Origin: Tychonema sp. LEGE 06208
Lineage (GTDB): Bacteria > Cyanobacteriota > Cyanobacteriia > Cyanobacteriales > Microcoleaceae
Assembly (NCBI RefSeq): GCF_015207505.1
Contig: NZ_JADEWT010000010.1
Location: forward strand, 1-64,000
Reading direction: 5' to 3'
DNA: 64,000 nt
The position numbers and the translations under genes are program-made. Of this stretch, positions 1-64,000 are shown in pieces (within the stretch, counting starts at the first letter, position 1; each line of letters begins with the position of its first letter). The notes beneath the pieces are model-generated. The model saw only the letters and a program-made list of their open reading frames with translations. It was not told the origin of the DNA and made no database searches.

Positions 1-430
1 GTTGGGGCCCGATGGGGGGGCGTCGGCGGTCTACTTGCATTACAGTGTTGTGGTATCAAACTCGCAGGATAAGTTTATAATAGGTCGGCGTATAATACCA
101 TTTTAGATTTTAGATTTGAAATTTGAAAATTGCGAATCACTGATTATATAAGGGTTTGGATCGCGGGCTTACAGTCGGATTCTTTTGGGAAACTAATTTA
201 AATGACCAAGCCCAAAAACAGGTACAAACCCCGAAGCGGCCGGGTAGTTGACCCTCCGAGATTCATTTCTGAAATCTGAAATCTGAAATCTAAAATCTAA
301 AATGGACTGATACACTTATCAGCCGAGTCCGCCACTGCCAATTCGAGCTTTCTTCTAGGCTGATGCAGACTTCTAATAATTGTAAAGATTTCAGGATAGC
401 ACTCGGTTAAAGCAAAATCCTTTGAAAAAC
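1..430. other. Non-coding stretch upstream of the DUF1460 gene
   Basis: I see no convincing gene here. The stretch holds AT-rich runs of the 'tttagatttt' type near 105-125 and a period-7 run (GAAATCT/AAAATCT units) at about 269-303, one of the heptad repeats scattered through this window. The short minus-strand frame that overlaps the start of the next gene has no recognisable protein features and is treated as a shadow. Confidence 0.5.
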
Positions 431-1534
431 ATGAGAAATTTTTGGAGTCCGGCTATTTGGGGATTTGCGATCGCCATTGTGAATAATTCTTTGATACCGG
501 ATGTGTGGGCATTTCAGCCTCCACCTGCTGTCGCTGTTGTCGATCGACCAACAAAAGCACAGGGCGCGGATGTAGCGGCCCAGTTGACGGAAAAAAGCGA
601 AAAGTGGGACGTAATAAACAACCAAACTATTTCCAGTTTCCCGAGTCTGTTTTGGGAAATCAACAATTTATCTAAAATTTCCTATTCGCAATTGCTCGAA
701 GTGCTCGCTAGAGGAGCCGACTCAGACAATACCGCGAGAGAAAATGCTGCACAACCCGAAGATATAGCACGTTTTGAAAAGATTGTACAGTATGCAAAAC
801 AACAAAATTTGCCCGATCGCGCGATCGGAGAAATCCTACAGGCGATCGCCGACAATTTCCTAGGAAAACCCTACGCCGAGAATTTGCTTGACAATTCCGG
901 CAAAGAAAAGTTGATCGTAACTTTAAATAAATTTGATTGCGTTTTATTTGTCGAAACCGTTTTGGCTATTTCGCGAGGCGTAGCCGTCAAAGATTACGAC
1001 TATCAAAACTTTGTAAATCGCCTAGAACAACAGCGGTATGTAAACGGTAAAATGAACGGTTATTGCAGCCGCCTGCACTATTTTTCTGAGTGGATTAACG
1101 ACAATCAAAAACGGAAAACAGTAGAAAACATCACCGCTGAATTAGGCGGAGTGCCCATGAATAAAACACTAAATTTCATGAGCCAGCACCGCAGCAGTTA
1201 CCCGCAAATGGTCAAAGACGAAGCAACTTATCAGTGCATAGTCAACCAAGAAGCAGACTTAGCCAAAACGATTGTTAATTACATCCCGACAAATCGGATA
1301 AAAAGTATTTATTCTCAGTTAAAACCGGGGGATATTGTGGCGGTAGCCACGGATCTTAAAGGATTGGATGTCACCCACACGGGTTTTGTGTACAGGAATG
1401 CAGACGGGAATCTGGGCTTAATTCATGCTTCGCCGGCTGGGGCTGTGACAGTTGCTTACGACTTGCAAAGATATATTAGCAGAGTCGAAAGCGCGATCGG
1501 CATTGTAGTCGTTAGGGCGATCGATCCCAGATAA
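431..1534 (+). CDS. DUF1460 family, N-acetylmuramoyl-L-alanine amidase-like exported protein
   Basis: This is a predicted exported cysteine amidase-like protein of about 367 residues. The N-terminus has a signal-like hydrophobic stretch ending near VWA-FQ. Family-typical motifs are FDCVLFVE with the likely nucleophile Cys170, and THTGFVY with the likely catalytic His316, followed by LIHASP. DUF1460 belongs to the NlpC/P60-like papain superfold, and characterised relatives cleave peptidoglycan-derived muropeptides; that role here is an inference. I chose the ATG at 431; a TTG at 422 would add three residues. No clear Shine-Dalgarno sequence is seen. The gene is monocistronic by position. Its stop codon is followed immediately by the target duplication of a MITE-like element, so the element may supply or alter its 3' end. 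Confidence 0.8.
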   Translation: MRNFWSPAIWGFAIAIVNNSLIPDVWAFQPPPAVAVVDRPTKAQGADVAAQLTEKSEKWDVINNQTISSFPSLFWEINNLSKISYSQLLEVLARGADSDNTARENAAQPEDIARFEKIVQYAKQQNLPDRAIGEILQAIADNFLGKPYAENLLDNSGKEKLIVTLNKFDCVLFVETVLAISRGVAVKDYDYQNFVNRLEQQRYVNGKMNGYCSRLHYFSEWINDNQKRKTVENITAELGGVPMNKTLNFMSQHRSSYPQMVKDEATYQCIVNQEADLAKTIVNYIPTNRIKSIYSQLKPGDIVAVATDLKGLDVTHTGFVYRNADGNLGLIHASPAGAVTVAYDLQRYISRVESAIGIVVVRAIDPR

Positions 1535-1674
1535 AGATGATAGGGAGCATCTCACTTTTGCAGCCAAGCTAGAAATTGGAGGTAGGAGGCAGGAGACAGG
1601 AGACAGGAGGAAAGAGGAAGAAAGAAGGAGTCAAAAGAAGTATTTTTACAAATATGAGATGCTCCCAGATGATA
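1535..1674. mobile_element. MITE-like element with terminal inverted repeats and 8-bp target duplication
   Basis: The element proper is 1543-1666 (124 bp). It begins GGGAGCATCTCA and ends TGAGATGCTCCC, a perfect 12-bp inverted repeat. It is flanked by identical AGATGATA octamers at 1535-1542 and 1667-1674, which is a clean target-site duplication. The interior is purine-rich (repeated GGAGACAGGA, then AGGAAGAAAGAAGGAG) and contains no ORF. A diverged copy in the opposite orientation lies at 7354-7491, and an element with the same ten terminal bases at 34006-34125. The structure shows insertion by a DDE-type transposase acting in trans; which family is unknown. Confidence 0.8.
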
Positions 1675-2303
1675 TCTGAGGTTATCAACAGAAAAAACTA
1701 AAGCCCTTACTAAAAACCTGTTATAACTTTTGGTATTTTTGCATGATTTTATGCTTCAGACAAACCACCAAAACCCACTCCACAATACACCCCAAAATAT
1801 AGCCGATAAAATTCTCGCAAGCAAAGCTGCTAAGCTGTCGCGCAAATAAACATTGCATATTCAGGGTGATGCTCAGAGCAACGGCCCACTCATTGTTTTA
1901 TTGTTTTTTACATAAAATTTAAATACCGCAACAGCTTAATTGCCTCTTTCTTCTGAAAAGGAGATAATTTCATGCTTTGCAGCGATCGGCATTTCATGCT
2001 GATTTCATAATTGCGTGTAATTCTAGAGAAGTAAACCAATTTGGAGTATCTCAGGTAGCAACATTTTCTTTCGCTACTCTATCTCTAGTCTCAATGAAGT
2101 GAGCGTTCTTCAACTTCTTGGCAAAGAGAGGATTTTCATTTCTTCTACTTAAAGTCCTTGCTATTAGCCGGTTCCAAAAAGTTTTTTCGACCGCTCTTCA
2201 AAACTATGTAATTTGGTTCCACTGCTATGCTGCTGACGCAAGAATTATAAGTGAAGTCATCCATTCTCTAAACCACTATTCACAATTTCATCTAGTAAAC
2301 GAC
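1675..2303. other. Non-coding stretch (or 5' part of the methyltransferase ORF)
   Basis: AT-rich sequence with no recognised gene. From 2118 a TTG-started frame runs in phase into the methyltransferase below and could add 62 residues, but that extension has no recognisable family features. No promoter could be assigned with confidence. Confidence 0.4.
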
Positions 2304-3047
2304 ATGGACAATACTTTCATTGCAACTTATTTTGATTGGGATCACCGGACTCCACGCAAACGCCATCGCTTGGCTAATCGGGTATTGAATAAATTGCAAT
2401 TGAACGGTCAAGTTATTCCAAAAACGCCTGGTATGGCAAGTATAGAAGCTCGAATGAATATTTTTCATTTGGCGAGCCAAACAGCAGCATACAAAGTAGA
2501 TGGTGATGTTGTCGAAGTGGGTTGTAATGCGGGCGAAAGCTCCATTGTGATCCAAAAAATTCTGAATGAGTATGCGCCGGAGAAACAATTTCATGTGTTT
2601 GACAGCTTTGAAGGGCTTCCAAAACTACAAGAAGACGATATAAAAGATGGAATATACGCTCAAGGTTCGATGACAGCTAAACTCGACAAATTCAAAAAGA
2701 ATTTTTCCGATGTTGGACTGGATCTACCACATATTCATAAAGGATGGTTCGAGGATACTGTTCCTTCATGTCTTCCCGATCGGATAAGCTTTGCAATTGT
2801 GGACGGCGATATATATAGCTCTACTAAATATGTACTGCCCTATGTGTACGAGCGTCTAACGCCAGGAGCTATTTGCTTATTTGGCATTTATTATGATGAA
2901 AAGGTGTTTTCACGTCCATATACTGCTGAGCCATTCAAATCGCCTGGTGTAAAACGTGCTTGTGACGAGTTTTTTAAAGACAAGCCTGAAAAAGTCTCTG
3001 TACTCTATGCTTGTGAGTATTCCAACGGCTATTTTCGCAAGTTGTAG
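2304..3047 (+). CDS. TylF/MycF-like SAM-dependent O-methyltransferase
   Basis: This resembles the macrocin O-methyltransferase (TylF) family, which methylates sugar or small-molecule hydroxyls using SAM. Visible features are the SAM-binding motif VVEVGCNAGESS, then FDSFEGLP, and VDGDIYSSTKYVLPYVYERL, which carries the first metal-ligand Asp region. With the ATG at 2304 the protein is 247 residues, close to the usual family size of about 250; a TTG at 2118 would give 309. The segment where family members normally have a VDDY-type Asp pair reads LFGIYYDE, so the second pair of metal ligands seems absent. The gene stands alone between repeats, and no glycosyltransferase or sugar gene neighbours it. 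The substrate is unknown. No GCGATCGC site lies within it, a weak hint of different ancestry. Confidence 0.7.
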   Translation: MDNTFIATYFDWDHRTPRKRHRLANRVLNKLQLNGQVIPKTPGMASIEARMNIFHLASQTAAYKVDGDVVEVGCNAGESSIVIQKILNEYAPEKQFHVFDSFEGLPKLQEDDIKDGIYAQGSMTAKLDKFKKNFSDVGLDLPHIHKGWFEDTVPSCLPDRISFAIVDGDIYSSTKYVLPYVYERLTPGAICLFGIYYDEKVFSRPYTAEPFKSPGVKRACDEFFKDKPEKVSVLYACEYSNGYFRKL

Positions 3048-3137
3048 AGACAGAGCAGTTTTATGGGGATAATAATCGGGTGTTTCTATCGTTAGAGTGT
3101 TTCATCACCTTCGTGAATAGGGAACTCCTCGGAATTG

Positions 3138-3174
3138 GGCGATCGGTAATAAATCTGGTTTATTGCCGATCGCC
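3138..3174. repeat. Hairpin between convergent genes
   Basis: Sixteen-base arms (3138-3153 and 3159-3174) with one mismatch flank a 5-base loop. The arms carry the CGATCG core common in this genome. It sits in the convergent gap between the methyltransferase and the DacB-type gene. No T-run follows on either strand, so calling it a terminator would be speculative. Confidence 0.45.
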
Positions 3175-3287
3175 AACACCTAATAATGACGCAAATCCGT
3201 CCATTGCATCCCTAAGCGGGCTAGGTGCTTGTGGCTAACCTTACGCTACTTAACAATCAAGGACGAAACTCCTGACTACAAACCAAA

Positions 3288-4640
3288 TTAATTGATAATT
3301 TCGTTGCGAGATACCTTACTCTTTCTAGCAGGATTTGGCGTTAATTCCGCCGGTGAGGCTTGAACAGTTCCCCAATCCTTCAAAAAGCTTTTCAGCAAAA
3401 CCTCTTGCTGAGTGCGGAATTCCTCGACATTTGCCCCTCGATTCATAATAACAAACCATACTGTTTCCTGTTTTTGAGTTGGCAGCGCTCCGCCCAAAGC
3501 GCTAACATTGTCCAACGTGCCAGATTTGACTACTGCTAATTTTGGCAACGGTCGTTCAGAAAGGATTCCTTCATCTTTTCCAACTACAGTTAAGACATCG
3601 GCAACTGTCATGCTGTAAGGTTTAAGATAGCCTTCTAAAGCTATAAACAATGCACAAGCAGCGCGGGGAGAAATACGGTTATCTTCGCTCAATCCCGAAC
3701 CGTTGACGAGTTGAATTTCGGCGGGAGGAACTCCAGTTGCTGCTGCTGCTTTTTGTGCAACTATTTTCGCGCCGCCGACACTATCGGCGAGCATATCTGC
3801 CATGAGATTATTGCTGTACTGATTCATTTTTTTGATCAGTTCGGTGAGGGGCAAAGAATAATGTTTGACTAAAGGCACGCTGGTGGGAGGTGCTGGCACA
3901 ACTTTGACAGTACCATCAATTACTATTTGAGGTTTTGGGGTATTTGGAGCTAGTGTTTGATACTGGACGGCGGCTTCGCTGGGCCAGTTTTGACTGTTGA
4001 ATGCTTGTTTGAGCAATTCTCCTGATTTGAGGGGATTTAATTCAAAGTTCATGTAAAATTTATCGACAATTATCAAATTACCAGTGATGCGCTTGATGCC
4101 TTTTTGATTTAAGGTGTTACCGAGGGCGATCGCCTCTTCCCAAACAAACAAAGGATCTTCGCTACCCTGAATAATTAAATCGCCTTTTAATACGCCGTTT
4201 TCGATCGTCCCGTCGGTACTAATTAAAGTAATAAATTGATGTTCCGGCCCGAATTCTTGCAGGGCTACCAGAGATGTTGCTACTTTGGTAATGGAAGCTG
4301 CTGACAGAGGAACAGTACCTTGATGGTTGGCTAACAAAGTATTACCCGATTGCATCCAGATTCCTTGGTCTTCTTTGGCAGAACCTTGGGCTGTCAATCC
4401 GTTGAGATATTGCTGAATTTTGGTATTTGTGGCGGTTTCAGGATTGTTGACAGAGACTGTTAACGGCTGACTCGGTTTAACCGGCGGCGGGGAAGATTCG
4501 GCTACAGGAGAGGGAGTTGCAAGTTGGGGTGATTCCGTAGCGGCGCATCCGGTAATAATTGTGAGAATGGCGATCGAACTTACAGCAGTCAAGTAGCGGT
4601 TTTTCAGCATTACCTTAATTTTTTCCATCAAATTGACCAT
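3288..4640 (-). CDS. dacB: D-alanyl-D-alanine carboxypeptidase/endopeptidase, lipoprotein (peptidase S13, PBP4 type)
   Basis: This is a low-molecular-weight class C penicillin-binding protein that trims or cleaves peptidoglycan cross-bridges at the cell surface. The three active-site motifs are visible: SITK (Ser116, Lys119), SNN in YSNNLMADML, and KSG in VKSGTLDN. The N-terminus is a lipoprotein signal (hydrophobic core, ITG-Cys32) followed by a Pro/Ser-rich linker to about residue 60, so the enzyme is likely membrane-anchored. At 450 residues it is normal for the S13 family. Alternative starts at Met5 or Met11 would retain the lipobox. It is convergent with the TylF-like gene and not in an evident operon. 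The gene symbol is by family resemblance. Confidence 0.88.
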   Translation of the reverse strand: MVNLMEKIKVMLKNRYLTAVSSIAILTIITGCAATESPQLATPSPVAESSPPPVKPSQPLTVSVNNPETATNTKIQQYLNGLTAQGSAKEDQGIWMQSGNTLLANHQGTVPLSAASITKVATSLVALQEFGPEHQFITLISTDGTIENGVLKGDLIIQGSEDPLFVWEEAIALGNTLNQKGIKRITGNLIIVDKFYMNFELNPLKSGELLKQAFNSQNWPSEAAVQYQTLAPNTPKPQIVIDGTVKVVPAPPTSVPLVKHYSLPLTELIKKMNQYSNNLMADMLADSVGGAKIVAQKAAAATGVPPAEIQLVNGSGLSEDNRISPRAACALFIALEGYLKPYSMTVADVLTVVGKDEGILSERPLPKLAVVKSGTLDNVSALGGALPTQKQETVWFVIMNRGANVEEFRTQQEVLLKSFLKDWGTVQASPAELTPNPARKSKVSRNEIIN

Positions 4641-4779
4641 TCATCCTGCGGCACACCCGATGGAAAGTTTAGCATTAGCTGCACCTCTTCCTTCTCTTAT
4701 CTTCCTCCGCGCACTTCGCGTCTTCTTGCTTTCGTTAAATAGATATTCCCCCAATGCTTCGGGATTGGATATTCAGCGC

Positions 4780-4802
4780 CTGGGGCCTTCACCCCAGGCC
4801 GG
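4780..4802. repeat. Short palindrome downstream of the RHH gene
   Basis: GCCTGGGG and CCCCAGGC arms are separated by about six bases. It lies just beyond the 3' end of the minus-strand RHH gene, but no T-run follows in that direction. It could be a REP-like repeat or a weak terminator. Confidence 0.35.
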
Positions 4803-4824
4803 GCAAATTCAAGGGTAAACTGGT

Positions 4825-5160
4825 TTATCCAGCCATACTTCCCATACTCAGCGGCACCATTTCCCCGTGCATCGTCAGGCCTAATAACATCGGCTCATTA
4901 ACTCGGATTGCTTCTCCTGTAAGCGCGCAGCGTTCCTCTTGCTGTGCTGTGGCATTAATACTGGCTCGAATATCCTCTCTGCAAAACATCTGGCGATACT
5001 CTCCAGACTTCTGCTGGACGTAATTCCAGAGCAAATCTCGAATCAAAGCTTGATAGCCTTGATTCCCGGCGAGCTCTTTGAGTCTCTCCTTGAGTTCTCT
5101 TTCTAGTCGAATGCTGGTGACTTCCATTTCGGTGGTTGACGTTCTAGGTAAGGTATGCAT
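4825..5160 (-). CDS. Small ribbon-helix-helix-like protein, conserved type
   Basis: A 111-residue protein. Residues about 12-50 (VTSIRLERELKERLKELAG, then a helix ending LLWNYVQQ) have the beta-helix-helix pattern of an RHH DNA-binding domain, with Arg/Glu alternation in the first strand. The C-terminal 40 residues contain RCALTGEAIRVNEPML, a compact segment resembling a small ligand- or metal-binding knuckle but with only one Cys in that stretch. No toxin gene is adjacent, so an antitoxin role is not supported by context. Autoregulation would be typical of RHH proteins but is inferred. The upstream region (5161-5200) probably holds its promoter. Confidence 0.6.
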   Translation of the reverse strand: MHTLPRTSTTEMEVTSIRLERELKERLKELAGNQGYQALIRDLLWNYVQQKSGEYRQMFCREDIRASINATAQQEERCALTGEAIRVNEPMLLGLTMHGEMVPLSMGSMAG

Positions 5161-5883
5161 TATTTTTCTCCGTGACAGGTAGACATATGTGTAATATCAG
5201 TGTAGTATGTTTAAAGCTAGATTTAAAGGTCTCCGATCGCTTTGTGCTTACTGTGATATTTCTCTCCACCAATTCCACCTATCAACCGCAGCGCGGCGAT
5301 CGCCCTTGGGGTTGCAGCGACTCGTCACTGCGCGTCTTGATGGCGAGTTTTGTCACCGTCACAGCAATCTCGCGGGCGCGTATAAGCCCAATTAAACCCG
5401 GTTATAGTGGATTAAGACAAAATGCAGAAATTAATTACAACCAGGTAGACCGGGACGGTCTGGGAGTGGCACAGCCAGAGAAAGATACGCGAAGCGGGAG
5501 GTACAGCTAAAAAAACTGTACCGATACAGGATGAAAATTTGCATGAAAGCAGTTTTTTTGGCCCCCGCTTCTGTACGACAGAAGCGGGGGCATTTGATTG
5601 GATATTTGAGAAATTGGGAAAGGCTTGGGAAACTGGCAAAAAACCAGATTCAGCCAATGCTGGTGCAATACCCAAAATCCTAAATCTAAAACTTGTTTTG
5701 AGCGAAGTCGAAAAATTTTAAATTCTTCAATCTCACAATGCTGGTGAAACATCCACAAATCCCAAATCTAAAATCTAATCATGCTGGTAAAAAACCCAAA
5801 ATCCCAAATCTAAAACTTGTTTTGAGCGAAGTCAAAAAAATTTAAATTCTTCAATCTAAAATCCTAATGAAGAGGAGGCAGCC
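5161..5883. other. Non-coding stretch with palindrome and duplicated repeat
   Basis: No supported gene. The stretch holds a perfect 14-bp-arm palindrome at 5561-5591. From about 5655 it has repeated units starting 'atgctggt' (near 5656, 5739 and 5779). A block of about 60 bp containing AACTTGTTTTGAGCGAAGTC occurs twice, near 5688 and 5812, just upstream of the HNH gene. Plus-strand frames here show no protein-like features. Confidence 0.5.
5561..5591. repeat. Perfect GC-rich palindrome
   Basis: GCCCCCGCTTCTGT and ACAGAAGCGGGGGC arms flank a 3-base loop. A T-run precedes rather than follows it on the plus strand, so it is not a canonical terminator in either direction. Probably a dispersed palindromic repeat. 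Confidence 0.6.
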
Positions 5884-6399
5884 GTGACCGTACTAACTGA
5901 TGTATTGAGGCAATCTGTGGTGGTGTTTTCCCAGAATTACCTACCGATGAGCCGTGTCAACATCAAACGGGCGATCGTACTTTTGGTAACAGGCAAGGCC
6001 CAAGCTCTGGATTATAGCACCGGCAATGGCTGGCTGGTGCGATCGCCCACTACCAGCATCCACGTACCCGAACACATCCGCTTGACTTTTGCCAACAGCG
6101 AACGCCTTTGGAAAGTGCCACCGGTCAATCGCCGGGAAGTCCTGCGCCGCGACGCTCATTCTTGTCAATACTGCGGCAGCAACCGACAGTTGACGCTGGA
6201 TCACGTCATGCCTCGCTCGAAGGGCGGGCTGCATACTTGGGACAACGTGGTGACTGCTTGCGAAGGATGCAACTCTCGTAAGGGCGATCGAACTCCCATA
6301 GAAGCTCAAATGCCTTTGCGAACTAAACCGAAGTCTCCTATGCACCCCACTGTGGCTTTTTCCGAAATGTTTTGGCACGAATACCAAATTGGGGAATAG
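5884..6399 (+). CDS. HNH endonuclease domain protein
   Basis: A 171-residue protein with an HNH_5-type domain at about residues 90-145. CQYCG and CEGCN supply two zinc-binding Cys pairs, with LDHVMPRSKGG providing the catalytic His and metal site and the family-typical RTPIEAQM after the second pair. The N-terminal 90 residues carry the conserved extension seen in this cyanobacterial HNH group (VNIKRAIVLLVTGKAQAL). The GTG at 5884 is preceded by GAAGAGGAGG, a good ribosome site, which decides the start; an ATG at 5947 is the alternative. It is a nuclease by family. There is no adjacent methylase, intron or phage gene, so the biological role is unknown. Confidence 0.85.
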   Translation: MTVLTDVLRQSVVVFSQNYLPMSRVNIKRAIVLLVTGKAQALDYSTGNGWLVRSPTTSIHVPEHIRLTFANSERLWKVPPVNRREVLRRDAHSCQYCGSNRQLTLDHVMPRSKGGLHTWDNVVTACEGCNSRKGDRTPIEAQMPLRTKPKSPMHPTVAFSEMFWHEYQIGE

Positions 6400-6406
6400 G
6401 AAATTT

Positions 6407-6682
6407 GTCATTAGTCATTAGTCATTAGTCATTGGTCATTGGTCATTAGTCAATCAAAAACAACTGACAACTAACAACTGTATTTCGCGATCGCATTTGC
6501 GACCCCAGAAACGAGGTTTCTTAGTACATTGCTGGTGAGTCGTCCCAAAATTCGTGTATAAACCAGGTTTCTCACTGCCCATGCGTAATGCGCGAACCAA
6601 TGACTAATGACTAATGACTAATGACTAATGACTAACAACTAACAACTAATGACTAATGACTACTGACTACTGACTACTGACC
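6407..6682. repeat. Two heptanucleotide repeat arrays in inverted orientation
   Basis: TTAGTCA/TTGGTCA heptads run at about 6407-6452, and their reverse complement (TGACTAA, then TGACTAC) at about 6599-6682, separated by about 146 bp. The period is exactly 7, as in the short tandemly repeated repetitive (STRR) sequences of cyanobacteria. The opposed arrays could pair into a long hairpin. The spacer holds fragments of the 'gaaacc/ggtttct' type repeat. No gene is seen in the 314-bp gap. Confidence 0.8.
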
Positions 6683-6713
6683 AACTTTCAATTTCAAATT
6701 TAGGGCTGTCAAT

Positions 6714-7112
6714 ATGCTGAAGTTGACTTACACTGAAACGGGCTTTAATCTAGAGCGTTTGGCTCAATCTCCCGAACAGTTAGTGGCGCTGCGAGTTGTG
6801 CTGGCTATGCGAGTTGGTCAAAGCATCAGCGTCGAACCGAGCACTGCGGCATTTTTGCTGCCGGCGAATTTGCCGGCGCTGTCTCTGTTGGAATCTGAGG
6901 CCCGCCGAAATGATAGCGAGGCGATCGATCTTTGTGTTGCTGATGCTGATTTTGTGGAAGTGACTCTGCGCGGTACGTGGATTTATGACGCGTCTGAGGG
7001 GGCCCAGGGCGTGTTTGCGACTGTTTTGGGCGATCGGGCCGAGCGATTGCTGCTCAAACTCTGGCTGGAAACTCAGGCTGCTGCGGAGGTTGTCGGGGAA
7101 GTTGGCGATTAA
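6714..7112 (+). CDS. Conserved hypothetical protein, 132 aa
   Basis: I do not recognise a named domain. The protein is compact and soluble-looking (MLKLTYTETGFNLERL at the start, Leu/Ala/Glu-rich helices, no membrane segment or signal). It lacks Cys-based motifs; the one Cys is in IDLCVADADFVEV. Codon use and HIP-type CGATCG sites match the surrounding genome, arguing that it is a genuine resident gene. It lies between two heptad-repeat arrays, so it is transcriptionally isolated. The ATG at 6714 follows an AT-rich leader with 'tttagggctgtcaat' and no strong Shine-Dalgarno. Function is unknown. Confidence 0.65.
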   Translation: MLKLTYTETGFNLERLAQSPEQLVALRVVLAMRVGQSISVEPSTAAFLLPANLPALSLLESEARRNDSEAIDLCVADADFVEVTLRGTWIYDASEGAQGVFATVLGDRAERLLLKLWLETQAAAEVVGEVGD

Positions 7113-7118
7113 TATCGG

Positions 7119-7331
7119 ATAGATGAAGTCATTAGTCATTAGTCATTAGTCATTAGTCATTAGTTATTAGTCATTAGTCATTGGTCATTAGTTATTAGTC
7201 ATTAGTCATTAGTGATTGGTCAGATGATGAAGTCATTAGTCATTAGTCATTGGTCATTAGTCATTAGTCATTGGTCATTAGTGATTTGTTATTAGTGATT
7301 GGTGATTGGTGATTGGTGATTGGTGATTGGT
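7119..7331. repeat. Long heptanucleotide repeat array
   Basis: About thirty units of TTAGTCA with TTGGTCA, TTAGTGA and TTGGTGA variants, beginning within ten bases of the stop codon of the preceding gene. Period 7 and lack of spacers identify it as an STRR array, not a CRISPR. The units degrade toward TTGGTGA at the right end. Confidence 0.85.
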
Positions 7332-7353
7332 CAGATGTTGAAATCAATATTTT

Positions 7354-7491
7354 TGGAGCATCTGAATATTTGTAAAAACACTTCTTTTGACTCCTTCTTT
7401 CTTCCTCTTTCCTCCTGTCTCCTGTCTCCTCTTTCCTCCTGTCTCCTGTCTCCAATTTCTAGCTGGGCTGTTTTCCGACAGAGATGCTCCC
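7354..7491. mobile_element. Diverged, inverted copy of the GGGAGCATCT MITE-like element
   Basis: The left end reads tGGAGCATCTGA and the right end AGATGCTCCC. The interior is the reverse complement of the interior at 1543-1666, including the GGAGACAGGA-type units (with an extra repeat) and a 'tttttacaaatat' end. No target duplication is visible. It abuts the 3' end of the TpsB gene. Confidence 0.7.
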
Positions 7492-7498
7492 GCTGCGA

Positions 7499-9532
7499 TC
7501 ATGGCGTATAAATTAGGTTGAAGTAAATGCCGTTATCTTGCAAATTGTCGCCTTTATCGCTAATTCTCACCAAAGGAAAAGCGTAATCTACGCGCAGGTT
7601 CACCTGCGGTATCGGTTGCCAAATTACCCCCAAACCCACACCACCTAAAAATCTCTGATTCGTTAATTTATTAGGATTGTTGGGATTATTCCACACCGTA
7701 CCCGCATCCAAAAAAGGCGCTAATTGAAGTTTGGGATTTCCCGAAGCATCGCGCTGCAAAGCAATCCGATCCTCGACCGACACTCGGAAGCCGTTATCGC
7801 CAGAACGGGCATTTTGGCGGTAGCCGCGCAAAGATTGTCCGCCACCAATTACAAATTGCTGGGAAGGTAACAAACTATTAGCAGACAACTGTAAATCTGA
7901 TTGCAAAATTAATAAATGTTTGTCGTTCAATCGCTGTACTCGCTGCACTTGACCAAGCCAACTCAAAAATTGTCCGTCAGGGACAGAACCTTCGTTTTGA
8001 GTAGCATCAAACAAGCTAGTGCCGATCGTAAATTGCGATCGCAAGGCCCAAGCACCCTGCGGGTCGCGCCGAATGTAGTCCTGTCCCAGCTTAATTGCAG
8101 TGGTAGTGCTGACACCCTTGGAGTCCGGGCCGATGCCAAAAGGAAACGGTTCGCCGGCGAGAAAAGTTCTGCTTGTCTGATAAGTAACACCGGCAGATAA
8201 GGCAAATTCTTCCCTCGGCGTTCTCCGCAGCGGCTGGCGGTAACTTAATTCAAATAAATGCGATTTTCCTGAAATATCAAAAGCGTCAAAAGGTGCTTGT
8301 ACAATACTGTTGCGGTTCGGTGCCGCCCTCAGTTGCAAAGTGCCGTTCATGGCATTTAGCGGGATGCGGTAACTGAAATCGAACAAGTCTGAATCGCCTA
8401 GCGATCGGTAATAAGCCGCCGCCAGTTCGTCGCCATTTCCTGTGATATTGCGATGCCGCACACTTACCCCCAATCTTTCGGAACCGACGCTGGGAGGCGA
8501 GTAGTTGTCAAAGCTGAAACTAGATTGAAACGGATTAGCTTCGGTCACTCTGACGATCAGAATGCTCTCGGCTGCATTATCTCCAGCCCGCAGACTGGCT
8601 TCTACATTGTCGAATAAAGGATCGACTCGCAGCAGCCGGAGTTGGTTTTCTAATGAAGATGTGCTTAAAGGTATTCCGGCACCGAGTCGAATTCGGCTGC
8701 GGATGTAACTTTTATGCACTCTTTTATTTCCTTCTACCTCAATTCGGGCTAGCTTGCCTTCGATCGCTTGAATTTTGACTACCCCTGCGGTGATAGTTTG
8801 GGGTGGCAAGACTGCTCTGGAAGTGATGTACCCGCGACTGAGGTAAATTTCGGTAATTTTGTCGGCGATTTGTTGGATCTGTTCTAGGGTGGCAGAACGG
8901 CCCTCAAACGGCTTGATTAAGGCGTTAATTTCGTCTTCACTTAATATGGTGCTGCCAACTACTTCAATTTTCTGCACCTGAATTATCGTATTCGGCAGCG
9001 GCTGCGGAACTGGTGACGGGGGTTGGGGCGCAACTGTTGGTGGTGTTTGGGGAGGTTGTGGGGAAGGCTGCGGGACTGGTTGCAGAAATCGATCGCGATT
9101 TGGATCTGGTTGAGTCGGGGGCGGTGGCAGGTTTGGAGGTGTCTGGGGTTGGTTTTGGGCTAAAACATTGCAATCTAGGGGGTTATGACATTTTGGCTGG
9201 CTGTCTGCGAAATTTTTGGCTTCGGGCGACAGGCGCGTATCACAATCTGTTTGATTAATTGTAGAACAGCGATCGGGCTGATTCTCGATCGGGCTGCTTT
9301 CGGGAAAATCGGGGAGTTGATTTAAGTTGGTTGCAGTTTCATCTTGTTGGATTTCCAGTTTTTGGAGTGCTAATGCTTCGTTGTCCGTATTTGCTGAGTT
9401 GTCAGCGGCCGAAAACTGAGAAATATCATTTATTTGGGATATAGCTTTATTGGCATAAAAGCAAGCGATAGGAAGGGCTGTTAGAAGTGAAATCCCCAAC
9501 CGAAATATTGCAATATTTGCTCTCGGGCGCAT
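7499..9532 (-). CDS. ShlB/FhaC/HecB-type two-partner secretion outer-membrane transporter (TpsB)
   Basis: An outer-membrane beta-barrel of the Omp85/TpsB superfamily that secretes large TpsA exoproteins. With the start at 9532 (MRPRANIAIF, then a hydrophobic signal) it has 677 residues; an upstream in-frame start at 9589 would put 19 residues before that signal. The order is signal, low-complexity region with four Cys, Pro-rich linker at about 130-185, POTRA_2 (IQVQKIEVVGSTILSEDEI onward), second POTRA (about 265-330), then the barrel. The family motif GGGQSLRGYRQNARSGDNGF is the VRGY/LRGY lid loop, and the chain ends in an aromatic-rich terminal strand (IYFNLIYTP). No TpsA substrate gene is adjacent. 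A DUF928 gene lies directly upstream on the same strand, a neighbour often found with such systems in cyanobacteria. Confidence 0.88.
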   Translation of the reverse strand: MRPRANIAIFRLGISLLTALPIACFYANKAISQINDISQFSAADNSANTDNEALALQKLEIQQDETATNLNQLPDFPESSPIENQPDRCSTINQTDCDTRLSPEAKNFADSQPKCHNPLDCNVLAQNQPQTPPNLPPPPTQPDPNRDRFLQPVPQPSPQPPQTPPTVAPQPPSPVPQPLPNTIIQVQKIEVVGSTILSEDEINALIKPFEGRSATLEQIQQIADKITEIYLSRGYITSRAVLPPQTITAGVVKIQAIEGKLARIEVEGNKRVHKSYIRSRIRLGAGIPLSTSSLENQLRLLRVDPLFDNVEASLRAGDNAAESILIVRVTEANPFQSSFSFDNYSPPSVGSERLGVSVRHRNITGNGDELAAAYYRSLGDSDLFDFSYRIPLNAMNGTLQLRAAPNRNSIVQAPFDAFDISGKSHLFELSYRQPLRRTPREEFALSAGVTYQTSRTFLAGEPFPFGIGPDSKGVSTTTAIKLGQDYIRRDPQGAWALRSQFTIGTSLFDATQNEGSVPDGQFLSWLGQVQRVQRLNDKHLLILQSDLQLSANSLLPSQQFVIGGGQSLRGYRQNARSGDNGFRVSVEDRIALQRDASGNPKLQLAPFLDAGTVWNNPNNPNKLTNQRFLGGVGLGVIWQPIPQVNLRVDYAFPLVRISDKGDNLQDNGIYFNLIYTP

Positions 9533-9793
9533 AATTAATGTGTTTTGTAAAATAAGTTTGTCTTCTGCTTGACTCTGCAAGTTTACCATTTAGTATTGGG
9601 CGCAATTTTACTATAAAAATTTGAACAGTCCGGCTTTCAAGAGGCAAGCGAAGCTGAAATGCTCATGAACACAAAAATTTGAATTTATTCAGGACGATCG
9701 ACAAACAAACCCCCAACACCCCCAAAATCATCTGTGGCGCTGGCAGATACCGCCCTCGAAACCGAGTTTTTGGTACGCCGCGCACAAATAGAA

Positions 9794-10654
9794 TTATTTT
9801 TTGGTTATGGGTGTTAACTCACTGGCGACTAATGGTGCTTGGGCGATTTTGCCGAGTTCGACCGAGCTTAACACTTCTGACCACTTGGTGGCTAAACTGG
9901 TATCGCTGGGAGACTCTAGGCGCAGTTGAGCTAGAGTTGCCAGGTACTCGTACCAGAGACCTTGTTGGGCGAAGATGCTGAGCTTGGCGTGACTGTCGGG
10001 CGATCGATCCAACTGTGTTTTCACTGTTGGGGCGAGTGCGGTGCGGTTGATCCACCCGGACACGAGAACATCATCTGTATAGCTTTGCGGGCTACATTTG
10101 ATAGTAAAGTACCATTGATAGTTTTTGCCCACTTCCAGGGCTGGCGAGTTGCCGTCGGAGCCTAGGCTGACGCTAACGATACCACCACGGCTAGTTACCA
10201 TCCGAAAACTTTTTTTGTATACTGTTTTGTCACTTTCGTCTGCTAACTCAAACTGAACTGTTTTGTCAACGGCTGCGGGAATGTAGTAGAAAAATGTCGG
10301 CTTTCCTGATATGGTTTGCCCCATAGTTGATTGGGGAATCAAGGCTGTGATCGGAGTGGGGCAGACTAAGCCCCTGGTTCCTCCCCCTTCCCGCCTTCCG
10401 GGTACTCCCTGTTCCGGCGGTTGAAAGTTATTCCAAGCGGCTCCGGGTTGCTTGCTGTTGGTTCTGTTTCCCGTCTGTCCGGGGGGTTGAGCTGTTTGCA
10501 AGTTGAGGGGTAGCTGCGGTGTTGAGGGGCGGTGGACGCTTTTTGCGGGGCTGTTGATAGCCTCCGCTGGTATAAAGAAACTACCGGTGCCAACTGCCTG
10601 TAAAGACAGAATTAAAGAAAGGGCGCTGGTATTGAGAGCAGACTTCCAAGCCAT
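9794..10654 (-). CDS. DUF928 domain exported protein
   Basis: A DUF928 family protein, 286 residues from the start at 10654 (MAWKSALNTSALSLILSL), which gives a clean signal peptide ending near AEA; an in-frame start at 10711 would add a polar leader. After a Pro/Gln-rich linker comes GGGTRGLVCPTPITALIP, then TISGKPTFFYYIPAA and FELADESDKTVYKKSF, the hallmark block of DUF928, and later YQWYFTIKCS. The family is predicted extracytoplasmic with unknown function. It precedes the TpsB gene by about 260 bp on the same strand and may be co-expressed. Residues after about 200 (Gln/Leu-rich helices) match the usual helical C-terminus. Confidence 0.82.
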   Translation of the reverse strand: MAWKSALNTSALSLILSLQAVGTGSFFIPAEAINSPAKSVHRPSTPQLPLNLQTAQPPGQTGNRTNSKQPGAAWNNFQPPEQGVPGRREGGGTRGLVCPTPITALIPQSTMGQTISGKPTFFYYIPAAVDKTVQFELADESDKTVYKKSFRMVTSRGGIVSVSLGSDGNSPALEVGKNYQWYFTIKCSPQSYTDDVLVSGWINRTALAPTVKTQLDRSPDSHAKLSIFAQQGLWYEYLATLAQLRLESPSDTSLATKWSEVLSSVELGKIAQAPLVASELTPITKK

Positions 10655-10711
10655 GATGAACCTGCCTTCTGATGAACCTAAGAACTCGATGCACATTTTT
10701 ATTCTACCCAA

Positions 10712-11076
10712 GGTTTTGGCGGATATAGTAATCTGTTGTACTTAATTTATATGTTCAGACAGATACGATTAGTTTGGCTGCTGTGACGGAAATAGAATTC
10801 TGTGTAGCGTTTTGGCGCGGTGGTTTAGTGGTTATACTTAGCTGCATTCACAGCAGCAAGTTGGGTTGACCTTGTTACACCCAATTTTGACAATGACTAA
10901 TATTCCGGGTTTTTTAACTACGACGACAGGCTAAAACTTGTATTTTCGTAAACAAACCCGGTTGATGCGTTAGTTTTGGAGACCGGGAATCTCGGTAATG
11001 AAGACCGGTGGATCTCAAGCGATCGGCTACAAGTCAAAAGTCAAGTTTTCTGTACAATACCGACAAGAAATTTAGC
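10712..11076. promoter_or_regulatory. Divergent intergenic region
   Basis: About 360 bp between divergently transcribed DUF928 and transglutaminase-like genes, so it must carry promoters for both. No specific -35/-10 pair stands out. A GTG at 11008, in phase with the next gene, could extend it by 23 residues. Confidence 0.35.
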
Positions 11077-12762
11077 ATGAACCTCGATTCACCAGTTATC
11101 TCGGACAAACAGCCTTCGGGGCTGCGAATGGTCAGACCGATCGGTGTATCTGCACTGCACGGCATTGCTTTTTTGGGAAATCGGTTGTTCGGTGTCGATC
11201 GCGCCGAAGGGCTGCTATTGGAGATCGATCGAGAAACTGACAACACTACTGTTTTGAATCCTTATCAAACGGTTAAGTTTGCGGGCGCAACCGGGCTGGC
11301 TATTTGGGAAGATACTCTCTGGTTTGCGCGAGGTCAGGATATTTGTTGCTGTCCGGGTGCAATTCGCGATGGGGCGATCGCACAACTCAAACCGGAACAT
11401 TTTGTTTCCCTTTCTTATCCAGTTGACGGGATTGCGATTTGGCAATCTACGCTTTACGTGACTTGCCAGAGATTGGGCTATATTCTGGTTTTTGACGGGA
11501 AAACTGGTCGGGAAATTACTCGATTTTTTGCTCCGGGTATCGGAGTAGAAAATATCACAATCCGGGATGAGGAAATTTGGATTTGCGACAAAACCGAGCA
11601 AACTGTTTACTGTTTGGAACGGGCCACAGGAGAAATTAAATTTAGCATTTTGACTCCCTTTGAATATCCTTCTGGTTTGGCTTTTCACAAGGATTCAGAG
11701 ACGGGAGAAGAGGTTCTCTACGTGGCTTATGCGGGCGATGAGCTTTATATCCGGGATGACCCGAATTCGGAAGATCCTTTTCAGTTGACGAAGCGCGATC
11801 GCACTTTTATTCACCCTTTGTCTTTTCACTACAATGAGGCAGAATGCTACGCTTTGTCAAACGGTTTTTTGATAGAAATGTCCTATGTGGAGGAACTGTC
11901 TCCTCTGGATGAGGTAGAAATCGACAATTTGGAGTGGCGGATTGCTTTACCTTCGGAAACTCACCGGCAAAAGGTGAGGAAAATTACGCCAGTCGGGATG
12001 CCTTTTACTGAGGAAATTCAGGAAGGGGAACGGGTGGCGGTGTTTAAGTTCGATCGCCTGATGAAGGGGGAACGGCGAATTTTTGGCTGGAAGGCTTTGT
12101 TGGAAGTGCGATCGATTAAGTATCAATTGTCGCCTCGGGATGTGGAAAAAATTCCAAAACTGTCGCCGGAGTTTGAAGCTAAGTATTTGGTGGATAATGA
12201 TAATTTGGCGATGGATACGGAGATTGTGCGATCGGCTGCGGTGGCCTCAATTGGCACAGAAACTAACATTCTCAGGCAATTGTTGAGCATTCGCAATTTT
12301 GTTTACGACCAACTTTCTTACGGAATCAGACCTCACATAGATACACCCGATATTGTACTGCGGCGCGGCATCGGTTCTTGTGGCGAGTACGTAGGGTTAT
12401 TGTTGGCTTTGGCAAGGTTAAACGGGATTGCTTGCCGCACAATTGGGCGTTACAAGTGTCCGGCTTTTGCTGACAGAAAAGGTGTGCCGCTGGAACCTGA
12501 TTTCAATCATGTTTGGCTGGAGTTTTATATTCCGGGCTTTGGCTGGGTACCGATGGAATCTAATCCCGATGATATTCAAGACAGAGGCCCTTATCCTTTG
12601 AGATTTTTTATGGGCTTAGCTTGGTACCACGTAGAAATTGGCAAGGGAATTCGGTTTCAAAGTCTCACCAGCGGGGGCGTTCCTCTGAAGAAGGAGGATG
12701 TTTCCGTGGGGACTTTGGCAATTAATCATGTCCGGTTTACAATTTTGGAAGAGTTGTTGTAA
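11077..12762 (+). CDS. Beta-propeller plus transglutaminase-like cysteine protease-fold protein
   Basis: About 561 residues from the ATG at 11077; a GTG at 11008 is the alternative. Residues about 10-260 are repeated strands of the NHL/SMP-30 propeller kind (HGIAFLGNRLFGVDR, GATGLAIWEDTLWFA, VDGIAIWQSTLYVTC, VENITIRDEEIWICD). Residues about 380-500 are a transglutaminase-core domain with GIGSCGEYVGLLLALARLNGI (Cys435) and DFNHVWLEFYIPGFGWVPMES (His478). The third catalytic position, usually Asp after 'WVP', is Glu here. There is no signal peptide, so it is probably cytoplasmic. It precedes a 45-aa membrane protein and a strong terminator. The substrate is unknown. Confidence 0.78.
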   Translation: MNLDSPVISDKQPSGLRMVRPIGVSALHGIAFLGNRLFGVDRAEGLLLEIDRETDNTTVLNPYQTVKFAGATGLAIWEDTLWFARGQDICCCPGAIRDGAIAQLKPEHFVSLSYPVDGIAIWQSTLYVTCQRLGYILVFDGKTGREITRFFAPGIGVENITIRDEEIWICDKTEQTVYCLERATGEIKFSILTPFEYPSGLAFHKDSETGEEVLYVAYAGDELYIRDDPNSEDPFQLTKRDRTFIHPLSFHYNEAECYALSNGFLIEMSYVEELSPLDEVEIDNLEWRIALPSETHRQKVRKITPVGMPFTEEIQEGERVAVFKFDRLMKGERRIFGWKALLEVRSIKYQLSPRDVEKIPKLSPEFEAKYLVDNDNLAMDTEIVRSAAVASIGTETNILRQLLSIRNFVYDQLSYGIRPHIDTPDIVLRRGIGSCGEYVGLLLALARLNGIACRTIGRYKCPAFADRKGVPLEPDFNHVWLEFYIPGFGWVPMESNPDDIQDRGPYPLRFFMGLAWYHVEIGKGIRFQSLTSGGVPLKKEDVSVGTLAINHVRFTILEELL

Positions 12763-12886
12763 GGTTTGTAGTGAGGAATGCGAGTCTGCAGAGTTTGATG
12801 AGGACTTATATTCCTCGTTACAAACTAATTTGATTGCGGTTGTGCGATCGCACATAATCTCAAATCTAAGCCAAGCAGGAGGGGTT

Positions 12887-13024
12887 GTGGAATTTTCTAT
12901 TGCTAATTTTCTCGTTTTAGTGGCCTTTGTACTGCTGGTGACTGTCACAGGCGGGGTTGCATATTTGACTTCGGTTGAGTGGCGCGATCGCAGGCGGTTA
13001 GATAAGGCTAAACGGAAAAAATAG
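12887..13024 (+). CDS. 45-aa single-span membrane protein
   Basis: The start is a GTG at 12887 preceded by AGGAGGGG, a strong ribosome site; a longer frame from 12698 overlaps the upstream gene and is less likely. The protein has one hydrophobic helix (IANFLVLVAFVLLVTVTGGVAYL) followed by a basic cytoplasmic tail (EWRDRRRLDKAKRKK), so positive-inside topology puts the N-terminus outside. It lies about 125 bp downstream of the transglutaminase-like gene and just before a terminator, so they may share a transcript. Function is unknown. Confidence 0.65.
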   Translation: MEFSIANFLVLVAFVLLVTVTGGVAYLTSVEWRDRRRLDKAKRKK

Positions 13025-13068
13025 TCGCTGTTTGCTATTGACAAATTGCATTTTTTATTAAATAAAAT

Positions 13069-13098
13069 AAGACGACCCCAATAGGTCGTCTTGTTTTT
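13069..13098 (+). terminator. Rho-independent terminator, probably bidirectional
   Basis: AAGACGACC and GGTCGTCTT arms with a six-base loop are followed by GTTTTTTGG. The preceding A-rich stretch (AATAAAATAA) would give a T-rich tail on the other strand, serving the convergent hydrolase gene too. Confidence 0.85.
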
Positions 13099-13155
13099 TG
13101 GTTGAGGTATTTTTACCGCAGATTAACGGAGATTAACAGAGTTGATGCCGATCGA

Positions 13156-14049
13156 CTATTGGTTAATTATCCATCCGCGAATCAGTTCGTTTACCTGTTC
13201 CGGTACTTCGTCATGGGGACAGTGACCGGCTTTGATAAAGTGTTCTGTCAACTGCGGATAGTGTTGGCGAAATTTGGCGCTTCTGTCTGCAGAATTCATC
13301 CACGGATCGCCTTCTCCCCACAGCATCAGCAGCGGAGAGGTTAATTGACTCAGCAATAGGTCGATCTTTTCACCTTGGGGCGTTCGGAATACGGAGGCGA
13401 ATACTTTGGGTGCACCGGGATCGCAGGAGGGAAGGTAAATTTCTTCTACTAATTGGTCTGTGACGGCGCTTTGGTCGAGATACACTTTTTCTAGAGTTTT
13501 CCGAATTGTCGATCGCTGGCGCGCGTACTGGAACAGCAGAAAACTTGCCCAATCTTGCTGGAATAAGGTTTTAGCTACCACAGATATAGCTTTTTGCACG
13601 GGCGGGGCTTCGGGTGCCGGTTGGGGTTCGCTGAAGGGGCCGGCGCTGTTGATTAAGATGAGTCCGGCGGCTGATTCGGGACGCTGGGCGGCGACACACA
13701 AGGCGGCGTAGCCTCCGAGGGAGTTGCCGGCGAGGACGGCGGGCCGGCCGATGACGTTGGTGATGAAGTCGTGGAGTTGGTCGCGCCAGAGGTCGCCGCT
13801 GTACTGGATTTCGGGTTTTGCCGATCGCCCAAATCCGATCAGGTCGATCGCCCAGACTTCAAAGTCTTTGCTCAGGCCGCTGATATTTTTGCGCCAATGG
13901 TCTGTGGACGCGCCAAAACCGTGAATTAACAGCAAGGGAGGGTGTTCGAGATGCCGATCGCCGGATCGGACGTAGTACACTGAATGGCCCCGCCACTGCC
14001 AGTAAGTGCCTGCTATAGGGGCTGTGGTGATGGTTGGGGTGGTTTGCAT
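13156..14049 (-). CDS. Alpha/beta-fold hydrolase
   Basis: A 297-residue cytosolic alpha/beta hydrolase. The oxyanion motif is HGFG (43-46), the nucleophile elbow GNSLGG with Ser110, the acid is in MLWGEGDPWMN, and the catalytic His is in GHCPHDE. The order and spacing are those of the haloperoxidase/epoxide-hydrolase-like group common in cyanobacteria and plastids; some plastid relatives act on chlorophyll breakdown products, but nothing here identifies the substrate. It is transcribed toward the shared terminator at 13069-13098. The start at the minus-strand ATG (14049) follows an AT-rich leader. Confidence 0.85.
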   Translation of the reverse strand: MQTTPTITTAPIAGTYWQWRGHSVYYVRSGDRHLEHPPLLLIHGFGASTDHWRKNISGLSKDFEVWAIDLIGFGRSAKPEIQYSGDLWRDQLHDFITNVIGRPAVLAGNSLGGYAALCVAAQRPESAAGLILINSAGPFSEPQPAPEAPPVQKAISVVAKTLFQQDWASFLLFQYARQRSTIRKTLEKVYLDQSAVTDQLVEEIYLPSCDPGAPKVFASVFRTPQGEKIDLLLSQLTSPLLMLWGEGDPWMNSADRSAKFRQHYPQLTEHFIKAGHCPHDEVPEQVNELIRGWIINQ

Positions 14050-14678
14050 AATGTAAAGAAATAATTATTTACTTTAACTATTGTATCGCGACGTTCAGAT
14101 TTACAAAGTTCGGTAAACGCGCATGAGATTCGCCAGCAAAGGATTTGTCAATTTTGGCCGGTTGGGCGATCGCGAGTTCTTGACTCATGTGAAATAAGTT
14201 TTGTAACAAATATTGATTTAATCAAGATTACTGCAGTGCGATTTTTTTGCGCCGACCGGCATAGGAGAAATAGATGAGATCTTGATGGCAACACACCTAG
14301 GTATGATGTTCGTGCCCTAAAGCGGCCAGATCGCTCTGTGGGGCGAGAGAGTCTGGCGCGATCGGCGATGGTTCTAGGGCTCGATGTTTTAATAGATATT
14401 TTAGATTGTTTATGGCTGGGGATCGTTTCGTACCGCGACTGTTTGCGGCTTGGGAGATGTCGCGGCGATCGCCCGTGAGTTGCCTCGATCCGAGATCAAA
14501 AATCTGGTGCAAGTGAAACTGATAAGTAAAATTACTGAGGGTTGCCGCTATTCGTTTCTGAGAATCGCAGAATATTTTGTGACGTTGTTTGCTTTGCTTA
14601 AATGCTCAAATACTCTAAGATAGAAATAGAGTGGCGCAGCTCAATTAATTAGCATTTTGAATACTAGGGAGCCAACTT
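14050..14678. other. Long intergenic region
   Basis: About 630 bp between the divergent hydrolase and anti-sigma genes. It contains several CGATCG sites and a low-quality minus-strand frame (14297-14512) without protein-like composition. It probably holds both promoters, and an RNA gene cannot be excluded, but I see no recognisable structure. Confidence 0.4.
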
Positions 14679-14729
14679 ATGCAGGGTGTGAAGTTCATCC
14701 ACCTGAAAGTTAGGGAGTTTTCTGAGTGA
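14679..14729 (+). CDS. Putative 16-codon leader ORF
   Basis: ATG CAG GGT to a TGA encodes MQGVKFIHLKVREFSE. An AGGGAG site lies upstream at a suitable distance. Its stop TGA (14727-14729) overlaps the GTG start (14726-14728) of the anti-sigma gene in a GTGA junction, the classic arrangement for translational coupling. A second AGGGAG lies inside the ORF before the GTG. Whether it is translated is an inference. Confidence 0.4.
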   Translation: MQGVKFIHLKVREFSE

Positions 14730-15214
14730 TTGCTATTTCAACCCGTCCGACCGGACGCAATTGGATTACGATTAGCTTCGCTTCTACCCTATACCTTTGT
14801 CCTGTTTTGGATCTGCTCCTAGCAGAGGTTCCACAGCGGTGGCAAGCGGAATTGCGGTTAGGGCTTCAAGAAGCTTTGGTAAATGCGGCTAAGCATGGAA
14901 ACAAGTTAGACCCCAGTAAAACAGTTGGAGTCCGTTTTTCGATCGTCCAAAACCAATACTGGTGGGTGATATCGGATGAAGGTGCTGGCTTTAAAACTCC
15001 TTGCGGTTGCGATCTTGATACCGATAATTTTGACAGTCTCATAGCAGAGGATGTTGCAGATAACTCTGCACTCCCCCATGTGGAACAAGAATGTGGTAGG
15101 GGGCTGTTTATTCTTTACCAAATATTCGATCGGGTAGAGTGGAATTCTCAAGGTACAGAGTTACGGCTGTGCAAAGAAGTTTCCAGTCGCTACCGGCTGC
15201 CTCGTTTGCACTAA
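14726..15214 (+). CDS. Anti-sigma regulatory factor, RsbW-like serine-protein kinase
   Basis: A 162-residue GHKL ATPase (HATPase_c_2) protein of the RsbW/SpoIIAB type. Such proteins bind a sigma factor or phosphorylate an STAS antagonist. The N-box is LRLGLQEALVNAAKHGN, the G1 box is ISDEGAGF and the G2-like segment is ECGRGLFILYQIFD. No HisKA domain is present, so it is not a histidine kinase. The GTG start has AGGGAG upstream and overlaps the leader ORF stop. No STAS or PP2C partner gene is next to it, so the partner must lie elsewhere. Confidence 0.85.
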   Translation: MIAISTRPTGRNWITISFASTLYLCPVLDLLLAEVPQRWQAELRLGLQEALVNAAKHGNKLDPSKTVGVRFSIVQNQYWWVISDEGAGFKTPCGCDLDTDNFDSLIAEDVADNSALPHVEQECGRGLFILYQIFDRVEWNSQGTELRLCKEVSSRYRLPRLH

Positions 15215-15254
15215 AAATGATATTTTGCAGCAGTTTTAGGTTCGGCTAGACTGG

Positions 15255-15297
15255 CAAATTTTTTCGTTTCCCCGCTGAAGCAGGGATTGAAAATTTG
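15255..15297. repeat. Nested hairpin downstream of the anti-sigma gene
   Basis: CAAATTTT and AAAATTTG form outer arms, and an inner CCCCGCT/AGCAGGG stem gives a second layer. The 'cagggattgaaaa' end resembles a cyanobacterial CRISPR repeat end but occurs once only. It could be a weak terminator. Confidence 0.4.
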
Positions 15298-15379
15298 GAT
15301 TATCTGGCTATTGATACTAGATGATAATGCAAAATTTGAGTTTTGAGTTAGAAAAGTATAAAATCTTTTTTAACTCGCA

Positions 15380-15420
15380 ATCGCGCTGCTCGATCGAGCG
15401 GCGCGATCGTCTGATTTTTT
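15380..15420 (+). terminator. Candidate terminator after the anti-sigma gene
   Basis: A near-perfect palindrome at 15380-15407 (ATCGCGC through the centre CGATCG to GCGCGAT, one mismatch) followed by TTTTTT at 15415-15420. It lies 165 bp beyond the stop codon. It could also be only a HIP-type palindrome. Confidence 0.45.
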
Positions 15421-15463
15421 AGCAACAAATCCGCTGTTCACCTCAAGACTCAGCGACTCACAA

Positions 15464-15748
15464 TTATTTGCCGTGGGTGGGACAGGGAGGAGCAGAGATC
15501 GATCGATCCAGCCATCCTGCGGCTTGTTGTAAGCGCGGGAGAGCTTCTTCTGGCTGTTTTTTGAGCAAAAACACCAAAGCGGCCGCAGCTTGCTCGCCCG
15601 CCCGCGCAGAACGGTTGGCTTTGAGACGGTGCCAATCTTTTTCGGAGATGGCGAGGCGCGCTGCTAGAGCTTGAGCTAGTTCTACCGTGCTAAGCTCGTT
15701 GAGGTTGACAGTTTGGGTTGTTTGTGCGGTTTCAAGCATAGGTGGCAA
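15464..15748 (-). CDS. Small conserved cyanobacterial protein (possibly DUF6439)
   Basis: A 94-residue protein with a polar N-terminus, then helical segments TVELAQALAARLAISEKDWHRLKANR and GEQAAAALVFLLKKQPEEALPRLQQAAGWLDRSI, ending PPCPTHGK. I associate this pattern with a conserved cyanobacterial family, probably DUF6439, from memory. No catalytic motif is visible; it looks like a small soluble helical protein. It is divergent from the coiled-coil membrane gene at 15857. Function is unknown. Confidence 0.65.
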   Translation of the reverse strand: MPPMLETAQTTQTVNLNELSTVELAQALAARLAISEKDWHRLKANRSARAGEQAAAALVFLLKKQPEEALPRLQQAAGWLDRSISAPPCPTHGK

Positions 15749-15856
15749 TTATAGGGATTTGGCTAGGGTTTCTGAATTTTTTAAATAACTGCACATAATA
15801 ATAACAATTTAATTGGGAATCGGTTTTTTTTATTCTCGTCAGGTTTGCAGATCGAA

Positions 15857-16222
15857 ATGCCTCAACAGCCGTCAGAGTTAAGTCAAAAAGAGCAAGAAGA
15901 CGAGTTTGTGCAGGCGATCGCAGCAGTGGAGCGATCGCTCGCAGCCGTCAAAGAGCGTTACACTCAAATTCAGGTCGATCGACAGCGCCAAGACGAACTC
16001 GGGCACCGGCGCGAAGACGTGCGCCAGTCTCTGCGCCAAAATCCATTGCCGCAACTCAAGCAAGAATTGCGGAAAATTGAGCAAGAATTGGAAACGATCG
16101 AGTTAAATTTAGAAAGCAGCCTGTTTTCTTGGGGAAGCATAAAACAACCTTTTTGGCAAGCAGTTCGCTTTGGGGGACTCGGCATTTTGATCGGTTGGAT
16201 TTTGAAATCCTACGCGGGTTGA
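15857..16222 (+). CDS. Coiled-coil protein with C-terminal membrane anchor
   Basis: A 121-residue protein from the ATG at 15857; a TTG at 15845 would add four residues. Residues about 15-90 are charged heptad-like helices (AVERSLAAVKERYTQIQVDRQRQDEL, LKQELRKIEQELETIELNLE), predicted coiled coil. The C-terminus (FWQAVRFGGLGILIGWILKSYAG) is a single transmembrane helix, so it looks tail-anchored. It lies 110 bp before asnS on the same strand, but the intervening repeat makes an operon uncertain. The family name is not known to me. Confidence 0.65.
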   Translation: MPQQPSELSQKEQEDEFVQAIAAVERSLAAVKERYTQIQVDRQRQDELGHRREDVRQSLRQNPLPQLKQELRKIEQELETIELNLESSLFSWGSIKQPFWQAVRFGGLGILIGWILKSYAG

Positions 16223-16253
16223 ATTATGTTGGGATTTATGATTTTTTTTACCG

Positions 16254-16279
16254 CAGAGGGCGCAGAGGGCGCAGAGGAA
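16254..16279. repeat. CGCAGAGG-type tandem repeat
   Basis: Short GGCGCAGAGG units in a row between two plus-strand genes. It is a low-complexity dispersed repeat with no visible regulatory meaning. Confidence 0.5.
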
Positions 16280-16331
16280 GAGAAAAGAGAGAATTTTGGT
16301 GCAAAATATTAAATAAACAGGAGTGGATATT

Positions 16332-17723
16332 ATGACAAGTCAACGAATTGCAGCAATTTTGCGCGGTGGTGAACCGGGCGAAACTGTCACTGTTCAAGGT
16401 TGGGTGCGTACTAAGCGCGAATTGAAAGAATTTGCCTTTGTGGAAGTTAACGACGGTTCGGCGATGGCTAATTTGCAGGTAGTCATCAATGCTGATTTGC
16501 CGGATTTTGAAAATATACTCAAACAACTTAATACAGGTGCATCTTTAGAGGTGTCGGGAGTGCTGGTAGCGTCACCTGCGAAAGGACAGCGAATTGAGTT
16601 AAAAGCCTCGCAAGTACAAGTTTACGGCGAAGCAGACCCGCAAACTTATCCGCTGCAAAAAAAGCGCCATTCCTTGGAATTTTTGCGGACAATCGCCCAT
16701 TTGCGGCCGCGCACAAACACCCACGGCGCTGTGTTTAGAGTCCGCAATGCTTGTTCGGCGGCGGTACACCAATTTTTTCAGGAACGCGGCTTTTTGTGGG
16801 TTCACACTCCAATTCTCGCTGCTAGCGACTGCGAAGGTGCGGGGGAGATGTTCGCCGTTACCAACTTTGATTTAAAGAATGTGCCGCGCACGGATTCGCA
16901 AGAGGTTGATTATGCGAAGGACTTTTTTGGCAAGCGCGCTTATTTAACAGTTAGCGGCCAGTTGGAAGCGGAAGTTATGGCGATGGCTTTCGGCAATGTT
17001 TACACTTTTGGCCCGACTTTTCGAGCGGAAAATTCTAATACTTCGCGACATTTGGCTGAGTTTTGGATGATTGAACCGGAGATGGCTTTCTGCGATTTGC
17101 AGGGTGATATGGATTTGGCTGAGGCGTTTTTAAAGTACATTTTTAAGTACGTTTTGGAGCATTGCCCGGAGGATATGGAGTTTTTCAACGAGCGGATTGA
17201 TAAGACGGTTTTGGCTACTGCTGAAAATATTATTAACAATCAGTTTGAGCGGATTACTTACACGGAGGCGATCGCACTTTTGGAAAAAGCCGACAAAAAG
17301 TTTGATTTTCCCGTAAGCTGGGGCTTAGATTTGCAGTCGGAACACGAGCGCTATTTGGCTGAGGATTTGTTTAAGAAGCCGACAATTGTCAGCGATTATC
17401 CGGTCGGAATTAAAGCATTTTATATGCGTTTAAATGAAGACGAGAAAACCGTGCGAGCTATGGATGTTTTGGCTCCGAATATTGGGGAAATTATCGGCGG
17501 TTCCCAGCGGGAAGAACGGCTGGATGTGTTGGAGCGGCGCATGGAAGCGCAGGGGATGAATAAGGAGGAGTTGTGGTGGTATTTGGATTTGCGCCGCTAC
17601 GGTACTGTGCCTCACGCTGGCTTTGGTTTGGGGTTTGAACGGTTGGTGCAATTCATGACGGGAATGGGGAATATTCGCGATGTAATTCCGTTTCCGAGAG
17701 CGCCTTTGACTATTGATTTTTAG
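16332..17723 (+). CDS. asnS: Asparagine--tRNA ligase
   Basis: A class IIb aminoacyl-tRNA synthetase that charges tRNA-Asn. It has 463 residues from the ATG at 16332 ([10 protein letters not shown]), with AACAGGAG upstream; an in-frame GTG at 16323 is less likely. The N-terminal OB-fold anticodon-binding domain includes [23 protein letters not shown]. The catalytic core has motif 2 ([25 protein letters not shown]) and motif 3 ([29 protein letters not shown]). Length and motifs are normal for bacterial AsnRS. It appears intact, resident and transcribed alone. Confidence 0.96.
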
Positions 17724-17875
17724 TTGCAGACGGCGGTTGAAACCGCACCTACAAAAACAAACTCCGCCTCCGCGGACTGAAGACAATAACATAATCTTCA
17801 CAGCGTGTTCTTTAACCCGCAGAGGCGGGTTTGGTCTGTATAGACGCGGTTTCAACCGCAAGCGTCTTCTTTTCC
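17724..17875. repeat. Palindromic dispersed repeat element
   Basis: The ends are inverted: GGCGGTTGAAACCGC near 17731 and GCGGTTTCAACCGC near 17848. Inside are aaCTCCGCCTCcGCGGacTGAAG and aaCCCGCAGAGGCGGGttt, forming internal stems. It follows asnS and could act as a terminator, but its architecture is that of a dispersed foldback element. No ORF is present. Confidence 0.65.
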
Positions 17876-17910
17876 CATCTCAAATATAAAATCTCAAATG
17901 GTATGAGTTA

Positions 17911-18678
17911 ATGGTTCTTCAAATCTCATCAAGTTCCACAACACCAACTGTCACCTGGGAACCCCTACCAGCCGACTTTGTTTTACCGGACGATCCTGTG
18001 GAAAATATTCAACAACCGCCTCTTGCTGCTGCTCTCACCGATGCTCTGGGAGCCGCTGGACGCATTGAACAGATCGCCCTGATCGGTTCCAATTTTGGAC
18101 TGGTAGCGACGGTAAATAAGCAGACTGTCGTTAAAGCACCGGATTGGTTTTTCGTGTCGCAAGTGCATGGAGTTGCAGAGGGCACGATTCGCCGCAGCTA
18201 CACGCCGAATCTGGAGGGTGCGCCGGTATCGGTGGTGATGGAGTTTTTGTCTAATGAAGATTACGGCGAATTGTCCGTGCGATCGACTCCTCCCTACGGC
18301 AAGCTCTACTTCTACGAACAGATTCTGCAAGTGCCAACCTATGTGACTTACGACCCCTACGAACCCAAGCTGGAAGTGCGGTATTTGCTCAATGGAGCCT
18401 ATGAAACGCAGGCTGCTGATGCGTCAGGGCGGGTGCGGATTCCAGAGTTTGATTTGTGGCTGGGGATTTGGTCGGGGGAACGGCTGGGCCAAACTATGAA
18501 TTGGCTGCGCTGGTGGGATGAAGCTGGAAATTTGCTGCTGTGGAGTTCGGAACAGGCGGAATATGAACGGTTGCGGGCCCAACAGGAACGCCAGCGGGCG
18601 GAACGTGAACGGTTGCGGGCGGATTTATTGGCGGCTAAGTTGCGGGAGTTGGGTGTTGATATCGATCGGCTGGCCTGA
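17911..18678 (+). CDS. Uma2 family (DUF820) endonuclease-fold protein
   Basis: A 255-residue protein of the Uma2/DUF820 family, a restriction-endonuclease-like fold greatly expanded in cyanobacteria. Visible features are VVKAPDWFFVSQVH (the PD acid), VVMEFLSNEDYGELSVRSTPPYGKLYFYEQILQVPTYVTYDP (the E-x-Y-x-x-x-LxxY-type core) and FDLWLGIW. The normal 'S/P-D...E-x-K' metal site is partly altered: VVMEFLSNEDY keeps the Glu. The C-terminal 50 residues are Arg/Glu-rich coiled coil (YERLRAQQERQRAERERLRADLL), usual for this family. There is no adjacent partner. The family is often suspected of a mobile or defence origin, but the function is unproven. Confidence 0.85.
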   Translation: MVLQISSSSTTPTVTWEPLPADFVLPDDPVENIQQPPLAAALTDALGAAGRIEQIALIGSNFGLVATVNKQTVVKAPDWFFVSQVHGVAEGTIRRSYTPNLEGAPVSVVMEFLSNEDYGELSVRSTPPYGKLYFYEQILQVPTYVTYDPYEPKLEVRYLLNGAYETQAADASGRVRIPEFDLWLGIWSGERLGQTMNWLRWWDEAGNLLLWSSEQAEYERLRAQQERQRAERERLRADLLAAKLRELGVDIDRLA

Positions 18679-18797
18679 CTCGGGCGATCGGGGAAATCGC
18701 TACTCAATCCAAATTGACCATAGGGCGCTTCAAACCCAGCATTACTGCTTGAATGCGATCGGGTTCAAATTGGTATTATAGCGCGATCGCTTACCAA

Positions 18798-20036
18798 CTA
18801 AGCATTAATTAGATCGGCCAGATCGGGGGAAAGAAAGAAGTGGGGAAATAGTAAAGTCTCTAAATAGTGAAAGTTTATTCCATAAAGTTTTTTAATTTCC
18901 TTAATCTGTCCAATAATCTGCTCCTTATTGATACTATGATTGCTTTTAATTCCCACAATCATTATATTTTTACTCGTATGTTCAGCAGCTATAAACTCAA
19001 AAACCTTAGTCTTATAGCCAGACAATTCAAGTAAAAGCGCTCTCAATCCATCAGTCACTATTTCCGATTGCCTCTCCAGCAAAATACCAGACTTTAGGAG
19101 ATCCTTCAAAACCATATTCGGATGAATTTGTTTCCTAACTTGCTTGTGGCAGCATGGTGCTAGGATGATCAAAGAAGAATCAGACTGTATCCCTTTATAA
19201 ATTGCATCATCTGTTGCAGTATCGCAGGCATGAAGTGCGATGGTTATGTCTGATTTTTCTGCGCTATAGTTACTGATGTTTCCTTGGTTAAAATATAACC
19301 TTTCAAAATTAACTGATTGGGCAACAGAGTTACAAAAATCCACTAAATGTATTCTGCTTTCTATACCAATCACCGATGCTTCCTTGTCTAAAATATTGTT
19401 CAGAAAATCATATATTGCGAAGGTTAAGTATCCCTTGCCTGAACCCATGTCAACTACAGAAATATGACTTTTTTCTGCCAATCCTGATGATTCAACTAAG
19501 CCATGTATGATTTCCACAAACTTATTTATCTGTCTGAACTTATCTTCCATCGTTCTTACGACATTACCTTGACTATTGGTAATGCCTAATGCTCTGAGAT
19601 ATACATTATTTTCTGATTCAATATACCGTTTCTTCCTGCGGTCGTGTTGCTGCGGAGTCGTATCAACAGGATTGGTAAAAGTGGGCTTGATAAAATTAAT
19701 TTTAGGGTTTTTATTTTTGCCATACTCAAGTTGAACATCTTGCTCGATCGAGAATAATCTAATACTCATAAATTCACTGCCAATCAGGGTTTTGATTAAA
19801 TCTAATCCCTCTTCGATTGGGTGATTTTTGACTATTTCCTTAGTTTTGTAACTATAGGTGAAAGAAAGCTTTATGCTTGCTTTTAATTGTACAATTCTCA
19901 CAATAATTTTAGTTAAACCGTCTTCTCCTCCTCTATACTTTCCTAAAGTTAATCTGATGAATTCTTGACTTTCTATACTAGAACCTAGGATTAACTCGAA
20001 TTGCTCTTGTGTGGTTATATTCATTATATTATTCAT
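18798..20036 (-). CDS. SAM-dependent methyltransferase, Methyltransf_32-like
   Basis: A 412-residue protein from the ATG at 20036; a GTG at 20054 would add six residues. The C-terminal half carries a class I SAM fold: VVDMGSGKGYLTFAIYDFL (motif I), VIGIESRIHLVDFCN, LHACDTATDDAI, and LAPCCHKQVRKQI, the His-Ala-Cys-Asp/Pro-Cys-Cys-His signature of the Methyltransf_32 family found in METTL25/Trm13-like enzymes. The N-terminal 150 residues are an uncharacterised domain (KEIVKNHPIEEGLDLIKTLIG). An RNA substrate is suggested by the family but not shown. The gene looks more AT-rich than its neighbours and I see no GCGATCGC site within it, consistent with horizontal acquisition. Confidence 0.75.
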   Translation of the reverse strand: MNNIMNITTQEQFELILGSSIESQEFIRLTLGKYRGGEDGLTKIIVRIVQLKASIKLSFTYSYKTKEIVKNHPIEEGLDLIKTLIGSEFMSIRLFSIEQDVQLEYGKNKNPKINFIKPTFTNPVDTTPQQHDRRKKRYIESENNVYLRALGITNSQGNVVRTMEDKFRQINKFVEIIHGLVESSGLAEKSHISVVDMGSGKGYLTFAIYDFLNNILDKEASVIGIESRIHLVDFCNSVAQSVNFERLYFNQGNISNYSAEKSDITIALHACDTATDDAIYKGIQSDSSLIILAPCCHKQVRKQIHPNMVLKDLLKSGILLERQSEIVTDGLRALLLELSGYKTKVFEFIAAEHTSKNIMIVGIKSNHSINKEQIIGQIKEIKKLYGINFHYLETLLFPHFFLSPDLADLINA

Positions 20037-20067
20037 TAGCCGTAAGGTTCGCACTCGAAAATTTATA

Positions 20068-20170
20068 TCAAATTCGTTAGCATCGGAATCGTAAATTCAC
20101 AGTTAACAGTTAACAGTTAACAGCTAACAGTTAACATCATGTATGAGTGCAACCGGAATTGATATTACAA
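20068..20170. repeat. Dispersed element with inverted ends and heptad core (copy 1)
   Basis: The left end ATATCAAATTCGTTAGCA is an imperfect inverse of the right end TGCAACCGGAATTGATAT, with CAGTTAA heptads between. The segment from 'AGTTAACATCATG' to the right end is identical to that at 24585-24620. Confidence 0.65.
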
Positions 20171-20234
20171 ATTAGATTCACAATCTCACAGTGACGCACC
20201 ACACAATAGTCTGGTGCGTCACAGGAATCATCGA

Positions 20235-21716
20235 TTAAGTCGCGGACGGAATTGTGATATCAACAGATTGCACTTTTACCGCAGTTCCCAAACTCGATAG
20301 TGGCGGTTGAATTGCCGCAGTATTTCCCACTACTAATGTTACCAGATTCTCCGGTTTCAAGTAAGTCTTGGCTACGCGCTGCACGTCGGCAATTGTGGCT
20401 GCTTCGATGCTGCGGCGGTAGCTAAAAATGAAATCTTCGGGATAACCGTAGTATTCGTAGCGCATTAATCGCGACAATGTTTGACTCGGATTTTCAAATT
20501 TGAAGATGAAAGAATTGAGGGTGGAATCTTTAGCAAAAGCTAATTCTTCGGCGGTAATTGGTTCGGTGCGAATACGATCGATCTCAGCGCGAATTGCCTT
20601 GATAAACGGTACTGTCGCGTCCGATCGCGTTTGGCCACCAGCGACAAACACTCCCGGATAGTCATATCTCGGACTCCAAGCGGCGTAAACTGTGTAAGCT
20701 AAACCTTGGCGCGATCGCACATTATTGAACAAACGCCCGCCAAAACCGTTCAAAACCCCATTCATCACGTCCAAAGCACCGTAATCTGGACTGTTGAGCA
20801 TTCCGCCCAAATGTCCCATCTGCACGTAACTTTGACTCAATTGTGGCTGGTTTACAAAAAATACGCCGCCCTCCTTTGCGGGCGATACCGTTGGTAGCGC
20901 TGGCACTTCTGCATTTTGAGTCGGTTGCCAATTCCCGAATTTTTGCTCCACGAGCGATCGCATTTTAGCAGTATCAAAGTCACCCGAAATACCCAAAATC
21001 ATATTCTTGGGGTGGAAATACTTCTGGTAGAAACTCACCAAATCGTCGCGAGAAATATTTGCGATAGTCTTGTATTCTACCGTGCGGGCGTAGGGACTGC
21101 GATCGCCATAAATTAACTTTTCAAACTCGCGCCCGGTAATATCGTTAGGATCGTCATTGCGGCGGGCGATCGCACCTTGAGTTTGATTCTTCGCTAAATC
21201 CAACTTTTCCTCTTCAAAAATTGGCTCTTGAATCACCTCCGCAAACAAGTCAAACACCGATTCCAAATCTTCAGCTAAAGCACTAAAATTAGCGCTACCA
21301 GAAGTAACATCAATCCCCGTTTCTACCGCAGCCGCTTGCTGTTCTAGCAACTGATTTAATTCATCAGCCGTATGCCGGCCCGTGCCGCCAGTTCGCATCA
21401 CTTCTCCCGTCAAACCTCCCAATCCAATTTTATCTGCAGGTTCAAAGCGATCGCCCGTGCGAAATAGCGCCGTTCCCCCGACTAACGGGAGTTCCCTGTC
21501 TTCCATCAGATAAACTCGGATGCCATTTTTTAGCTCGAAGCGAGTGTATTTAGGCAGTTTAATTTCTGGCACCGCCGGGAATGTTAATTCGTCATAGTGT
21601 TTGGGCCCTGCCGCGAAGGAAGGTAACAAATTAAACGTGCCCAATGAAACAGTAAAAATGCAAAGTGATAGCAGAAATAACTTTACTTTTTTTAGTTTCA
21701 ATTTAGTCCTTTTCAT
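20235..21716 (-). CDS. M16 family peptidase-like subunit lacking the zinc motif
   Basis: A 493-residue exported protein (signal helix LFLLSLCIFTVSLGTFNLLPSFA). It has the M16 fold but where active members have HxxEH it reads GLTGEVMRTGGTG, so the zinc site is absent. The second-domain signature NGFGGRLFNNVRSRQGLAYTVYA (the Arg/Tyr substrate-binding region) is intact. Inactive M16 proteins normally pair with an active partner, and the gene directly upstream on the same strand encodes one (22036-23628). The two are probably co-transcribed and form a heteromeric periplasmic or lumenal peptidase. The gap of about 320 bp between them is filled with repeats. Confidence 0.88.
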   Translation of the reverse strand: MKRTKLKLKKVKLFLLSLCIFTVSLGTFNLLPSFAAGPKHYDELTFPAVPEIKLPKYTRFELKNGIRVYLMEDRELPLVGGTALFRTGDRFEPADKIGLGGLTGEVMRTGGTGRHTADELNQLLEQQAAAVETGIDVTSGSANFSALAEDLESVFDLFAEVIQEPIFEEEKLDLAKNQTQGAIARRNDDPNDITGREFEKLIYGDRSPYARTVEYKTIANISRDDLVSFYQKYFHPKNMILGISGDFDTAKMRSLVEQKFGNWQPTQNAEVPALPTVSPAKEGGVFFVNQPQLSQSYVQMGHLGGMLNSPDYGALDVMNGVLNGFGGRLFNNVRSRQGLAYTVYAAWSPRYDYPGVFVAGGQTRSDATVPFIKAIRAEIDRIRTEPITAEELAFAKDSTLNSFIFKFENPSQTLSRLMRYEYYGYPEDFIFSYRRSIEAATIADVQRVAKTYLKPENLVTLVVGNTAAIQPPLSSLGTAVKVQSVDITIPSAT

Positions 21717-22035
21717 TCTTTCTCCTAAGTTTAATCTGTTGACAATTCGACGAGGCAGAGCCTCGGGATCTGCATTTCCAGGCAGAGCCTGGAAACGAGT
21801 TTTTTTTACCTTTTTAACTGGTTTAACTGGTTCCCGGGCTATGCCTGGGAACCGATATCTAGAGGCTCTGCCTCGCTGATTTGAAATGAAGGATGTTGCT
21901 CGCTGATCTGCGTTTATCTGCGTTCCCAGGCAGAGCCTGAAAACGAGCTAATGACTGATGACTGATGACTGATGACTAATGACTGATGACTAATGACTGA
22001 TGACTGATGACTGATGACTGATGACTGATGACTTC
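21717..22035. repeat. Repeat-filled gap between the M16 genes
   Basis: It contains CGAGGCAGAGCCTCG and CCAGGCAGAGCCTGG palindromes, their inverted partners (GTTCCCGGGC/GCCTGGGAAC and GAGGCTCTGCCTCG), the ATCTGCGTTTATCTGCGTT motif, and a heptad array of TGATGAC/TAATGAC units at about 21949-22032 that ends four bases before the stop codon of the active M16 gene. Confidence 0.75.
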
Positions 22036-23628
22036 TTAAAGCGACAAAAGCTTACCAATCGTGCGGTTTTCCGGGCGGAAAGTTGCCTGAGAAACTCGCT
22101 GAATGTCAGCAGGCGAAACAGCCGCGATCGCATCCAATTCCTTAAACAAATTTTTCCACGAACCAGTTTTTACTTGATAGTCCAGCAGCGAAAAAGCCAT
22201 GCCCATATTAGAATTGAGCGATCGCAATAAACCCGCTCTCGCCTGAGTTTTCACCCGCTCCAATTCCATAGCAGAAACTGGCTCATTTTTCAGGCGATCG
22301 ATTTCCTTGCTCAAAGCCACCGCTACTTCATCAACCGTCTTTCCCGGAGCAGTTTGAGCGTAAAATAACATCAAATTCGGGTACTTTTCCCCCGGATAGC
22401 CGCTGAAACCTTGAGCCGCTAGCGCCAGTTGCTGCTGCTCTACCAAAGACTTGTAAAGCCTAGAAGTGCGGCCGTTGCTGAGCAAAGAACCAATAATTTC
22501 ATAAATCGCATTGTCGGGATGATTCATCGCCGGCCTGTGATATCCTTCCAAATACCAAGGTTGAGTTTTTAACTTCAGCGTGACTTCCTTGGTTTGCGTT
22601 TGCGGAGGCTCCACAATTTCCAATTCAGAAGGCGCTGGTTTCGCTTTGTAGCGACCGAAATAAATTTGAGCGAGCCGCTTCACTTCCGAGGCTTTCACGT
22701 CTCCTACCACCGCTGCTGTTAGCTTGCTGGGGATGTAGTGAGTCTCAAAAAACTTCTGCACGTCTTCTCGTGTCAGGTTTTTAATGTCTTCGGTGTAGCC
22801 AATTACGGGGCGGCGGTAGGGATGAACCGAGAAGGCTGTGCTGGCAAAAGCTTCAACCATTTGTCCGATCGCAGAATTCTCAGTTCGCAGCCTCCGTTCT
22901 TCTAAAATTACCTGTTTTTCTTTGTAAAATTCCCGAAATACAGGTTCTAGAAATCGCTCTGATTCCAGCGACATCCACAGTTCTAATTTGTTAGCTGGGA
23001 GGCTGTAAAAATACATTGTTGAGTCGGTAGAAGTAGCGGCATTTAGTCCGACTCCGCCTGCTTGTTCGACTATTTTGCCGAATTCGTTGCGCTTGACAAA
23101 TTGCCCTGCTTCTGCTTCAACTTTGTCCAATTCTGCTCTAAATTTGGCGACTTCTTCGGTTTTGCCGATCGCCTTGGCGGATTGCATTTGCTCGAAGAGT
23201 TCGTCTTGTTTTTCTAGCAGCGGCTTTTCGGCTTTGTAGTCGGTAGTGCCGATTTTTGGCGTACCCTTAAAAGCTAAATGTTCGAGATAGTGGGCGACTC
23301 CGGTTTGACCGTCGGGTTCGTTTGCGCCTCCTACGTCAGCGTGAATTAAAAACGATGCTACGGGCGATCGGGGCCTTTCGAGCACCACGAATGTCATGCC
23401 GTTGTCGAGCTTGAATTCGGTGACTTGCTCGATTACTCGATCGAGCGACGGTTGAACAGACATTGCTGGAGAGCCGTTAGCGGGCATCTCGCGGGCGGAG
23501 GCGATTTGAGGGCAAATTCCCCACCACAGCATTACAGCAGCCAGCAGGGAGGCGATGAATCGAGTTGGGCGGGGCGATTCCCTAGGGGATAGCTTCGCCG
23601 CGCGTGGTTTTTGGAACTGCGGGGTCAT
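22036..23628 (-). CDS. M16 family zinc metallopeptidase, active subunit
   Basis: A 530-residue exported peptidase of the pitrilysin/processing-peptidase family. The inverted zinc motif HYLEH in GVAHYLEHLAFKGTPK supplies two His ligands and the catalytic Glu; a downstream Glu in ESERFLEPVFREFYKEKQVILEERR is the expected third ligand. A Pro/Arg-rich N-terminus precedes the hydrophobic signal (FIASLLAAVMLWWGICPQIASA). There is a long charged insertion, about residues 135-175, between the zinc motif and NAATSTDSTMYFYSLP, typical of this cyanobacterial subtype. It is first in the likely two-gene unit with the inactive partner at 20235-21716. Its substrates are probably periplasmic peptides, which is an inference. 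Confidence 0.92.
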   Translation of the reverse strand: MTPQFQKPRAAKLSPRESPRPTRFIASLLAAVMLWWGICPQIASAREMPANGSPAMSVQPSLDRVIEQVTEFKLDNGMTFVVLERPRSPVASFLIHADVGGANEPDGQTGVAHYLEHLAFKGTPKIGTTDYKAEKPLLEKQDELFEQMQSAKAIGKTEEVAKFRAELDKVEAEAGQFVKRNEFGKIVEQAGGVGLNAATSTDSTMYFYSLPANKLELWMSLESERFLEPVFREFYKEKQVILEERRLRTENSAIGQMVEAFASTAFSVHPYRRPVIGYTEDIKNLTREDVQKFFETHYIPSKLTAAVVGDVKASEVKRLAQIYFGRYKAKPAPSELEIVEPPQTQTKEVTLKLKTQPWYLEGYHRPAMNHPDNAIYEIIGSLLSNGRTSRLYKSLVEQQQLALAAQGFSGYPGEKYPNLMLFYAQTAPGKTVDEVAVALSKEIDRLKNEPVSAMELERVKTQARAGLLRSLNSNMGMAFSLLDYQVKTGSWKNLFKELDAIAAVSPADIQRVSQATFRPENRTIGKLLSL

Positions 23629-23906
23629 TCGATTTTAGATTTTAGATTGGGGATTTTGGATTGTCAAACAAATAAATGTTGGCGATCGATGCCAGCGATA
23701 CTTTTCTAAGGATAAAGATTTTTGGAGGCATAAGCGATCTGTTGCGCCGCAGATGTTAGGCTGATACAGCCAATCTCAAAAAGAATCTGGATCTCGGCGA
23801 GGAGTTTGAAGTTTAAGATTAAAGCCGCGCACAACTTAAAACTTAACATTATTTCGCCCGCCCGTCCCAAACCCGCAATTCCAAGTCACCAATTACCGAT
23901 TAAGCC
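23629..23906. promoter_or_regulatory. Divergent intergenic region, M16 pair and TetR
   Basis: About 280 bp between the minus-strand peptidase unit and the plus-strand TetR gene. A TetR protein commonly represses a divergent neighbour through an operator here; no obvious palindromic operator is visible by eye. 'ttttagattttagatt' repeats lie at its left edge. Confidence 0.35.
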
Positions 23907-24521
23907 ATGCGAATTTTTAATCAGTCTCCTCCTTCAGAAACAGAAACCAAAAAGCGGATTTTACAAGCGGCTGTGCGGTTGTTTGCCCGCAGCGGATACG
24001 ACGGTACGACAACTCGCGATTTAGCAGCGGCGGCAGGGGTGGCGGAGGGTACGCTATTTCGGCATTTTGATAATAAAAAAGCGATTTTGATTCAAGTGGC
24101 GACGGAAGGATGGGTGGAAATACTGACAGATTTGCTGACAGAATTGAGTGAGATGGGCAGTTACAAAGCAGTGGCTCAGGTGATGCGCCGGCGGATGCTG
24201 AATATCCGCGCAAATAGCGATATGATGCGGGTCTGTTTTTTGGAAGCTCAGTTTCACCCGGATTTGCGCGATCGCATTCAGTTAGAAGTCATCGGAAAAA
24301 TGAGCGTTGTAGCTGAGGCTTTTTTTGAAACGGCGATGGAAAAAGGAGTTTATCGGAAGATGAATCCGAAGATTGTCGCTCAGGTATTTTTGGGAATGTT
24401 TGCAGTAGCTGGTTTCAGTCAAAATACGATTGGGGAACCAAATGCTTCTCCGCAAGAAATGCAGGAAATGGCCGAAGGATTAGCAGATATTTTTCTGAAC
24501 GGCGTTTTAATTAAGGATTAG
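23907..24521 (+). CDS. TetR/AcrR family transcriptional regulator
   Basis: A 204-residue repressor-type protein. The N-terminal HTH is canonical: KRILQAAVRLFARSGYDGTTTRDLAAAAGVAEGTLFRHFDNKKAIL (residues about 16-62). The C-terminal ligand/dimer domain has family-typical helices (MLNIRANSDMMRVCFLEAQFHPDL). It diverges from the M16 pair and may regulate it, but the ligand and targets are unknown. The 3' half (from about 24300) is duplicated at 25305-25469 without the HTH, showing that this locus underwent tandem duplication. Confidence 0.92.
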   Translation: MRIFNQSPPSETETKKRILQAAVRLFARSGYDGTTTRDLAAAAGVAEGTLFRHFDNKKAILIQVATEGWVEILTDLLTELSEMGSYKAVAQVMRRRMLNIRANSDMMRVCFLEAQFHPDLRDRIQLEVIGKMSVVAEAFFETAMEKGVYRKMNPKIVAQVFLGMFAVAGFSQNTIGEPNASPQEMQEMAEGLADIFLNGVLIKD

Positions 24522-24535
24522 TCAGTAGTCAGTAG

Positions 24536-24622
24536 TCATATCAAATCCTCTCTTCATCGCAAGAGTAAATTTACTGTTAACAGTTAACATCATGTATGAG
24601 TGCAACCGGAATTGATATCATT
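24536..24622. repeat. Dispersed element with inverted ends and heptad core (copy 2)
   Basis: It starts 'catatcaaatcc' and ends 'gcaaccggaattgatatc', with GTTAACAGTTAACA in the centre. The right half is identical to copy 1 at 20068-20170. It lies just after the TetR stop. Confidence 0.65.
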
Positions 24623-24863
24623 AGTCATTAGTCATTGAAGAGCGAATTTGTCGATCGCTCTTTGGGGACACTCCCACTATATAATTCCGATGCTACCCGA
24701 TTTAATATCAGGCGCTGGGGAGCGGGCATCTAAGTCAACACTAACCGAAATGCACACCTAAATGCTGAGATGCTCCCATAAGTTATTTAGTCCTATGCAA
24801 GAAGACTTTCGCTTTTAGACAGGGGTTTAAAACCCATACTAACAAAGCTCTACCTCGCTGACA

Positions 24864-25229
24864 CTACTCGTCGTTAAACTCGTACACTTGCTGCACCCAA
24901 TTCTCCCGAATATCCTGCCATTCATCGGACAATACTTCCCAAGTTGTATTGCTTTCTAGTTCCAGCAATAAACTTGATACTTCTTCCATAGTCGATGCTG
25001 AATGACAGTCTTCTACCCAACTTTTCCGGTAAATCTTCCAGTAATTTTGTACCGCTTCCCACTCGATTTCTGATTCCAATTCAATTAGATATTCTGCTAG
25101 CTGTGACGGTTCTACGGCTGCTTGCACTTTACTCTCCCAACTGTCGCGACGTTCTTTCCATTCTTTCGTCACAGCTTCCCATGTGAGGTTGCTTTCAAAC
25201 TCTAACAGTAACTGGTTCAGTTCTACCAT
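24864..25229 (-). CDS. Triple 40-residue-repeat protein, copy 1
   Basis: A 121-residue acidic protein built from three tandem repeats of about 40 residues. Each has LLLEFES or LIELESE or LLLELES, then WE-x-V-x5-W, then R-x-x-W(V/E): for example TWEAVTKEWKERRDSW, EWEAVQNYWKIYRKSW and TWEVLSDEWQDIRENW. The pattern predicts paired amphipathic helices with conserved Trp residues on one face. I do not recognise a named domain. It has no signal or membrane segment. A paralogue lies at 25520-25882, and the two are separated by a TetR fragment, so they arose by tandem duplication of the TetR 3' end plus this gene. Function is unknown; protein-protein interaction is a guess. Confidence 0.7.
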   Translation of the reverse strand: MVELNQLLLEFESNLTWEAVTKEWKERRDSWESKVQAAVEPSQLAEYLIELESEIEWEAVQNYWKIYRKSWVEDCHSASTMEEVSSLLLELESNTTWEVLSDEWQDIRENWVQQVYEFNDE

Positions 25230-25304
25230 ATTAAATGTTTTCTTGTTTGCAGTTTTTGCTATTTTATTACAAATTTTATTGATTTAGACTGTTTGTTTTT
25301 TATA

Positions 25305-25469
25305 ATGAGCGATGTGGCTGAGGCTTTTTGGGAAACGGCGATGCAAAAACAAGTTTATCCAAAGATGAATCCGAAGATTATCGCTCAGGTATTTGTGGGA
25401 ATGTTTGCAGTCGCGTGCTTCAGTCAAAATACGATGATGGATCCGAATGCTTTAGTCATGAGTCCTTAG
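25305..25469 (+). pseudogene. Duplicated 3' fragment of the TetR gene
   Basis: The sequence aligns base for base with the TetR gene from 24300 to about 24450: ATGAGCG(A/T)TGT(G/A)GCTGAGGC..., and MNPKI(I/V)AQVF(V/L)GMFAVA is shared. The frame is still open for 54 codons (MSDVAEAFWE to a TAG at 25467) but has no HTH, so it cannot act as a regulator. It marks the left edge of a tandem duplication. Confidence 0.85.
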
Positions 25470-25478
25470 GAAATTTTA

Positions 25479-25510
25479 GAGCCTGAAAACGCATATCTAC
25501 AGGCTCTGAA
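25479..25510. repeat. Hairpin at the 3' end of the second repeat gene
   Basis: AGAGCCTG and CAGGCTCT arms are separated by about 14 bases, just downstream of the minus-strand gene ending at 25520. It belongs to the 'gagcctgaaaacg' repeat group also seen at 21930. No T-run follows. Confidence 0.45.
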
Positions 25511-25519
25511 TTGTCGAAA

Positions 25520-25882
25520 CTACTCCTTAAACTTGTGCATTTGCTGTACCCAATTATCGCGATTATCCGGCCATTCATCAGCCATAGCTTCCGAATTTGT
25601 CTGGGTTTCTAGTTCCAGCAATAAACTTGATACTTCTTGAACAATGGATGCTCCCAGACATTCTTCTACCCAACTGTTCCGACGCTCTTTCCACTGAATA
25701 TCAACCGATTCCCCCTGCAAGTTGGATTCAAATTCAACTAGCAATTTTGCTAGATATGTCAGGTTAACTGATGCTGCCACATCGCTAACCCAACTTTCCC
25801 GGCGCTCTTTCCATTCTTTTGTGACTTGTTCCGATTTGACGTTTCTTTCAAACTCTAACAGTAACTGATTTAGTTCTACCAT
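25520..25882 (-). CDS. Triple 40-residue-repeat protein, copy 2
   Basis: A 120-residue paralogue of the protein at 24864-25229. The repeat period is exactly 40: LLLEFERNVKSEQVTKEW, LLVEFESNLQGESVDIQW and LLLELETQTNSEAMADEW, each followed by a W...R-x-x/S-W(V) end. The first Trp of each 'WE' pair is lost (S, G, S), so it has diverged from copy 1. The starts (MVELNQLLLEF) and C-termini (NWVQQ-x-F) are shared. A TATAAT-like box (25917-25922, minus strand) lies about 35 bases upstream of the start. Function is unknown. Confidence 0.7.
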   Translation of the reverse strand: MVELNQLLLEFERNVKSEQVTKEWKERRESWVSDVAASVNLTYLAKLLVEFESNLQGESVDIQWKERRNSWVEECLGASIVQEVSSLLLELETQTNSEAMADEWPDNRDNWVQQMHKFKE

Positions 25883-26008
25883 CTTAAATGTTGGATTTTT
25901 TGTAGTTTATGCTACAATTATACCAAAATTTTCAAGAAACAAAGTGTTAATTTTTTTTAAGATTGCGGTCGCAGTGAAGCTACATAAAAAATAACTGAAT
26001 ATTGACAC

Positions 26009-27319
26009 TCAAGCGGGCTTAAGCCACTGAGATTCTGCGGACAAAGCAGCTTTAGGTAACACCCAAAGTTTTACTCTCGCTACGGTAGTCAAACACCGTC
26101 TACACAGTCGATCAAGTTTTACACCTAACTTACTGGCTACTTTTCTTAGAATGTTGGCCGCGCCGTTCAGATCTGCATTGATTACAGTTCCATCGGCAGA
26201 GCGATACAAACCACGTTTAATTCGTTTTCCAGATGCTTTCCACCCTTCCGGCTTTTCACCGTACTTGGGTAGGGAGTCTCCATCAAGAAAACTACTCTTG
26301 GAAGTATATGCTTCTTCCGTTTCAGTGAACTTAACGCCGTGTAAGTTACACAGTTGTTTTAATCGGTCTTTCAATTTACCCAGAGGCATCTGAATAAACT
26401 TTTGATTGTTCAGTTTGCCCATATCAACATTAGATTTAAAACCTTGGTTCCATCCAATTACTAGATTACCGATACCGTGCTTCAAACAATGATCGACGAT
26501 TAACTTTGCAGCTTTGTTGACACCATCGCGCATCTGGTGGTTGCGCTTACGGGTTACGCGGTCTAGCCAGCTATCCCAGTAACCTACGGGCTTTCCTTCC
26601 TTTCTAGTTGCTACTTTCTTGTTCCAAAGCTGATTCATCGCTTTTATGGTGCGAGCATCAATCAAGAAGGAATTTCCGAGCGTATCAACGCAAGCCGCTA
26701 AGTTGTCAGCAGTTCCCAAGTCAATTGATAGGGCTTGGGTACAATCTAAAACGTGTTGTTGACATTCTACTTCGTAAGACATCTCCAAATAGAAAGCGCC
26801 ATTTTTTGGGAGAATAGTAAACTCTTTAACCTTTGAGCAGTCAAGATTTGACGGCATAGGCAAAAGAAATTCTGAAATTCCAAACCAGCGTCTAACTGTC
26901 AAGCCCAAAGAAAATCTCAACTGATTGCCAACTAATACTGGCTTTAATCCTCCAGAGTTTGGGTAAGCAACTTTGAACAGTTTCGATCCTTCTAAGTACC
27001 CCGGAGGCTTAGGTCTGAAAGGCAATTGACCTTCATTGTATAAGGCTCTTAATTCTTTAAAACTTTTAAAAGCCTCTGCAACCGACATCAAAGTTTGCTG
27101 CATGGGTGTTGAAGGCAGCGACTTAGCAACCATCGACTTTGCGATTGACGTTTCAAAAGACAAGTCAAACTTTCCGGTCAGCAACCTTCCTGTTTTGAAA
27201 AATGTCTGTCGAGCCAAATAGACAGCGCTGTTGTACAGCTTCCCAGATTGCCGACAAAGATAATTTAATACTGCCTCAACTTCTTTAGTGGGAGACAGCA
27301 ATACTTGCTGTACTCCCAT
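26009..27319 (-). CDS. tnpB: TnpB-type RNA-guided nuclease/transposon accessory protein
   Basis: About 436 residues from the ATG at 27319 (MGVQQVLLS); an in-frame start at 27382 is the alternative. It has a RuvC-like nuclease fold with the first Asp in LSIDLGTADNLAA and the last Asp in INADLNGAANI. The second acidic position, usually a Glu in an 'ivvEdL' strand, reads NLVIGWNQGFKSN; an acidic TETEEAYTSKSSFLDG follows, as in the cyanobacterial subgroup with a relocated Glu. The usual CxxC...CxxC zinc ribbon between these motifs is missing; only CRRC occurs near the C-terminus. TnpB proteins are guided by an RNA from the element's 3' end. Activity of this variant is uncertain. Confidence 0.85.
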   Translation of the reverse strand: MGVQQVLLSPTKEVEAVLNYLCRQSGKLYNSAVYLARQTFFKTGRLLTGKFDLSFETSIAKSMVAKSLPSTPMQQTLMSVAEAFKSFKELRALYNEGQLPFRPKPPGYLEGSKLFKVAYPNSGGLKPVLVGNQLRFSLGLTVRRWFGISEFLLPMPSNLDCSKVKEFTILPKNGAFYLEMSYEVECQQHVLDCTQALSIDLGTADNLAACVDTLGNSFLIDARTIKAMNQLWNKKVATRKEGKPVGYWDSWLDRVTRKRNHQMRDGVNKAAKLIVDHCLKHGIGNLVIGWNQGFKSNVDMGKLNNQKFIQMPLGKLKDRLKQLCNLHGVKFTETEEAYTSKSSFLDGDSLPKYGEKPEGWKASGKRIKRGLYRSADGTVINADLNGAANILRKVASKLGVKLDRLCRRCLTTVARVKLWVLPKAALSAESQWLKPA

Positions 27320-27548
27320 CGTTTTTTTGACCTTAGCCACCTCTTTTTCCTGTAAATTAAGTAAGTCGGTGGGGAAAAACACAACTGTGTTAAGAAAGAT
27401 AAATGAGGCTAAAACCCCAATCCCTCCTGCATTCTGTCTCCTGACTCCTGCCTCATCCCAACTACAAATATTTACGCCTTTCTACTTAGTTGATTTATTT
27501 AGTTTAGATAAATATAGTGGAGAGGTCAAGTCATAACAACAAAACTTT

Positions 27549-27956
27549 ATGTTGCCACTCCCGGAGTACAAAACCCACAACCACGTTAAATTATTGCTTA
27601 ACTACCATTTTGTTTTCATTCCCAAACGTCGCAAGAAAGTTCTGGTAGGTAGTATAGCAACTAGACTGCGAGAGTTATTTTTAGCGCTTTCGACCGAGAA
27701 AGGTTGGGATATTCTGGCTTTAGAAGTGGCCTCAGATCACGTACATTTATTTGTCGCGGTCAATCCGATGGATACTCCTGCGCTAGTCGTTAAGGCATTC
27801 AAAGGGCGTTCTAGCCATCATTTAAGGGCTGAATTTCCAGAACTAAAAAAGCTGCCATCCTTGTGAACGAGCAGCTATTTTGTTACTACCGCAGGTAATA
27901 TTAGTAGTGAAGTTGTGAAGAAATACATAGAAGCTCCGCATCATTCGGCCAATTAA
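27549..27956 (+). pseudogene. tnpA: Y1 transposase TnpA with internal stop codon
   Basis: This is the IS200/IS605 HUH single-strand transposase. The frame starts at an ATG (MLPLPEYKTHNHVKLL) and includes the metal-binding HVHLF motif. It is interrupted by TGA at 27864-27866 (codon 106), where relatives have TGG for Trp (LPSLWTSSYF). The same frame then continues as TSSYFVTTAGNISSEVVKKYIE to TAA at 27954. The catalytic Tyr (in VVKKYIE, about residue 126) lies after the stop, so the 105-residue product is inactive unless the stop is read through. The tail after YIE reads APHHSAN, not the usual Gln-containing end. Confidence 0.88.
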
Positions 27957-28046
27957 GAGGGAAAGAACACGGGGACTGAAGTCCCCCGTGTCGCTTACCT
28001 CTCAGGACTAAAGTCACTGAGTTTCCCGCATCCCGTATTAATTCTT

Positions 28047-28808
28047 ATGAATGATGAATTTACGTTAGATATGTTAGACTTTCCCAGCGCTTGGAATCGG
28101 GGGGAAGGCGACTGGGCGGGAATAGCGGCAACTATGAAGAGAGGAGAAACTGTAGAAGTAATTCAAGAAGTTGGTTCTACTTTGTGGCAAAACAGTTTGC
28201 CAGACAATCATTCATTGTATTGGGAAGGGGAAAATCTGTCAACTATCAAAGGGCGAATTTGGATTAGTTTTACCCAGAGAAGATTTGCACCGGAATCTAC
28301 TTTACCAAAGGTTCAGTTGCACCCGCGAGTGTTGTGGGTAGGGATAGGTTGCGAAGGCGGAACGCCACGGGAATTAATCGAAACTGCGATTCAAAATGTC
28401 TGTCGGGGCGCTCATTTGGCCGAAAGTGCGATCGCAGGTATTGCTACTGTTGATACTAAAGCAGGTGAAGTCGGTTTGCTGGAACTTTGTGCTGGGCGAA
28501 ACTGGCCGCTAAAAACCTTTGCTGCTGATATTTTAAATTCTGTAGAAGTTCCGAATCCTTCCAATGTGGTAGCGCAAAAGGTCGGGACTAAAAGCGTAGC
28601 AGAAGCGGCTGCACTTTGTGCGATCGCCCAAATTGTAACCGCCCGCCAACATCAAGAAACGCAGATATCCATCAGTCATCCGCGTTTATCTGCGTTTGGG
28701 GGTGTTTTCCATCCCCTCTTAGTTCCCAAAAAAATCTTTCGATCGGAAAAAAAACTAGGCTCTGTTACAGTAGCGGTTGCTGTTTGCCCGATCGACTATC
28801 TGGGATAA
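28047..28808 (+). CDS. cbiG: CbiG-type cobalamin biosynthesis protein, N-terminally truncated
   Basis: A 253-residue remnant of cobalt-precorrin-5A hydrolase. The middle domain begins almost at the start (LDFPSAWNRGEGDWAGIAATMKRGETVEVIQEVGSTLW). The C-terminal domain is complete: LHPRVLWVGIGCEGGTPRELIETAI, IAGIATVDTKAGEVGLLELC, NVVAQKVGTKSVAEAAAL and SVTVAVAVC. Missing are the N-terminal ~150 residues found in full CbiG and the CobJ methyltransferase domain to which cyanobacterial CbiG is often fused. The break lies about 20 bases from the IS200/IS605 end, so the IS or a linked deletion probably removed the 5' part. Residues about 204-217 are coded by a palindromic dispersed repeat. Likely non-functional alone. 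Confidence 0.82.
   Translation: MNDEFTLDMLDFPSAWNRGEGDWAGIAATMKRGETVEVIQEVGSTLWQNSLPDNHSLYWEGENLSTIKGRIWISFTQRRFAPESTLPKVQLHPRVLWVGIGCEGGTPRELIETAIQNVCRGAHLAESAIAGIATVDTKAGEVGLLELCAGRNWPLKTFAADILNSVEVPNPSNVVAQKVGTKSVAEAAALCAIAQIVTARQHQETQISISHPRLSAFGGVFHPLLVPKKIFRSEKKLGSVTVAVAVCPIDYLG
28657..28697. repeat. Palindromic repeat inside cbiG
   Basis: AAACGCAGAT and ATCTGCGTTT perfect arms enclose 21 bases. The ATCTGCGTT motif also occurs twice in the intergenic repeat near 21908. It is inserted in frame in cbiG and translates as part of QETQISISHPRLSAFGG. Confidence 0.7.
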
Positions 28809-28815
28809 TATCTTC

Positions 28816-29181
28816 CTAATCCAAAGTGCCCGGATTCACAAAACGACCAATCAACCCAGAAACAAACGACAAAACAATCGAACCAAACAAAGCAGGCCAA
28901 AAACCATTAACCGCAAAACCAATATTGAATATACCCGCCAACCAGGAAGCCAAGGAAAGCGAAATTGCATTCACAACAAACAAAAACAAACCTAAAGTAA
29001 TCACAGTCAAAGGAAGCGTCAGCAGTGTAATAATCGGCCTGACAACCGCATTCACCAATCCGATCACCACAGCAGCCACCATCGCCGCCGGAAAACTAAC
29101 CACCGCAATACCTGGTACAATGTTAGCTGTAATCACCAGCGAAACTGCGGCCACTATCCAAGTTAAGAAAAAACTTAACAT
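28816..29181 (-). CDS. Phage-holin-4_2 superfamily membrane protein
   Basis: About 121 residues from the ATG at 29181 (MLSFFLTWIVAAVSL); an in-frame start at 29340 would add an unrelated polar leader. Four hydrophobic helices are visible, with GLVNAVVRPIITLLTLPLTVITLGLFLFVVNAISL, the hallmark of the 'phage holin family 4_2' proteins that are widespread in bacterial chromosomes and not evidently lytic. It is probably an inner or thylakoid membrane protein of unknown function. It is convergent with cbiG and divergent from the pentapeptide gene, with only 109 bp between the two starts. Confidence 0.85.
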   Translation of the reverse strand: MLSFFLTWIVAAVSLVITANIVPGIAVVSFPAAMVAAVVIGLVNAVVRPIITLLTLPLTVITLGLFLFVVNAISLSLASWLAGIFNIGFAVNGFWPALFGSIVLSFVSGLIGRFVNPGTLD

Positions 29182-29290
29182 ATCGCTTTTTTCATCTCCA
29201 TCACTATTAATTGAGATTGTAACTGTTTGGTCGATCGACCAAAGTTCGGGATACACTACAAAATACCCACCTTGTGAGAATATCAGACTT

Positions 29291-29788
29291 ATGAAACTCC
29301 GGCAACTAGCAGCATTCCTCTTAGCGCTAACTATCTTCATCCTCCCGCGGCCAGCCCTGGCTCAATCTAAATATTACGCCCCGCCGCTGTCCTTTAGCAA
29401 CGCCGAACTCACAAGACGCGATTTTTCCGGTCAAATGCTGCGGGCTGCTGAGTTTTCTAACGCTAATATGGACTTAACTAATTTTTCTAATGCCGATTTG
29501 CGGGGAGCAATTATGAGCGCTTCGGTGATGACTGAGGCGAATTTACACGGCGCAAATTTAACTAATGCCATGATCGATCAAATTAAATTTACTAAGGCTG
29601 ATTTAAGCGATGCCATTTTAGTGGAAACAATTTTGTTGCGTTCTACTTTTGATGGAGTTGATATCACCGGTGCTGATTTTACTGACGCAATTATGGATGG
29701 CGCACAAGTTAAAGAATTGTGCGCGAAAGCCAGCGGAATTAATTCTCAAACAGGCATTTCTACTCGCGATTCCTTGGGATGTCGCTGA
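29291..29788 (+). CDS. Exported pentapeptide-repeat protein
   Basis: About 165 residues from the ATG at 29291 (MKLRQLAAFLLALTIFILPRPALAQ), a clean signal peptide cleaved after ALA. The mature part is a pentapeptide-repeat beta-helix with A(D/N)LXX-type units: NANMDLTNFSNADLRGAIM, TEANLHGANLTNAMI and GADFTDAIMDGAQVKELC. The C-terminus has two Cys (KELCAKASG and DSLGCR) as in thylakoid lumenal pentapeptide proteins of the TL15/TL17 kind. Lumenal or periplasmic location is inferred. An open frame extends upstream to 28826 but overlaps the holin-type gene antisense and lacks coding character. Confidence 0.85.
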   Translation: MKLRQLAAFLLALTIFILPRPALAQSKYYAPPLSFSNAELTRRDFSGQMLRAAEFSNANMDLTNFSNADLRGAIMSASVMTEANLHGANLTNAMIDQIKFTKADLSDAILVETILLRSTFDGVDITGADFTDAIMDGAQVKELCAKASGINSQTGISTRDSLGCR

Positions 29789-29969
29789 TACCATCTCCGG
29801 TCAATTACTGATGATTGTTTGTTGGTGGGGGATAGTTTTTGAGAGTGTTTGGGGCGATTATGGTTGGTGAACTCGCCCCTAAAAAACCCTATTTTGTAGG
29901 CCAGGTTCACCCAAAATATATAACGATTAGCAACAATTTAGATAAACCCGCCCCCACACCACGAATAAT

Positions 29970-32171
29970 TTACTTTGCTTTTTTCTGTGAAGCCTCATAA
30001 TTATCGCTCATTAACTGATTAACTTCTGGATTGTAAATCCGCAGATAGTTCCAGTAATTCTCAAACACCGATTTTACGTATCCTTTCGTTTCAGGAAACG
30101 GAATTTTTTCCGCAAAAGCATCCGGATCGCTAAAGCTAAATCTCTTCAACCAATCTGCTACTGCATTCGGCCCGGCATTGTAACTCGCCACAGCTAACAT
30201 CGAGTTATTCTTGTATTCGTCGTGAGTGTGATCCAAATACCAAGTTCCGAGTTTAATATTGTCGTCTATATTCTCCAATGAATATTTTTTGAGATTAATT
30301 TTCTCAGAAACCCAAGTTGCTGTCTCCGGCATTACTTGCATTAAACCTGTCGCGCCAACTACTGATTTAATACCAGGCATGAATCGCGATTCTTGCCGGA
30401 TTAATGCTGTCACTAATAATGAATTTATTTGGCGCTCTTGAGACCATTTAACAATGGTTTCTAGGTACGGAAAAGGATATAATGCTTGCCAATAGGCCGA
30501 CTGCTGTCTGAGGGCGAGGTATTCGGTTCTATCGTCTGGTTTTTCGCGCTGCCGCAAACTCCCAATCATCCACAAACCGTCTAAGTTGTCTCCTACTCCA
30601 ATTCGCATTAAACCGTCGGTAAATTGTTCGGAAATACTCGGTTCAATGCGGTTGGTAAATTCTATTTGCCACAGGGTCCAAGCATCTCTATCTTGACCTA
30701 GTTGATAGAGTTCTTTTAATGCTGGAGAACCTGCGCTTGGTTCCGGGCGCTGAAGCGGCCGCACTACCTTGGGAGACAAATCTCGGACTGTGGTGAAGTC
30801 GCCTACTGGCCAGCCCAGAAGTACGGCCGACCGCCATGCAAAATATGATTCGGGATAGCGTAAAATCGTGTATTCAAATGATGTTTTTGCATCTTGGTTG
30901 CGGCCGAGTTGCTGCGCCCATTTCCCCACCCAAAATGCTGCTTCTGGCGCTGGTTCGCTGTCGGGATTGTTGGTGGTTAGTTCCCTCGCCCACTGCCAAG
31001 CTGATTTTAAATCTCCGGCTTTGGCATATTGTTGGGCGATCGCCCAACGTAACTCGCCGGCTTTATCAGAATTGCTGTATTTTGTCAATAGCAACTTGCG
31101 GGTATCTGAGGCGGATTTAGCACTGCTTGCTTTGTCGAGAAGTTTGGATTTGTCTAGCAAAGCTTCGGGGGCATAATTGGGAAATTTGCTAATCGCGCGA
31201 TCGAGCAAAACCATCGCATCCTTGGGCTCATTCAGTCGCGACAGCCGAATTAAACCCAAACCAGTATCTTCGGAATCGGGAAAGGCCGCAATTAATTCTT
31301 GATAGGCAATTTTTGATTCGGGAATTTTGCCGTCAAGCCACAAACCGCGAGCTTTCCGGTAAAGATTTTTGGCGGTGCGGGGAGCTTTTCCGTAAGCAAT
31401 TGCTCCTTTGCCGTAATCCTGTTTTTCCCAATACCCAAAGGCAATTTCTTCCCAATCTTCTGGTTTTAAACTAGCGCTGTTTTGCTGCACCAATTGTTCT
31501 AATAATGTACCGTAATCTTTGACATAATGACCGTGTTTTGCTACTAGCAGCATCAACTGCGGCTGGTTGGGATTTTCTTTTAACTTCTTCAGGGCAATTT
31601 CTATGCTGCGCGGATGAGCGGGAAATTCAGTAATTGCCTGCTGCCAATATTCCGGTTTTGACTTGCCTAAAACATATAAAGCTTCCGCTGCTACTGGGTC
31701 GTTGGGATAATTTTTTAGCAGTTCTTGCCAAGCTTTTTGTGCTTTGCCTTTGTCGCCACTTAATTCGTAAGCTTGGGCGCGTTTTTGGGCAATATGAGAG
31801 GCTAAAATAGGATATTGTTGCTCTAGTTTGTCCAATAATTCTAATGCTTTGGTGGCATCTCCTTGCTGGATTAAATCGCTCGCAAGCAGGTAGCGGGCGC
31901 GACTTTGAGGGGAGACTTCCTGCTGGGGATTGGTACTTGCAGGCTGCAGGGTGGCGAGTTCAACTAATTTCGCCGATCGCTCCTGGGGTGAGAGCGATAC
32001 GAGCATCTTAACCGACGACGCTGCAGAATTCGCTGCATCTAGGGGCTGCTGAGCCTTCTGGAACGGGCCGACACCCATCAATTTTGCTGCAGCCACCAAA
32101 GAGCCGAGCACCATCACGCAAACTGAAACACTGATTAAAATAGAAAGTTGGGTTTTACGTTGCTTTAACAT
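29970..32171 (-). CDS. Slt70-like soluble lytic transglycosylase
   Basis: A 733-residue enzyme that cleaves peptidoglycan glycan strands to 1,6-anhydro ends. An N-terminal hydrophobic segment (LSILISVSVCVMVLGSLVAAAKL) is a signal anchor. Residues about 90-500 are TPR-like helical repeats, as in the superhelical part of Slt70. The catalytic SLT domain is C-terminal: VTALIRQESRF with Glu594, GATGLMQVMPETA, and AVASYNAGPNAVADWL. Length and order match cyanobacterial Slt homologues. It is divergent from pepA. The name slt would fit by family, but I leave the symbol open. Confidence 0.92.
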   Translation of the reverse strand: MLKQRKTQLSILISVSVCVMVLGSLVAAAKLMGVGPFQKAQQPLDAANSAASSVKMLVSLSPQERSAKLVELATLQPASTNPQQEVSPQSRARYLLASDLIQQGDATKALELLDKLEQQYPILASHIAQKRAQAYELSGDKGKAQKAWQELLKNYPNDPVAAEALYVLGKSKPEYWQQAITEFPAHPRSIEIALKKLKENPNQPQLMLLVAKHGHYVKDYGTLLEQLVQQNSASLKPEDWEEIAFGYWEKQDYGKGAIAYGKAPRTAKNLYRKARGLWLDGKIPESKIAYQELIAAFPDSEDTGLGLIRLSRLNEPKDAMVLLDRAISKFPNYAPEALLDKSKLLDKASSAKSASDTRKLLLTKYSNSDKAGELRWAIAQQYAKAGDLKSAWQWARELTTNNPDSEPAPEAAFWVGKWAQQLGRNQDAKTSFEYTILRYPESYFAWRSAVLLGWPVGDFTTVRDLSPKVVRPLQRPEPSAGSPALKELYQLGQDRDAWTLWQIEFTNRIEPSISEQFTDGLMRIGVGDNLDGLWMIGSLRQREKPDDRTEYLALRQQSAYWQALYPFPYLETIVKWSQERQINSLLVTALIRQESRFMPGIKSVVGATGLMQVMPETATWVSEKINLKKYSLENIDDNIKLGTWYLDHTHDEYKNNSMLAVASYNAGPNAVADWLKRFSFSDPDAFAEKIPFPETKGYVKSVFENYWNYLRIYNPEVNQLMSDNYEASQKKAK

Positions 32172-32416
32172 GGGAAAATTTCAGATAATTAAGAATAGAA
32201 AACCGATCTGTTGTCAAGAGGCATCACAGGCATCCTGGCTGTTCCATGCCATCGCTGGCATCGAGCCCGTTCCACGCTGATATAGTACCAGAATTTATTT
32301 TGATGTGGAGCGGGGAATTTGTGCGATCGATATATTTACGCGCACCAAGGAAAAACCACAAACCGCCCACAACAAAGTACAATCAAAAATCTCAAATCTA
32401 AACAGTAAATCAAAAC
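32172..32416. promoter_or_regulatory. Divergent intergenic region, Slt and pepA
   Basis: About 245 bp carrying promoters for both divergent genes. It contains an imperfect repeat of 'catcctggctgttccatgcc/catcgctggcatcgagcccgttcca'. No clear promoter boxes are seen. Confidence 0.3.
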
Positions 32417-33895
32417 ATGGAATTTCTAGTCACCGATACGCCCCGTTCTGCTTGGACGGGAGATGCCCTAGCAATTGGTCTATTTGAGGACGCTTTGGAA
32501 CTCACGGGCGATTTGGCACAATTAGACGAACAACTCGCAGGCACTTTAAAAGAGCTGATTCAGGAAGTAGATTTTAAGGGCAAAACCGGCACCAGCGCGA
32601 TCGCCAGAGTCGGCGGCAACAATCCGATTCGCAAAATTGCGATCGTCGGTTTAGGAAAAGCCCCAGACTTAAAATTAGACACCGTGCGGCAAGCTGCAGG
32701 CGTTTGCGCCAAGTTAGCCAAAAAAGAGAAATGTAAAACCCTCGGAATTAGCTTTCCTCTCTGGAAAAACGCGCCGGACGCTACAGCAAGCGCCATCGTC
32801 GAAGGTGTAGAACTCTCCCTGCATCAAGACAACCGTTTCAAATCGGAACCAGACAATAAAACCCCGCAGGTCGAACAAATTCAGTTGCTCGGTTTTGCCG
32901 GTACCGAAAGTGCGATCGCCCGCGCCCGCCAAATCACTGCCGGAGTCATTTTAGCACGGGAATTAGTCGCAGCGCCGGCCAATTATGTCACCCCAATTAC
33001 AATGGCCGAAACCGCTCAAAGTCTAGCTGCAGAATGCGGTTTAGAATTAGAAATATTAGAGCGGGAAGACTGTGAAAAACTAGGCATGGGAGCCTTTCTC
33101 GGCGTTGCCCTAGCATCGGATTTGCCGCCTAAATTTATCCATTTAACTTACAAACCCGCAGGCACACCGCGCCGTAAAATAGCAATTGTCGGCAAAGGAT
33201 TGACCTTTGATTCCGGCGGTTTGAACATCAAAGGAGCCGGCAGCGGCATTGAAATGATGAAAGTAGACATGGGCGGCGCTGCGGCTACCCTGGGAGCGGC
33301 AAAGGCGATCGGACACATCAAACCAGATGTCGAAGTTCACTTTATCAGCGCCGTCACCGAAAACATGATTAGCGGTCGCGCCATGCGCCCTGGAGACATC
33401 CTCACAGCTTCCAACGGCAAAACAATAGAAGTCAACAATACCGACGCAGAAGGGCGTTTAACCCTGGCTGACGCTTTGGTATTTGCTGATAAATTGGGAC
33501 TTGATGCAATTGTCGATTTAGCAACTCTGACAGGGGCTTGCGTAATTGCATTGGGCGAAGATATCGCCGGTTTGTGGAGTCCTCAAGATAGCGTCGCCGC
33601 CGAAATAGTCGCCGCCTCAGAATTGGCCGGCGAAAAGTTTTGGCGAATGCCGATGGAAGAGAAGTATTTTGATGGTTTAAAAGCATTGCACGCTGACATG
33701 AAAAACACAGGGCCCCGTCCCGGTGGTTCGATTACAGCGGCGCTCTTTTTGAAGCAGTTTGTCAAGGATACTCCTTGGGCGCATTTAGATATTGCCGGCC
33801 CGGTTTGGATCGAGAAAGAAAACGGCTACAACGGCCCCGGAGCTACAGGTTTTGGAGTTCGGACTTTGGTGCATTGGGTGCTTGGAGGCGCTTAA
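32417..33895 (+). CDS. pepA: Leucyl aminopeptidase (cytosol aminopeptidase, M17)
   Basis: A 492-residue dizinc aminopeptidase that removes N-terminal residues from peptides in the cytosol. The M17 signature [15 protein letters not shown] is intact, as are the metal ligands in [11 protein letters not shown] and [10 protein letters not shown]. The N-terminal 150-residue regulatory domain and C-terminal PHLDIAG-like stretch ([11 protein letters not shown]) are typical. Length is normal for the family. The ATG at 32417 follows an AT-rich leader 'agtaaatcaaaac'. It is monocistronic, followed by repeat-rich DNA. Confidence 0.95.
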
Positions 33896-34539
33896 TTAAT
33901 TGTGGATTATAGAGCGCAAAAATTGATATTTGCGCTGCCTTAAAAGTCCGCTAATTGGGAGCATTTCCGGCTGGGGAAAAAGCATTTTTTCTGGAAATTG
34001 CTGTCGGGAGCATCTGGTGTTTTGCATTTATAGTGCGATCGTCCCTGCTCGCGAGTACAATACGCCTGCAGGGACGATCGCACGCTCAATAAAAAAATGC
34101 TTTTTACAAAACACCAGATGCTCCCAGTGCTGTCGGGAACTCTGGTGCTTTACAAAGCACGCGAGCGGGGACTATTGTCTACTGTTTGTTGTTTTCTGTT
34201 TGCTGTTGAAGCGCAGGGGCGAAAAACCCGGTTTCTACACAATTTACGTTTGATAGCGAGAAATATACGACGAAGAAACCCGGTTTCTGAATTCAGCGCG
34301 CATCAGCCAACTAAGTTTTTAGCTCGCAGTATGAAAACCTTGATTTTCAATCAGGCATATCCTGTGCCTCAAGCGCCCCCGAAACCATGATTATACGGTG
34401 GGATGTCCAAAAACTCTCCGAAGTGTTGTTTCAAACCAACTCAAAAAAGTATATAATTATCTAAATATTTCACTCCCAGAAATCAAATAATTGTATTTGA
34501 GCGGATTTGCATTGGTACAGATAAATTTTCTTGAACTTT
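33896..34539. other. Repeat-rich intergenic region with MITE
   Basis: No supported gene. It contains the GGGAGCATCT element (34006-34125), then paired 'AACCCGGTTTCT' repeats at about 34227 and 34281. The AT-rich 34440-34530 stretch is probably the promoter region of the following histidine kinase. Confidence 0.55.
34006..34125. mobile_element. MITE-like foldback element with 19-bp perfect inverted ends
   Basis: The ends are GGGAGCATCTGGTGTTTTG (34006-34024) and its exact inverse (34107-34125). Nested inside is a second perfect inverted repeat, GTGCGATCGTCCCTGC (34033-34048) with its inverse at 34068-34083. The flanks are ATTGCTGTC on the left and AGTGCTGTC on the right, a possible 9-bp target duplication with one mismatch. 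The terminal ten bases match the elements at 1543 and 7354, but the interior does not. Confidence 0.75.
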
Positions 34540-36738
34540 ATGCAAGAACAATTAACAATTTTTTTTTCCACACTTCCTGTATCTTCCGCCGTTGGCTGTG
34601 ACGCGCTGCGGGAGTTGCGACTGTACGCTGTTTTTGACTCGCTGACGGCTCTGGCTTATTGCTCTGTCGCGCTATCTTTAGTCTATTTTACCCGCCAAGG
34701 TTCTCGCAGCAAGATTGGACGGCTGTTTGCTGTTGGTCTTTTTGCCTGCGGCGCTGCTCAATTGATGCAAGTTTGGATGCTTTGGCATTCTATTTATTGG
34801 TTGTCTGTAACTCTCAAAGCTGCAACTGCTGTAATTTTTTTATTGTTAGCCGCAGCGACGATGGCTCTGATGCCGAAAGCACTGACTCAATTAACCTTAA
34901 ATAAAACAAAAGATCTTCAAAAAATGCTGTTCAAACAAGTAGAAGAAAATTACGAAAACCCAGATATCCATACAGGAGAATTTGCCAAACAATCGATCGC
35001 GCTTGCCGATCCCGAAACCATTGTCAATTCGCTTAACGAACAGTTAGAAAAAGAAATTGCCGATCGCCACCGGGTTGAGGAAAAGTGGCAGTTGGCTCAA
35101 TTTGCGATCGACCGATCGGCAGATGCGGTATTCTGGATCGGAGCCGACGGTAAATTTGTATACGTCAACGACGCGGCTTGCTCTTCCTTGGGATATTCTG
35201 CCGAAGAATTGCTCGACCTCACTATACACGACATCAATCCCGATTTTCCAGAAACTGCTTGGAGTTTGCACTGGAAAGTCTTAAAAAGGTGCGGTTCCGT
35301 TAATATTGAAGTTCACCACCTTACTAAGTACGGTCGCATTTTTCCGGTGGAAATTACGATCGACCATTTGGAATTTAACGGTAAAGAATATCAGTGCGCC
35401 TTTGCTCGCGACATTAGCGAACGCAAGCGGATTGAGGCAGCTTTGCGCGAAAGGGAAGAAGAATTTAGATCCTTAGTTTCTAACATTCCCGGCGCAGTTT
35501 ATCGTTGCAGTGCGGCGGGGCGATCGAGCCTAACGTTTATCAGCAGCGGCATAGAAGCTATTTCTGGCTACCCCGCAGCTAACTTTATGATTCAACCGGT
35601 GCAGGCTTTTCCTAGTATAGTTCATCCCGATGATGCGGAGGCGATCGAGCAATTTATCGATCGCGCGATTCAGACAAAGCAACCTTACGCGATCGAATAT
35701 CGCCTGATTCACAGCGACGGAAATGTGCGGTGGGTTGCAGAAAAAGGTCAAGCCATTTTCCACACAGATGGTCAAATGTTATCCCTCAACGGCGCTATTT
35801 TTGACATCACAGAGCGCAAAGCAGCCGAGGACGCTTTGCGGCTGTCCGAGGCGATCGCCAACAACAGAGCCCAGCAGCTAGAAATCGCTCTCAAAGAACT
35901 CCGAGAAACCCAATCTCACCTAATTCATACCGAAAAAATGTCAAGTCTCGGTCAAATGGTAGCGGGAGTGGCTCACGAAATCAACAACCCAGTCAGTTTT
36001 ATCTACGGCAATATTTCCTACGCCACCCAATACATGAAAGACTTGTTGCAGCTTGTGGAACTTTATCAAACACATTATCCTCAGCCAACGGTAGAAGTTC
36101 AAAAATATATTGAAAACATCGATTTAGAATTTCTGAGAGAAGATTTACTAAAAATATTATCTTCAATGAAAATGGGAGCCGATCGGATTCGCGAAATAGT
36201 TCTGAGTTTGCGAAACTTCTCGCGTTTAGACGACTCGGTAAAGAAGCCGGCCAACATTCATGAAGGGATAGATAACACGCTCCTAATTTTGCATAACAAA
36301 CTGCGAGCCCGATCCGAATATCCCGAAATCACAATAATTAAAGATTACGGTGAATTACCATTAATTGAATGTTATTCAGGTCAGCTAAATCAGGTATTTA
36401 TGAATCTGGCGAGCAACAGTATTGACGCACTAGAAGATGCTTGCAACCACAAAAGGCGAGCGGGCGACAGCGACTGGACACCAACTATTAGTATTCGCAC
36501 CGAAGCCCTTAACGAAAATAGTATTTGCATCAAAATTGCCGATAATGCGCTAGGCATGACAGAAGACGTTCGCAGCCAATTGTTTGACCCGTTTTTCACC
36601 ACAAAACCCCTAGGAAAAGGCACAGGTTTAGGGTTATCCATCAGCTACCGAATTGTTGTTGAAAAACACGGCGGAACCTTGACCTGTAGTTCAGTTTTGG
36701 GTGAGGGGACGGAATTTGCGATCGAACTTCCTTTGTGA
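34540..36738 (+). CDS. PAS sensor histidine kinase with ethylene-receptor-like membrane domain
   Basis: A 732-residue sensor kinase from the ATG at 34540; a TTG at 34531 would add three. Residues about 28-115 form three membrane helices that match the ethylene-binding domain of ETR1: VFDSLTALAYCSVALSLVYF (Asp33, Tyr40), FACGAAQLMQVW, and LKAATAVIFLLLAAATMALMP. The copper-ligand Cys is present (Cys70) but the ligand His four residues later is Gln74. Two PAS/PAC units follow (about 170-290 and 300-430). The HisKA H-box is GVAHEINNP (His479), with N-box QLNQVFMNLASNSIDAL and G2 GKGTGLGLSIS. It is convergent with the giant kinase array. No response regulator is adjacent. Confidence 0.9.
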   Translation: MQEQLTIFFSTLPVSSAVGCDALRELRLYAVFDSLTALAYCSVALSLVYFTRQGSRSKIGRLFAVGLFACGAAQLMQVWMLWHSIYWLSVTLKAATAVIFLLLAAATMALMPKALTQLTLNKTKDLQKMLFKQVEENYENPDIHTGEFAKQSIALADPETIVNSLNEQLEKEIADRHRVEEKWQLAQFAIDRSADAVFWIGADGKFVYVNDAACSSLGYSAEELLDLTIHDINPDFPETAWSLHWKVLKRCGSVNIEVHHLTKYGRIFPVEITIDHLEFNGKEYQCAFARDISERKRIEAALREREEEFRSLVSNIPGAVYRCSAAGRSSLTFISSGIEAISGYPAANFMIQPVQAFPSIVHPDDAEAIEQFIDRAIQTKQPYAIEYRLIHSDGNVRWVAEKGQAIFHTDGQMLSLNGAIFDITERKAAEDALRLSEAIANNRAQQLEIALKELRETQSHLIHTEKMSSLGQMVAGVAHEINNPVSFIYGNISYATQYMKDLLQLVELYQTHYPQPTVEVQKYIENIDLEFLREDLLKILSSMKMGADRIREIVLSLRNFSRLDDSVKKPANIHEGIDNTLLILHNKLRARSEYPEITIIKDYGELPLIECYSGQLNQVFMNLASNSIDALEDACNHKRRAGDSDWTPTISIRTEALNENSICIKIADNALGMTEDVRSQLFDPFFTTKPLGKGTGLGLSISYRIVVEKHGGTLTCSSVLGEGTEFAIELPL

Positions 36739-37312
36739 ATTGGTCCGACGGAAGTATCAAGACTTTGGTCGAAGTTATCGGTGACTATAAAGCGGGCGGT
36801 ATAACTATTAAGAAAGGAGAATTTGCTGGAGTAGGAAGTGATATCAAGTCCGGTTGCACCGTCACGTGACTGTTGACTGTTGACGGGCGGGTGGAAAAAC
36901 TGAATGGTTGAGTGTTAACTGTTGATTCGATTTTATTATTCCGATGCAACCGGAAACGATAGGAAAATTAGCTCAAAATTAAGGTGGTTTCAGGCTTTAA
37001 GTTAACTGAAAAAAAAAACGCGCGACTTGCTAAATTTCGTGAAAAGTTTAACAGAAGTCTGATTTATCAAAAACCCCGCTTTGATAATTCCGAGTTTACG
37101 CTTGTTTTAACTCGCCTATCGGCAACTCAATCACCCATTTATATCGTTTCCGGTTGCATCGGAATAGTAAATTCGAGTTCATTGTTGACAGTTGACGGTT
37201 GACGGTTGACGGTTGACAGTGAACAGTGAACAGTCAACAGTCAACATCACCTGATGGTGTTACCGGAAATGATATTATTCCCCTCGCCGGGAGTAGAAAA
37301 ACACCGCGCCGC
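36739..37312. repeat. Inverted-repeat region between convergent kinases
   Basis: A perfect 25-bp inverted repeat (36937-36961 and 37142-37166, core CCGATGCAACCGGAAACGAT) brackets about 180 bp. Outside it lie GTTGACG/GTTGACT and CAGTCAA/CAGTGAA heptads and 'tgatatcaagtccggttgca' / 'ggtgttaccggaaatgatatt' ends. These are further copies of the element family at 20068 and 24536. No ORF of quality is present. The fold could terminate both convergent genes. Confidence 0.7.
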
Positions 37313-40300
37313 TCAACATGGAAGTGAAATCGTAAATTCTGTACCTCGACCTAAAGTTGAGTTCACTTCTAGCATACCAGAGTGTTTCTCAACTACAATC
37401 TGCCGTGCGATCGCCAATCCCAACCCCGTGCCTTTCCCCACGCTTTTGGTTGTAAATAAGTGGTCAAATATCTTGTATTTGACCGATTCAGTCATCCCCA
37501 TACCATTATCAGCAATAGTGATTTTAACTAGATTATGTTCGACTGAACTGGTAATGGTAATGCAATTAGGATTGACTTTGATTTCCGTAAAAGTCCGCCC
37601 AATATTTGACTCATCTAAAGCATCGATCGCATTGGCCAGAATGTTCATAAACACCTGGTTAAGCTGTCCAGGAAAACATTCGATCGCAGGAATATTCCCG
37701 TAGTCTTTCACTACAACGATTGCGGGTCGCCGATCGTTGGCTTTCAATCGATATTTGAGAATTAAGATCGTGCTGTCTATGCCAGAGTGGATATTGAAGG
37801 GCACTTTGTAGTCTTTGTCAGCACGGGAGAAAGTGCGGAGCGTCGTGCTGATACCTTTGATGCGATCGCAGCCCAATTGCATCGAGTCAATCATTTTGGG
37901 CAAATCTTCGATGATATAGTCTAAATCAATCTCGACCGCATGGTCGGCAATGTTAGCAGCAGATGCTTGGGTGCGATACAAAGCTAGATGTTCTGTTAAA
38001 TCTTGAACTGTGCGCTTGGCTTCATTCAAATTGCCAGTTAGGAAGCCGACGGGGTTATTAATTTCATGAGCAACGCCAGCAACTAAGTTTCCCAATGCCG
38101 ACATCTTTTCGCTTTGAATCATTTGCAATTGGGTTTGCTGTAAGTTTTGTAAGGCTTGTTCTAGCTGTTGGGCATAGGTTTGCGCTTGCTGATAAAGTCG
38201 GGCATTTTCTATAGAAATTGCCGCTTGAGCGCATAACAGATTGAGTAATTCGACGCGATCGCTCGTGAACGCCCCCGTTACTAAATTATTTTCTAGATAT
38301 AAAATCCCCAGCAACTTCCCTTGATGCAAAATCGGGCTGCATAAAATACTCTTAGGCTGCTGACGAATAATATACGAGTCATTAGCTAAAGTCGGATCGG
38401 CGATCGCATCCAGCAGCACAACAGTCTGCCGATTGTGCTTGACTTTGTAAATCAGCTTCAGGGGAATGTCCTGGCTATCATCAACAGGAAGGCGTTGCAA
38501 CACAACTGGCTGCGTCCCTATAGTAATTGACCCTTTAATCAGCAGGCGCGAGTCTCGCAAGAGCATTAACACACACTTATCTGCTCCCGCATTTTCGATG
38601 ACTATAGAAAGTAACGATGCCAGCAGTTTTTCCAGTTCGATTTCACCTGAGATAGTTTGGGAAGCTTTGAGAATAGCAGCTAAATCTAGAGCAGTAGAGA
38701 CACTGCTACTGCTGGACGTGGCGGAACTGGTAGAGGTGACACTCCCCAAGGCGAAGATAGTTTCGTGAGTGGAGAGGGGAGAACGGGTTTGCTGGAGGAT
38801 GGGGGCGAGAAGTTGCCGATAGCGTCGTTCCAAGTCAGCGACTTTGGCTTTAGCTCCCCAACGGGCATAGCAGTAATATGCTTCTTGGATATATGCTTGG
38901 GCGACTTTTTCTTTCCCCCAATTGAGGTAAAATTTGGCGGCAAGTTCATTCCCTAGTGCTTCTTCTTGGATATATGCGTTTTCTTTTGCGGAGGCGATCG
39001 CACGATCGTAGTAATCCATTGCTTCATACATCTGCCCCAACACCCGATACTGCTCTGCTTCAACCAAATAAAATTTGTGTAAATGGTTTGTGGGTGCATG
39101 GTTTGCCCATTCTTTGAGCTTCTTCTGGTTGTCAATAACTTCCTGGGGGAGGCGATCGCATTCCCTACCTTGGGCGTTGGGTAACATAGCAAGATGGGTC
39201 AATGAATCGTAAAAGTGAAACACCGGAACCTTAAAACAGCCGGATACTCCACTCAAATATTGTTTGGCATCAACTGCCACTTTGATTGCTTGCTCCCACT
39301 CATTAAACAAGTAACAAAGAATTAATTTATTGATATACAATGCTCCCATTGCGTAAAGATCGTTGGCCTTCTGATGCAATGGCAACATCATTTGTTCGTC
39401 ATAGATTACACCTTGAATTTCCCACGGACACTTGCTCTGACCGAGCAAATTTAATACAGATTGGTAAAAGACTCTAAGATAGTTATGAGCGACTTCCTGT
39501 TTGAGTTGAGCTAAGGCCTGATTGTAAACCTTCATCTCTGGTTCTAGGATTGACAAATCTTTTCCTAGAAAAAAGGACAGCGAACAGTAATTGTAGGCAC
39601 AGTAGGCAGCATATTCTAAAGTACCCATCTCCAGACCGCTATGGTATCCGTCGAGCAAAGGAGCGAGTGAATCTTGAATATGATGTTTCCAGGGCTTCAC
39701 GAAGGGATAAACCATATTAATCGTGCTGGCTTTAAATTCTCTACTCTCAAAGCGTGATAGTAGTCCCATTGCCATTTGACCAACGCGATCGCCTAAATCT
39801 ATTTCTCCAATACCGCACAGAATTACTCCATACCAAGCATAAGCCTGTGCTGATACCGCAGCATTACCATATTCCACTGATAACCTAACCTGCTTGCACA
39901 CGATTAACGGCAGTAATTCTGGAACCGCTTGATAGACTGCGGCTGTCACAGTCGCCAAAATTCGGATTGCTGCCAGAGCTTGGACGTCTTTCATCTCAGG
40001 CAGTTCCAACAAATCTTCTAAATCTTTTCCTTTTAATAGATATTGAGTCTGTTGCAAACTTTGAGTAATCTCTGCGTCAGTGGGCTGCTCAGGAAACAAC
40101 ACTCCAAATAATTTCAAAGCAGAAAGAGCAGTTTTAATGGCTTTGGGCTGTTGGCTCTGGGCCACGTCAGCCAAAATTGTCACTTCATAGACCTTAACTT
40201 TGTCTAGTAATTGACGAGCATTTTGTACTACCTCATCAACTATCTGCTCCATTTGCCTAAAGTCACCGCTCAGACAAGCTACTTCTGCGGCTAAATCGTA

Positions 40301-42730
40301 CAGAGCCAAGGTTATGTCATAGCATTGCTGCCAACAACTTGCTGTGAGAAGTTGTATGCCTTGAGTGGCGTATTCAATTGCTGCGACGTAAGCGGTTGCA
40401 GATTTTGCCCTTTGTGCAGCAGCTAGATTTAGCTTTGCTAATTCCTCGCGTTCAGTTTCTGAGACAATTAAATCTGCTCCTTTATTTAATTGATTGACAA
40501 TCTCAAAGATTTTTTCCTCTTTTTCCGTCTCGCTCATTACACTTAAAAGCAATTGCCCACTTTTTAAGTGCGTCAGTTGTTTTCGATCGTCGGGAATCAG
40601 CGAATAAGCAGCTTGTTGTACTCGATCGTGTAAAAATTTGTATGTAACAGTCTGAGATTTTTCTGTAGTAACTGCTTGACTTTCTTGCCAGACATAAAAC
40701 TTATAAACATCGCTCAGCGGTAAAATTAGCCCTTCTTGTAACGCTTTCCATAAATCCGCAGCCGTTTCGATTTCCGATCGTTCTGAAACAATTGCCAAAG
40801 TTGCTAAATCAAACTGGTTGCCAATACAAGCAGCTAGCTGCAATATATTTTGAGTTGATGACGGTAGTTTTCGCAATTGCAATGCCATAAAAACCACAAT
40901 GTCATTAGTTACCGCTTGCTGATGTACTTGAGCAATATCACATTGCCAAGAGCCTAATTCAAAATCAAATTGAATGAGATTCTCTTGATACAATGCCTTG
41001 AGAAACTGGGTTACAAAAAACGGATTTCCTTGAGTTTTTTGATAAATTAATTGAGAAAGAGTCCATGCCAAATTTTCTGAACATTTAAGTGTGTCAGCAA
41101 CTAATTGATTTACTTTGACTTGACTCAGTGGCATCAAAGTAATCGTATTAATCGTTGCTTGTTTTTTTTGAATCTCACTCAAAGTCAACATCAATGGATG
41201 TGCCGGATTAACTTCGTTATCACGGTATGCACCAATTAACAAAAGATGACTTGTCTCAGTCATTAATAATTGTAGCAATTTCAGTGATGCTGAATCTGCC
41301 CATTGCAAATCATCTAAAAACATCACTAAAGGATGTTCAAAACTTGTAAAGACTTGGGTAAACTTTTGGAACAATAAATTAAATCTATTTTGTGCCGATG
41401 TTCCTGATAATTCTGGTGTGGGTGATTGCTTACCAATAATTCTTTCTAGTTCAGGGATGACTTCAATAATTACTTGTCCATTTTCTCCAACTGCTGATAA
41501 TATTTTGTTCCTCCATTGCTGAATTTGTGCATCACTTTCGGTTAACAATTGTCCCATTAAATCTCGAAATGCCTGTACAAAAGCACTGAAGGGAATATTG
41601 CGCTGAAATTGGTCATATTTCCCTTTGATAAAATAACCGCGTTGGCGAACAATAGGTTTATGAACTTCGTTGACAACTGCTGTTTTACCAATTCCCGAAA
41701 AACCTGCTACTAGCATCATTTCTGTTGCACCAAGGCTGACTCTTTCAAATGCTTGCAGTAGGGTTGATACTGCGGTTTCTCGTCCATAGAGTTGGTCTGG
41801 AATCAGGAAGCGATCGCATACATCCCTTCGCGCAATTTCAAAACTCTCAATCTTACCAGTTGCTTGAAGTTGAGTTAAACATTTTTCTAAATCAAACTTT
41901 AATCCCAATGCACTTTGATATCTATCTTCGGCATTTTTAGACATCAATTTGATCGCAATATCTGAAATCACCTGCGGAATTTCTTCCCTGTTCGGTAAAA
42001 GTGGTGGTTGTTTGGCAATATGACAATGTACTAACTCCATTATGTCATTTGATTCAAAAGGTAATTTCCCGGTGAGTAATTCGTAGAAGGTCACACCTAA
42101 AGAATAGAAGTCAGTGCGATAGTCAATTCCCCGATTCATTCGGCCTGTTTGTTCTGGGGAAATATAAGCGAGTGTCCCTTCTAATATATTGATATTTATC
42201 AAAGCTTGCGTTTCTCGCGGTAGCAAGGAGGCGATACTAAAGTCAATTAATTTGACTTGGTTAGTTTCGGGATTAATTAAAATATTGCTGGGTTTAATAT
42301 CTTTATGAATGATGCGATCGCGATACAATATATCTAAGGTGTTGCAGAGTGCGATCGCTATCACTAAAAACTCCCTCAAAGATAGTGCGTTCTTCCCTTT
42401 AATCGCCCATTCCTGAAGGGAAATCCCACCAAAATCTTCCATGATTAACGCATAGCCATTTTGGTAAGGTTCCAGGCTATAAGTTTGGACGATCAGAGGT
42501 GAGTTGAGATTTTTGGCAATGGTATATTGATTGCGAAACTGCACGAGTTCGCTAAAGGTAGGATAGTCATTTTTTAGCAGCTTGATGACGACAGGTAATC
42601 GATCGTGGTTACGGATGGCTCGATATACTAAGGTTCGACTTCCTGAATAAACTGTCTCGACAATTTGATAGTTGGGAATTTGAACGGTTGTGTGAGGTTT
42701 GCTGTTTTGATCAGAGTTATTAATGGTCAT
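37313..42730 (-). CDS. HstK-type Ser/Thr kinase-like/AAA ATPase/GAF/histidine kinase fusion, array gene A (last)
   Basis: A giant soluble signalling protein of 1805 residues. Order: Ser/Thr kinase fold at about 20-290 (Lys50 in VVIKLLK, HKDIKPSN with Asp144, DFS in place of DFG at 163-165); AAA_16 ATPase (Walker A GFSGIGKT 343-350, Walker B LVMFLDDLQWAD around 473); a long helical TPR-like region at about 600-1300; GAF (about 1370-1520); then HisKA (GVAHEINNP, His1555) and HATPase (ADNGMGM, GKGTGLGLA). It matches the HstK family known from Anabaena. It is the last gene of the right-to-left array, 69 bp after gene B, and its first 75 residues are nearly identical to those of B. Output partner unknown. 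Confidence 0.92.
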   Translation of the reverse strand: MTINNSDQNSKPHTTVQIPNYQIVETVYSGSRTLVYRAIRNHDRLPVVIKLLKNDYPTFSELVQFRNQYTIAKNLNSPLIVQTYSLEPYQNGYALIMEDFGGISLQEWAIKGKNALSLREFLVIAIALCNTLDILYRDRIIHKDIKPSNILINPETNQVKLIDFSIASLLPRETQALININILEGTLAYISPEQTGRMNRGIDYRTDFYSLGVTFYELLTGKLPFESNDIMELVHCHIAKQPPLLPNREEIPQVISDIAIKLMSKNAEDRYQSALGLKFDLEKCLTQLQATGKIESFEIARRDVCDRFLIPDQLYGRETAVSTLLQAFERVSLGATEMMLVAGFSGIGKTAVVNEVHKPIVRQRGYFIKGKYDQFQRNIPFSAFVQAFRDLMGQLLTESDAQIQQWRNKILSAVGENGQVIIEVIPELERIIGKQSPTPELSGTSAQNRFNLLFQKFTQVFTSFEHPLVMFLDDLQWADSASLKLLQLLMTETSHLLLIGAYRDNEVNPAHPLMLTLSEIQKKQATINTITLMPLSQVKVNQLVADTLKCSENLAWTLSQLIYQKTQGNPFFVTQFLKALYQENLIQFDFELGSWQCDIAQVHQQAVTNDIVVFMALQLRKLPSSTQNILQLAACIGNQFDLATLAIVSERSEIETAADLWKALQEGLILPLSDVYKFYVWQESQAVTTEKSQTVTYKFLHDRVQQAAYSLIPDDRKQLTHLKSGQLLLSVMSETEKEEKIFEIVNQLNKGADLIVSETEREELAKLNLAAAQRAKSATAYVAAIEYATQGIQLLTASCWQQCYDITLALYDLAAEVACLSGDFRQMEQIVDEVVQNARQLLDKVKVYEVTILADVAQSQQPKAIKTALSALKLFGVLFPEQPTDAEITQSLQQTQYLLKGKDLEDLLELPEMKDVQALAAIRILATVTAAVYQAVPELLPLIVCKQVRLSVEYGNAAVSAQAYAWYGVILCGIGEIDLGDRVGQMAMGLLSRFESREFKASTINMVYPFVKPWKHHIQDSLAPLLDGYHSGLEMGTLEYAAYCAYNYCSLSFFLGKDLSILEPEMKVYNQALAQLKQEVAHNYLRVFYQSVLNLLGQSKCPWEIQGVIYDEQMMLPLHQKANDLYAMGALYINKLILCYLFNEWEQAIKVAVDAKQYLSGVSGCFKVPVFHFYDSLTHLAMLPNAQGRECDRLPQEVIDNQKKLKEWANHAPTNHLHKFYLVEAEQYRVLGQMYEAMDYYDRAIASAKENAYIQEEALGNELAAKFYLNWGKEKVAQAYIQEAYYCYARWGAKAKVADLERRYRQLLAPILQQTRSPLSTHETIFALGSVTSTSSATSSSSSVSTALDLAAILKASQTISGEIELEKLLASLLSIVIENAGADKCVLMLLRDSRLLIKGSITIGTQPVVLQRLPVDDSQDIPLKLIYKVKHNRQTVVLLDAIADPTLANDSYIIRQQPKSILCSPILHQGKLLGILYLENNLVTGAFTSDRVELLNLLCAQAAISIENARLYQQAQTYAQQLEQALQNLQQTQLQMIQSEKMSALGNLVAGVAHEINNPVGFLTGNLNEAKRTVQDLTEHLALYRTQASAANIADHAVEIDLDYIIEDLPKMIDSMQLGCDRIKGISTTLRTFSRADKDYKVPFNIHSGIDSTILILKYRLKANDRRPAIVVVKDYGNIPAIECFPGQLNQVFMNILANAIDALDESNIGRTFTEIKVNPNCITITSSVEHNLVKITIADNGMGMTESVKYKIFDHLFTTKSVGKGTGLGLAIARQIVVEKHSGMLEVNSTLGRGTEFTISLPC

Positions 42731-42799
42731 AGTTTTTTGAGGATTTATGAGTGAGCGATCGCTTACATGAGTCCGAATACTAGGGAAGAATTAACTTGT
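42731..42799 (-). other. Array spacer B-A, identical to spacer C-B
   Basis: This 69-bp gap is identical to 48254-48322, including a GAGCGATCGCTTAC site. No terminator is present, so read-through transcription is likely. Confidence 0.75.
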
Positions 42800-45700
42800 T
42801 TATACCGCCTTGATGGGTAAGGTGATGATAAATTCTGTTCCTTTTCCTAGTATAGAGTTAACCTTCAGGGAACCGCCATGTTTTTCCTCAACGATTTGAC
42901 GCGCGATCGCCAACCCTAAACCAGTTCCTTTCCCTACACTCTTAGTAGTAAATAAATGGTCAAATACTTTTTGTTTGACTGATTCATTCATTCCCTTGCC
43001 ATTATCAGCAATGGCAATTTTAACGACCTTATCTTCTACTGAAGTTGTAATTGTAATTCTGTTGGAATTTGCTTTAGCCTCAGCAAAACTCCGCCCTATA
43101 TTTGATTCTTCTAAGGCATCGATCGCATTCGCCATAATATTCATAAATACCTGGTTAAGCTGTCCTGGGAAGCATTCGATCGCTGGAATATTCCCGTAGT
43201 CTTTGACTACTTCAATGGCGGGTCGCTCATCGTTAGCTTTCAATCGATATTTGAGAATTAAGATCGTGCTATCTATCCCCTCGTGGATATTAAAAGGAAC
43301 TTTGTAGTCTTTGTCAGCCCTAGAAAAGGTGCGGAGGCTCGTGCTGATATCTTTGATGCGATCGCAACCCAATTGCATTGAGTCAATCATTTTGGGCAAG
43401 TCTGCGATAATATAGTCTAAATCGATATCTTCGGCATGGTCTGCAAGCTCTGTTTCCGGGGCGCGAGATCGATAGAGATTGAGATGCTCCACTAAGTCTT
43501 GAACTGTGGATTTAGCTTCATTCAAATTGCCAGAAATAAAGCCAACGGGGTTATTAATTTCGTGAGCCACGCCAGCAACTAAGTTTCCCAATGCCGACAT
43601 CTTTTCGCTTTGAATCATTTGCAATTGGGTTTGCTGTAAGTCATGCAAGGCTTGCTCTAGCTGCTGAGCATAGGTTTGTGACTGTTCATAAAGTTGGGCA
43701 TTTTCTAGGGAAATTGCAGCTTGAGCACAGAGTAAATTCAGGAGTTCCACGCGATCGCTCGTAAACGCTCCCTTGGCTAAATTATTTTCTAGATATAAAA
43801 TGCCCAATAATTTACCTTGATGCAAAATCGGGTTGCACAAGATACTCTGAGGCTGTTGACGCACAATATACGGGTCATTCGCTAAAATCGGATCTGCTGT
43901 TGCATCAATCAACACAACAGTTTGATTACTGTGCTTGACTTTGTAAATGAGCTTGTGGGGGATGTCTTGACTCTCTTCAACCCCAAGGTTCTGCAACACA
44001 ACTGGCTGTGTTGCCTGGGTAATTGAGCCTTTAATTAGCAAGTGACTGTCTCGCAACAGCATTAATACACATTTATCAGCCCCAGCATTTTCAATGACGA
44101 TTCTCAGTAACGATGCAAGCAGTTTTTCGAGTTCGATTTCGCTTGAGAGAGTTTGAGAAGCTTTGAGAATCGCTTTTAAATCTAGAATATCTGAGACACT
44201 GGTGCTAGAACTGGAAGAAGTGGTAGATGTCACAGTTCCCAAAGTGAAGATAGTTTCGTGAGTAGAAAGAAGCGAACGGGTTTGCTTTAATATTGGCGCA
44301 AGCAATTGGGGATAGCGTTGTTCTAAGTCGGCGACTTTGGCTTTTGCTCCCCAACGGGCATAGCAGTAGTAAGCTTCTTGCATATATACTGCGGCAATTT
44401 TTTCTTTACCCCAATCGAGATAGAATTTAGCTGCAAGTTCATTTGCTAAGGCTTCGTCTTGGATAAAACCATTGGCTTTAGCGCCCGCAATGGCCCGCTC
44501 ATAGCCATCAATTGCCTCTGAGATATTGCCCAAAACTCGACATCTTTCTGCTGCCAAGAGAGCCACCTTGTGCTGGTGATTCATAGGGGCATTCTCTGCC
44601 CAGGTTGATAGGCTAGCGTGATGCTGTTCCGCTAAAGCAAGTAGTTGTAACTGCTCATCCTCAGACTTACCTGCTACCACCGCTAAATAGGTTAACCCCC
44701 CATAGAAATGCAAGGCGGGAATATGCAGCATTCCGACAATACTACCTAAATATTGGCTAGCTTCATTGAGATATTCAAGGGCGCGGTTATAATCACCAAA
44801 CAAATAAGCCAAGATCAGCTTGTAGGTGTAAGCAATCCCAAGACCTGTTAGTTGCTTATTTTGAAGGTACTGTGGAAATATTTTCGTCTCGTCATAAGCA
44901 TCTCCAATCAACAGAGTTGGTTGATGGGTTTTTTCAAGCAAGCGCCCAAACAATGCTTGGTTCATTGTTAAGAAGGCTAGGGCATTATCCTGCTTTAGTG
45001 AAGCAATGACCGAACAAAACTGAGCGATTTCTGATTGAAGGGCAGATAATTCCTTTCCGGCATAGAAATAAGCGTAAAAATAGTGGGCCATACAATAGCT
45101 TAAATACAAAAAGTCACCGACTTCTATTCCTACTAAATATCCCTGCTTGAGCAAAGCAGCCATAGAAATCATAGATTCTTTTTGATGCTGGACACAGGCA
45201 GCAAAATGAAGTATTGTCAAACACTTGTACGCTTTTGTATTGAGCCGATCGATTAAAGTTAAAGCCATTTTCCCCAAGTGATAGCCCCGCTCGACTTGAC
45301 CCAAGCCCGTCGTTAAGACCAAGCCATAGGTAGCATAGCCAACACTCGAAACAGGAGCATTGCCAAACTGGAGCGACAAGCTCACAATTTTTGCACAAAC
45401 AAAGGGCAGAAATGTAGGTCGAGCTTGTAATACCATTGGCATGATCGTTCCCAGCAGTTCCATTGCAGCAATTGTCGTCGGGTCAGTCATTACAGGCAAG
45501 TTGACCAAATCCTCAATGACTTTCCCCTCTAGCTCGACTTCCACATTTTGTATGGTTTGTTCGCTTAGGCTCGGTGTGATGTCTGAGGGAAATTCTATCC
45601 CCAATTGAGTGACGGCTTGAGCAGCAATGGCGATCGCATCCGCCAATTGATTCTGAGCCGTCAACACCCTGATTTGCACCATATAAACAGGCACTTTATC

Positions 45701-48253
45701 CAACACCGTCTGAGCTTTATCCAAAACCTGTTGAACTTGGGCGATCGCTTCCTCAAAATCAGCCTTTAAACAGGCCACATCTGCGGCGATCCCATGGAGT
45801 TTTAAGCTCAACTCATACTGAGTTTGCCAACTATCTTCCGAGAGTAATTCCAGTCCCACCGTCACCAAGTCTCTCGCCACGCCATAAGCGGTTGCCTTTT
45901 TCGCTTTTTCGATCGCAGCTAGATTTAGTCGAATCAAAGACTCACGTTCGGCTTGATGACTTAGCAACCCACGACTTAGATTTAGATGACTGACAATATC
46001 AAATAACTTCTCCTCTCGCTCTGCTGCTGACAAACGAGTTTGGAGTAACTGACCCATTTTGAGGTGAGTGGCCTGTTTTTGGTCTTCAGGAATTAGTGAG
46101 TAGGCGGCCTGTTGCACGCGATCGTGGAAAAAGCGATAGTGAATTTGCTCCGAAATCTCTTCACTCAGGGATCGATGCTCCTGGGGTTGATTATCATCCA
46201 AATAAAACTTATAGATTTTACCCTCCGGCACAATCAGCCCCTCTTTGAGCGCAGACCACAAAGTCAAGGCTACTTGAATTTCGTCTTGTTCTGAAACAAT
46301 CGTCAAAGTCTTGAGGTCAAATTTTGCCCCAATACAAGCGGCAAATTTAAGCTGTTCTTGGGTGGTAACGGGCAGTTTTCGTAACTGCAAAGCCATGAAT
46401 TCCACCACATCATCGGTTAAGGCTGCATCCTGTACCTGCACTAGGTCGCATTGCCAGTGACAAACCTCCCGGTCAAAAGTAATCAGACTATCTTGATGTA
46501 ATGCCTTAAGAAATTGGGTCGCAAAGAACGGATTGCCCTGGGTCTTTTGTATGACCAGGTTGGTTAAGGGCTGCACAGCGCTTTGTGAGGCTTGAAAAGC
46601 ATCAGCAATTAGGTGATTGAGGCTATCAGCACTCAAGGGACTGAGGGTGAGAGTTTCAAGGGTAACATCGGCATTTTCTAGGGTCTTAACTGTCATCAAA
46701 AAGGGATGACCGGGAAATACTTCATTATCTCGATAGGCTCCTAAGACCAAGAGACATTGAGAGTGAGATTGGGCTTCCGTCAACAAACTTTGCATGAGGT
46801 CCAAGGAGGCGGAGTCAGCCCATTGCAGGTCATCGATAAAGATGACTAGGGGATGTTCTACCTTCGCAAAAACCTGAATAAAGTTTTGGAACAGGAGGTT
46901 AAAGCGATTTTGGGCTGCCTCACCGGAAAGTTCTGGAGTGGGAGGTTGTGACCCAATAATCCATTCGAGTTCAGGAATCAAATCGATGAGGACTTGACCG
47001 CTATCTCCTAGTGCTTTGAGCAGCTTTTCTTTCCAGGTTTGTAACTGCCGATCGGATTCTGAGAGTAGTTGATTCATCAAATCTCGCAGTGCTTGGACAA
47101 AGGCTGACAGGGGAATGTTGCGGTTGAATTGGTCGAATTTGCCTTTGATGAAGTAGCCTTTTTGCTGGGTAATGGGTTTGTGGACTTCATTGACTACGGC
47201 GGTTTTGCCAATCCCAGAGAATCCCGCCACTAGCATGAGTTCTGAACTGCCTTGGGAAACGCGATCGAAGGCTTTAAGTAATGCTTGAACCTCAGTTTCT
47301 CGACCATAGAGTTTCTCAGGGATGAGGAAGCGATCGCATACATCCCTTCGCGCCATTTCAAAACTCTGAATTTCACCAGTTTCTTGAAGTTGAGTTAGAC
47401 ATTTTTCTAAGTCAAACTTCAATCCCAAAGCATTTTGATATCTATCTTCGGCATTTTTTGCCATCAATTTGCTGACAATTTTTGATAGTACAGAGGGAAT
47501 TTCCGAGTTAATTTCATGTATTAATGGCGAGGATTTGGTAATATGAGAATGTACCAACTCCATTGGATCGTTGGATTCAAAAGGTAACTTTCCGGTTAGT
47601 AATTCAAAGAAGGTAACACCCAAAGAATAAAAGTCAGTCCGATAGTCAATTCCCCGATTCATTCGGCCTGTTTGCTCTGGGGAAATATAAGCAAGTGTCC
47701 CTTCTAACACATTGGGATTAATTAGTGTTAGGGTTTCCCTTGGTAGTAGAGATGCAATACTAAAGTCGATTAATTTGACTTGTTTAGTTTGGGGATTAAT
47801 TAAAATATTACTGGGTTTAATATCTTTATGAATGACGCGATCGCGATACAATATATCTAAGGTATTGCAGAGTGCGATCCCTATTACTAAAAACTCCCTC
47901 AAAGATAGTGCGTTCTTCCCTTTAATCGCCCATTCCTGAAGGGAAATCCCACCAAAATCTTCCATGATTAACGCATAGCCATTTTGGTAAGGTTCCAGGC
48001 TATAAGTTTGGATGATTCCAGGTTTATGAAGATTTTTAGCAATGGTATATTGATTGCGAAACTGCACGAGTTCGCTAAAGGTAGGATAGTCATTTTTTAG
48101 CAGCTTGATGACGACAGGTAATCGATCGTGGTTACGGATGGCTCGATATACTAAGGTTCGACTTCCTGAATAAACTGTCTCGACAATTTGATAGTTGGGA
48201 ATTTGAACGGTTGTGTGAGGTTTGCTGTTTTGGTCAGAGTTATTAATGGTCAT
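42800..48253 (-). CDS. HstK-type kinase/ATPase/histidine kinase fusion, array gene B
   Basis: An 1817-residue paralogue of gene A with the same module order. The kinase-like domain has HKDIKPSN and DFSIAS; the ATPase has GFSGIGKTAV and LVIFIDDLQWADSAS; a helical region carries AYYCYARWGAKAKVADLEQRYPQLLAPIL; GAF follows with LCNPILHQGKLLGILYLENNL; then His1564 in GVAHEINNP and GKGTGLGLA. The C-terminal ~50 codons are nearly identical in DNA to those of gene C, and the N-terminal ~75 codons to those of gene A, so the gene is a mosaic. The region 43370-44300 also closely follows gene A. No transmembrane segments. It probably shares a transcript with its neighbours. Confidence 0.92.
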   Translation of the reverse strand: MTINNSDQNSKPHTTVQIPNYQIVETVYSGSRTLVYRAIRNHDRLPVVIKLLKNDYPTFSELVQFRNQYTIAKNLHKPGIIQTYSLEPYQNGYALIMEDFGGISLQEWAIKGKNALSLREFLVIGIALCNTLDILYRDRVIHKDIKPSNILINPQTKQVKLIDFSIASLLPRETLTLINPNVLEGTLAYISPEQTGRMNRGIDYRTDFYSLGVTFFELLTGKLPFESNDPMELVHSHITKSSPLIHEINSEIPSVLSKIVSKLMAKNAEDRYQNALGLKFDLEKCLTQLQETGEIQSFEMARRDVCDRFLIPEKLYGRETEVQALLKAFDRVSQGSSELMLVAGFSGIGKTAVVNEVHKPITQQKGYFIKGKFDQFNRNIPLSAFVQALRDLMNQLLSESDRQLQTWKEKLLKALGDSGQVLIDLIPELEWIIGSQPPTPELSGEAAQNRFNLLFQNFIQVFAKVEHPLVIFIDDLQWADSASLDLMQSLLTEAQSHSQCLLVLGAYRDNEVFPGHPFLMTVKTLENADVTLETLTLSPLSADSLNHLIADAFQASQSAVQPLTNLVIQKTQGNPFFATQFLKALHQDSLITFDREVCHWQCDLVQVQDAALTDDVVEFMALQLRKLPVTTQEQLKFAACIGAKFDLKTLTIVSEQDEIQVALTLWSALKEGLIVPEGKIYKFYLDDNQPQEHRSLSEEISEQIHYRFFHDRVQQAAYSLIPEDQKQATHLKMGQLLQTRLSAAEREEKLFDIVSHLNLSRGLLSHQAERESLIRLNLAAIEKAKKATAYGVARDLVTVGLELLSEDSWQTQYELSLKLHGIAADVACLKADFEEAIAQVQQVLDKAQTVLDKVPVYMVQIRVLTAQNQLADAIAIAAQAVTQLGIEFPSDITPSLSEQTIQNVEVELEGKVIEDLVNLPVMTDPTTIAAMELLGTIMPMVLQARPTFLPFVCAKIVSLSLQFGNAPVSSVGYATYGLVLTTGLGQVERGYHLGKMALTLIDRLNTKAYKCLTILHFAACVQHQKESMISMAALLKQGYLVGIEVGDFLYLSYCMAHYFYAYFYAGKELSALQSEIAQFCSVIASLKQDNALAFLTMNQALFGRLLEKTHQPTLLIGDAYDETKIFPQYLQNKQLTGLGIAYTYKLILAYLFGDYNRALEYLNEASQYLGSIVGMLHIPALHFYGGLTYLAVVAGKSEDEQLQLLALAEQHHASLSTWAENAPMNHQHKVALLAAERCRVLGNISEAIDGYERAIAGAKANGFIQDEALANELAAKFYLDWGKEKIAAVYMQEAYYCYARWGAKAKVADLEQRYPQLLAPILKQTRSLLSTHETIFTLGTVTSTTSSSSSTSVSDILDLKAILKASQTLSSEIELEKLLASLLRIVIENAGADKCVLMLLRDSHLLIKGSITQATQPVVLQNLGVEESQDIPHKLIYKVKHSNQTVVLIDATADPILANDPYIVRQQPQSILCNPILHQGKLLGILYLENNLAKGAFTSDRVELLNLLCAQAAISLENAQLYEQSQTYAQQLEQALHDLQQTQLQMIQSEKMSALGNLVAGVAHEINNPVGFISGNLNEAKSTVQDLVEHLNLYRSRAPETELADHAEDIDLDYIIADLPKMIDSMQLGCDRIKDISTSLRTFSRADKDYKVPFNIHEGIDSTILILKYRLKANDERPAIEVVKDYGNIPAIECFPGQLNQVFMNIMANAIDALEESNIGRSFAEAKANSNRITITTSVEDKVVKIAIADNGKGMNESVKQKVFDHLFTTKSVGKGTGLGLAIARQIVEEKHGGSLKVNSILGKGTEFIITLPIKAV

Positions 48254-48322
48254 AGTTTTTTGAGGATTTATGAGTGAGCGATCGCTTACATGAGTCCGAA
48301 TACTAGGGAAGAATTAACTTGT
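48254..48322 (-). other. Array spacer C-B
   Basis: 69 bp, base-identical to 42731-42799. Part of the roughly 0.6-kb block shared between the two junctions. Confidence 0.75.
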
Positions 48323-51300
48323 TTATACCGCCTTGATGGGTAAGGTGATGATAAATTCTGTTCCTTTTCCTAGTATAGAGTTAACCTTCAGGGAACCGCC
48401 ATGTTTTTCCTCAACGATTTGACGCGCGATCGCCAACCCTAAACCAGTTCCTTTCCCTACAATCTTAGTAGTAAATAAATTATCAAAAACTTTCTGCCGC
48501 ACCGCTTCATTCATACCAATGCCATTGTCTGTAATCCGAATTACAACCTGTTTTCTATCTCCCGATAATTCTGTAGTGACAATAATTTGATTAGGATTGG
48601 CTTTAATCTCTGCATAACTACGTCCAATATTTAACTCATCCAAAGCATCGATCGCATTCCCCAAAATATTCATAAATACCTGATTTAATTGTCCGGCATA
48701 GCATTCAATTTTTGGGAGATCGCCATAGTCCTTAATAACTTGGATTTTGGGGCGAGTGTCGTTGGCTTTCAGACGATGTTTGAGGATCATAATTGTACTA
48801 TCAATGCCTTCGTGGATATTGCAGGCAACGGGGCGATCGCTATCCGCACGCGAGAATGTCCGCAGACTAATACTAATGTCTTGAATTCGCTTCACGCCTT
48901 CTTGCATCGATTCAATTAACTTGGGTAAGTCTTCCCGGATGTAGTCAAGCTCAATAGTTTCAAGTTCCTCTTGAATTTCTGGATCTAGTTGGGGATATTT
49001 TTGTTGCACTAGATCGATCAATCCAAACAAATCGTTAATGTAATCTAAGGCTGGGGTAATATTACCAGTCAGGAAGCCGACAGGGTTGTTGATTTCGTGA
49101 GCAACGCCAGCTACTAAGTTACCCAATGCTGACATTTTTTCGCTTTGAATCATTTGCAATTGGGTTTGCTGCAAGTTTTGTAAGGCTTGCTCTAATTCTT
49201 GAGATTTTTGGATGATGGCGGCTTCAGCACGTTTGCGATCGCTAATATCTAACACATTACCAAGAATCACTGCTTTGCCATCGAGGATAATGCGGTTGAG
49301 CGTGACATCGACCTCAAAGACTGTATTAGAATCAATTTTTCTGACATTCCACTCAAATTGAATTGTTTCCCCAGCTAATACCCTTCTCCACCAGTCTTCT
49401 ACCAGATGGAACGGATTATCCGGTGTAGAATAGTCATTCAAGATCGAGCATTGCAGCGCTTGCTCTCGCTCCACACCAAACATTTCTAATACTCTGTTAT
49501 TAACATCTAGCACCTTGCCATCCAGATCGTGAATTATGATGGCACTACTAACGTTGTTGAAAATGGTACGGAGGTTCTGCTCGGAAATTTGTAGGGCAGT
49601 TTCCGCAGCTTTATATTCAGCTTCGCTGCGTTTACGATCGCTCACATCAAAGACAACACCATCCCATACAGTTAACCCATCGCCTCGTCGTTCTGGTTGG
49701 GATATCGCTTGCACCCATTTCATGGTGCCGGACGGGGTGACACTGCGCCATTCATGATTAAATGGGGTCAGGGTTTGGGCAGATTTGGTAATTGCTTGTT
49801 CAACATCAGCAAGATCGCCGGCATCAACTGGATCGAAGACATTGATGATTCCTGCCATCACCATTTCTGGCTCAGCTTCATACAGATTGATGCAACCAGA
49901 ACTTGCGTAGGTTATAGACTTAGCACCATCCGCAGCCAACTGTAATTGAAAGACCATCCCTGGAATATTGTCAGCCATCTTATGGAAGCGGGCTTCGCTG
50001 GCACGGAGTTCTGTCAAAGCTTGTTGTGACTGTTGATAGAGGCGGGCATTTTCGATGGAAATTGCTGCTTGGGAGCAGAGCAGATTGAGCAGTTCGACGC
50101 GATCGCTCGTAAATGCTCCAATTGTCAGATTATTTTCCAAGTATAAAATTCCAATCAACTTACCTTGATTGAGAATTGGACTACAAAGCACACTTTTAGG
50201 CTGGTGTTTTTCAATATAGCGATCGCCAGAAAACTCAGGATATAACCTAGCATCAACCAGTACCAGAGGTTTCAAACTCCGCTTAACAGTATTCACCAAA
50301 GCGATCGCCACATTCTGACTTGATTCTAGCGGCATCGGCGGTAATAGCTGCGGTTCTTGTCCCTCTTCCACAAAGGCTGCTACCTGTAACTCAATATCTT
50401 GTTTAAGCAATAACACACACTTACTTGCCCCAGCATTTGTCATCACTATTTGTAACAGAGTAGTCAAGAGTTGATCGAGTTCAATTTCCCCTGAAATAGC
50501 TTGAGATACTTTAAGCAGAGTTGCCAAATCTAGAACTTCCGAGACGCTACTAGAGGTTTTGGTAGAAGCGATCGTTCCCAGTGCGATAGTTTCCTTGAAG
50601 GAGACAGAGGTATGAGGTTGCAGAAGGATGGGCGCGAGGAGTTGAGGATAACGTTTTTCTAAATCAGTCACTTTAGCTTTGGCTCCCCATCGGGCATAAC
50701 AGTAATAGGCTTCAATCATGTAGGCTTGGGCAATTTTTTCTTTACCCCAGTCAAGATAAAATTTGGCGGCAAGTTCATTACCTAGTGCTTCTTCGTTGAG
50801 AAATAGATGTTCTTTAGCGAGCGAAATGGCGCGATCGTACAAGTCTATGGCATCGGCTTTATTACCCAAAATCCGATATTTTTCTCCTTCAACTAAATAC
50901 CATTTATGCTGATGATTCATGGGCGCATTTTGCGCCCACTGTTGCAGAATAGTTTGATGACTTTCCACCAGGGCGAGTATTTCAGATTGCTCCTGCTTTG
51001 GCTTTGTGGGGAAGATTGCCAGGTACGTCAAGGCTGCATATAAATGAAAAATAGGAACTTGAATTAATCCCGATATTGCCATCAAATACGGCTTCGCTTG
51101 GGCAATGTAATCTAGGGCAGACTTGTTGTTGCCATAACAGTAGGCAAGTAAAAGTTTGTAAACATAGACCTTAGCGAGCACCGTAAGTTCATTATTCTGA
51201 TGATGCTTAGGAAGCATCACCGTTTCATCGTAGGCCTTGCCGATTAAGCAATCCGACGGAATACAGACTTTTCTCAAGTTATTCACAGTCTGCTGCATCA

Positions 51301-54300
51301 TATCAAAATAAGTCTGAGCCGAATATTGTTTCGCCTGTGCCATCACAGCACTATAAATTGCTATTTCGGTCTCCCAAGTGTCTAGTTCCACCCCACCGAA
51401 AAAGTTGGATTCGAGATAATTGAGTATGCTATAGCCAGATTGTAAAAAATTTCCTGTTTCCATAGCAGCCGTATAGCTACCTTTCAGCGTCGGTATCGTT
51501 GCCCTTATAGCTTCTTGGCGATGCTGAATAAAGCTCCCAAAAAAAGCTGGAATTGTGGCTTCAAGTTCGCGGATATTGAACCTATCGAGCAAATTCATCG
51601 CCAATTTACCAAAGCTATAGCCTGTTTCCACCTCTCCCAAAAAGGCACATAATACCATTCCGTGAATTGCATACCCCACCGTCGATGTGGGTGCATTCCC
51701 AAAGTCCATCGATAAACTCACCATCATGGAGCTAAGGATGGGTAGCAATCCTGGCCTTGCCAGAAAAACGGGCGGAAATAAAGTTCCCAATAGTTGTATT
51801 GCTGCCTGAGTTGTGGCATCACTCATCACTGGTAGGTCAACCAGTTCTTCAATCAGTTTGTCACCTTGTTGGCTGCCAAGGATTTGTAGTGCTTTGCCAA
51901 TTTTATTTTCATCAGTTTCGGTGGGGATTTTAACACCTAATTGCTCCAGTGCATCTCTCCCTACCGCGATCGCTTCTAACATCTTGCCTTGGGCTGTCTG
52001 GGAAGCGATTTTAAGTTCGTAAATTTTCACTTTGTCTAAAATTGTCTGAGTTGATTGCAACACCAGTGTGGCCATCTGTTCCAGGCCATCAAAGTCATGA
52101 TTCAAATAGACAACTTCGGCAGCAGCAACATAGAGATTTAGAGTCAATTCATACTGATTAACCCAGCAGTTGCTTGTGAGTAAATCAATCCCTATTTGTA
52201 AATAAATCCTTGCTGCGGCGTAAGCTGTAGAATTTCTCGCCTTAACTCCAGCTTTCAAATTCAGTTGAGCTAATGTTTGGCGTTCGGTTGGTTTGCTGAT
52301 TAATTCAATTCCTAAATTCAAATGCCCGACAATATCAAACAGTTTTTCCTCTTGCTCTATCTCTGAGGAATTTTGTAGGACTAATTGTCCGATTTTGAGA
52401 TGAGTTGCTTGTTTGCGATCGTCAGGAATTAGGGAATAAGCAGCTTGTTGGACGCGATCGTGCAGAAACTTGTAGGAACAGGTATCAACCTTTTTTGATA
52501 ATATTTGAACTGTGGCTGATTCCTCGGCTTGATAAAACTTGTATACCTCATTAATTGGAATTACAAATCCTTCTTGCAATGCTTTCCACAAGTCCGCAGC
52601 GGTTTCGATCTGAGACTTTTCATAGACGATCGCCAACGTCCCCAAATCAAACTGATTGCCAATACAGGCTGCCAGTTTCAAAATATCTTGAGTGTTGGGT
52701 GGCAATTTCTGAAGCTGTTGCGCCATAAATTCCACCACATCATCGGTGAGGGCAAGCGATCGCACTTGCGCTACATCACACTGCCAGGAGCCTGTATTCC
52801 AGTCAAACGCAATCAGCCCATCCTCATACAACGCCTTGAGAAACTGCGTCGTAAAAAACGGATTGCCCTTGGCTTTTTGATAGACTAACTCTGTTAACAG
52901 CATTGCCCGTTCGATCGCACAACTCAAAGTGTCTGCAATCATAAGATTCACGTCAGATTGGCTTAACGGAGTCAATGCGATCGTGTTGACAGTTGCCATT
53001 GTTTTTTGGATTTCTTCCAACGCCAGCATCAGCGGATGAGCTGGAAAAACTTCATTATCGCGGTAAGCACCAATAATGAATAGATAGCCCCCCTCTGCTT
53101 GACTCATCAACAACTTCATCAAACCCAAAGATGCTGAATCTGCCCACTGTAAATCGTCCAGAAACATCACCAATGGATGCTCTAACGTGGCAAACACCTC
53201 AATGAACTTCACAAACAGTAAATTGAAGCGATTCTGTGCCGCACTAGCAGCAAGTTCGATCGCAGATGGTTGTTTGCCAATAATTTCTTCTAGTTCAGGA
53301 ATTACATCGATCAAGACTTGCCCGTTTTCACCCAAAGCAGACAAGATTTTGGCTTTCCACTGTTCTAACTGAGCATCGCTTTCACTCAGCAGTTGCCCCA
53401 TCAGATCGCGGAATGTTTGTACTAATCCAGAAAACGGGATATTGCGTTGAAACTGATCGTACTTGCCTTTGATGAAGTAGCCTTTCGATCGCACGATTGG
53501 CTTATGCACTTCATTGACAATTGCCGTTTTGCCAATCCCCGAAAAGCCTGTCACTAGCATTAGCTCAGATGCGCCATTGGCGACTCGTCCAAATGCTTGG
53601 ATTAAGGTTTCTATTTCCGCTTCTCGTCCAAAAAGTTTATCTGGTATTAAAAAGCGATCGCTTAAGTCTCTCTGTCCAATTTGAAAATATTCAATCTTTG
53701 CTGTTTCATTCAATTGCAACAGACATTGTTCTAAGTCATGTTTGAGTCCCAATGTACTGTGATAGCGGTCTTCGGCATTTTTGGCGATTAATTTCATCAC
53801 AATATCGCAGAGAACTTGAGGAATACCTTTTCCTTTCCCCCTTGTTCTTAAATTGGGCGGTTGTTTGGCAATATGGCAATGCACCAACTCCATTGGATCG
53901 TCAGACTGAAACGGAAGTTTTCCAGTTAGTAATTCAAACCAGGTGATACCTAATGAGTAATAGTCACTGCGATAGTCTATACCTCGATTCATCCGTCCGG
54001 TTTGCTCTGGGGAGAGGTATGCTAGGGTTCCTTCTAAGGCATTAATGCTCTGAATTTGTTGGGTTTCTCTCGGTAGTAGAGTCGAGATGGAGAAGTCAAT
54101 TAATTTAACTTGCTTTGTATCCGGGTGAATAAGGATATTGGCAGGCTTAATATCCTTGTGAATGACGCGCTGTTGATGTATGGAATGGAGGATATCTGTC
54201 AAGGACCAAGCAATAGGAAGAAACTCCTCTATTGTTAGTGGTTTTTTATGCGTAAATTGTTCTAAGGAAATGCCGCCAAAATCTTCCATTACCAGGGCAT

Positions 54301-54571
54301 ATCCGTTATGATACAGTTCCAAACTGTAGGGTTTGACAAGGCCGGGAATGTCTAAATTTTTGGCAATGCTATACTGATTGCGAAACTGCACCAGTTCGCT
54401 AAAAGTGGGATATTGCCGTTTCATCAGCTTGATAATTACAGGTAATTGGTCATCGGTACGGACTGCCCGATAAACTATTGTTCGACTCCCTGCATAAACT
54501 GTTTGGGTGATTTGATAGTTGGGAATTTGAATGCTTGTGGGAGAGTTGCTGTTTTTATGGGAGTTATTCAT
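48323..54571 (-). CDS. HstK-type fusion with two extra PAS domains, array gene C
   Basis: About 2082 residues from the ATG at 54571 (MNNSHKNSNSPTS), which matches the other paralogues; an in-frame start at 54613 adds 14 residues and would shrink the spacer. It has the kinase-like domain (HKDIKPAN, DFSIST), ATPase (GFSGIGKTAI, LVMFLDDLQWADSAS), helical region and GAF. Then come two PAS/PAC units absent from A, B and D: SEARFHKMADNIPGMVFQL to WDGVVFDVSDRKR, and ISEQNLRTIFNNVSSAIIIHD to GNVLDISDRKR. The HisKA/HATPase pair follows (GVAHEINNPVGFLTGN). Its last ~50 codons are nearly identical to gene B's. The insertion accounts for its extra length. Confidence 0.92.
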   Translation of the reverse strand: MNNSHKNSNSPTSIQIPNYQITQTVYAGSRTIVYRAVRTDDQLPVIIKLMKRQYPTFSELVQFRNQYSIAKNLDIPGLVKPYSLELYHNGYALVMEDFGGISLEQFTHKKPLTIEEFLPIAWSLTDILHSIHQQRVIHKDIKPANILIHPDTKQVKLIDFSISTLLPRETQQIQSINALEGTLAYLSPEQTGRMNRGIDYRSDYYSLGITWFELLTGKLPFQSDDPMELVHCHIAKQPPNLRTRGKGKGIPQVLCDIVMKLIAKNAEDRYHSTLGLKHDLEQCLLQLNETAKIEYFQIGQRDLSDRFLIPDKLFGREAEIETLIQAFGRVANGASELMLVTGFSGIGKTAIVNEVHKPIVRSKGYFIKGKYDQFQRNIPFSGLVQTFRDLMGQLLSESDAQLEQWKAKILSALGENGQVLIDVIPELEEIIGKQPSAIELAASAAQNRFNLLFVKFIEVFATLEHPLVMFLDDLQWADSASLGLMKLLMSQAEGGYLFIIGAYRDNEVFPAHPLMLALEEIQKTMATVNTIALTPLSQSDVNLMIADTLSCAIERAMLLTELVYQKAKGNPFFTTQFLKALYEDGLIAFDWNTGSWQCDVAQVRSLALTDDVVEFMAQQLQKLPPNTQDILKLAACIGNQFDLGTLAIVYEKSQIETAADLWKALQEGFVIPINEVYKFYQAEESATVQILSKKVDTCSYKFLHDRVQQAAYSLIPDDRKQATHLKIGQLVLQNSSEIEQEEKLFDIVGHLNLGIELISKPTERQTLAQLNLKAGVKARNSTAYAAARIYLQIGIDLLTSNCWVNQYELTLNLYVAAAEVVYLNHDFDGLEQMATLVLQSTQTILDKVKIYELKIASQTAQGKMLEAIAVGRDALEQLGVKIPTETDENKIGKALQILGSQQGDKLIEELVDLPVMSDATTQAAIQLLGTLFPPVFLARPGLLPILSSMMVSLSMDFGNAPTSTVGYAIHGMVLCAFLGEVETGYSFGKLAMNLLDRFNIRELEATIPAFFGSFIQHRQEAIRATIPTLKGSYTAAMETGNFLQSGYSILNYLESNFFGGVELDTWETEIAIYSAVMAQAKQYSAQTYFDMMQQTVNNLRKVCIPSDCLIGKAYDETVMLPKHHQNNELTVLAKVYVYKLLLAYCYGNNKSALDYIAQAKPYLMAISGLIQVPIFHLYAALTYLAIFPTKPKQEQSEILALVESHQTILQQWAQNAPMNHQHKWYLVEGEKYRILGNKADAIDLYDRAISLAKEHLFLNEEALGNELAAKFYLDWGKEKIAQAYMIEAYYCYARWGAKAKVTDLEKRYPQLLAPILLQPHTSVSFKETIALGTIASTKTSSSVSEVLDLATLLKVSQAISGEIELDQLLTTLLQIVMTNAGASKCVLLLKQDIELQVAAFVEEGQEPQLLPPMPLESSQNVAIALVNTVKRSLKPLVLVDARLYPEFSGDRYIEKHQPKSVLCSPILNQGKLIGILYLENNLTIGAFTSDRVELLNLLCSQAAISIENARLYQQSQQALTELRASEARFHKMADNIPGMVFQLQLAADGAKSITYASSGCINLYEAEPEMVMAGIINVFDPVDAGDLADVEQAITKSAQTLTPFNHEWRSVTPSGTMKWVQAISQPERRGDGLTVWDGVVFDVSDRKRSEAEYKAAETALQISEQNLRTIFNNVSSAIIIHDLDGKVLDVNNRVLEMFGVEREQALQCSILNDYSTPDNPFHLVEDWWRRVLAGETIQFEWNVRKIDSNTVFEVDVTLNRIILDGKAVILGNVLDISDRKRAEAAIIQKSQELEQALQNLQQTQLQMIQSEKMSALGNLVAGVAHEINNPVGFLTGNITPALDYINDLFGLIDLVQQKYPQLDPEIQEELETIELDYIREDLPKLIESMQEGVKRIQDISISLRTFSRADSDRPVACNIHEGIDSTIMILKHRLKANDTRPKIQVIKDYGDLPKIECYAGQLNQVFMNILGNAIDALDELNIGRSYAEIKANPNQIIVTTELSGDRKQVVIRITDNGIGMNEAVRQKVFDNLFTTKIVGKGTGLGLAIARQIVEEKHGGSLKVNSILGKGTEFIITLPIKAV

Positions 54572-54637
54572 AGCCGTTTTTGTTTGACAATTGATGAGTG
54601 AATAGTGGGTCAAATGAGTCTGAGTGCCAGGTAAAAA
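54572..54637 (-). other. Array spacer D-C
   Basis: 66 bp, clearly related to the other spacers: 'tgatgagtgaatagtgggtcaaatgagtctga' parallels the 'gagtgagcgatcgcttacatgagtccga' segment. No terminator. Confidence 0.6.
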
Positions 54638-57600
54638 TTAACTTGTTTGTTTTGCTTGAATTGGTAAGGTGATAATAAATTTTGTTCCTCGACCTGGTGT
54701 CGATTTAACCTTAATTGAACCGCCATGTTTTTCAGCGATCGCTTGATAGCTAATTGACAGCCCCAACCCTGTTCCTTTACCCACGGGTTTAGTTGTGAAA
54801 AAAGGATCGAATATGCGCGATAGGATTTTCTTTGGAATACCGACTCCGTTATCGGCGATGATAATCTGCACTTGTTTTTGTTCTGTCTTGACTGTGCTAA
54901 TCCAAATCCGATTCTGGTTGGTACTAATCTCTTGGAAACTACGCTTTCGATTGGTCTCTTCCAAGGCATCAATTGCATTCAGTATCAAATTCATAAACAC
55001 TTGGTTAATTTCTCTGGCGTAGCATTCGACCAAGGGCAGATCGCCATAGTTTTTGACAATTTCAATCGCCGGATGTTCTGCCTGTCCTTTGAGTCGATGC
55101 TGCAAAATCATTAAGGTGTTATCAATACCTTCATGGAGATTCACTGCTTTGTATTCTGATTCATCCAAGCGCGAAAAGCTGCGTAAAGATAGAACAATTT
55201 GCCGAATTCGCTCAGAACCGAGTTGCATCGATTCAAGTATTTTATGTAAATCCTCTGTCAAGAAATTCAATTCAGCAGTTTCTAGCTCTGCTTGCAGGGA
55301 TGCCGGTGGATTAGGATAGTGGGATTGATAGGAGCTTAATAACTGTAATAGCTGTTGTGTATATTGATGAATGTGATTTACGTTTCCATGAATAAAGTTA
55401 ATCGGGTTGTTAATTTCATGGGCAATCCCTGCTACCAGTTGTCCCAAAGCCGACATTTTTTCACTTTGCACCATCTGGGTCTGGGTACGATGTAATTCTT
55501 TTAAGGTCGTTTGCAGTTGGTCATTTTTTTGGTTTAATGCTTTGGTGCGTTCTTGCACCTTGTCTTCTAGTTCGGTGTACAACCTAGCATTCTCTAAGGA
55601 AATTGCTGCTTGTGACATTAATAAATTCAAAACTTCGAGCCGCCCGCGCGTAAATGCTGCCACGGTAAGGTTATTTTCCAAATATAAAATGCCAATCAAC
55701 TTACCTTGGTTAAGAATTGGCGCACACAGAATACTCTTGGGTGAATGGTGCAGAATATAGGGATCGGCCGCTAGGGTTGGCTCGATCGCTGCATTCTCGA
55801 TCGCAGCCAAGCAGAGAGTATTTTTGACCCGATTGATGAGGCTAACAGGTACTGTTTGACCATCGTCCAAGGGCAGCGAACGCAAAACAATGGCAGGCTG
55901 TTCGAGTTGGGATAATGCCTCAATTACCCAGAGATTGCCTTTTGGCATCAGCAACGCACATTTATCGGCTCCCGCATTTTTGAGTACTACCTGAAGTAGG
56001 GTTGAGAGTAATTTCTCCAACTCAATTTCACTCGACAGAGATTGAGAGGCTTGGATAATAGTAGCTAGATCGAGGGCTTCTGAGAGGCTAGTTTTATTGA
56101 AGGTGGAACTTTGGATCGTTGGAGAAATCATCCTTTCGGTCGGATTGGCAGACTGTGGCTGTCTTGACAGTATAGGTGCGAGTAGTTGGGGATAGCGGGT
56201 TTCTAAATCAACAACTTTAGCTTTTGCTCCCCAGCGGCTGTAACAGTAATAGGCATCAGTCATGTAGGATTGAGCGATTTTTTCTTTGCCCCAATCGAGA
56301 TAGAATTTGGCGACAACTTCGTTGGCTAAGGCTTCTTCGTTGAGGAATTGGTTTTCTTTGGCAAGTTGAATGGCGCGATCGTAATGTTCGATCGCCTCTG
56401 CTTTGTTGCCCAAAATCCGATACTTTTCTGCCTCAACTAAATGCCATTTATGCAAGTAATTCATTGGGGCATTTTGTGCCCACTGATGCAGAATCATTTG
56501 ATGAGTTTCTGCATCAGCAAGCATGGAGGCTGGCTCTGGTTGATTTGTAGGAACAACTGCCAGGTGCGTCAGGGCAGCATAGAAATGGAAAACGGGAATC
56601 AAAACCATTCCTGATACTGCCATCAAACAGGACTTGGCTTGGGTGATATAGTCGAGGCAAGCCTGATAATTGCCATACCAGTAAGCAAGTTGCAGCTTGA
56701 AAATGTAGGTATAGGCGATCGCCGTGAGATTATTATCCTGCTGATGCTTCGGCAGCATCACCGTTTCATCGTAGGCAGTACCCCTTAAGCAATCTGGTTG
56801 GCTCACCGTTTCTGTCAACTGTTGCATCGTTTGTCGCACGAATGACATAAGAAGATGAGCCGAATCTTGTTTCATTTGAACCATAGCAGCACTGTAAGCA
56901 GCCAATTCGGATGACAACGTTTCCAGGTCTACACCTGCGAAAAAAGCAATATAGGCGTAAACTAACAAGTTGTAGCTAGCGTAGAGAAAATCGCCAGTTT
57001 CCATGCCAGTCCTGTAGCCCTCTTTCAGTGTCGGTAGCATTCTTAACAGCGCTTGCTGGTGATGTTGGATAAAACACCCAAACTGGGCTAGAATCATGGA
57101 CTTCATTCCCGGAGCATTCAACCTCTCTAGCAACGAGAGTGCTAATTTACCAAACCCGTAGCCTGTTTCAACTTCGCCGAAAAAGGCACACAGCACCAAG
57201 CCATGAATCGTGTATCCGACCATCGAGGCGGGAGCATTGCCAAAGGAGAGCGACAACCGCACCATCGTCGCGCTCAAGAGGGGTACTAAACCTGGCCTTC
57301 CCATGTACACTGGGGCAAATAATATTCCTAACAGTTGTATTGCGTCTTGGGCGGTGCGATCGCTCATCACGGGCAGGTCAATCAGTTTGGCAATCTCTCT
57401 ACCGCTTTGTAGGTGCTTAAGGTCTTGTAAGGCTTTGCCAATATTGGCTGCGTCTACTTCGGTAGGGAATTCTACCCCCAATTGCGCTAGAGCCTCTGTT
57501 CCCACCGCGATCGCCTCTAACATTTTGCCCTGAGCAGTTAGTGCCGAAATTTGAATCTCGTAGATTTTTACTTTGTCGAAAATGGTCTGTGCTTGCTGCA

Positions 57601-60121
57601 AAACTAATGCCGCTAGTTGTTCCATACCCGCAAAGTCAGCATTCAAATAGCTGGCTTCCGTTGCTGCCACATACAGATTGAGAATCAATTCATACTGATG
57701 TTGCCAGCATTTTGTCTGTAATAGGTTAATCCCTGTTTGCAAATAAACTCTTGCTGCGCTGTAAGCTGTAGAATTTCTCGCCTTCAATCCAGCTTGCAAA
57801 TTCAGTTTAGCTAAGGTTTCGCGTTCCTCTGGTTGAGTAATTAACTCAATTCCTAAATTCAAATGCTCGACAATATCAAACAGTTTTTCTTCTCGTTCTA
57901 TTCCTGAACACTTTTCTTGAAGTAACTGTCCAATTTTGAGATGAGTTGCTTGTTTTTGCTCGTCAGGAATCAGGGAGTAAGCTGCTTGTTGCACCCGGTC
58001 ATGTAAAAATCTATAAATCGGATTAGCGGCTGCATCAAAAACTGAGGTAGTGTTAGAATCAATAAAGAACTTATAGATTTCTGTATTCGGAATAATCAAA
58101 CCTTCTTGTAGTGCTTTCCATAGATCGCTCGCTGTTCCTTCTAGGGATTTTTCTGAAACGATCGCCAGCGAATGCAAATCAAACTGCGCCCCAATACAAG
58201 CTGCTAGTTTAAGAATATCCTGAGTCTCGGTTGGCAATTTCTGCAATTGCAGGGCTAGAAACTCCACTACATCATCAGTAATTGCTAAAGCTTTGATTTG
58301 AGCGATATCGCACTGCCAAGAGCGTGTTACTGAGTCAAAAGTAATCTGTCCATCTTCATGCAATGCTTTAATAAATTGTGTGGCAAAAAAAGGGTTTCCC
58401 TTGGTTTTTTGGATCACCAATTTTGTTAGGGGTTGAGCTAGAGACAATTGGCAATTTAGCGTATCTGACACTAACTGATTCATATCTCCTAAACTCAATG
58501 GTGAAAGCGTAATTGTTTTCACCGTTATACCAGTTTTGACGATATCATCGATTGTCAATATCAACGGATGCACAGGCGAAACTTCATTATCCCGATACGC
58601 CCCCAAGATTAATAAATTTTCTGTCCCTTCCATTAATAATTGCAGCAATTTTAACGATGCGGAATCTGCCCACTGTAAGTCATCCAAAAACATCACTAAG
58701 GGATGTTCTTGGCGGCTAAAAACTTGCACAAATTTCTGCATTAGTAAATTAAAGCGATTTTGGGCAGCACTCCCCGACAGTTCTGTGGCTGGGGGTTGAG
58801 TTCCAATAATGCGTTCCAGTTCGGGAATCACCTCAATTAAGACTTGTCCGCTATCGCCAACGGCTTCGAGAATCTCGTTTTTCCAGGCTTGCAGTTGTGC
58901 ATCTGATTCACCAAGCAATTGCCCCATTAAATCTCGGAAGGCTCCCACGAATGCAGCCAAGGGAATATTTCGCTGAAACTGGTTATATTTGCCTTTAATA
59001 AAATAGCCTCGTTGTTTGACAATGGGCTTGTGAACTTCATTAATGACGGCGGTTTTACCAATCCCTGAGAAACCCGCTACTAACATTAGTTTGGCTTTGT
59101 CTTGGCTGACCTGATTCTCTTGGGGGGATGCTACGCGAACGAAGGCATCCAGTAAACTTTGCACTTCGGTTTCTCTACCGTAGAGTTTTTCAGGGATGAG
59201 GAAGCGATCGCTAATATCTCTTTTTCCGAGTGCAAAAGATTCGATATTTCCGGTTGTTTGTAATTGACCTAGACACAATTCTAGATCGTGCTTGATTCCC
59301 AAGCTACTCTGATACCGTCCTTCGGCATTTTTCGCCATTAACTTACTAATTATTTTAGATAAAACTAACGGGATATTAGGCTCAATTTTAGAGACTGGGA
59401 TGGCAGTTTGTGCTAAGTGACAATGCACCAATTCCATCGGATCGTTTGATTGAAATGGTAATTTCCCTGTCAGTAATTCATAGAAAGTTACACCTAAAGA
59501 ATAAAAGTCACTCCGATAGTCAATTCCCCGATTCATTCGACCTGTTTGTTCTGGGGAAATATAAGCAAGTGTTCCTTCTAATACATTGAGATTCATCAAA
59601 CTTGGCGTTTCTCGTGGTAGTAGAGAGGCGATACTAAAGTCAATTAATTTGACTTGTTTGGTCTCGGGATTTATTAAAATATTACTGGGTTTAATATCTT
59701 TATGAATAATGCGAGCGCGATACAATATATCTAAGGTATTGCAGAGGGCGATCGCGACATCTAAAAACTCCCTCAAATATATTTTTTTTTCTCCTTTCAG
59801 GGCCCATTCTTGAAGAGAAATACCTCCAAAGTCTTCCATCACTAACGCATAGCCATTTTGATAGGGTTCGAGACTATAGGTTTGGATGATTCCAGGTTGA
59901 AAAAGGTTTTTGGCAATGGTATATTGATTGCGGAACTCCACCAGTTCGCTAAAGCTCGGATAGTCACTTTTTAGGAGTTTGATGACAACAGGTAATCGAT
60001 CGTTGATACGGATAGCTCGATATACCAAGGTGCGACTTCCTGAATAAACTGTGTCGAGAATTTCATAGTTGGGAATTTGAATGGTTGTGTGAGTGTTGCT
60101 ATTTCTGTTAGAGTTATTCAT
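54638..60121 (-). CDS. HstK-type fusion with a different histidine kinase module, array gene D
   Basis: An 1827-residue paralogue. The kinase-like part (HKDIKPSN, DFSIAS), ATPase (GFSGIGKTAV, LVMFLDDLQWADSAS; an extra SPQENQVSQDKAK insert precedes Walker A), helical region and GAF follow the array pattern. A coiled coil (LEDKVQERTKALNQKNDQLQTTLKEL) then leads to a histidine kinase of a different subtype: GIAHEINNPINFIHGN, LSLRSFSRLDES and FDPFFTTKPVGKGTGLGLSISY. These resemble the neighbouring kinase at 34540-36738 (LSLRNFSRLDDS, FFTTKPLGKGTGLGLSIS) more than genes A, B, C and E (LRTFSRADKDYK, HLFTTKSVGKGTGLGLAIA). Domain replacement is the likely cause. Confidence 0.92.
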   Translation of the reverse strand: MNNSNRNSNTHTTIQIPNYEILDTVYSGSRTLVYRAIRINDRLPVVIKLLKSDYPSFSELVEFRNQYTIAKNLFQPGIIQTYSLEPYQNGYALVMEDFGGISLQEWALKGEKKIYLREFLDVAIALCNTLDILYRARIIHKDIKPSNILINPETKQVKLIDFSIASLLPRETPSLMNLNVLEGTLAYISPEQTGRMNRGIDYRSDFYSLGVTFYELLTGKLPFQSNDPMELVHCHLAQTAIPVSKIEPNIPLVLSKIISKLMAKNAEGRYQSSLGIKHDLELCLGQLQTTGNIESFALGKRDISDRFLIPEKLYGRETEVQSLLDAFVRVASPQENQVSQDKAKLMLVAGFSGIGKTAVINEVHKPIVKQRGYFIKGKYNQFQRNIPLAAFVGAFRDLMGQLLGESDAQLQAWKNEILEAVGDSGQVLIEVIPELERIIGTQPPATELSGSAAQNRFNLLMQKFVQVFSRQEHPLVMFLDDLQWADSASLKLLQLLMEGTENLLILGAYRDNEVSPVHPLILTIDDIVKTGITVKTITLSPLSLGDMNQLVSDTLNCQLSLAQPLTKLVIQKTKGNPFFATQFIKALHEDGQITFDSVTRSWQCDIAQIKALAITDDVVEFLALQLQKLPTETQDILKLAACIGAQFDLHSLAIVSEKSLEGTASDLWKALQEGLIIPNTEIYKFFIDSNTTSVFDAAANPIYRFLHDRVQQAAYSLIPDEQKQATHLKIGQLLQEKCSGIEREEKLFDIVEHLNLGIELITQPEERETLAKLNLQAGLKARNSTAYSAARVYLQTGINLLQTKCWQHQYELILNLYVAATEASYLNADFAGMEQLAALVLQQAQTIFDKVKIYEIQISALTAQGKMLEAIAVGTEALAQLGVEFPTEVDAANIGKALQDLKHLQSGREIAKLIDLPVMSDRTAQDAIQLLGILFAPVYMGRPGLVPLLSATMVRLSLSFGNAPASMVGYTIHGLVLCAFFGEVETGYGFGKLALSLLERLNAPGMKSMILAQFGCFIQHHQQALLRMLPTLKEGYRTGMETGDFLYASYNLLVYAYIAFFAGVDLETLSSELAAYSAAMVQMKQDSAHLLMSFVRQTMQQLTETVSQPDCLRGTAYDETVMLPKHQQDNNLTAIAYTYIFKLQLAYWYGNYQACLDYITQAKSCLMAVSGMVLIPVFHFYAALTHLAVVPTNQPEPASMLADAETHQMILHQWAQNAPMNYLHKWHLVEAEKYRILGNKAEAIEHYDRAIQLAKENQFLNEEALANEVVAKFYLDWGKEKIAQSYMTDAYYCYSRWGAKAKVVDLETRYPQLLAPILSRQPQSANPTERMISPTIQSSTFNKTSLSEALDLATIIQASQSLSSEIELEKLLSTLLQVVLKNAGADKCALLMPKGNLWVIEALSQLEQPAIVLRSLPLDDGQTVPVSLINRVKNTLCLAAIENAAIEPTLAADPYILHHSPKSILCAPILNQGKLIGILYLENNLTVAAFTRGRLEVLNLLMSQAAISLENARLYTELEDKVQERTKALNQKNDQLQTTLKELHRTQTQMVQSEKMSALGQLVAGIAHEINNPINFIHGNVNHIHQYTQQLLQLLSSYQSHYPNPPASLQAELETAELNFLTEDLHKILESMQLGSERIRQIVLSLRSFSRLDESEYKAVNLHEGIDNTLMILQHRLKGQAEHPAIEIVKNYGDLPLVECYAREINQVFMNLILNAIDALEETNRKRSFQEISTNQNRIWISTVKTEQKQVQIIIADNGVGIPKKILSRIFDPFFTTKPVGKGTGLGLSISYQAIAEKHGGSIKVKSTPGRGTKFIITLPIQAKQTS

Positions 60122-60192
60122 AGCTGTTGTTGTTTGAGAATTGATGGGTGAGTAATGGGTTAGATTAGTCTGAATGCTAGGGAAAAATTAAC
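60122..60192 (-). other. Array spacer E-D
   Basis: 71 bp with the same 'gatgggtgagtaatgggttag...ctagggaaaaattaactt' pattern as the other spacers. No terminator. Confidence 0.6.
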
Positions 60193-63100
60193 TTATTCTG
60201 CCTTCAGGGGTAAGGTGATGAGAAATTCGGTCCCTTCTCCTAGTAGAGAGTTGACTTGAATGGAACCGCTATGTTTTTCGACGATAATTTGACGTGCGAT
60301 CGCCAATCCTAATCCCGTGCCTTTTCCCACGCTTTTGGTTGTAAATAAGTGGTCAAAAATATTTGCTTTTACCTCATCTGCTATCCCTTGCCCGTTGTCA
60401 GAAATGCGAATAGTCACCCACTCCTTAGACTTCATTTCTGTCCGAATTGTGATGCAATTGGCTGGTGCTTTAATCTTCTCAAAACTCCCTTCCCGATTTG
60501 ATTCTTCCAGTGCATCAATGGCATTCGCCAATATATTCATAAACACCTGATTTAATTGTCCGGGGAAGCACTCAACTGATGGCAAGTTCCCATACTCTTT
60601 GACAACTTCAATCGCTGGACGCTGTTCGTTGGCTTTCAATCGGTGTTTGAGAATCAAAATCGTACTGTCAATTCCGTCATGAATATTGAAAGGAATTTTG
60701 TAGTCTTTGTCGGCTCTGGAAAAGGTACGAAGACTGGTGCTGATACCTTGGATGCGATCGCACCCGACTTGCATAGAATTCAACATTTTGGGTAAATCTT
60801 CTAAGAGATATTCAATGTCCATCTCTTCTGCTTTTTCTTCGATTTCGTCACCCGGACTGGAAAATTTTTCTTGGTAGAGTTGCAGGTATTCTGTAATATC
60901 TTTGACGGCGGCGATCGCTTCATGAATATTACCAGAAATAAATCCGACTGGATTATTAATTTCATGGGCTACCCCCGCTACTAAATTGCCCAAGGCGGAC
61001 ATTTTTTCGCTCTGTACTAATTGCAGTTGTGATTGTTCCACCTGGTAGGCATAGTCCTGGGCTTGCTGATACAATCGCGCATTTTCTAGGGAAATGGCAG
61101 CCTGGGTGCAGAGGAAGTTGAGGACGAGGAGGCGATCGCGAGTAAACACTCCTTTTGTCGATCGATGTTCCAGATAAAGTATGCCAACTAAGTTCCCGCG
61201 ATCGAGAATCGGAGTACATAGCATACTCTGAGACTGATACTGGAGCGTACAGTCATTCATTAAACCGGGAATATCGGTTTTGCCACCTTCAATAACCACA
61301 GTTTCCAGGGTATGTTTGACATAATAAACCAGCTTGAGCGGAATCACCGCCGAGCCATCTAGAGGTTGGGTTTGCAGTAGAGTTGTGGGTGGCTGGTTAT
61401 CTAGATTGATGTGAGTTATTGCCCGGATTTGCCATTCATCCTGATGGGGAAGTAGCAAAGCACAAGTTTCGGCCCCAGAAGTTTTTAAAATAATTTGGTT
61501 GAGGGTGCTGAGCAATTCATCAATCTGAATTTTACTGGATAAAGCTTGAGCCGCTTGCACAATAGATGCGAAATCAAGGGCATCAGAAATACTGGTGCTG
61601 CTATTACTGGAAGTATGCGAAGAGCGGCTAATCGTTGCCAGCGTCTCTAGGGGATTAAAGCGAAGTTTGGGCTGATTCAGGATGGGATGAAGTAACTGCG
61701 GATAGCGTTGTTCTAAGTCTTCAACTTTCGCTTTAGCACCCCAACGAGCATAACAGTAATACGCTTCCTGCATATAGCTGGCGGCAACTTTTTCTTTGCC
61801 CCATTCCAAGTAGAATTTGGCTGCGAGTTCGTTGGCTAATGCTTCTTCTTGGGTATAACCGTTTTCTTTGGCTCCTTGAATTGCTAAATCGTAAAATTCT
61901 AGAGCTTCTGTTTTGCAATTGAGTAATTGATGCTTTTGGGCTTCAACTAAATGGTATTTGTGCAAGTAATTCATGGGAGCATAATGCGCCCATTCTTTTA
62001 ACTTTGCTTGATTTTCTTGCATTCGCTGCCATCGAGGCTCCGACTCAGTTTTCGATTCACCAGGAGTGGCCAGCACAGTCAGAGAATCATAGAGGTATAA
62101 GATCGGTTCAACGATACTTCCCATCCCTCCAGCCAAATACTGTCGGGTTTGAGCAGCATCGTGTTCTGCTTTAGGAAAGTCTTCCAACCAGTAATTCAAT
62201 GTGAATCGATACAGGTAAAAGTAGGATAATCGATAAAAATCGACTTTTGCCTGGGCCAGGACTTTTTCTTCATAGTCATCCTGGCGTAAGGGAATCTCGT
62301 CCTCTGACTGACCCAAGAGAATTTGAGCCGCCTGCAAGTACGCCAAAACACAGTTTGCTGCTGTGACTTGGTGGAGGTCGCACAACTGTTGGTAATAAGC
62401 GCGAATTTGGGGTTCGAGTTCACTTAGCGGTTGACCGCACCAGTAGGCATTCAAGCAGTACAACTGTGCGTCGTAGCCCAGAAATTCTAGATTCCCAGTT
62501 TCCAATCCTGCTTGATATCCATCGAGAAGAATTGGCAGCGTTTCTTGCAAATGGATAGTCCACAGACCAACATATCCCCCCATTAACAGGGCTGTTGCCG
62601 ATCGAATATTTTTGGCATCTGGTTCTGAGGCGAGTTGGTATCCTAATTGCCCAAACTGAGGCACCTTTGTCATGTCTCCCCACAGAATTCTCAGTTGGAA
62701 GGCGTAACCAGCGTAGCAATAAGCCGAAACAGGACTGTTGCCAAATTGAATTGATAATTTGACTTGTAGCGCAACTATTAGGAAATAGAGCATTGAGCCT
62801 GTCATGTAACAGACGGGTGTAAGACGAGCCGCATTTTGCATAATGGCTAACTGCTGGGCATCAGTCATGTTTGGCAGATGAATGAATGTCTCAATTGACC
62901 GATCGCCAATTAAGGCATCGATTTCCTGCTTAAGCGGTCGAATATCCTCTAACGTTGGGCTGTCTGGCAGGTTCACTCCCAACATTTGGAAGACAGATTG
63001 ACCGATCGCGATCGCCTCTAAAAATTTATTGAGGGCTACCAATGCCTGAATTTTGACTTGATAAACTTGTACCCGTTCTAAAGGCGTTTTCGCACGATCG

Positions 63101-64000
63101 ATCACCGCTTCAATCCACTGGTGCATCTGCTCAAAATCGCCAGCCAAGAAAGCCACCTCGGCAGCTAAGTCGTGCAGGGATAGGGTGATTTCGTAATGCC
63201 GTTCCCAAGCGTCTGTTCCCAGCAGTTGCAGCCCCACTGTGGCATATTCGCGGGCTGCTTGATAGGCAGTTGCCGATCGGGCTTTGCGACAAGCAATGAG
63301 GTTGAGTTGTGCTAAATCGTCTCGTTCTGTTTGTTCTACAACCAGCGTCGTTCCGTAATTTAATTGATTGACTAATTCAAAAATGCGTTCTTCTCTAGCT
63401 TCTGGTGAAATCTGTTGCAGCAGCAGTTGCCCGATTTGATAATGGGCGATCGCGCGATCGGCTTGGGGAATCAAAGAATAAGCAGCTTGCTGGACGCGAT
63501 CGTGCAAGAAGCGATAGGCAACCGTTTGAGAAGTAGATTGAGAAATATTTTCTACCCCAATATAAAATTTATAAACTTCACTCTGAGGTAAAACAAAACC
63601 TTCCTGTAAAGTTTTCCACAATGCGGTTGCTGCTTCTGTCTCCGAAATTTGCGAAACAATTGCTAATGTTGTCAGATCGAATTGATTGCCAATGCAAGCG
63701 GCTAATTTTAAAACTGACTGAGTTTCAACGGGCAATTTCTGTAACTGCTGTGCCATGAATTCAACTACATCATCCGTCTGTGCGGCTTCTGTAACTTTGC
63801 TAATATCGCACTGCCAATATCCAGCTTTGACATTGAAAGTAATCAATTCATCTTGATGCAATGCCTTGAGAAACTGCGTCGCAAAAAATGGGTTTCCTTT
63901 TGTCTTCCGAGCCACTAATTCCGTCAGCGGTTCTGCCAATTTAGGCAAACAAGTTAGCGTATCTGCCACCAATTGATTCAAACTGGTTCGATCGAGCGGT
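60193..64000 (-). CDS. HstK-type fusion, array gene E, cut by the window end
   Basis: The 3' 3.8 kb of the first gene of the array. The frame is open to the window edge, with PLDRTS preceding the LNQLVADTL segment that aligns within the ATPase region of its paralogues. The visible part comprises the end of the ATPase, the helical region (AYYCYARWGAKAKVEDLEQRYPQLLHPIL), GAF (LCTPILDRGNLVGILYLEH), and HisKA/HATPase (GVAHEINNPVGFISGN, LRTFSRADKDYK, GKGTGLGLA). It ends LITLPLKAE. The Ser/Thr kinase-like and Walker A parts must lie beyond the window. The histidine kinase is of the A/B/C subtype. Promoter and first gene of the array are not visible. Confidence 0.9.
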   Translation of the reverse strand, partial: PLDRTSLNQLVADTLTCLPKLAEPLTELVARKTKGNPFFATQFLKALHQDELITFNVKAGYWQCDISKVTEAAQTDDVVEFMAQQLQKLPVETQSVLKLAACIGNQFDLTTLAIVSQISETEAATALWKTLQEGFVLPQSEVYKFYIGVENISQSTSQTVAYRFLHDRVQQAAYSLIPQADRAIAHYQIGQLLLQQISPEAREERIFELVNQLNYGTTLVVEQTERDDLAQLNLIACRKARSATAYQAAREYATVGLQLLGTDAWERHYEITLSLHDLAAEVAFLAGDFEQMHQWIEAVIDRAKTPLERVQVYQVKIQALVALNKFLEAIAIGQSVFQMLGVNLPDSPTLEDIRPLKQEIDALIGDRSIETFIHLPNMTDAQQLAIMQNAARLTPVCYMTGSMLYFLIVALQVKLSIQFGNSPVSAYCYAGYAFQLRILWGDMTKVPQFGQLGYQLASEPDAKNIRSATALLMGGYVGLWTIHLQETLPILLDGYQAGLETGNLEFLGYDAQLYCLNAYWCGQPLSELEPQIRAYYQQLCDLHQVTAANCVLAYLQAAQILLGQSEDEIPLRQDDYEEKVLAQAKVDFYRLSYFYLYRFTLNYWLEDFPKAEHDAAQTRQYLAGGMGSIVEPILYLYDSLTVLATPGESKTESEPRWQRMQENQAKLKEWAHYAPMNYLHKYHLVEAQKHQLLNCKTEALEFYDLAIQGAKENGYTQEEALANELAAKFYLEWGKEKVAASYMQEAYYCYARWGAKAKVEDLEQRYPQLLHPILNQPKLRFNPLETLATISRSSHTSSNSSTSISDALDFASIVQAAQALSSKIQIDELLSTLNQIILKTSGAETCALLLPHQDEWQIRAITHINLDNQPPTTLLQTQPLDGSAVIPLKLVYYVKHTLETVVIEGGKTDIPGLMNDCTLQYQSQSMLCTPILDRGNLVGILYLEHRSTKGVFTRDRLLVLNFLCTQAAISLENARLYQQAQDYAYQVEQSQLQLVQSEKMSALGNLVAGVAHEINNPVGFISGNIHEAIAAVKDITEYLQLYQEKFSSPGDEIEEKAEEMDIEYLLEDLPKMLNSMQVGCDRIQGISTSLRTFSRADKDYKIPFNIHDGIDSTILILKHRLKANEQRPAIEVVKEYGNLPSVECFPGQLNQVFMNILANAIDALEESNREGSFEKIKAPANCITIRTEMKSKEWVTIRISDNGQGIADEVKANIFDHLFTTKSVGKGTGLGLAIARQIIVEKHSGSIQVNSLLGEGTEFLITLPLKAE

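Follow-up and report, generated by a model that had tools for sequence, protein, structure and literature searches.

The closest described relatives of the genes studied here encode HstK (cbSTKIII) proteins, known from heterocystous cyanobacteria and represented by Alr2258 (HstK) and the Pkn40/Pkn41 pair, which, like the members of the array described below, carry a Ser/Thr kinase domain (STK), a GAF domain, and HisKA/HATPase modules in one chain. HstK was reportedly described in 2001, and no ligand for the family is found in the literature searched. In the portions of a published survey available to us, the kinase is of the KD type, as in the array, and the subdomain III Glu is replaced by Gln in 27 sequences (PMC2176072). 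The same portions report one adjacent co-transcribed pair and the shuffling of HisKA and GAF domains, and they treat only GAF, PAS/PAC, and HisKA beyond the kinase, leaving aside the ~1000 residues between (PMC2176072). Neither arrays of three to six genes nor exchange of an arm-sensor block is found in the portions of the HstK/cbSTKIII literature searched.

The window, a stretch of 64,000 nucleotides from the filamentous cyanobacterium Tychonema sp. LEGE 06208 (genome G000), ends inside an array of such genes. According to the ORF list and the contig sequence beyond the window, positions 37313-65562 are filled by five HstK-type genes encoding 1805, 1817, 2082, 1827, and 1789 residues, all on the minus strand. 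Members 1 (37313..42730) and 2 (42800..48253) share the order STK, STAND NOD, arm/TPR sensor, GAF, and histidine kinase (HK). Member 3 (48323..54571), which has PAS domains between GAF and HK, lies in an ORF that reaches 54613 from a TTG; the ATG at 54571 gives the 2082-residue protein. Member 4 (54638..60121) has an HK of a different type, and member 5 is cut by the window edge (60193..64000), the full gene being G000:C11:60193-65562 with a GTG start. The earlier note saw five paralogues in one orientation and proposed to extend past 64000 to count them; the extension completes the fifth. The next ORF upstream of member 5 (66091-66930) encodes 279 residues with a weak M48 peptidase match, which limits the array to exactly five members. 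On the plus strand, a further HstK gene, the sixth, lies ~15 kb beyond the array (81080-87580).

The minus-strand spacers between members 2 and 1 (42731..42799) and between members 3 and 2 (48254..48322) are 69 bp long and identical, and those between members 4 and 3 (54572..54637) and between members 5 and 4 (60122..60192) are 66 and 71 bp long. In accordance with the homology already claimed for them, the spacers align with one another, and they also align with the spacers of the arrays in Kamptonema and genome G019. Scans of the minus strand detect no promoter- or terminator-like site in any of the four spacers, consistent with the terminator-free layout in the earlier note, but this does not prove a single transcript, and terminator-like sites occur at chance level overall (18 vs 17.7 expected and 7 vs 7.4 expected).

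It is highly improbable that the array was created by collapse, expansion, or a chimeric contig during assembly. The genome is a draft of 232 contigs, and exact repeats of 228, 194, and 127 bp link members 1-3, so that their inner order could be mis-set. The 228-bp tract, the longest exact repeat inside the array, covers the spacer and the gene start at both the 3>2 and the 2>1 junctions, the two junctions for which ungapped DNA comparison is mainly informative, the other pairs being out of register. However, the members are only 52-66% identical (a difference of 34-48%), so that copies generated by the assembly do not explain them. The outer junction is supported by remnants of the member 1 C-terminus, found at the corresponding position in G020 (92% nucleotide identity), G011 (83%), and G018 (83%). 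In addition, three consecutive HstK genes occupy this locus in G018 and G020, each a single-contig genome, and other arrays exist: six genes on one 54-kb contig in Kamptonema, and five each in G006 and G019. The last three arrays also show that the size of the array is not exceptional, contrary to the earlier expectation.

At least three HstK genes stand in a row in five of the 23 other genomes of the genus, probably Microcoleus, a census that includes fragmented drafts and in which runs were read by eye from gene lists; the proposed search for adjacent HstK genes in other genomes thus returned arrays both here and in Kamptonema. The suggestion of an expanding locus holds in that copy number varies, but simple expansion is not supported, because three relatives retain remnants of a gene of the member 1 type, which points to losses too. 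A second array concealed by the contig break at C73 was considered and dropped, the 314 bases after the gene stop matching no HstK start.

In each of the four members that lie entirely in the window, Pfam finds Pkinase, AAA_16, GAF, and HATPase_c. The HisKA match is weak for members 3-5 and unreported for members 1 and 2, but all five have the H-box, N-box, and G-boxes. HKDIKP and FRNQY mark all five as KD-type kinases with Gln in subdomain III, and DFS replaces DFG in each. The motifs GFSGIGKT and DDLQW, together with the AAA_16 match, represent the Walker A/B elements of a STAND-type nucleotide-binding domain (NBD), after which a winged helix is predicted from modelled structure and position only. 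An arm and a TPR-like superhelix are predicted to follow the NOD at approximately residues 710-1280. Two AlphaFold2 models, built from 92 and 91 of the 101 usable locus rows plus four window rows, reach pLDDT 87 and 92. The top Foldseek match of the longer model is 6mfv, a STAND protein with a TPR sensor (E 5e-9), which is distant (TMq 0.28); Foldseek also matches CED-4 and ORC/Cdc6, and MalT domain III gives TMt 0.63-0.64. When the 710-1280 block alone is submitted, MalT comes 28th, below TPR proteins from eukaryotes, and a PDB sequence search of the block returns nothing for a single sequence and one match for a profile (E 0.92). Pfam and AlphaFold2 together confirm the earlier reading of a kinase-like domain, AAA ATPase, helical repeats, GAF, and HK in one chain. 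The two deviant members noted before are also recovered: Pfam places PAS domains in member 3, where a PAS-box model is the sole NCBIfam model to exceed its cut-off among the 25 rows listed per protein, and the HATPase of member 4 is at most 56% identical to that of any other member, the other four being 64-83% identical among themselves.

The stronger finding is that the block at approximately residues 710-1280 moves as a cassette among genes, among strains, and even between distant genera, with the ends remaining related. In member 1 the exchanged arm-sensor cassette comprises residues 715-1250 (38981..40588, minus strand); the matching minus-strand cassettes lie approximately at 44474..46078 in member 2, as mapped by alignment, at 50810..52423 in member 3, at 56354..57952 in member 4, and, offset from member 1, at 61850..63460 in member 5. 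The orthologous slot of member 5 is occupied in six genomes (G000 60193, G002 6993, G012 92889, G011 2254819, G018 3608351, and G020 4854262). The ends of these six orthologues are close (dS 0.17-0.35 for STK, 0.09-0.20 for GAF, and 0.11-0.52 for HK), yet they contain four different, unrelated cassettes, one common to G000, G002, and G012 and one each in G011, G018, and G020. The helB part is 86-95% identical within the group of three and 27-44% identical, with saturated dS, between cassette groups. The AAA part of the same orthologues switches type independently.

The mosaic scan covers 159 ORFs of more than 1500 residues (50 of the 51 long ORFs of the window genome and genus loci, and 109 of the 119 HstK-like ORFs of other loci). 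It yields seven strict forward mosaics, with close ends and a different middle, all of which belong to a single orthologous slot present in five genomes; the pair classes and domain limits were fixed after a first look at the data, and pairs have sequences in common. Of the 24 pairs in which the two ends are close, the cassette is uniform with them in 14 (helB dS 0.08-0.37) and intermediate in three, indicating that exchange is not constant. The output can also differ: a cyclase follows the cassettes of the C208 pair, which share 56-63% identity with the cassettes of members 3 and 4, and an HK follows those of the array. The idea of varied inputs on a shared core therefore holds more strongly than it was put, because the sensor block itself is exchanged.

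Reverse mosaics extend the exchange across orders. The cassette of member 1 is 89-92% identical to those of five Nostocales proteins (L023, L024, L025, L027, and L031), with dS 0.27-0.35. The N-terminal parts of the same proteins are 66-82% identical to member 1 (dS 0.76 to saturated) and the C-terminal parts 60-77% (dS 1.3 to saturated), and the M17 aminopeptidase and the IMPDH-like gene have saturated dS in the same five genomes. Two-changepoint fits on third codon positions place recurrent breakpoints at medians of 710/1284 (32 reverse pairs) and 713/1272 (16 forward pairs). The right breakpoint falls inside 1220-1310 in 23 reverse and 15 forward pairs. The left one is loose, lying inside 690-760 in only 18 reverse and eight forward pairs and at 310-350 in six forward pairs; both are within the expected ranges in 16 of the 32 and eight of the 16. 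The LR of a few reverse pairs (50, 59) is no higher than that of the strongest uniform pair (64). In member 1, a conserved stretch of residues 699-713 (FLHDRVQQAAYSLIP; 40592..40636, minus strand) adjoins the commonest left breakpoint, and another of residues 1257-1308 (38807..38962, minus strand) is positioned at the right breakpoint. AU tests on the three partitions of 41/42 hand-selected proteins reject, for each partition, the topologies of the other two (dlnL 1637-4825, p ≤ 4e-6).

A conjugative Nostoc plasmid (L152) carries a pair of HstK genes. As a source of the window cassettes it was rejected, since one of its cassettes is at best 44% identical to them and the other is 92% identical to L090. 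A plasmid donor of the member 1 cassette was likewise rejected, only a 122-base match being found in one of 72,556 plasmid records, while the whole of member 1 matches 156 plasmid records at E ≤ 1e-100. A phage reservoir was also discarded, the phage collection holding no record that matches the cassette.

We favour, with a probability of about 0.7, a reading in which these loci are copy-variable receptor arrays and recombination swaps arm-sensor modules on a common chassis. The locus is an array of genes for giant, probably cytoplasmic HstK (cbSTKIII) proteins, each a predicted STAND receptor with an N-terminal Ser/Thr kinase, a nucleotide-binding core with winged helix, an arm and TPR-like superhelix as the likely ligand sensor, and GAF and HK as C-terminal output. 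Homologous recombination, presumably of the RecA type, among members, other loci, and horizontally acquired genes would swap the 1.6-kb block (~710-1280), extended in some pairs to take in the nucleotide-binding core (from approximately residue 315); the ends carrying the kinase and the HK would stay alike or be homogenised. Such a swap would retarget the input and keep the output. The TPR block may bind a ligand, and binding may open the STAND core, leading to oligomerisation and kinase/HK activity.

It is possible, although we lean against it, that the homogenised part is instead the ends: whole genes would be duplicated or acquired, gene conversion would keep the kinase and HK ends alike, and the middle would retain old divergence. 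The near-identical ends of neighbours with the exact junction tract, the C208 pair (dS 0.03 in one C-terminal window vs 0.8-0.9 in the middle), and the N-terminal dS of 0.76-0.88 for L023-L025, below the saturated housekeeping genes as after whole-gene transfer, are consistent with this. However, the ends of the G018/G020 pair have dS 0.09-0.17, similar to 0.12 for the nearby orthologous cydA, indicating that it is the middle that changed there, and for L027 and L031 only the middle is common to both orders, a pattern that requires either that the middle was transferred or that the two ends were replaced later. An ordinary paralogue family with a fast-evolving sensor, under relaxed or positive selection and with no exchange, would account for the helical block being the most variable (median pairwise identity 32% at helB vs 67% at STK), but it has very little chance of being correct: the middle is synonymously saturated where the ends are not and conserved where the ends are saturated, the 14 uniform pairs have low helB dS, and the AU tests disagree with it. 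Positive selection in the sensor was rejected, dN/dS being 0.03-0.58 in the unsaturated middle windows (721-1320) of six pairs, so point-level diversification is not favoured.

The members might form hetero-oligomers with a common core from a single transcript. The shared strand agrees with this, and so does the lack of promoter- and terminator-like sites in the short homologous spacers, as do, in the portions of the sources consulted, the oligomerisation of triggered STAND proteins (PMC6468293) and the co-transcription of alr0709/alr0710 in Anabaena (PMC2176072). Nevertheless, many relatives of the array members are solitary genes, and we consider the proposal unlikely.

Should the arm-TPR block prove to be an exchangeable sensor, the block alone would suffice for ligand screens, and the natural chimeras mark where it can be cut. 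The array would then show how bacteria may rewire an input with the output untouched, an uncommon case of bacterial receptor diversification through cassette exchange in a two-component setting. A role as anti-phage STAND (Avs) or NLR-like defence was rejected: for members 1, 2, and 4, the best 25 of 34, 36, and 34 PADLOC families match stretches that lie between residues 5 and 382, almost all of them inside the kinase domain, with no match among these to a known defence model outside the generic kinase.

The predicted order of NOD, arm, and TPR sensor resembles that of the STAND ATPases MalT and PH0952 (fold matches 6mfv and 1hz4), but here the output lies with a protein kinase plus either a histidine kinase or a cyclase, and genes swap their sensors. 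A chain joining a Ser/Thr kinase-like domain, an ATPase region, GAF, and HK is also seen in the group X histidine kinases of fungi (Candida Chk1, fission yeast Phk/Mak), which are known as single genes with a receiver and not as arrays. Plant and fungal NLR clusters are tandem STAND receptors with a variable sensor and a conserved core, made mosaic through recombination; unlike them, the array has two-component and kinase signalling as its output. More speculatively, HstK arrays could be the bacterial counterpart of NLR clusters, gaining diversity by cassette exchange through conserved flanks, from a cross-order pool, as the HstK pair on a conjugative Nostoc plasmid would fit, and with outputs that can be swapped (histidine kinase, hybrid kinase, or cyclase); they might serve to recognise changing biotic signals. 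Rhs and polymorphic toxins, in the portions of the sources consulted, similarly combine a conserved chassis with an exchangeable module (PMC2935791, PMC3482391), but they displace the C-terminal tip, whereas the array swaps an internal sensor in frame between conserved ends.

Five minus-strand genes of the HstK type (cbSTKIII) occupy C11:37313–65562 of the window genome and encode proteins of 1805, 1817, 2082, 1827, and 1789 residues (members 1–5, named 37313, 42800, 48323, 54638, and 60193 by coordinate). The earlier note proposed a same-orientation array of at least five genes, to be counted by extension past 64000. Member 5 crosses the window edge there; completed from the window's genome, it ends the array at 65562, giving a total of five. 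Each window-complete member matches Pkinase, AAA_16, GAF, and HATPase_c (Pfam); in addition, 48323 contains PAS domains and 54638 a divergent histidine kinase (HK), in agreement with the claim of one PAS-expanded and one HK-swapped member. The 66–71 bp spacers align with one another, as had been noticed, and also with spacers of Kamptonema and of the same-genus genome G019. An ETR1_N, PAS, and HK gene (34531–36738, domain match) lies downstream of the array; an M48-like gene and a penicillinase-repressor-like gene lie upstream. In all, the window genome encodes 18 HstK-type proteins.

Junctions 2>1 and 3>2 (window 42363–42938 and 47886–48461) have exact repeats of 228, 194, and 127 bp in common, which span the kinase start, the spacer, and the HK end; judged from sequence, this is a recent conversion or duplication tract. 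The HisKA Pfam match is weak or in pieces in the DHp region of array members (about residues 1540–1640 of the member at 37313–42730). In member 3 and the flanking gene 34531–36738, 63 positions of the profile are spread over 95 residues, which would fit an insertion of ~30 residues in the DHp hairpin.

Runs of two or more HstK hits are present in 9 of the 23 other genomes of the genus and runs of three or more in 5 of 23, counted by hit spacing on one strand, with ORFs inspected for these five (five genes each in G006 and G019; three each in G011, G018, and G020). In Kamptonema sp. UHCC 0994, six complete HstK genes follow one another with spacers of 61–74 bp. Given these arrays of six and five, the earlier note's view of the size as special is not supported. 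Multiple HstK-like ORFs, in some cases separated or on opposite strands, occur in 21 of 88 HstK-bearing loci (78 from database genome contigs and 10 from the genus), all 21 from database genome contigs.

In the genus, cydAB flanks the array interval at one end, and the PAS/HK gene together with a gene for an M17 aminopeptidase flanks it at the opposite end; the window genome has four additional genes between array and cydAB. The interval holds two HstK members in G002 and G012, three in G011 and G020, four in G018 (split 1+3 by three intervening genes), and five in the window genome. After the last gene of the locus, relics of the 37313 C-terminus with stops or frameshifts are found in G020, G011, and G018 (92, 83, and 83% at the nucleotide level), suggesting that the locus has probably lost members as well as gained them. 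A simply expanding locus is thus not supported. The position of the relics also supports the window's outer array junction. A solitary HstK gene elsewhere in the window genome (C73:315–5783) is closest to the first member of the G019 array (C107:15490–44048); no array start follows it within the remaining 314 bases of the contig.

The divergence profiles indicate that the middle block of the array genes is exchanged. Compared in 100-residue windows that follow the numbering of the first protein in each pair and leave PAS inserts out of account, the five members are 47–96% identical over residues 1–800, 21–69% over 801–1200, and 34–93% over 1201–1800. In the positional orthologues G018 3608351 and G020 4854262, dS is 0.16 in the kinase, 0.82–1.12 over 241–720, saturated over 721–1200, 0.76 over 1201–1320, and 0.09–0.12 from 1321 on; in the two adjoining orthologue pairs it is 0.02–0.38, the last short window of each excepted. 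Across six genomes, this position, which is that of 60193, carries four different cassettes (the probable arm plus TPR-like sensor block, about residues 710–1280). AAA type there varies independently of cassette, with G000 (the window genome), G002, and G018 on one side and G011, G012, and G020 on the other, and G018 has part of the helical region helA in common with the cassette group of G000, G002, and G012 (66%, dS about 1). Among 159 genes, 24 pairs have dS below 0.35 in both the N-terminal kinase (STK) and the HK; the mosaic, intermediate, and uniform classes contain 7, 3, and 14 of them.

Under a two-changepoint model of third codon positions, the median switch positions are 710/1284 in 32 reverse pairs (middle close, ends diverged) and 713/1272 in 16 forward pairs (ends close, middle diverged); the pairs, which overlap in their sequences, do not count as independent, and their classes were defined by dS in three domains. 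The right breakpoint falls inside 1220–1310 in 23/32 reverse and 15/16 forward pairs, and the left inside 690–760 in 18/32 and 8/16; a second left group at 310–350 (6/16 forward pairs) coincides with the start of the nucleotide-binding domain. The common breakpoints coincide with the conserved stretch FLHDRVQQAAYSLIP (699–713) and a block around 1257–1308, which are local maxima of nucleotide identity (73% and 71–72%, 1500 random pairs). N-terminal, cassette, and C-terminal trees of 41 proteins reject one another in 6/6 comparisons (AU p ≤ 4e-6).

The 37313 cassette (about 536 residues) is 89–92% identical (dS 0.27–0.35) to those of five Nostocales proteins. Over the first 700 residues, two of these (L027 and L031) are 66–67% identical to 37313 with saturated dS, and three (L023, L024, and L025) are 80–82% identical with dS 0.76–0.88. 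Between the window genome and the same Nostocales genomes, the M17 aminopeptidase and an IMPDH-like gene are saturated (pS 0.73–0.77); within the genus, dS of the aminopeptidase is 0.34–0.38. Among 16 array genes (window, Kamptonema, and G019), the 37313 kinase and winged-helix part are nearest by amino acids to a Kamptonema member (89%, dS 0.51, and 87%, dS 0.21), although dS of the kinase is lower to its neighbour 42800 (0.33). Set against dS of 1.78 and 1.10 for these two housekeeping genes (aminopeptidase and IMPDH-like) between the window genome and Kamptonema, this suggests that array genes may move too.

Among 72,556 plasmid records, 156 match whole member 1 (E ≤ 1e-100). One of these is the conjugative plasmid pNsp_a from Nostoc sp. 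ATCC 53789, which carries two HstK genes in tandem; this makes a plasmid a possible vehicle for HstK genes. The 37313 cassette was not found on any of the 72,556 records at the sensitivity used. Rhizobium plasmids account for 74 records at this threshold; therefore, relatives of member 1 exist far beyond cyanobacteria.

The output would vary between HstK-type proteins among HK, cyclase, and hybrid HK. A tandem pair in the window genome (C208:18822–24572 and 24757–30168) has a GAF and adenylate/guanylate cyclase end and lacks the HK; its genes are 81% identical, the contig ends ~600 bases away, and the tandem may extend further. A solitary 2166-residue HstK protein, encoded ~15 kb from the array on its upstream side (C11:81080–87580), combines PAS, HisKA, and HATPase domains with a receiver at the C-terminus (hybrid HK). 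Proteins of the largest cassette cluster (43 at 60% single linkage) fall into 7 groups by HK and 16 by STK. A three-gene set lies between HstK genes in G018 (L101:16202–20000), G010 (L112:11876–16388), and G048 (L150:14903–20000), and is a possible partner system. It encodes a substrate-binding protein whose family differs, a receiver-bearing hybrid HK, and a third protein of 427–446 residues (receiver and HK in the copy scanned, G010).

HstK, a co-transcribed HstK pair, and HisKA/GAF shuffling are already described (PMC2176072). Among the literature matches listed, which mostly exclude subscription papers, we found no report of HstK arrays of at least three genes or of exchange of the middle block.

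AlphaFold2 models of member 1 residues 300–1335 (pLDDT 87, pTM 0.68) and of the member 2 cassette region (pLDDT 92, pTM 0.88) were compared with known structures by Foldseek. The top match of the former is 6mfv, a STAND protein with a TPR sensor (E 5.4e-9, TMq 0.28, TMt 0.39); Cdc6/Orc1 structures come next, and CED-4 stands further down. Domain III of MalT ranks 43 (TMt 0.64) for member 1 and 28 (TMt 0.63) for the member 2 cassette, below eukaryotic TPR proteins in the latter case. The commonest left breakpoint maps to the expected transition from winged helix to arm, suggesting that arm and sensor, which must jointly fit the core, are probably exchanged as one unit. By analogy with STAND proteins, a cytoplasmic ligand would probably bind the TPR superhelix and release the autoinhibited core, ATP-bound oligomers would then bring kinases and HKs together, and the GAF would serve as a second input. 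Lisa et al. (2019, PMC6468293) describe STAND proteins as consisting of NOD, arm, and non-conserved sensor, and for several of them they place the primary inducer site in the sensor.
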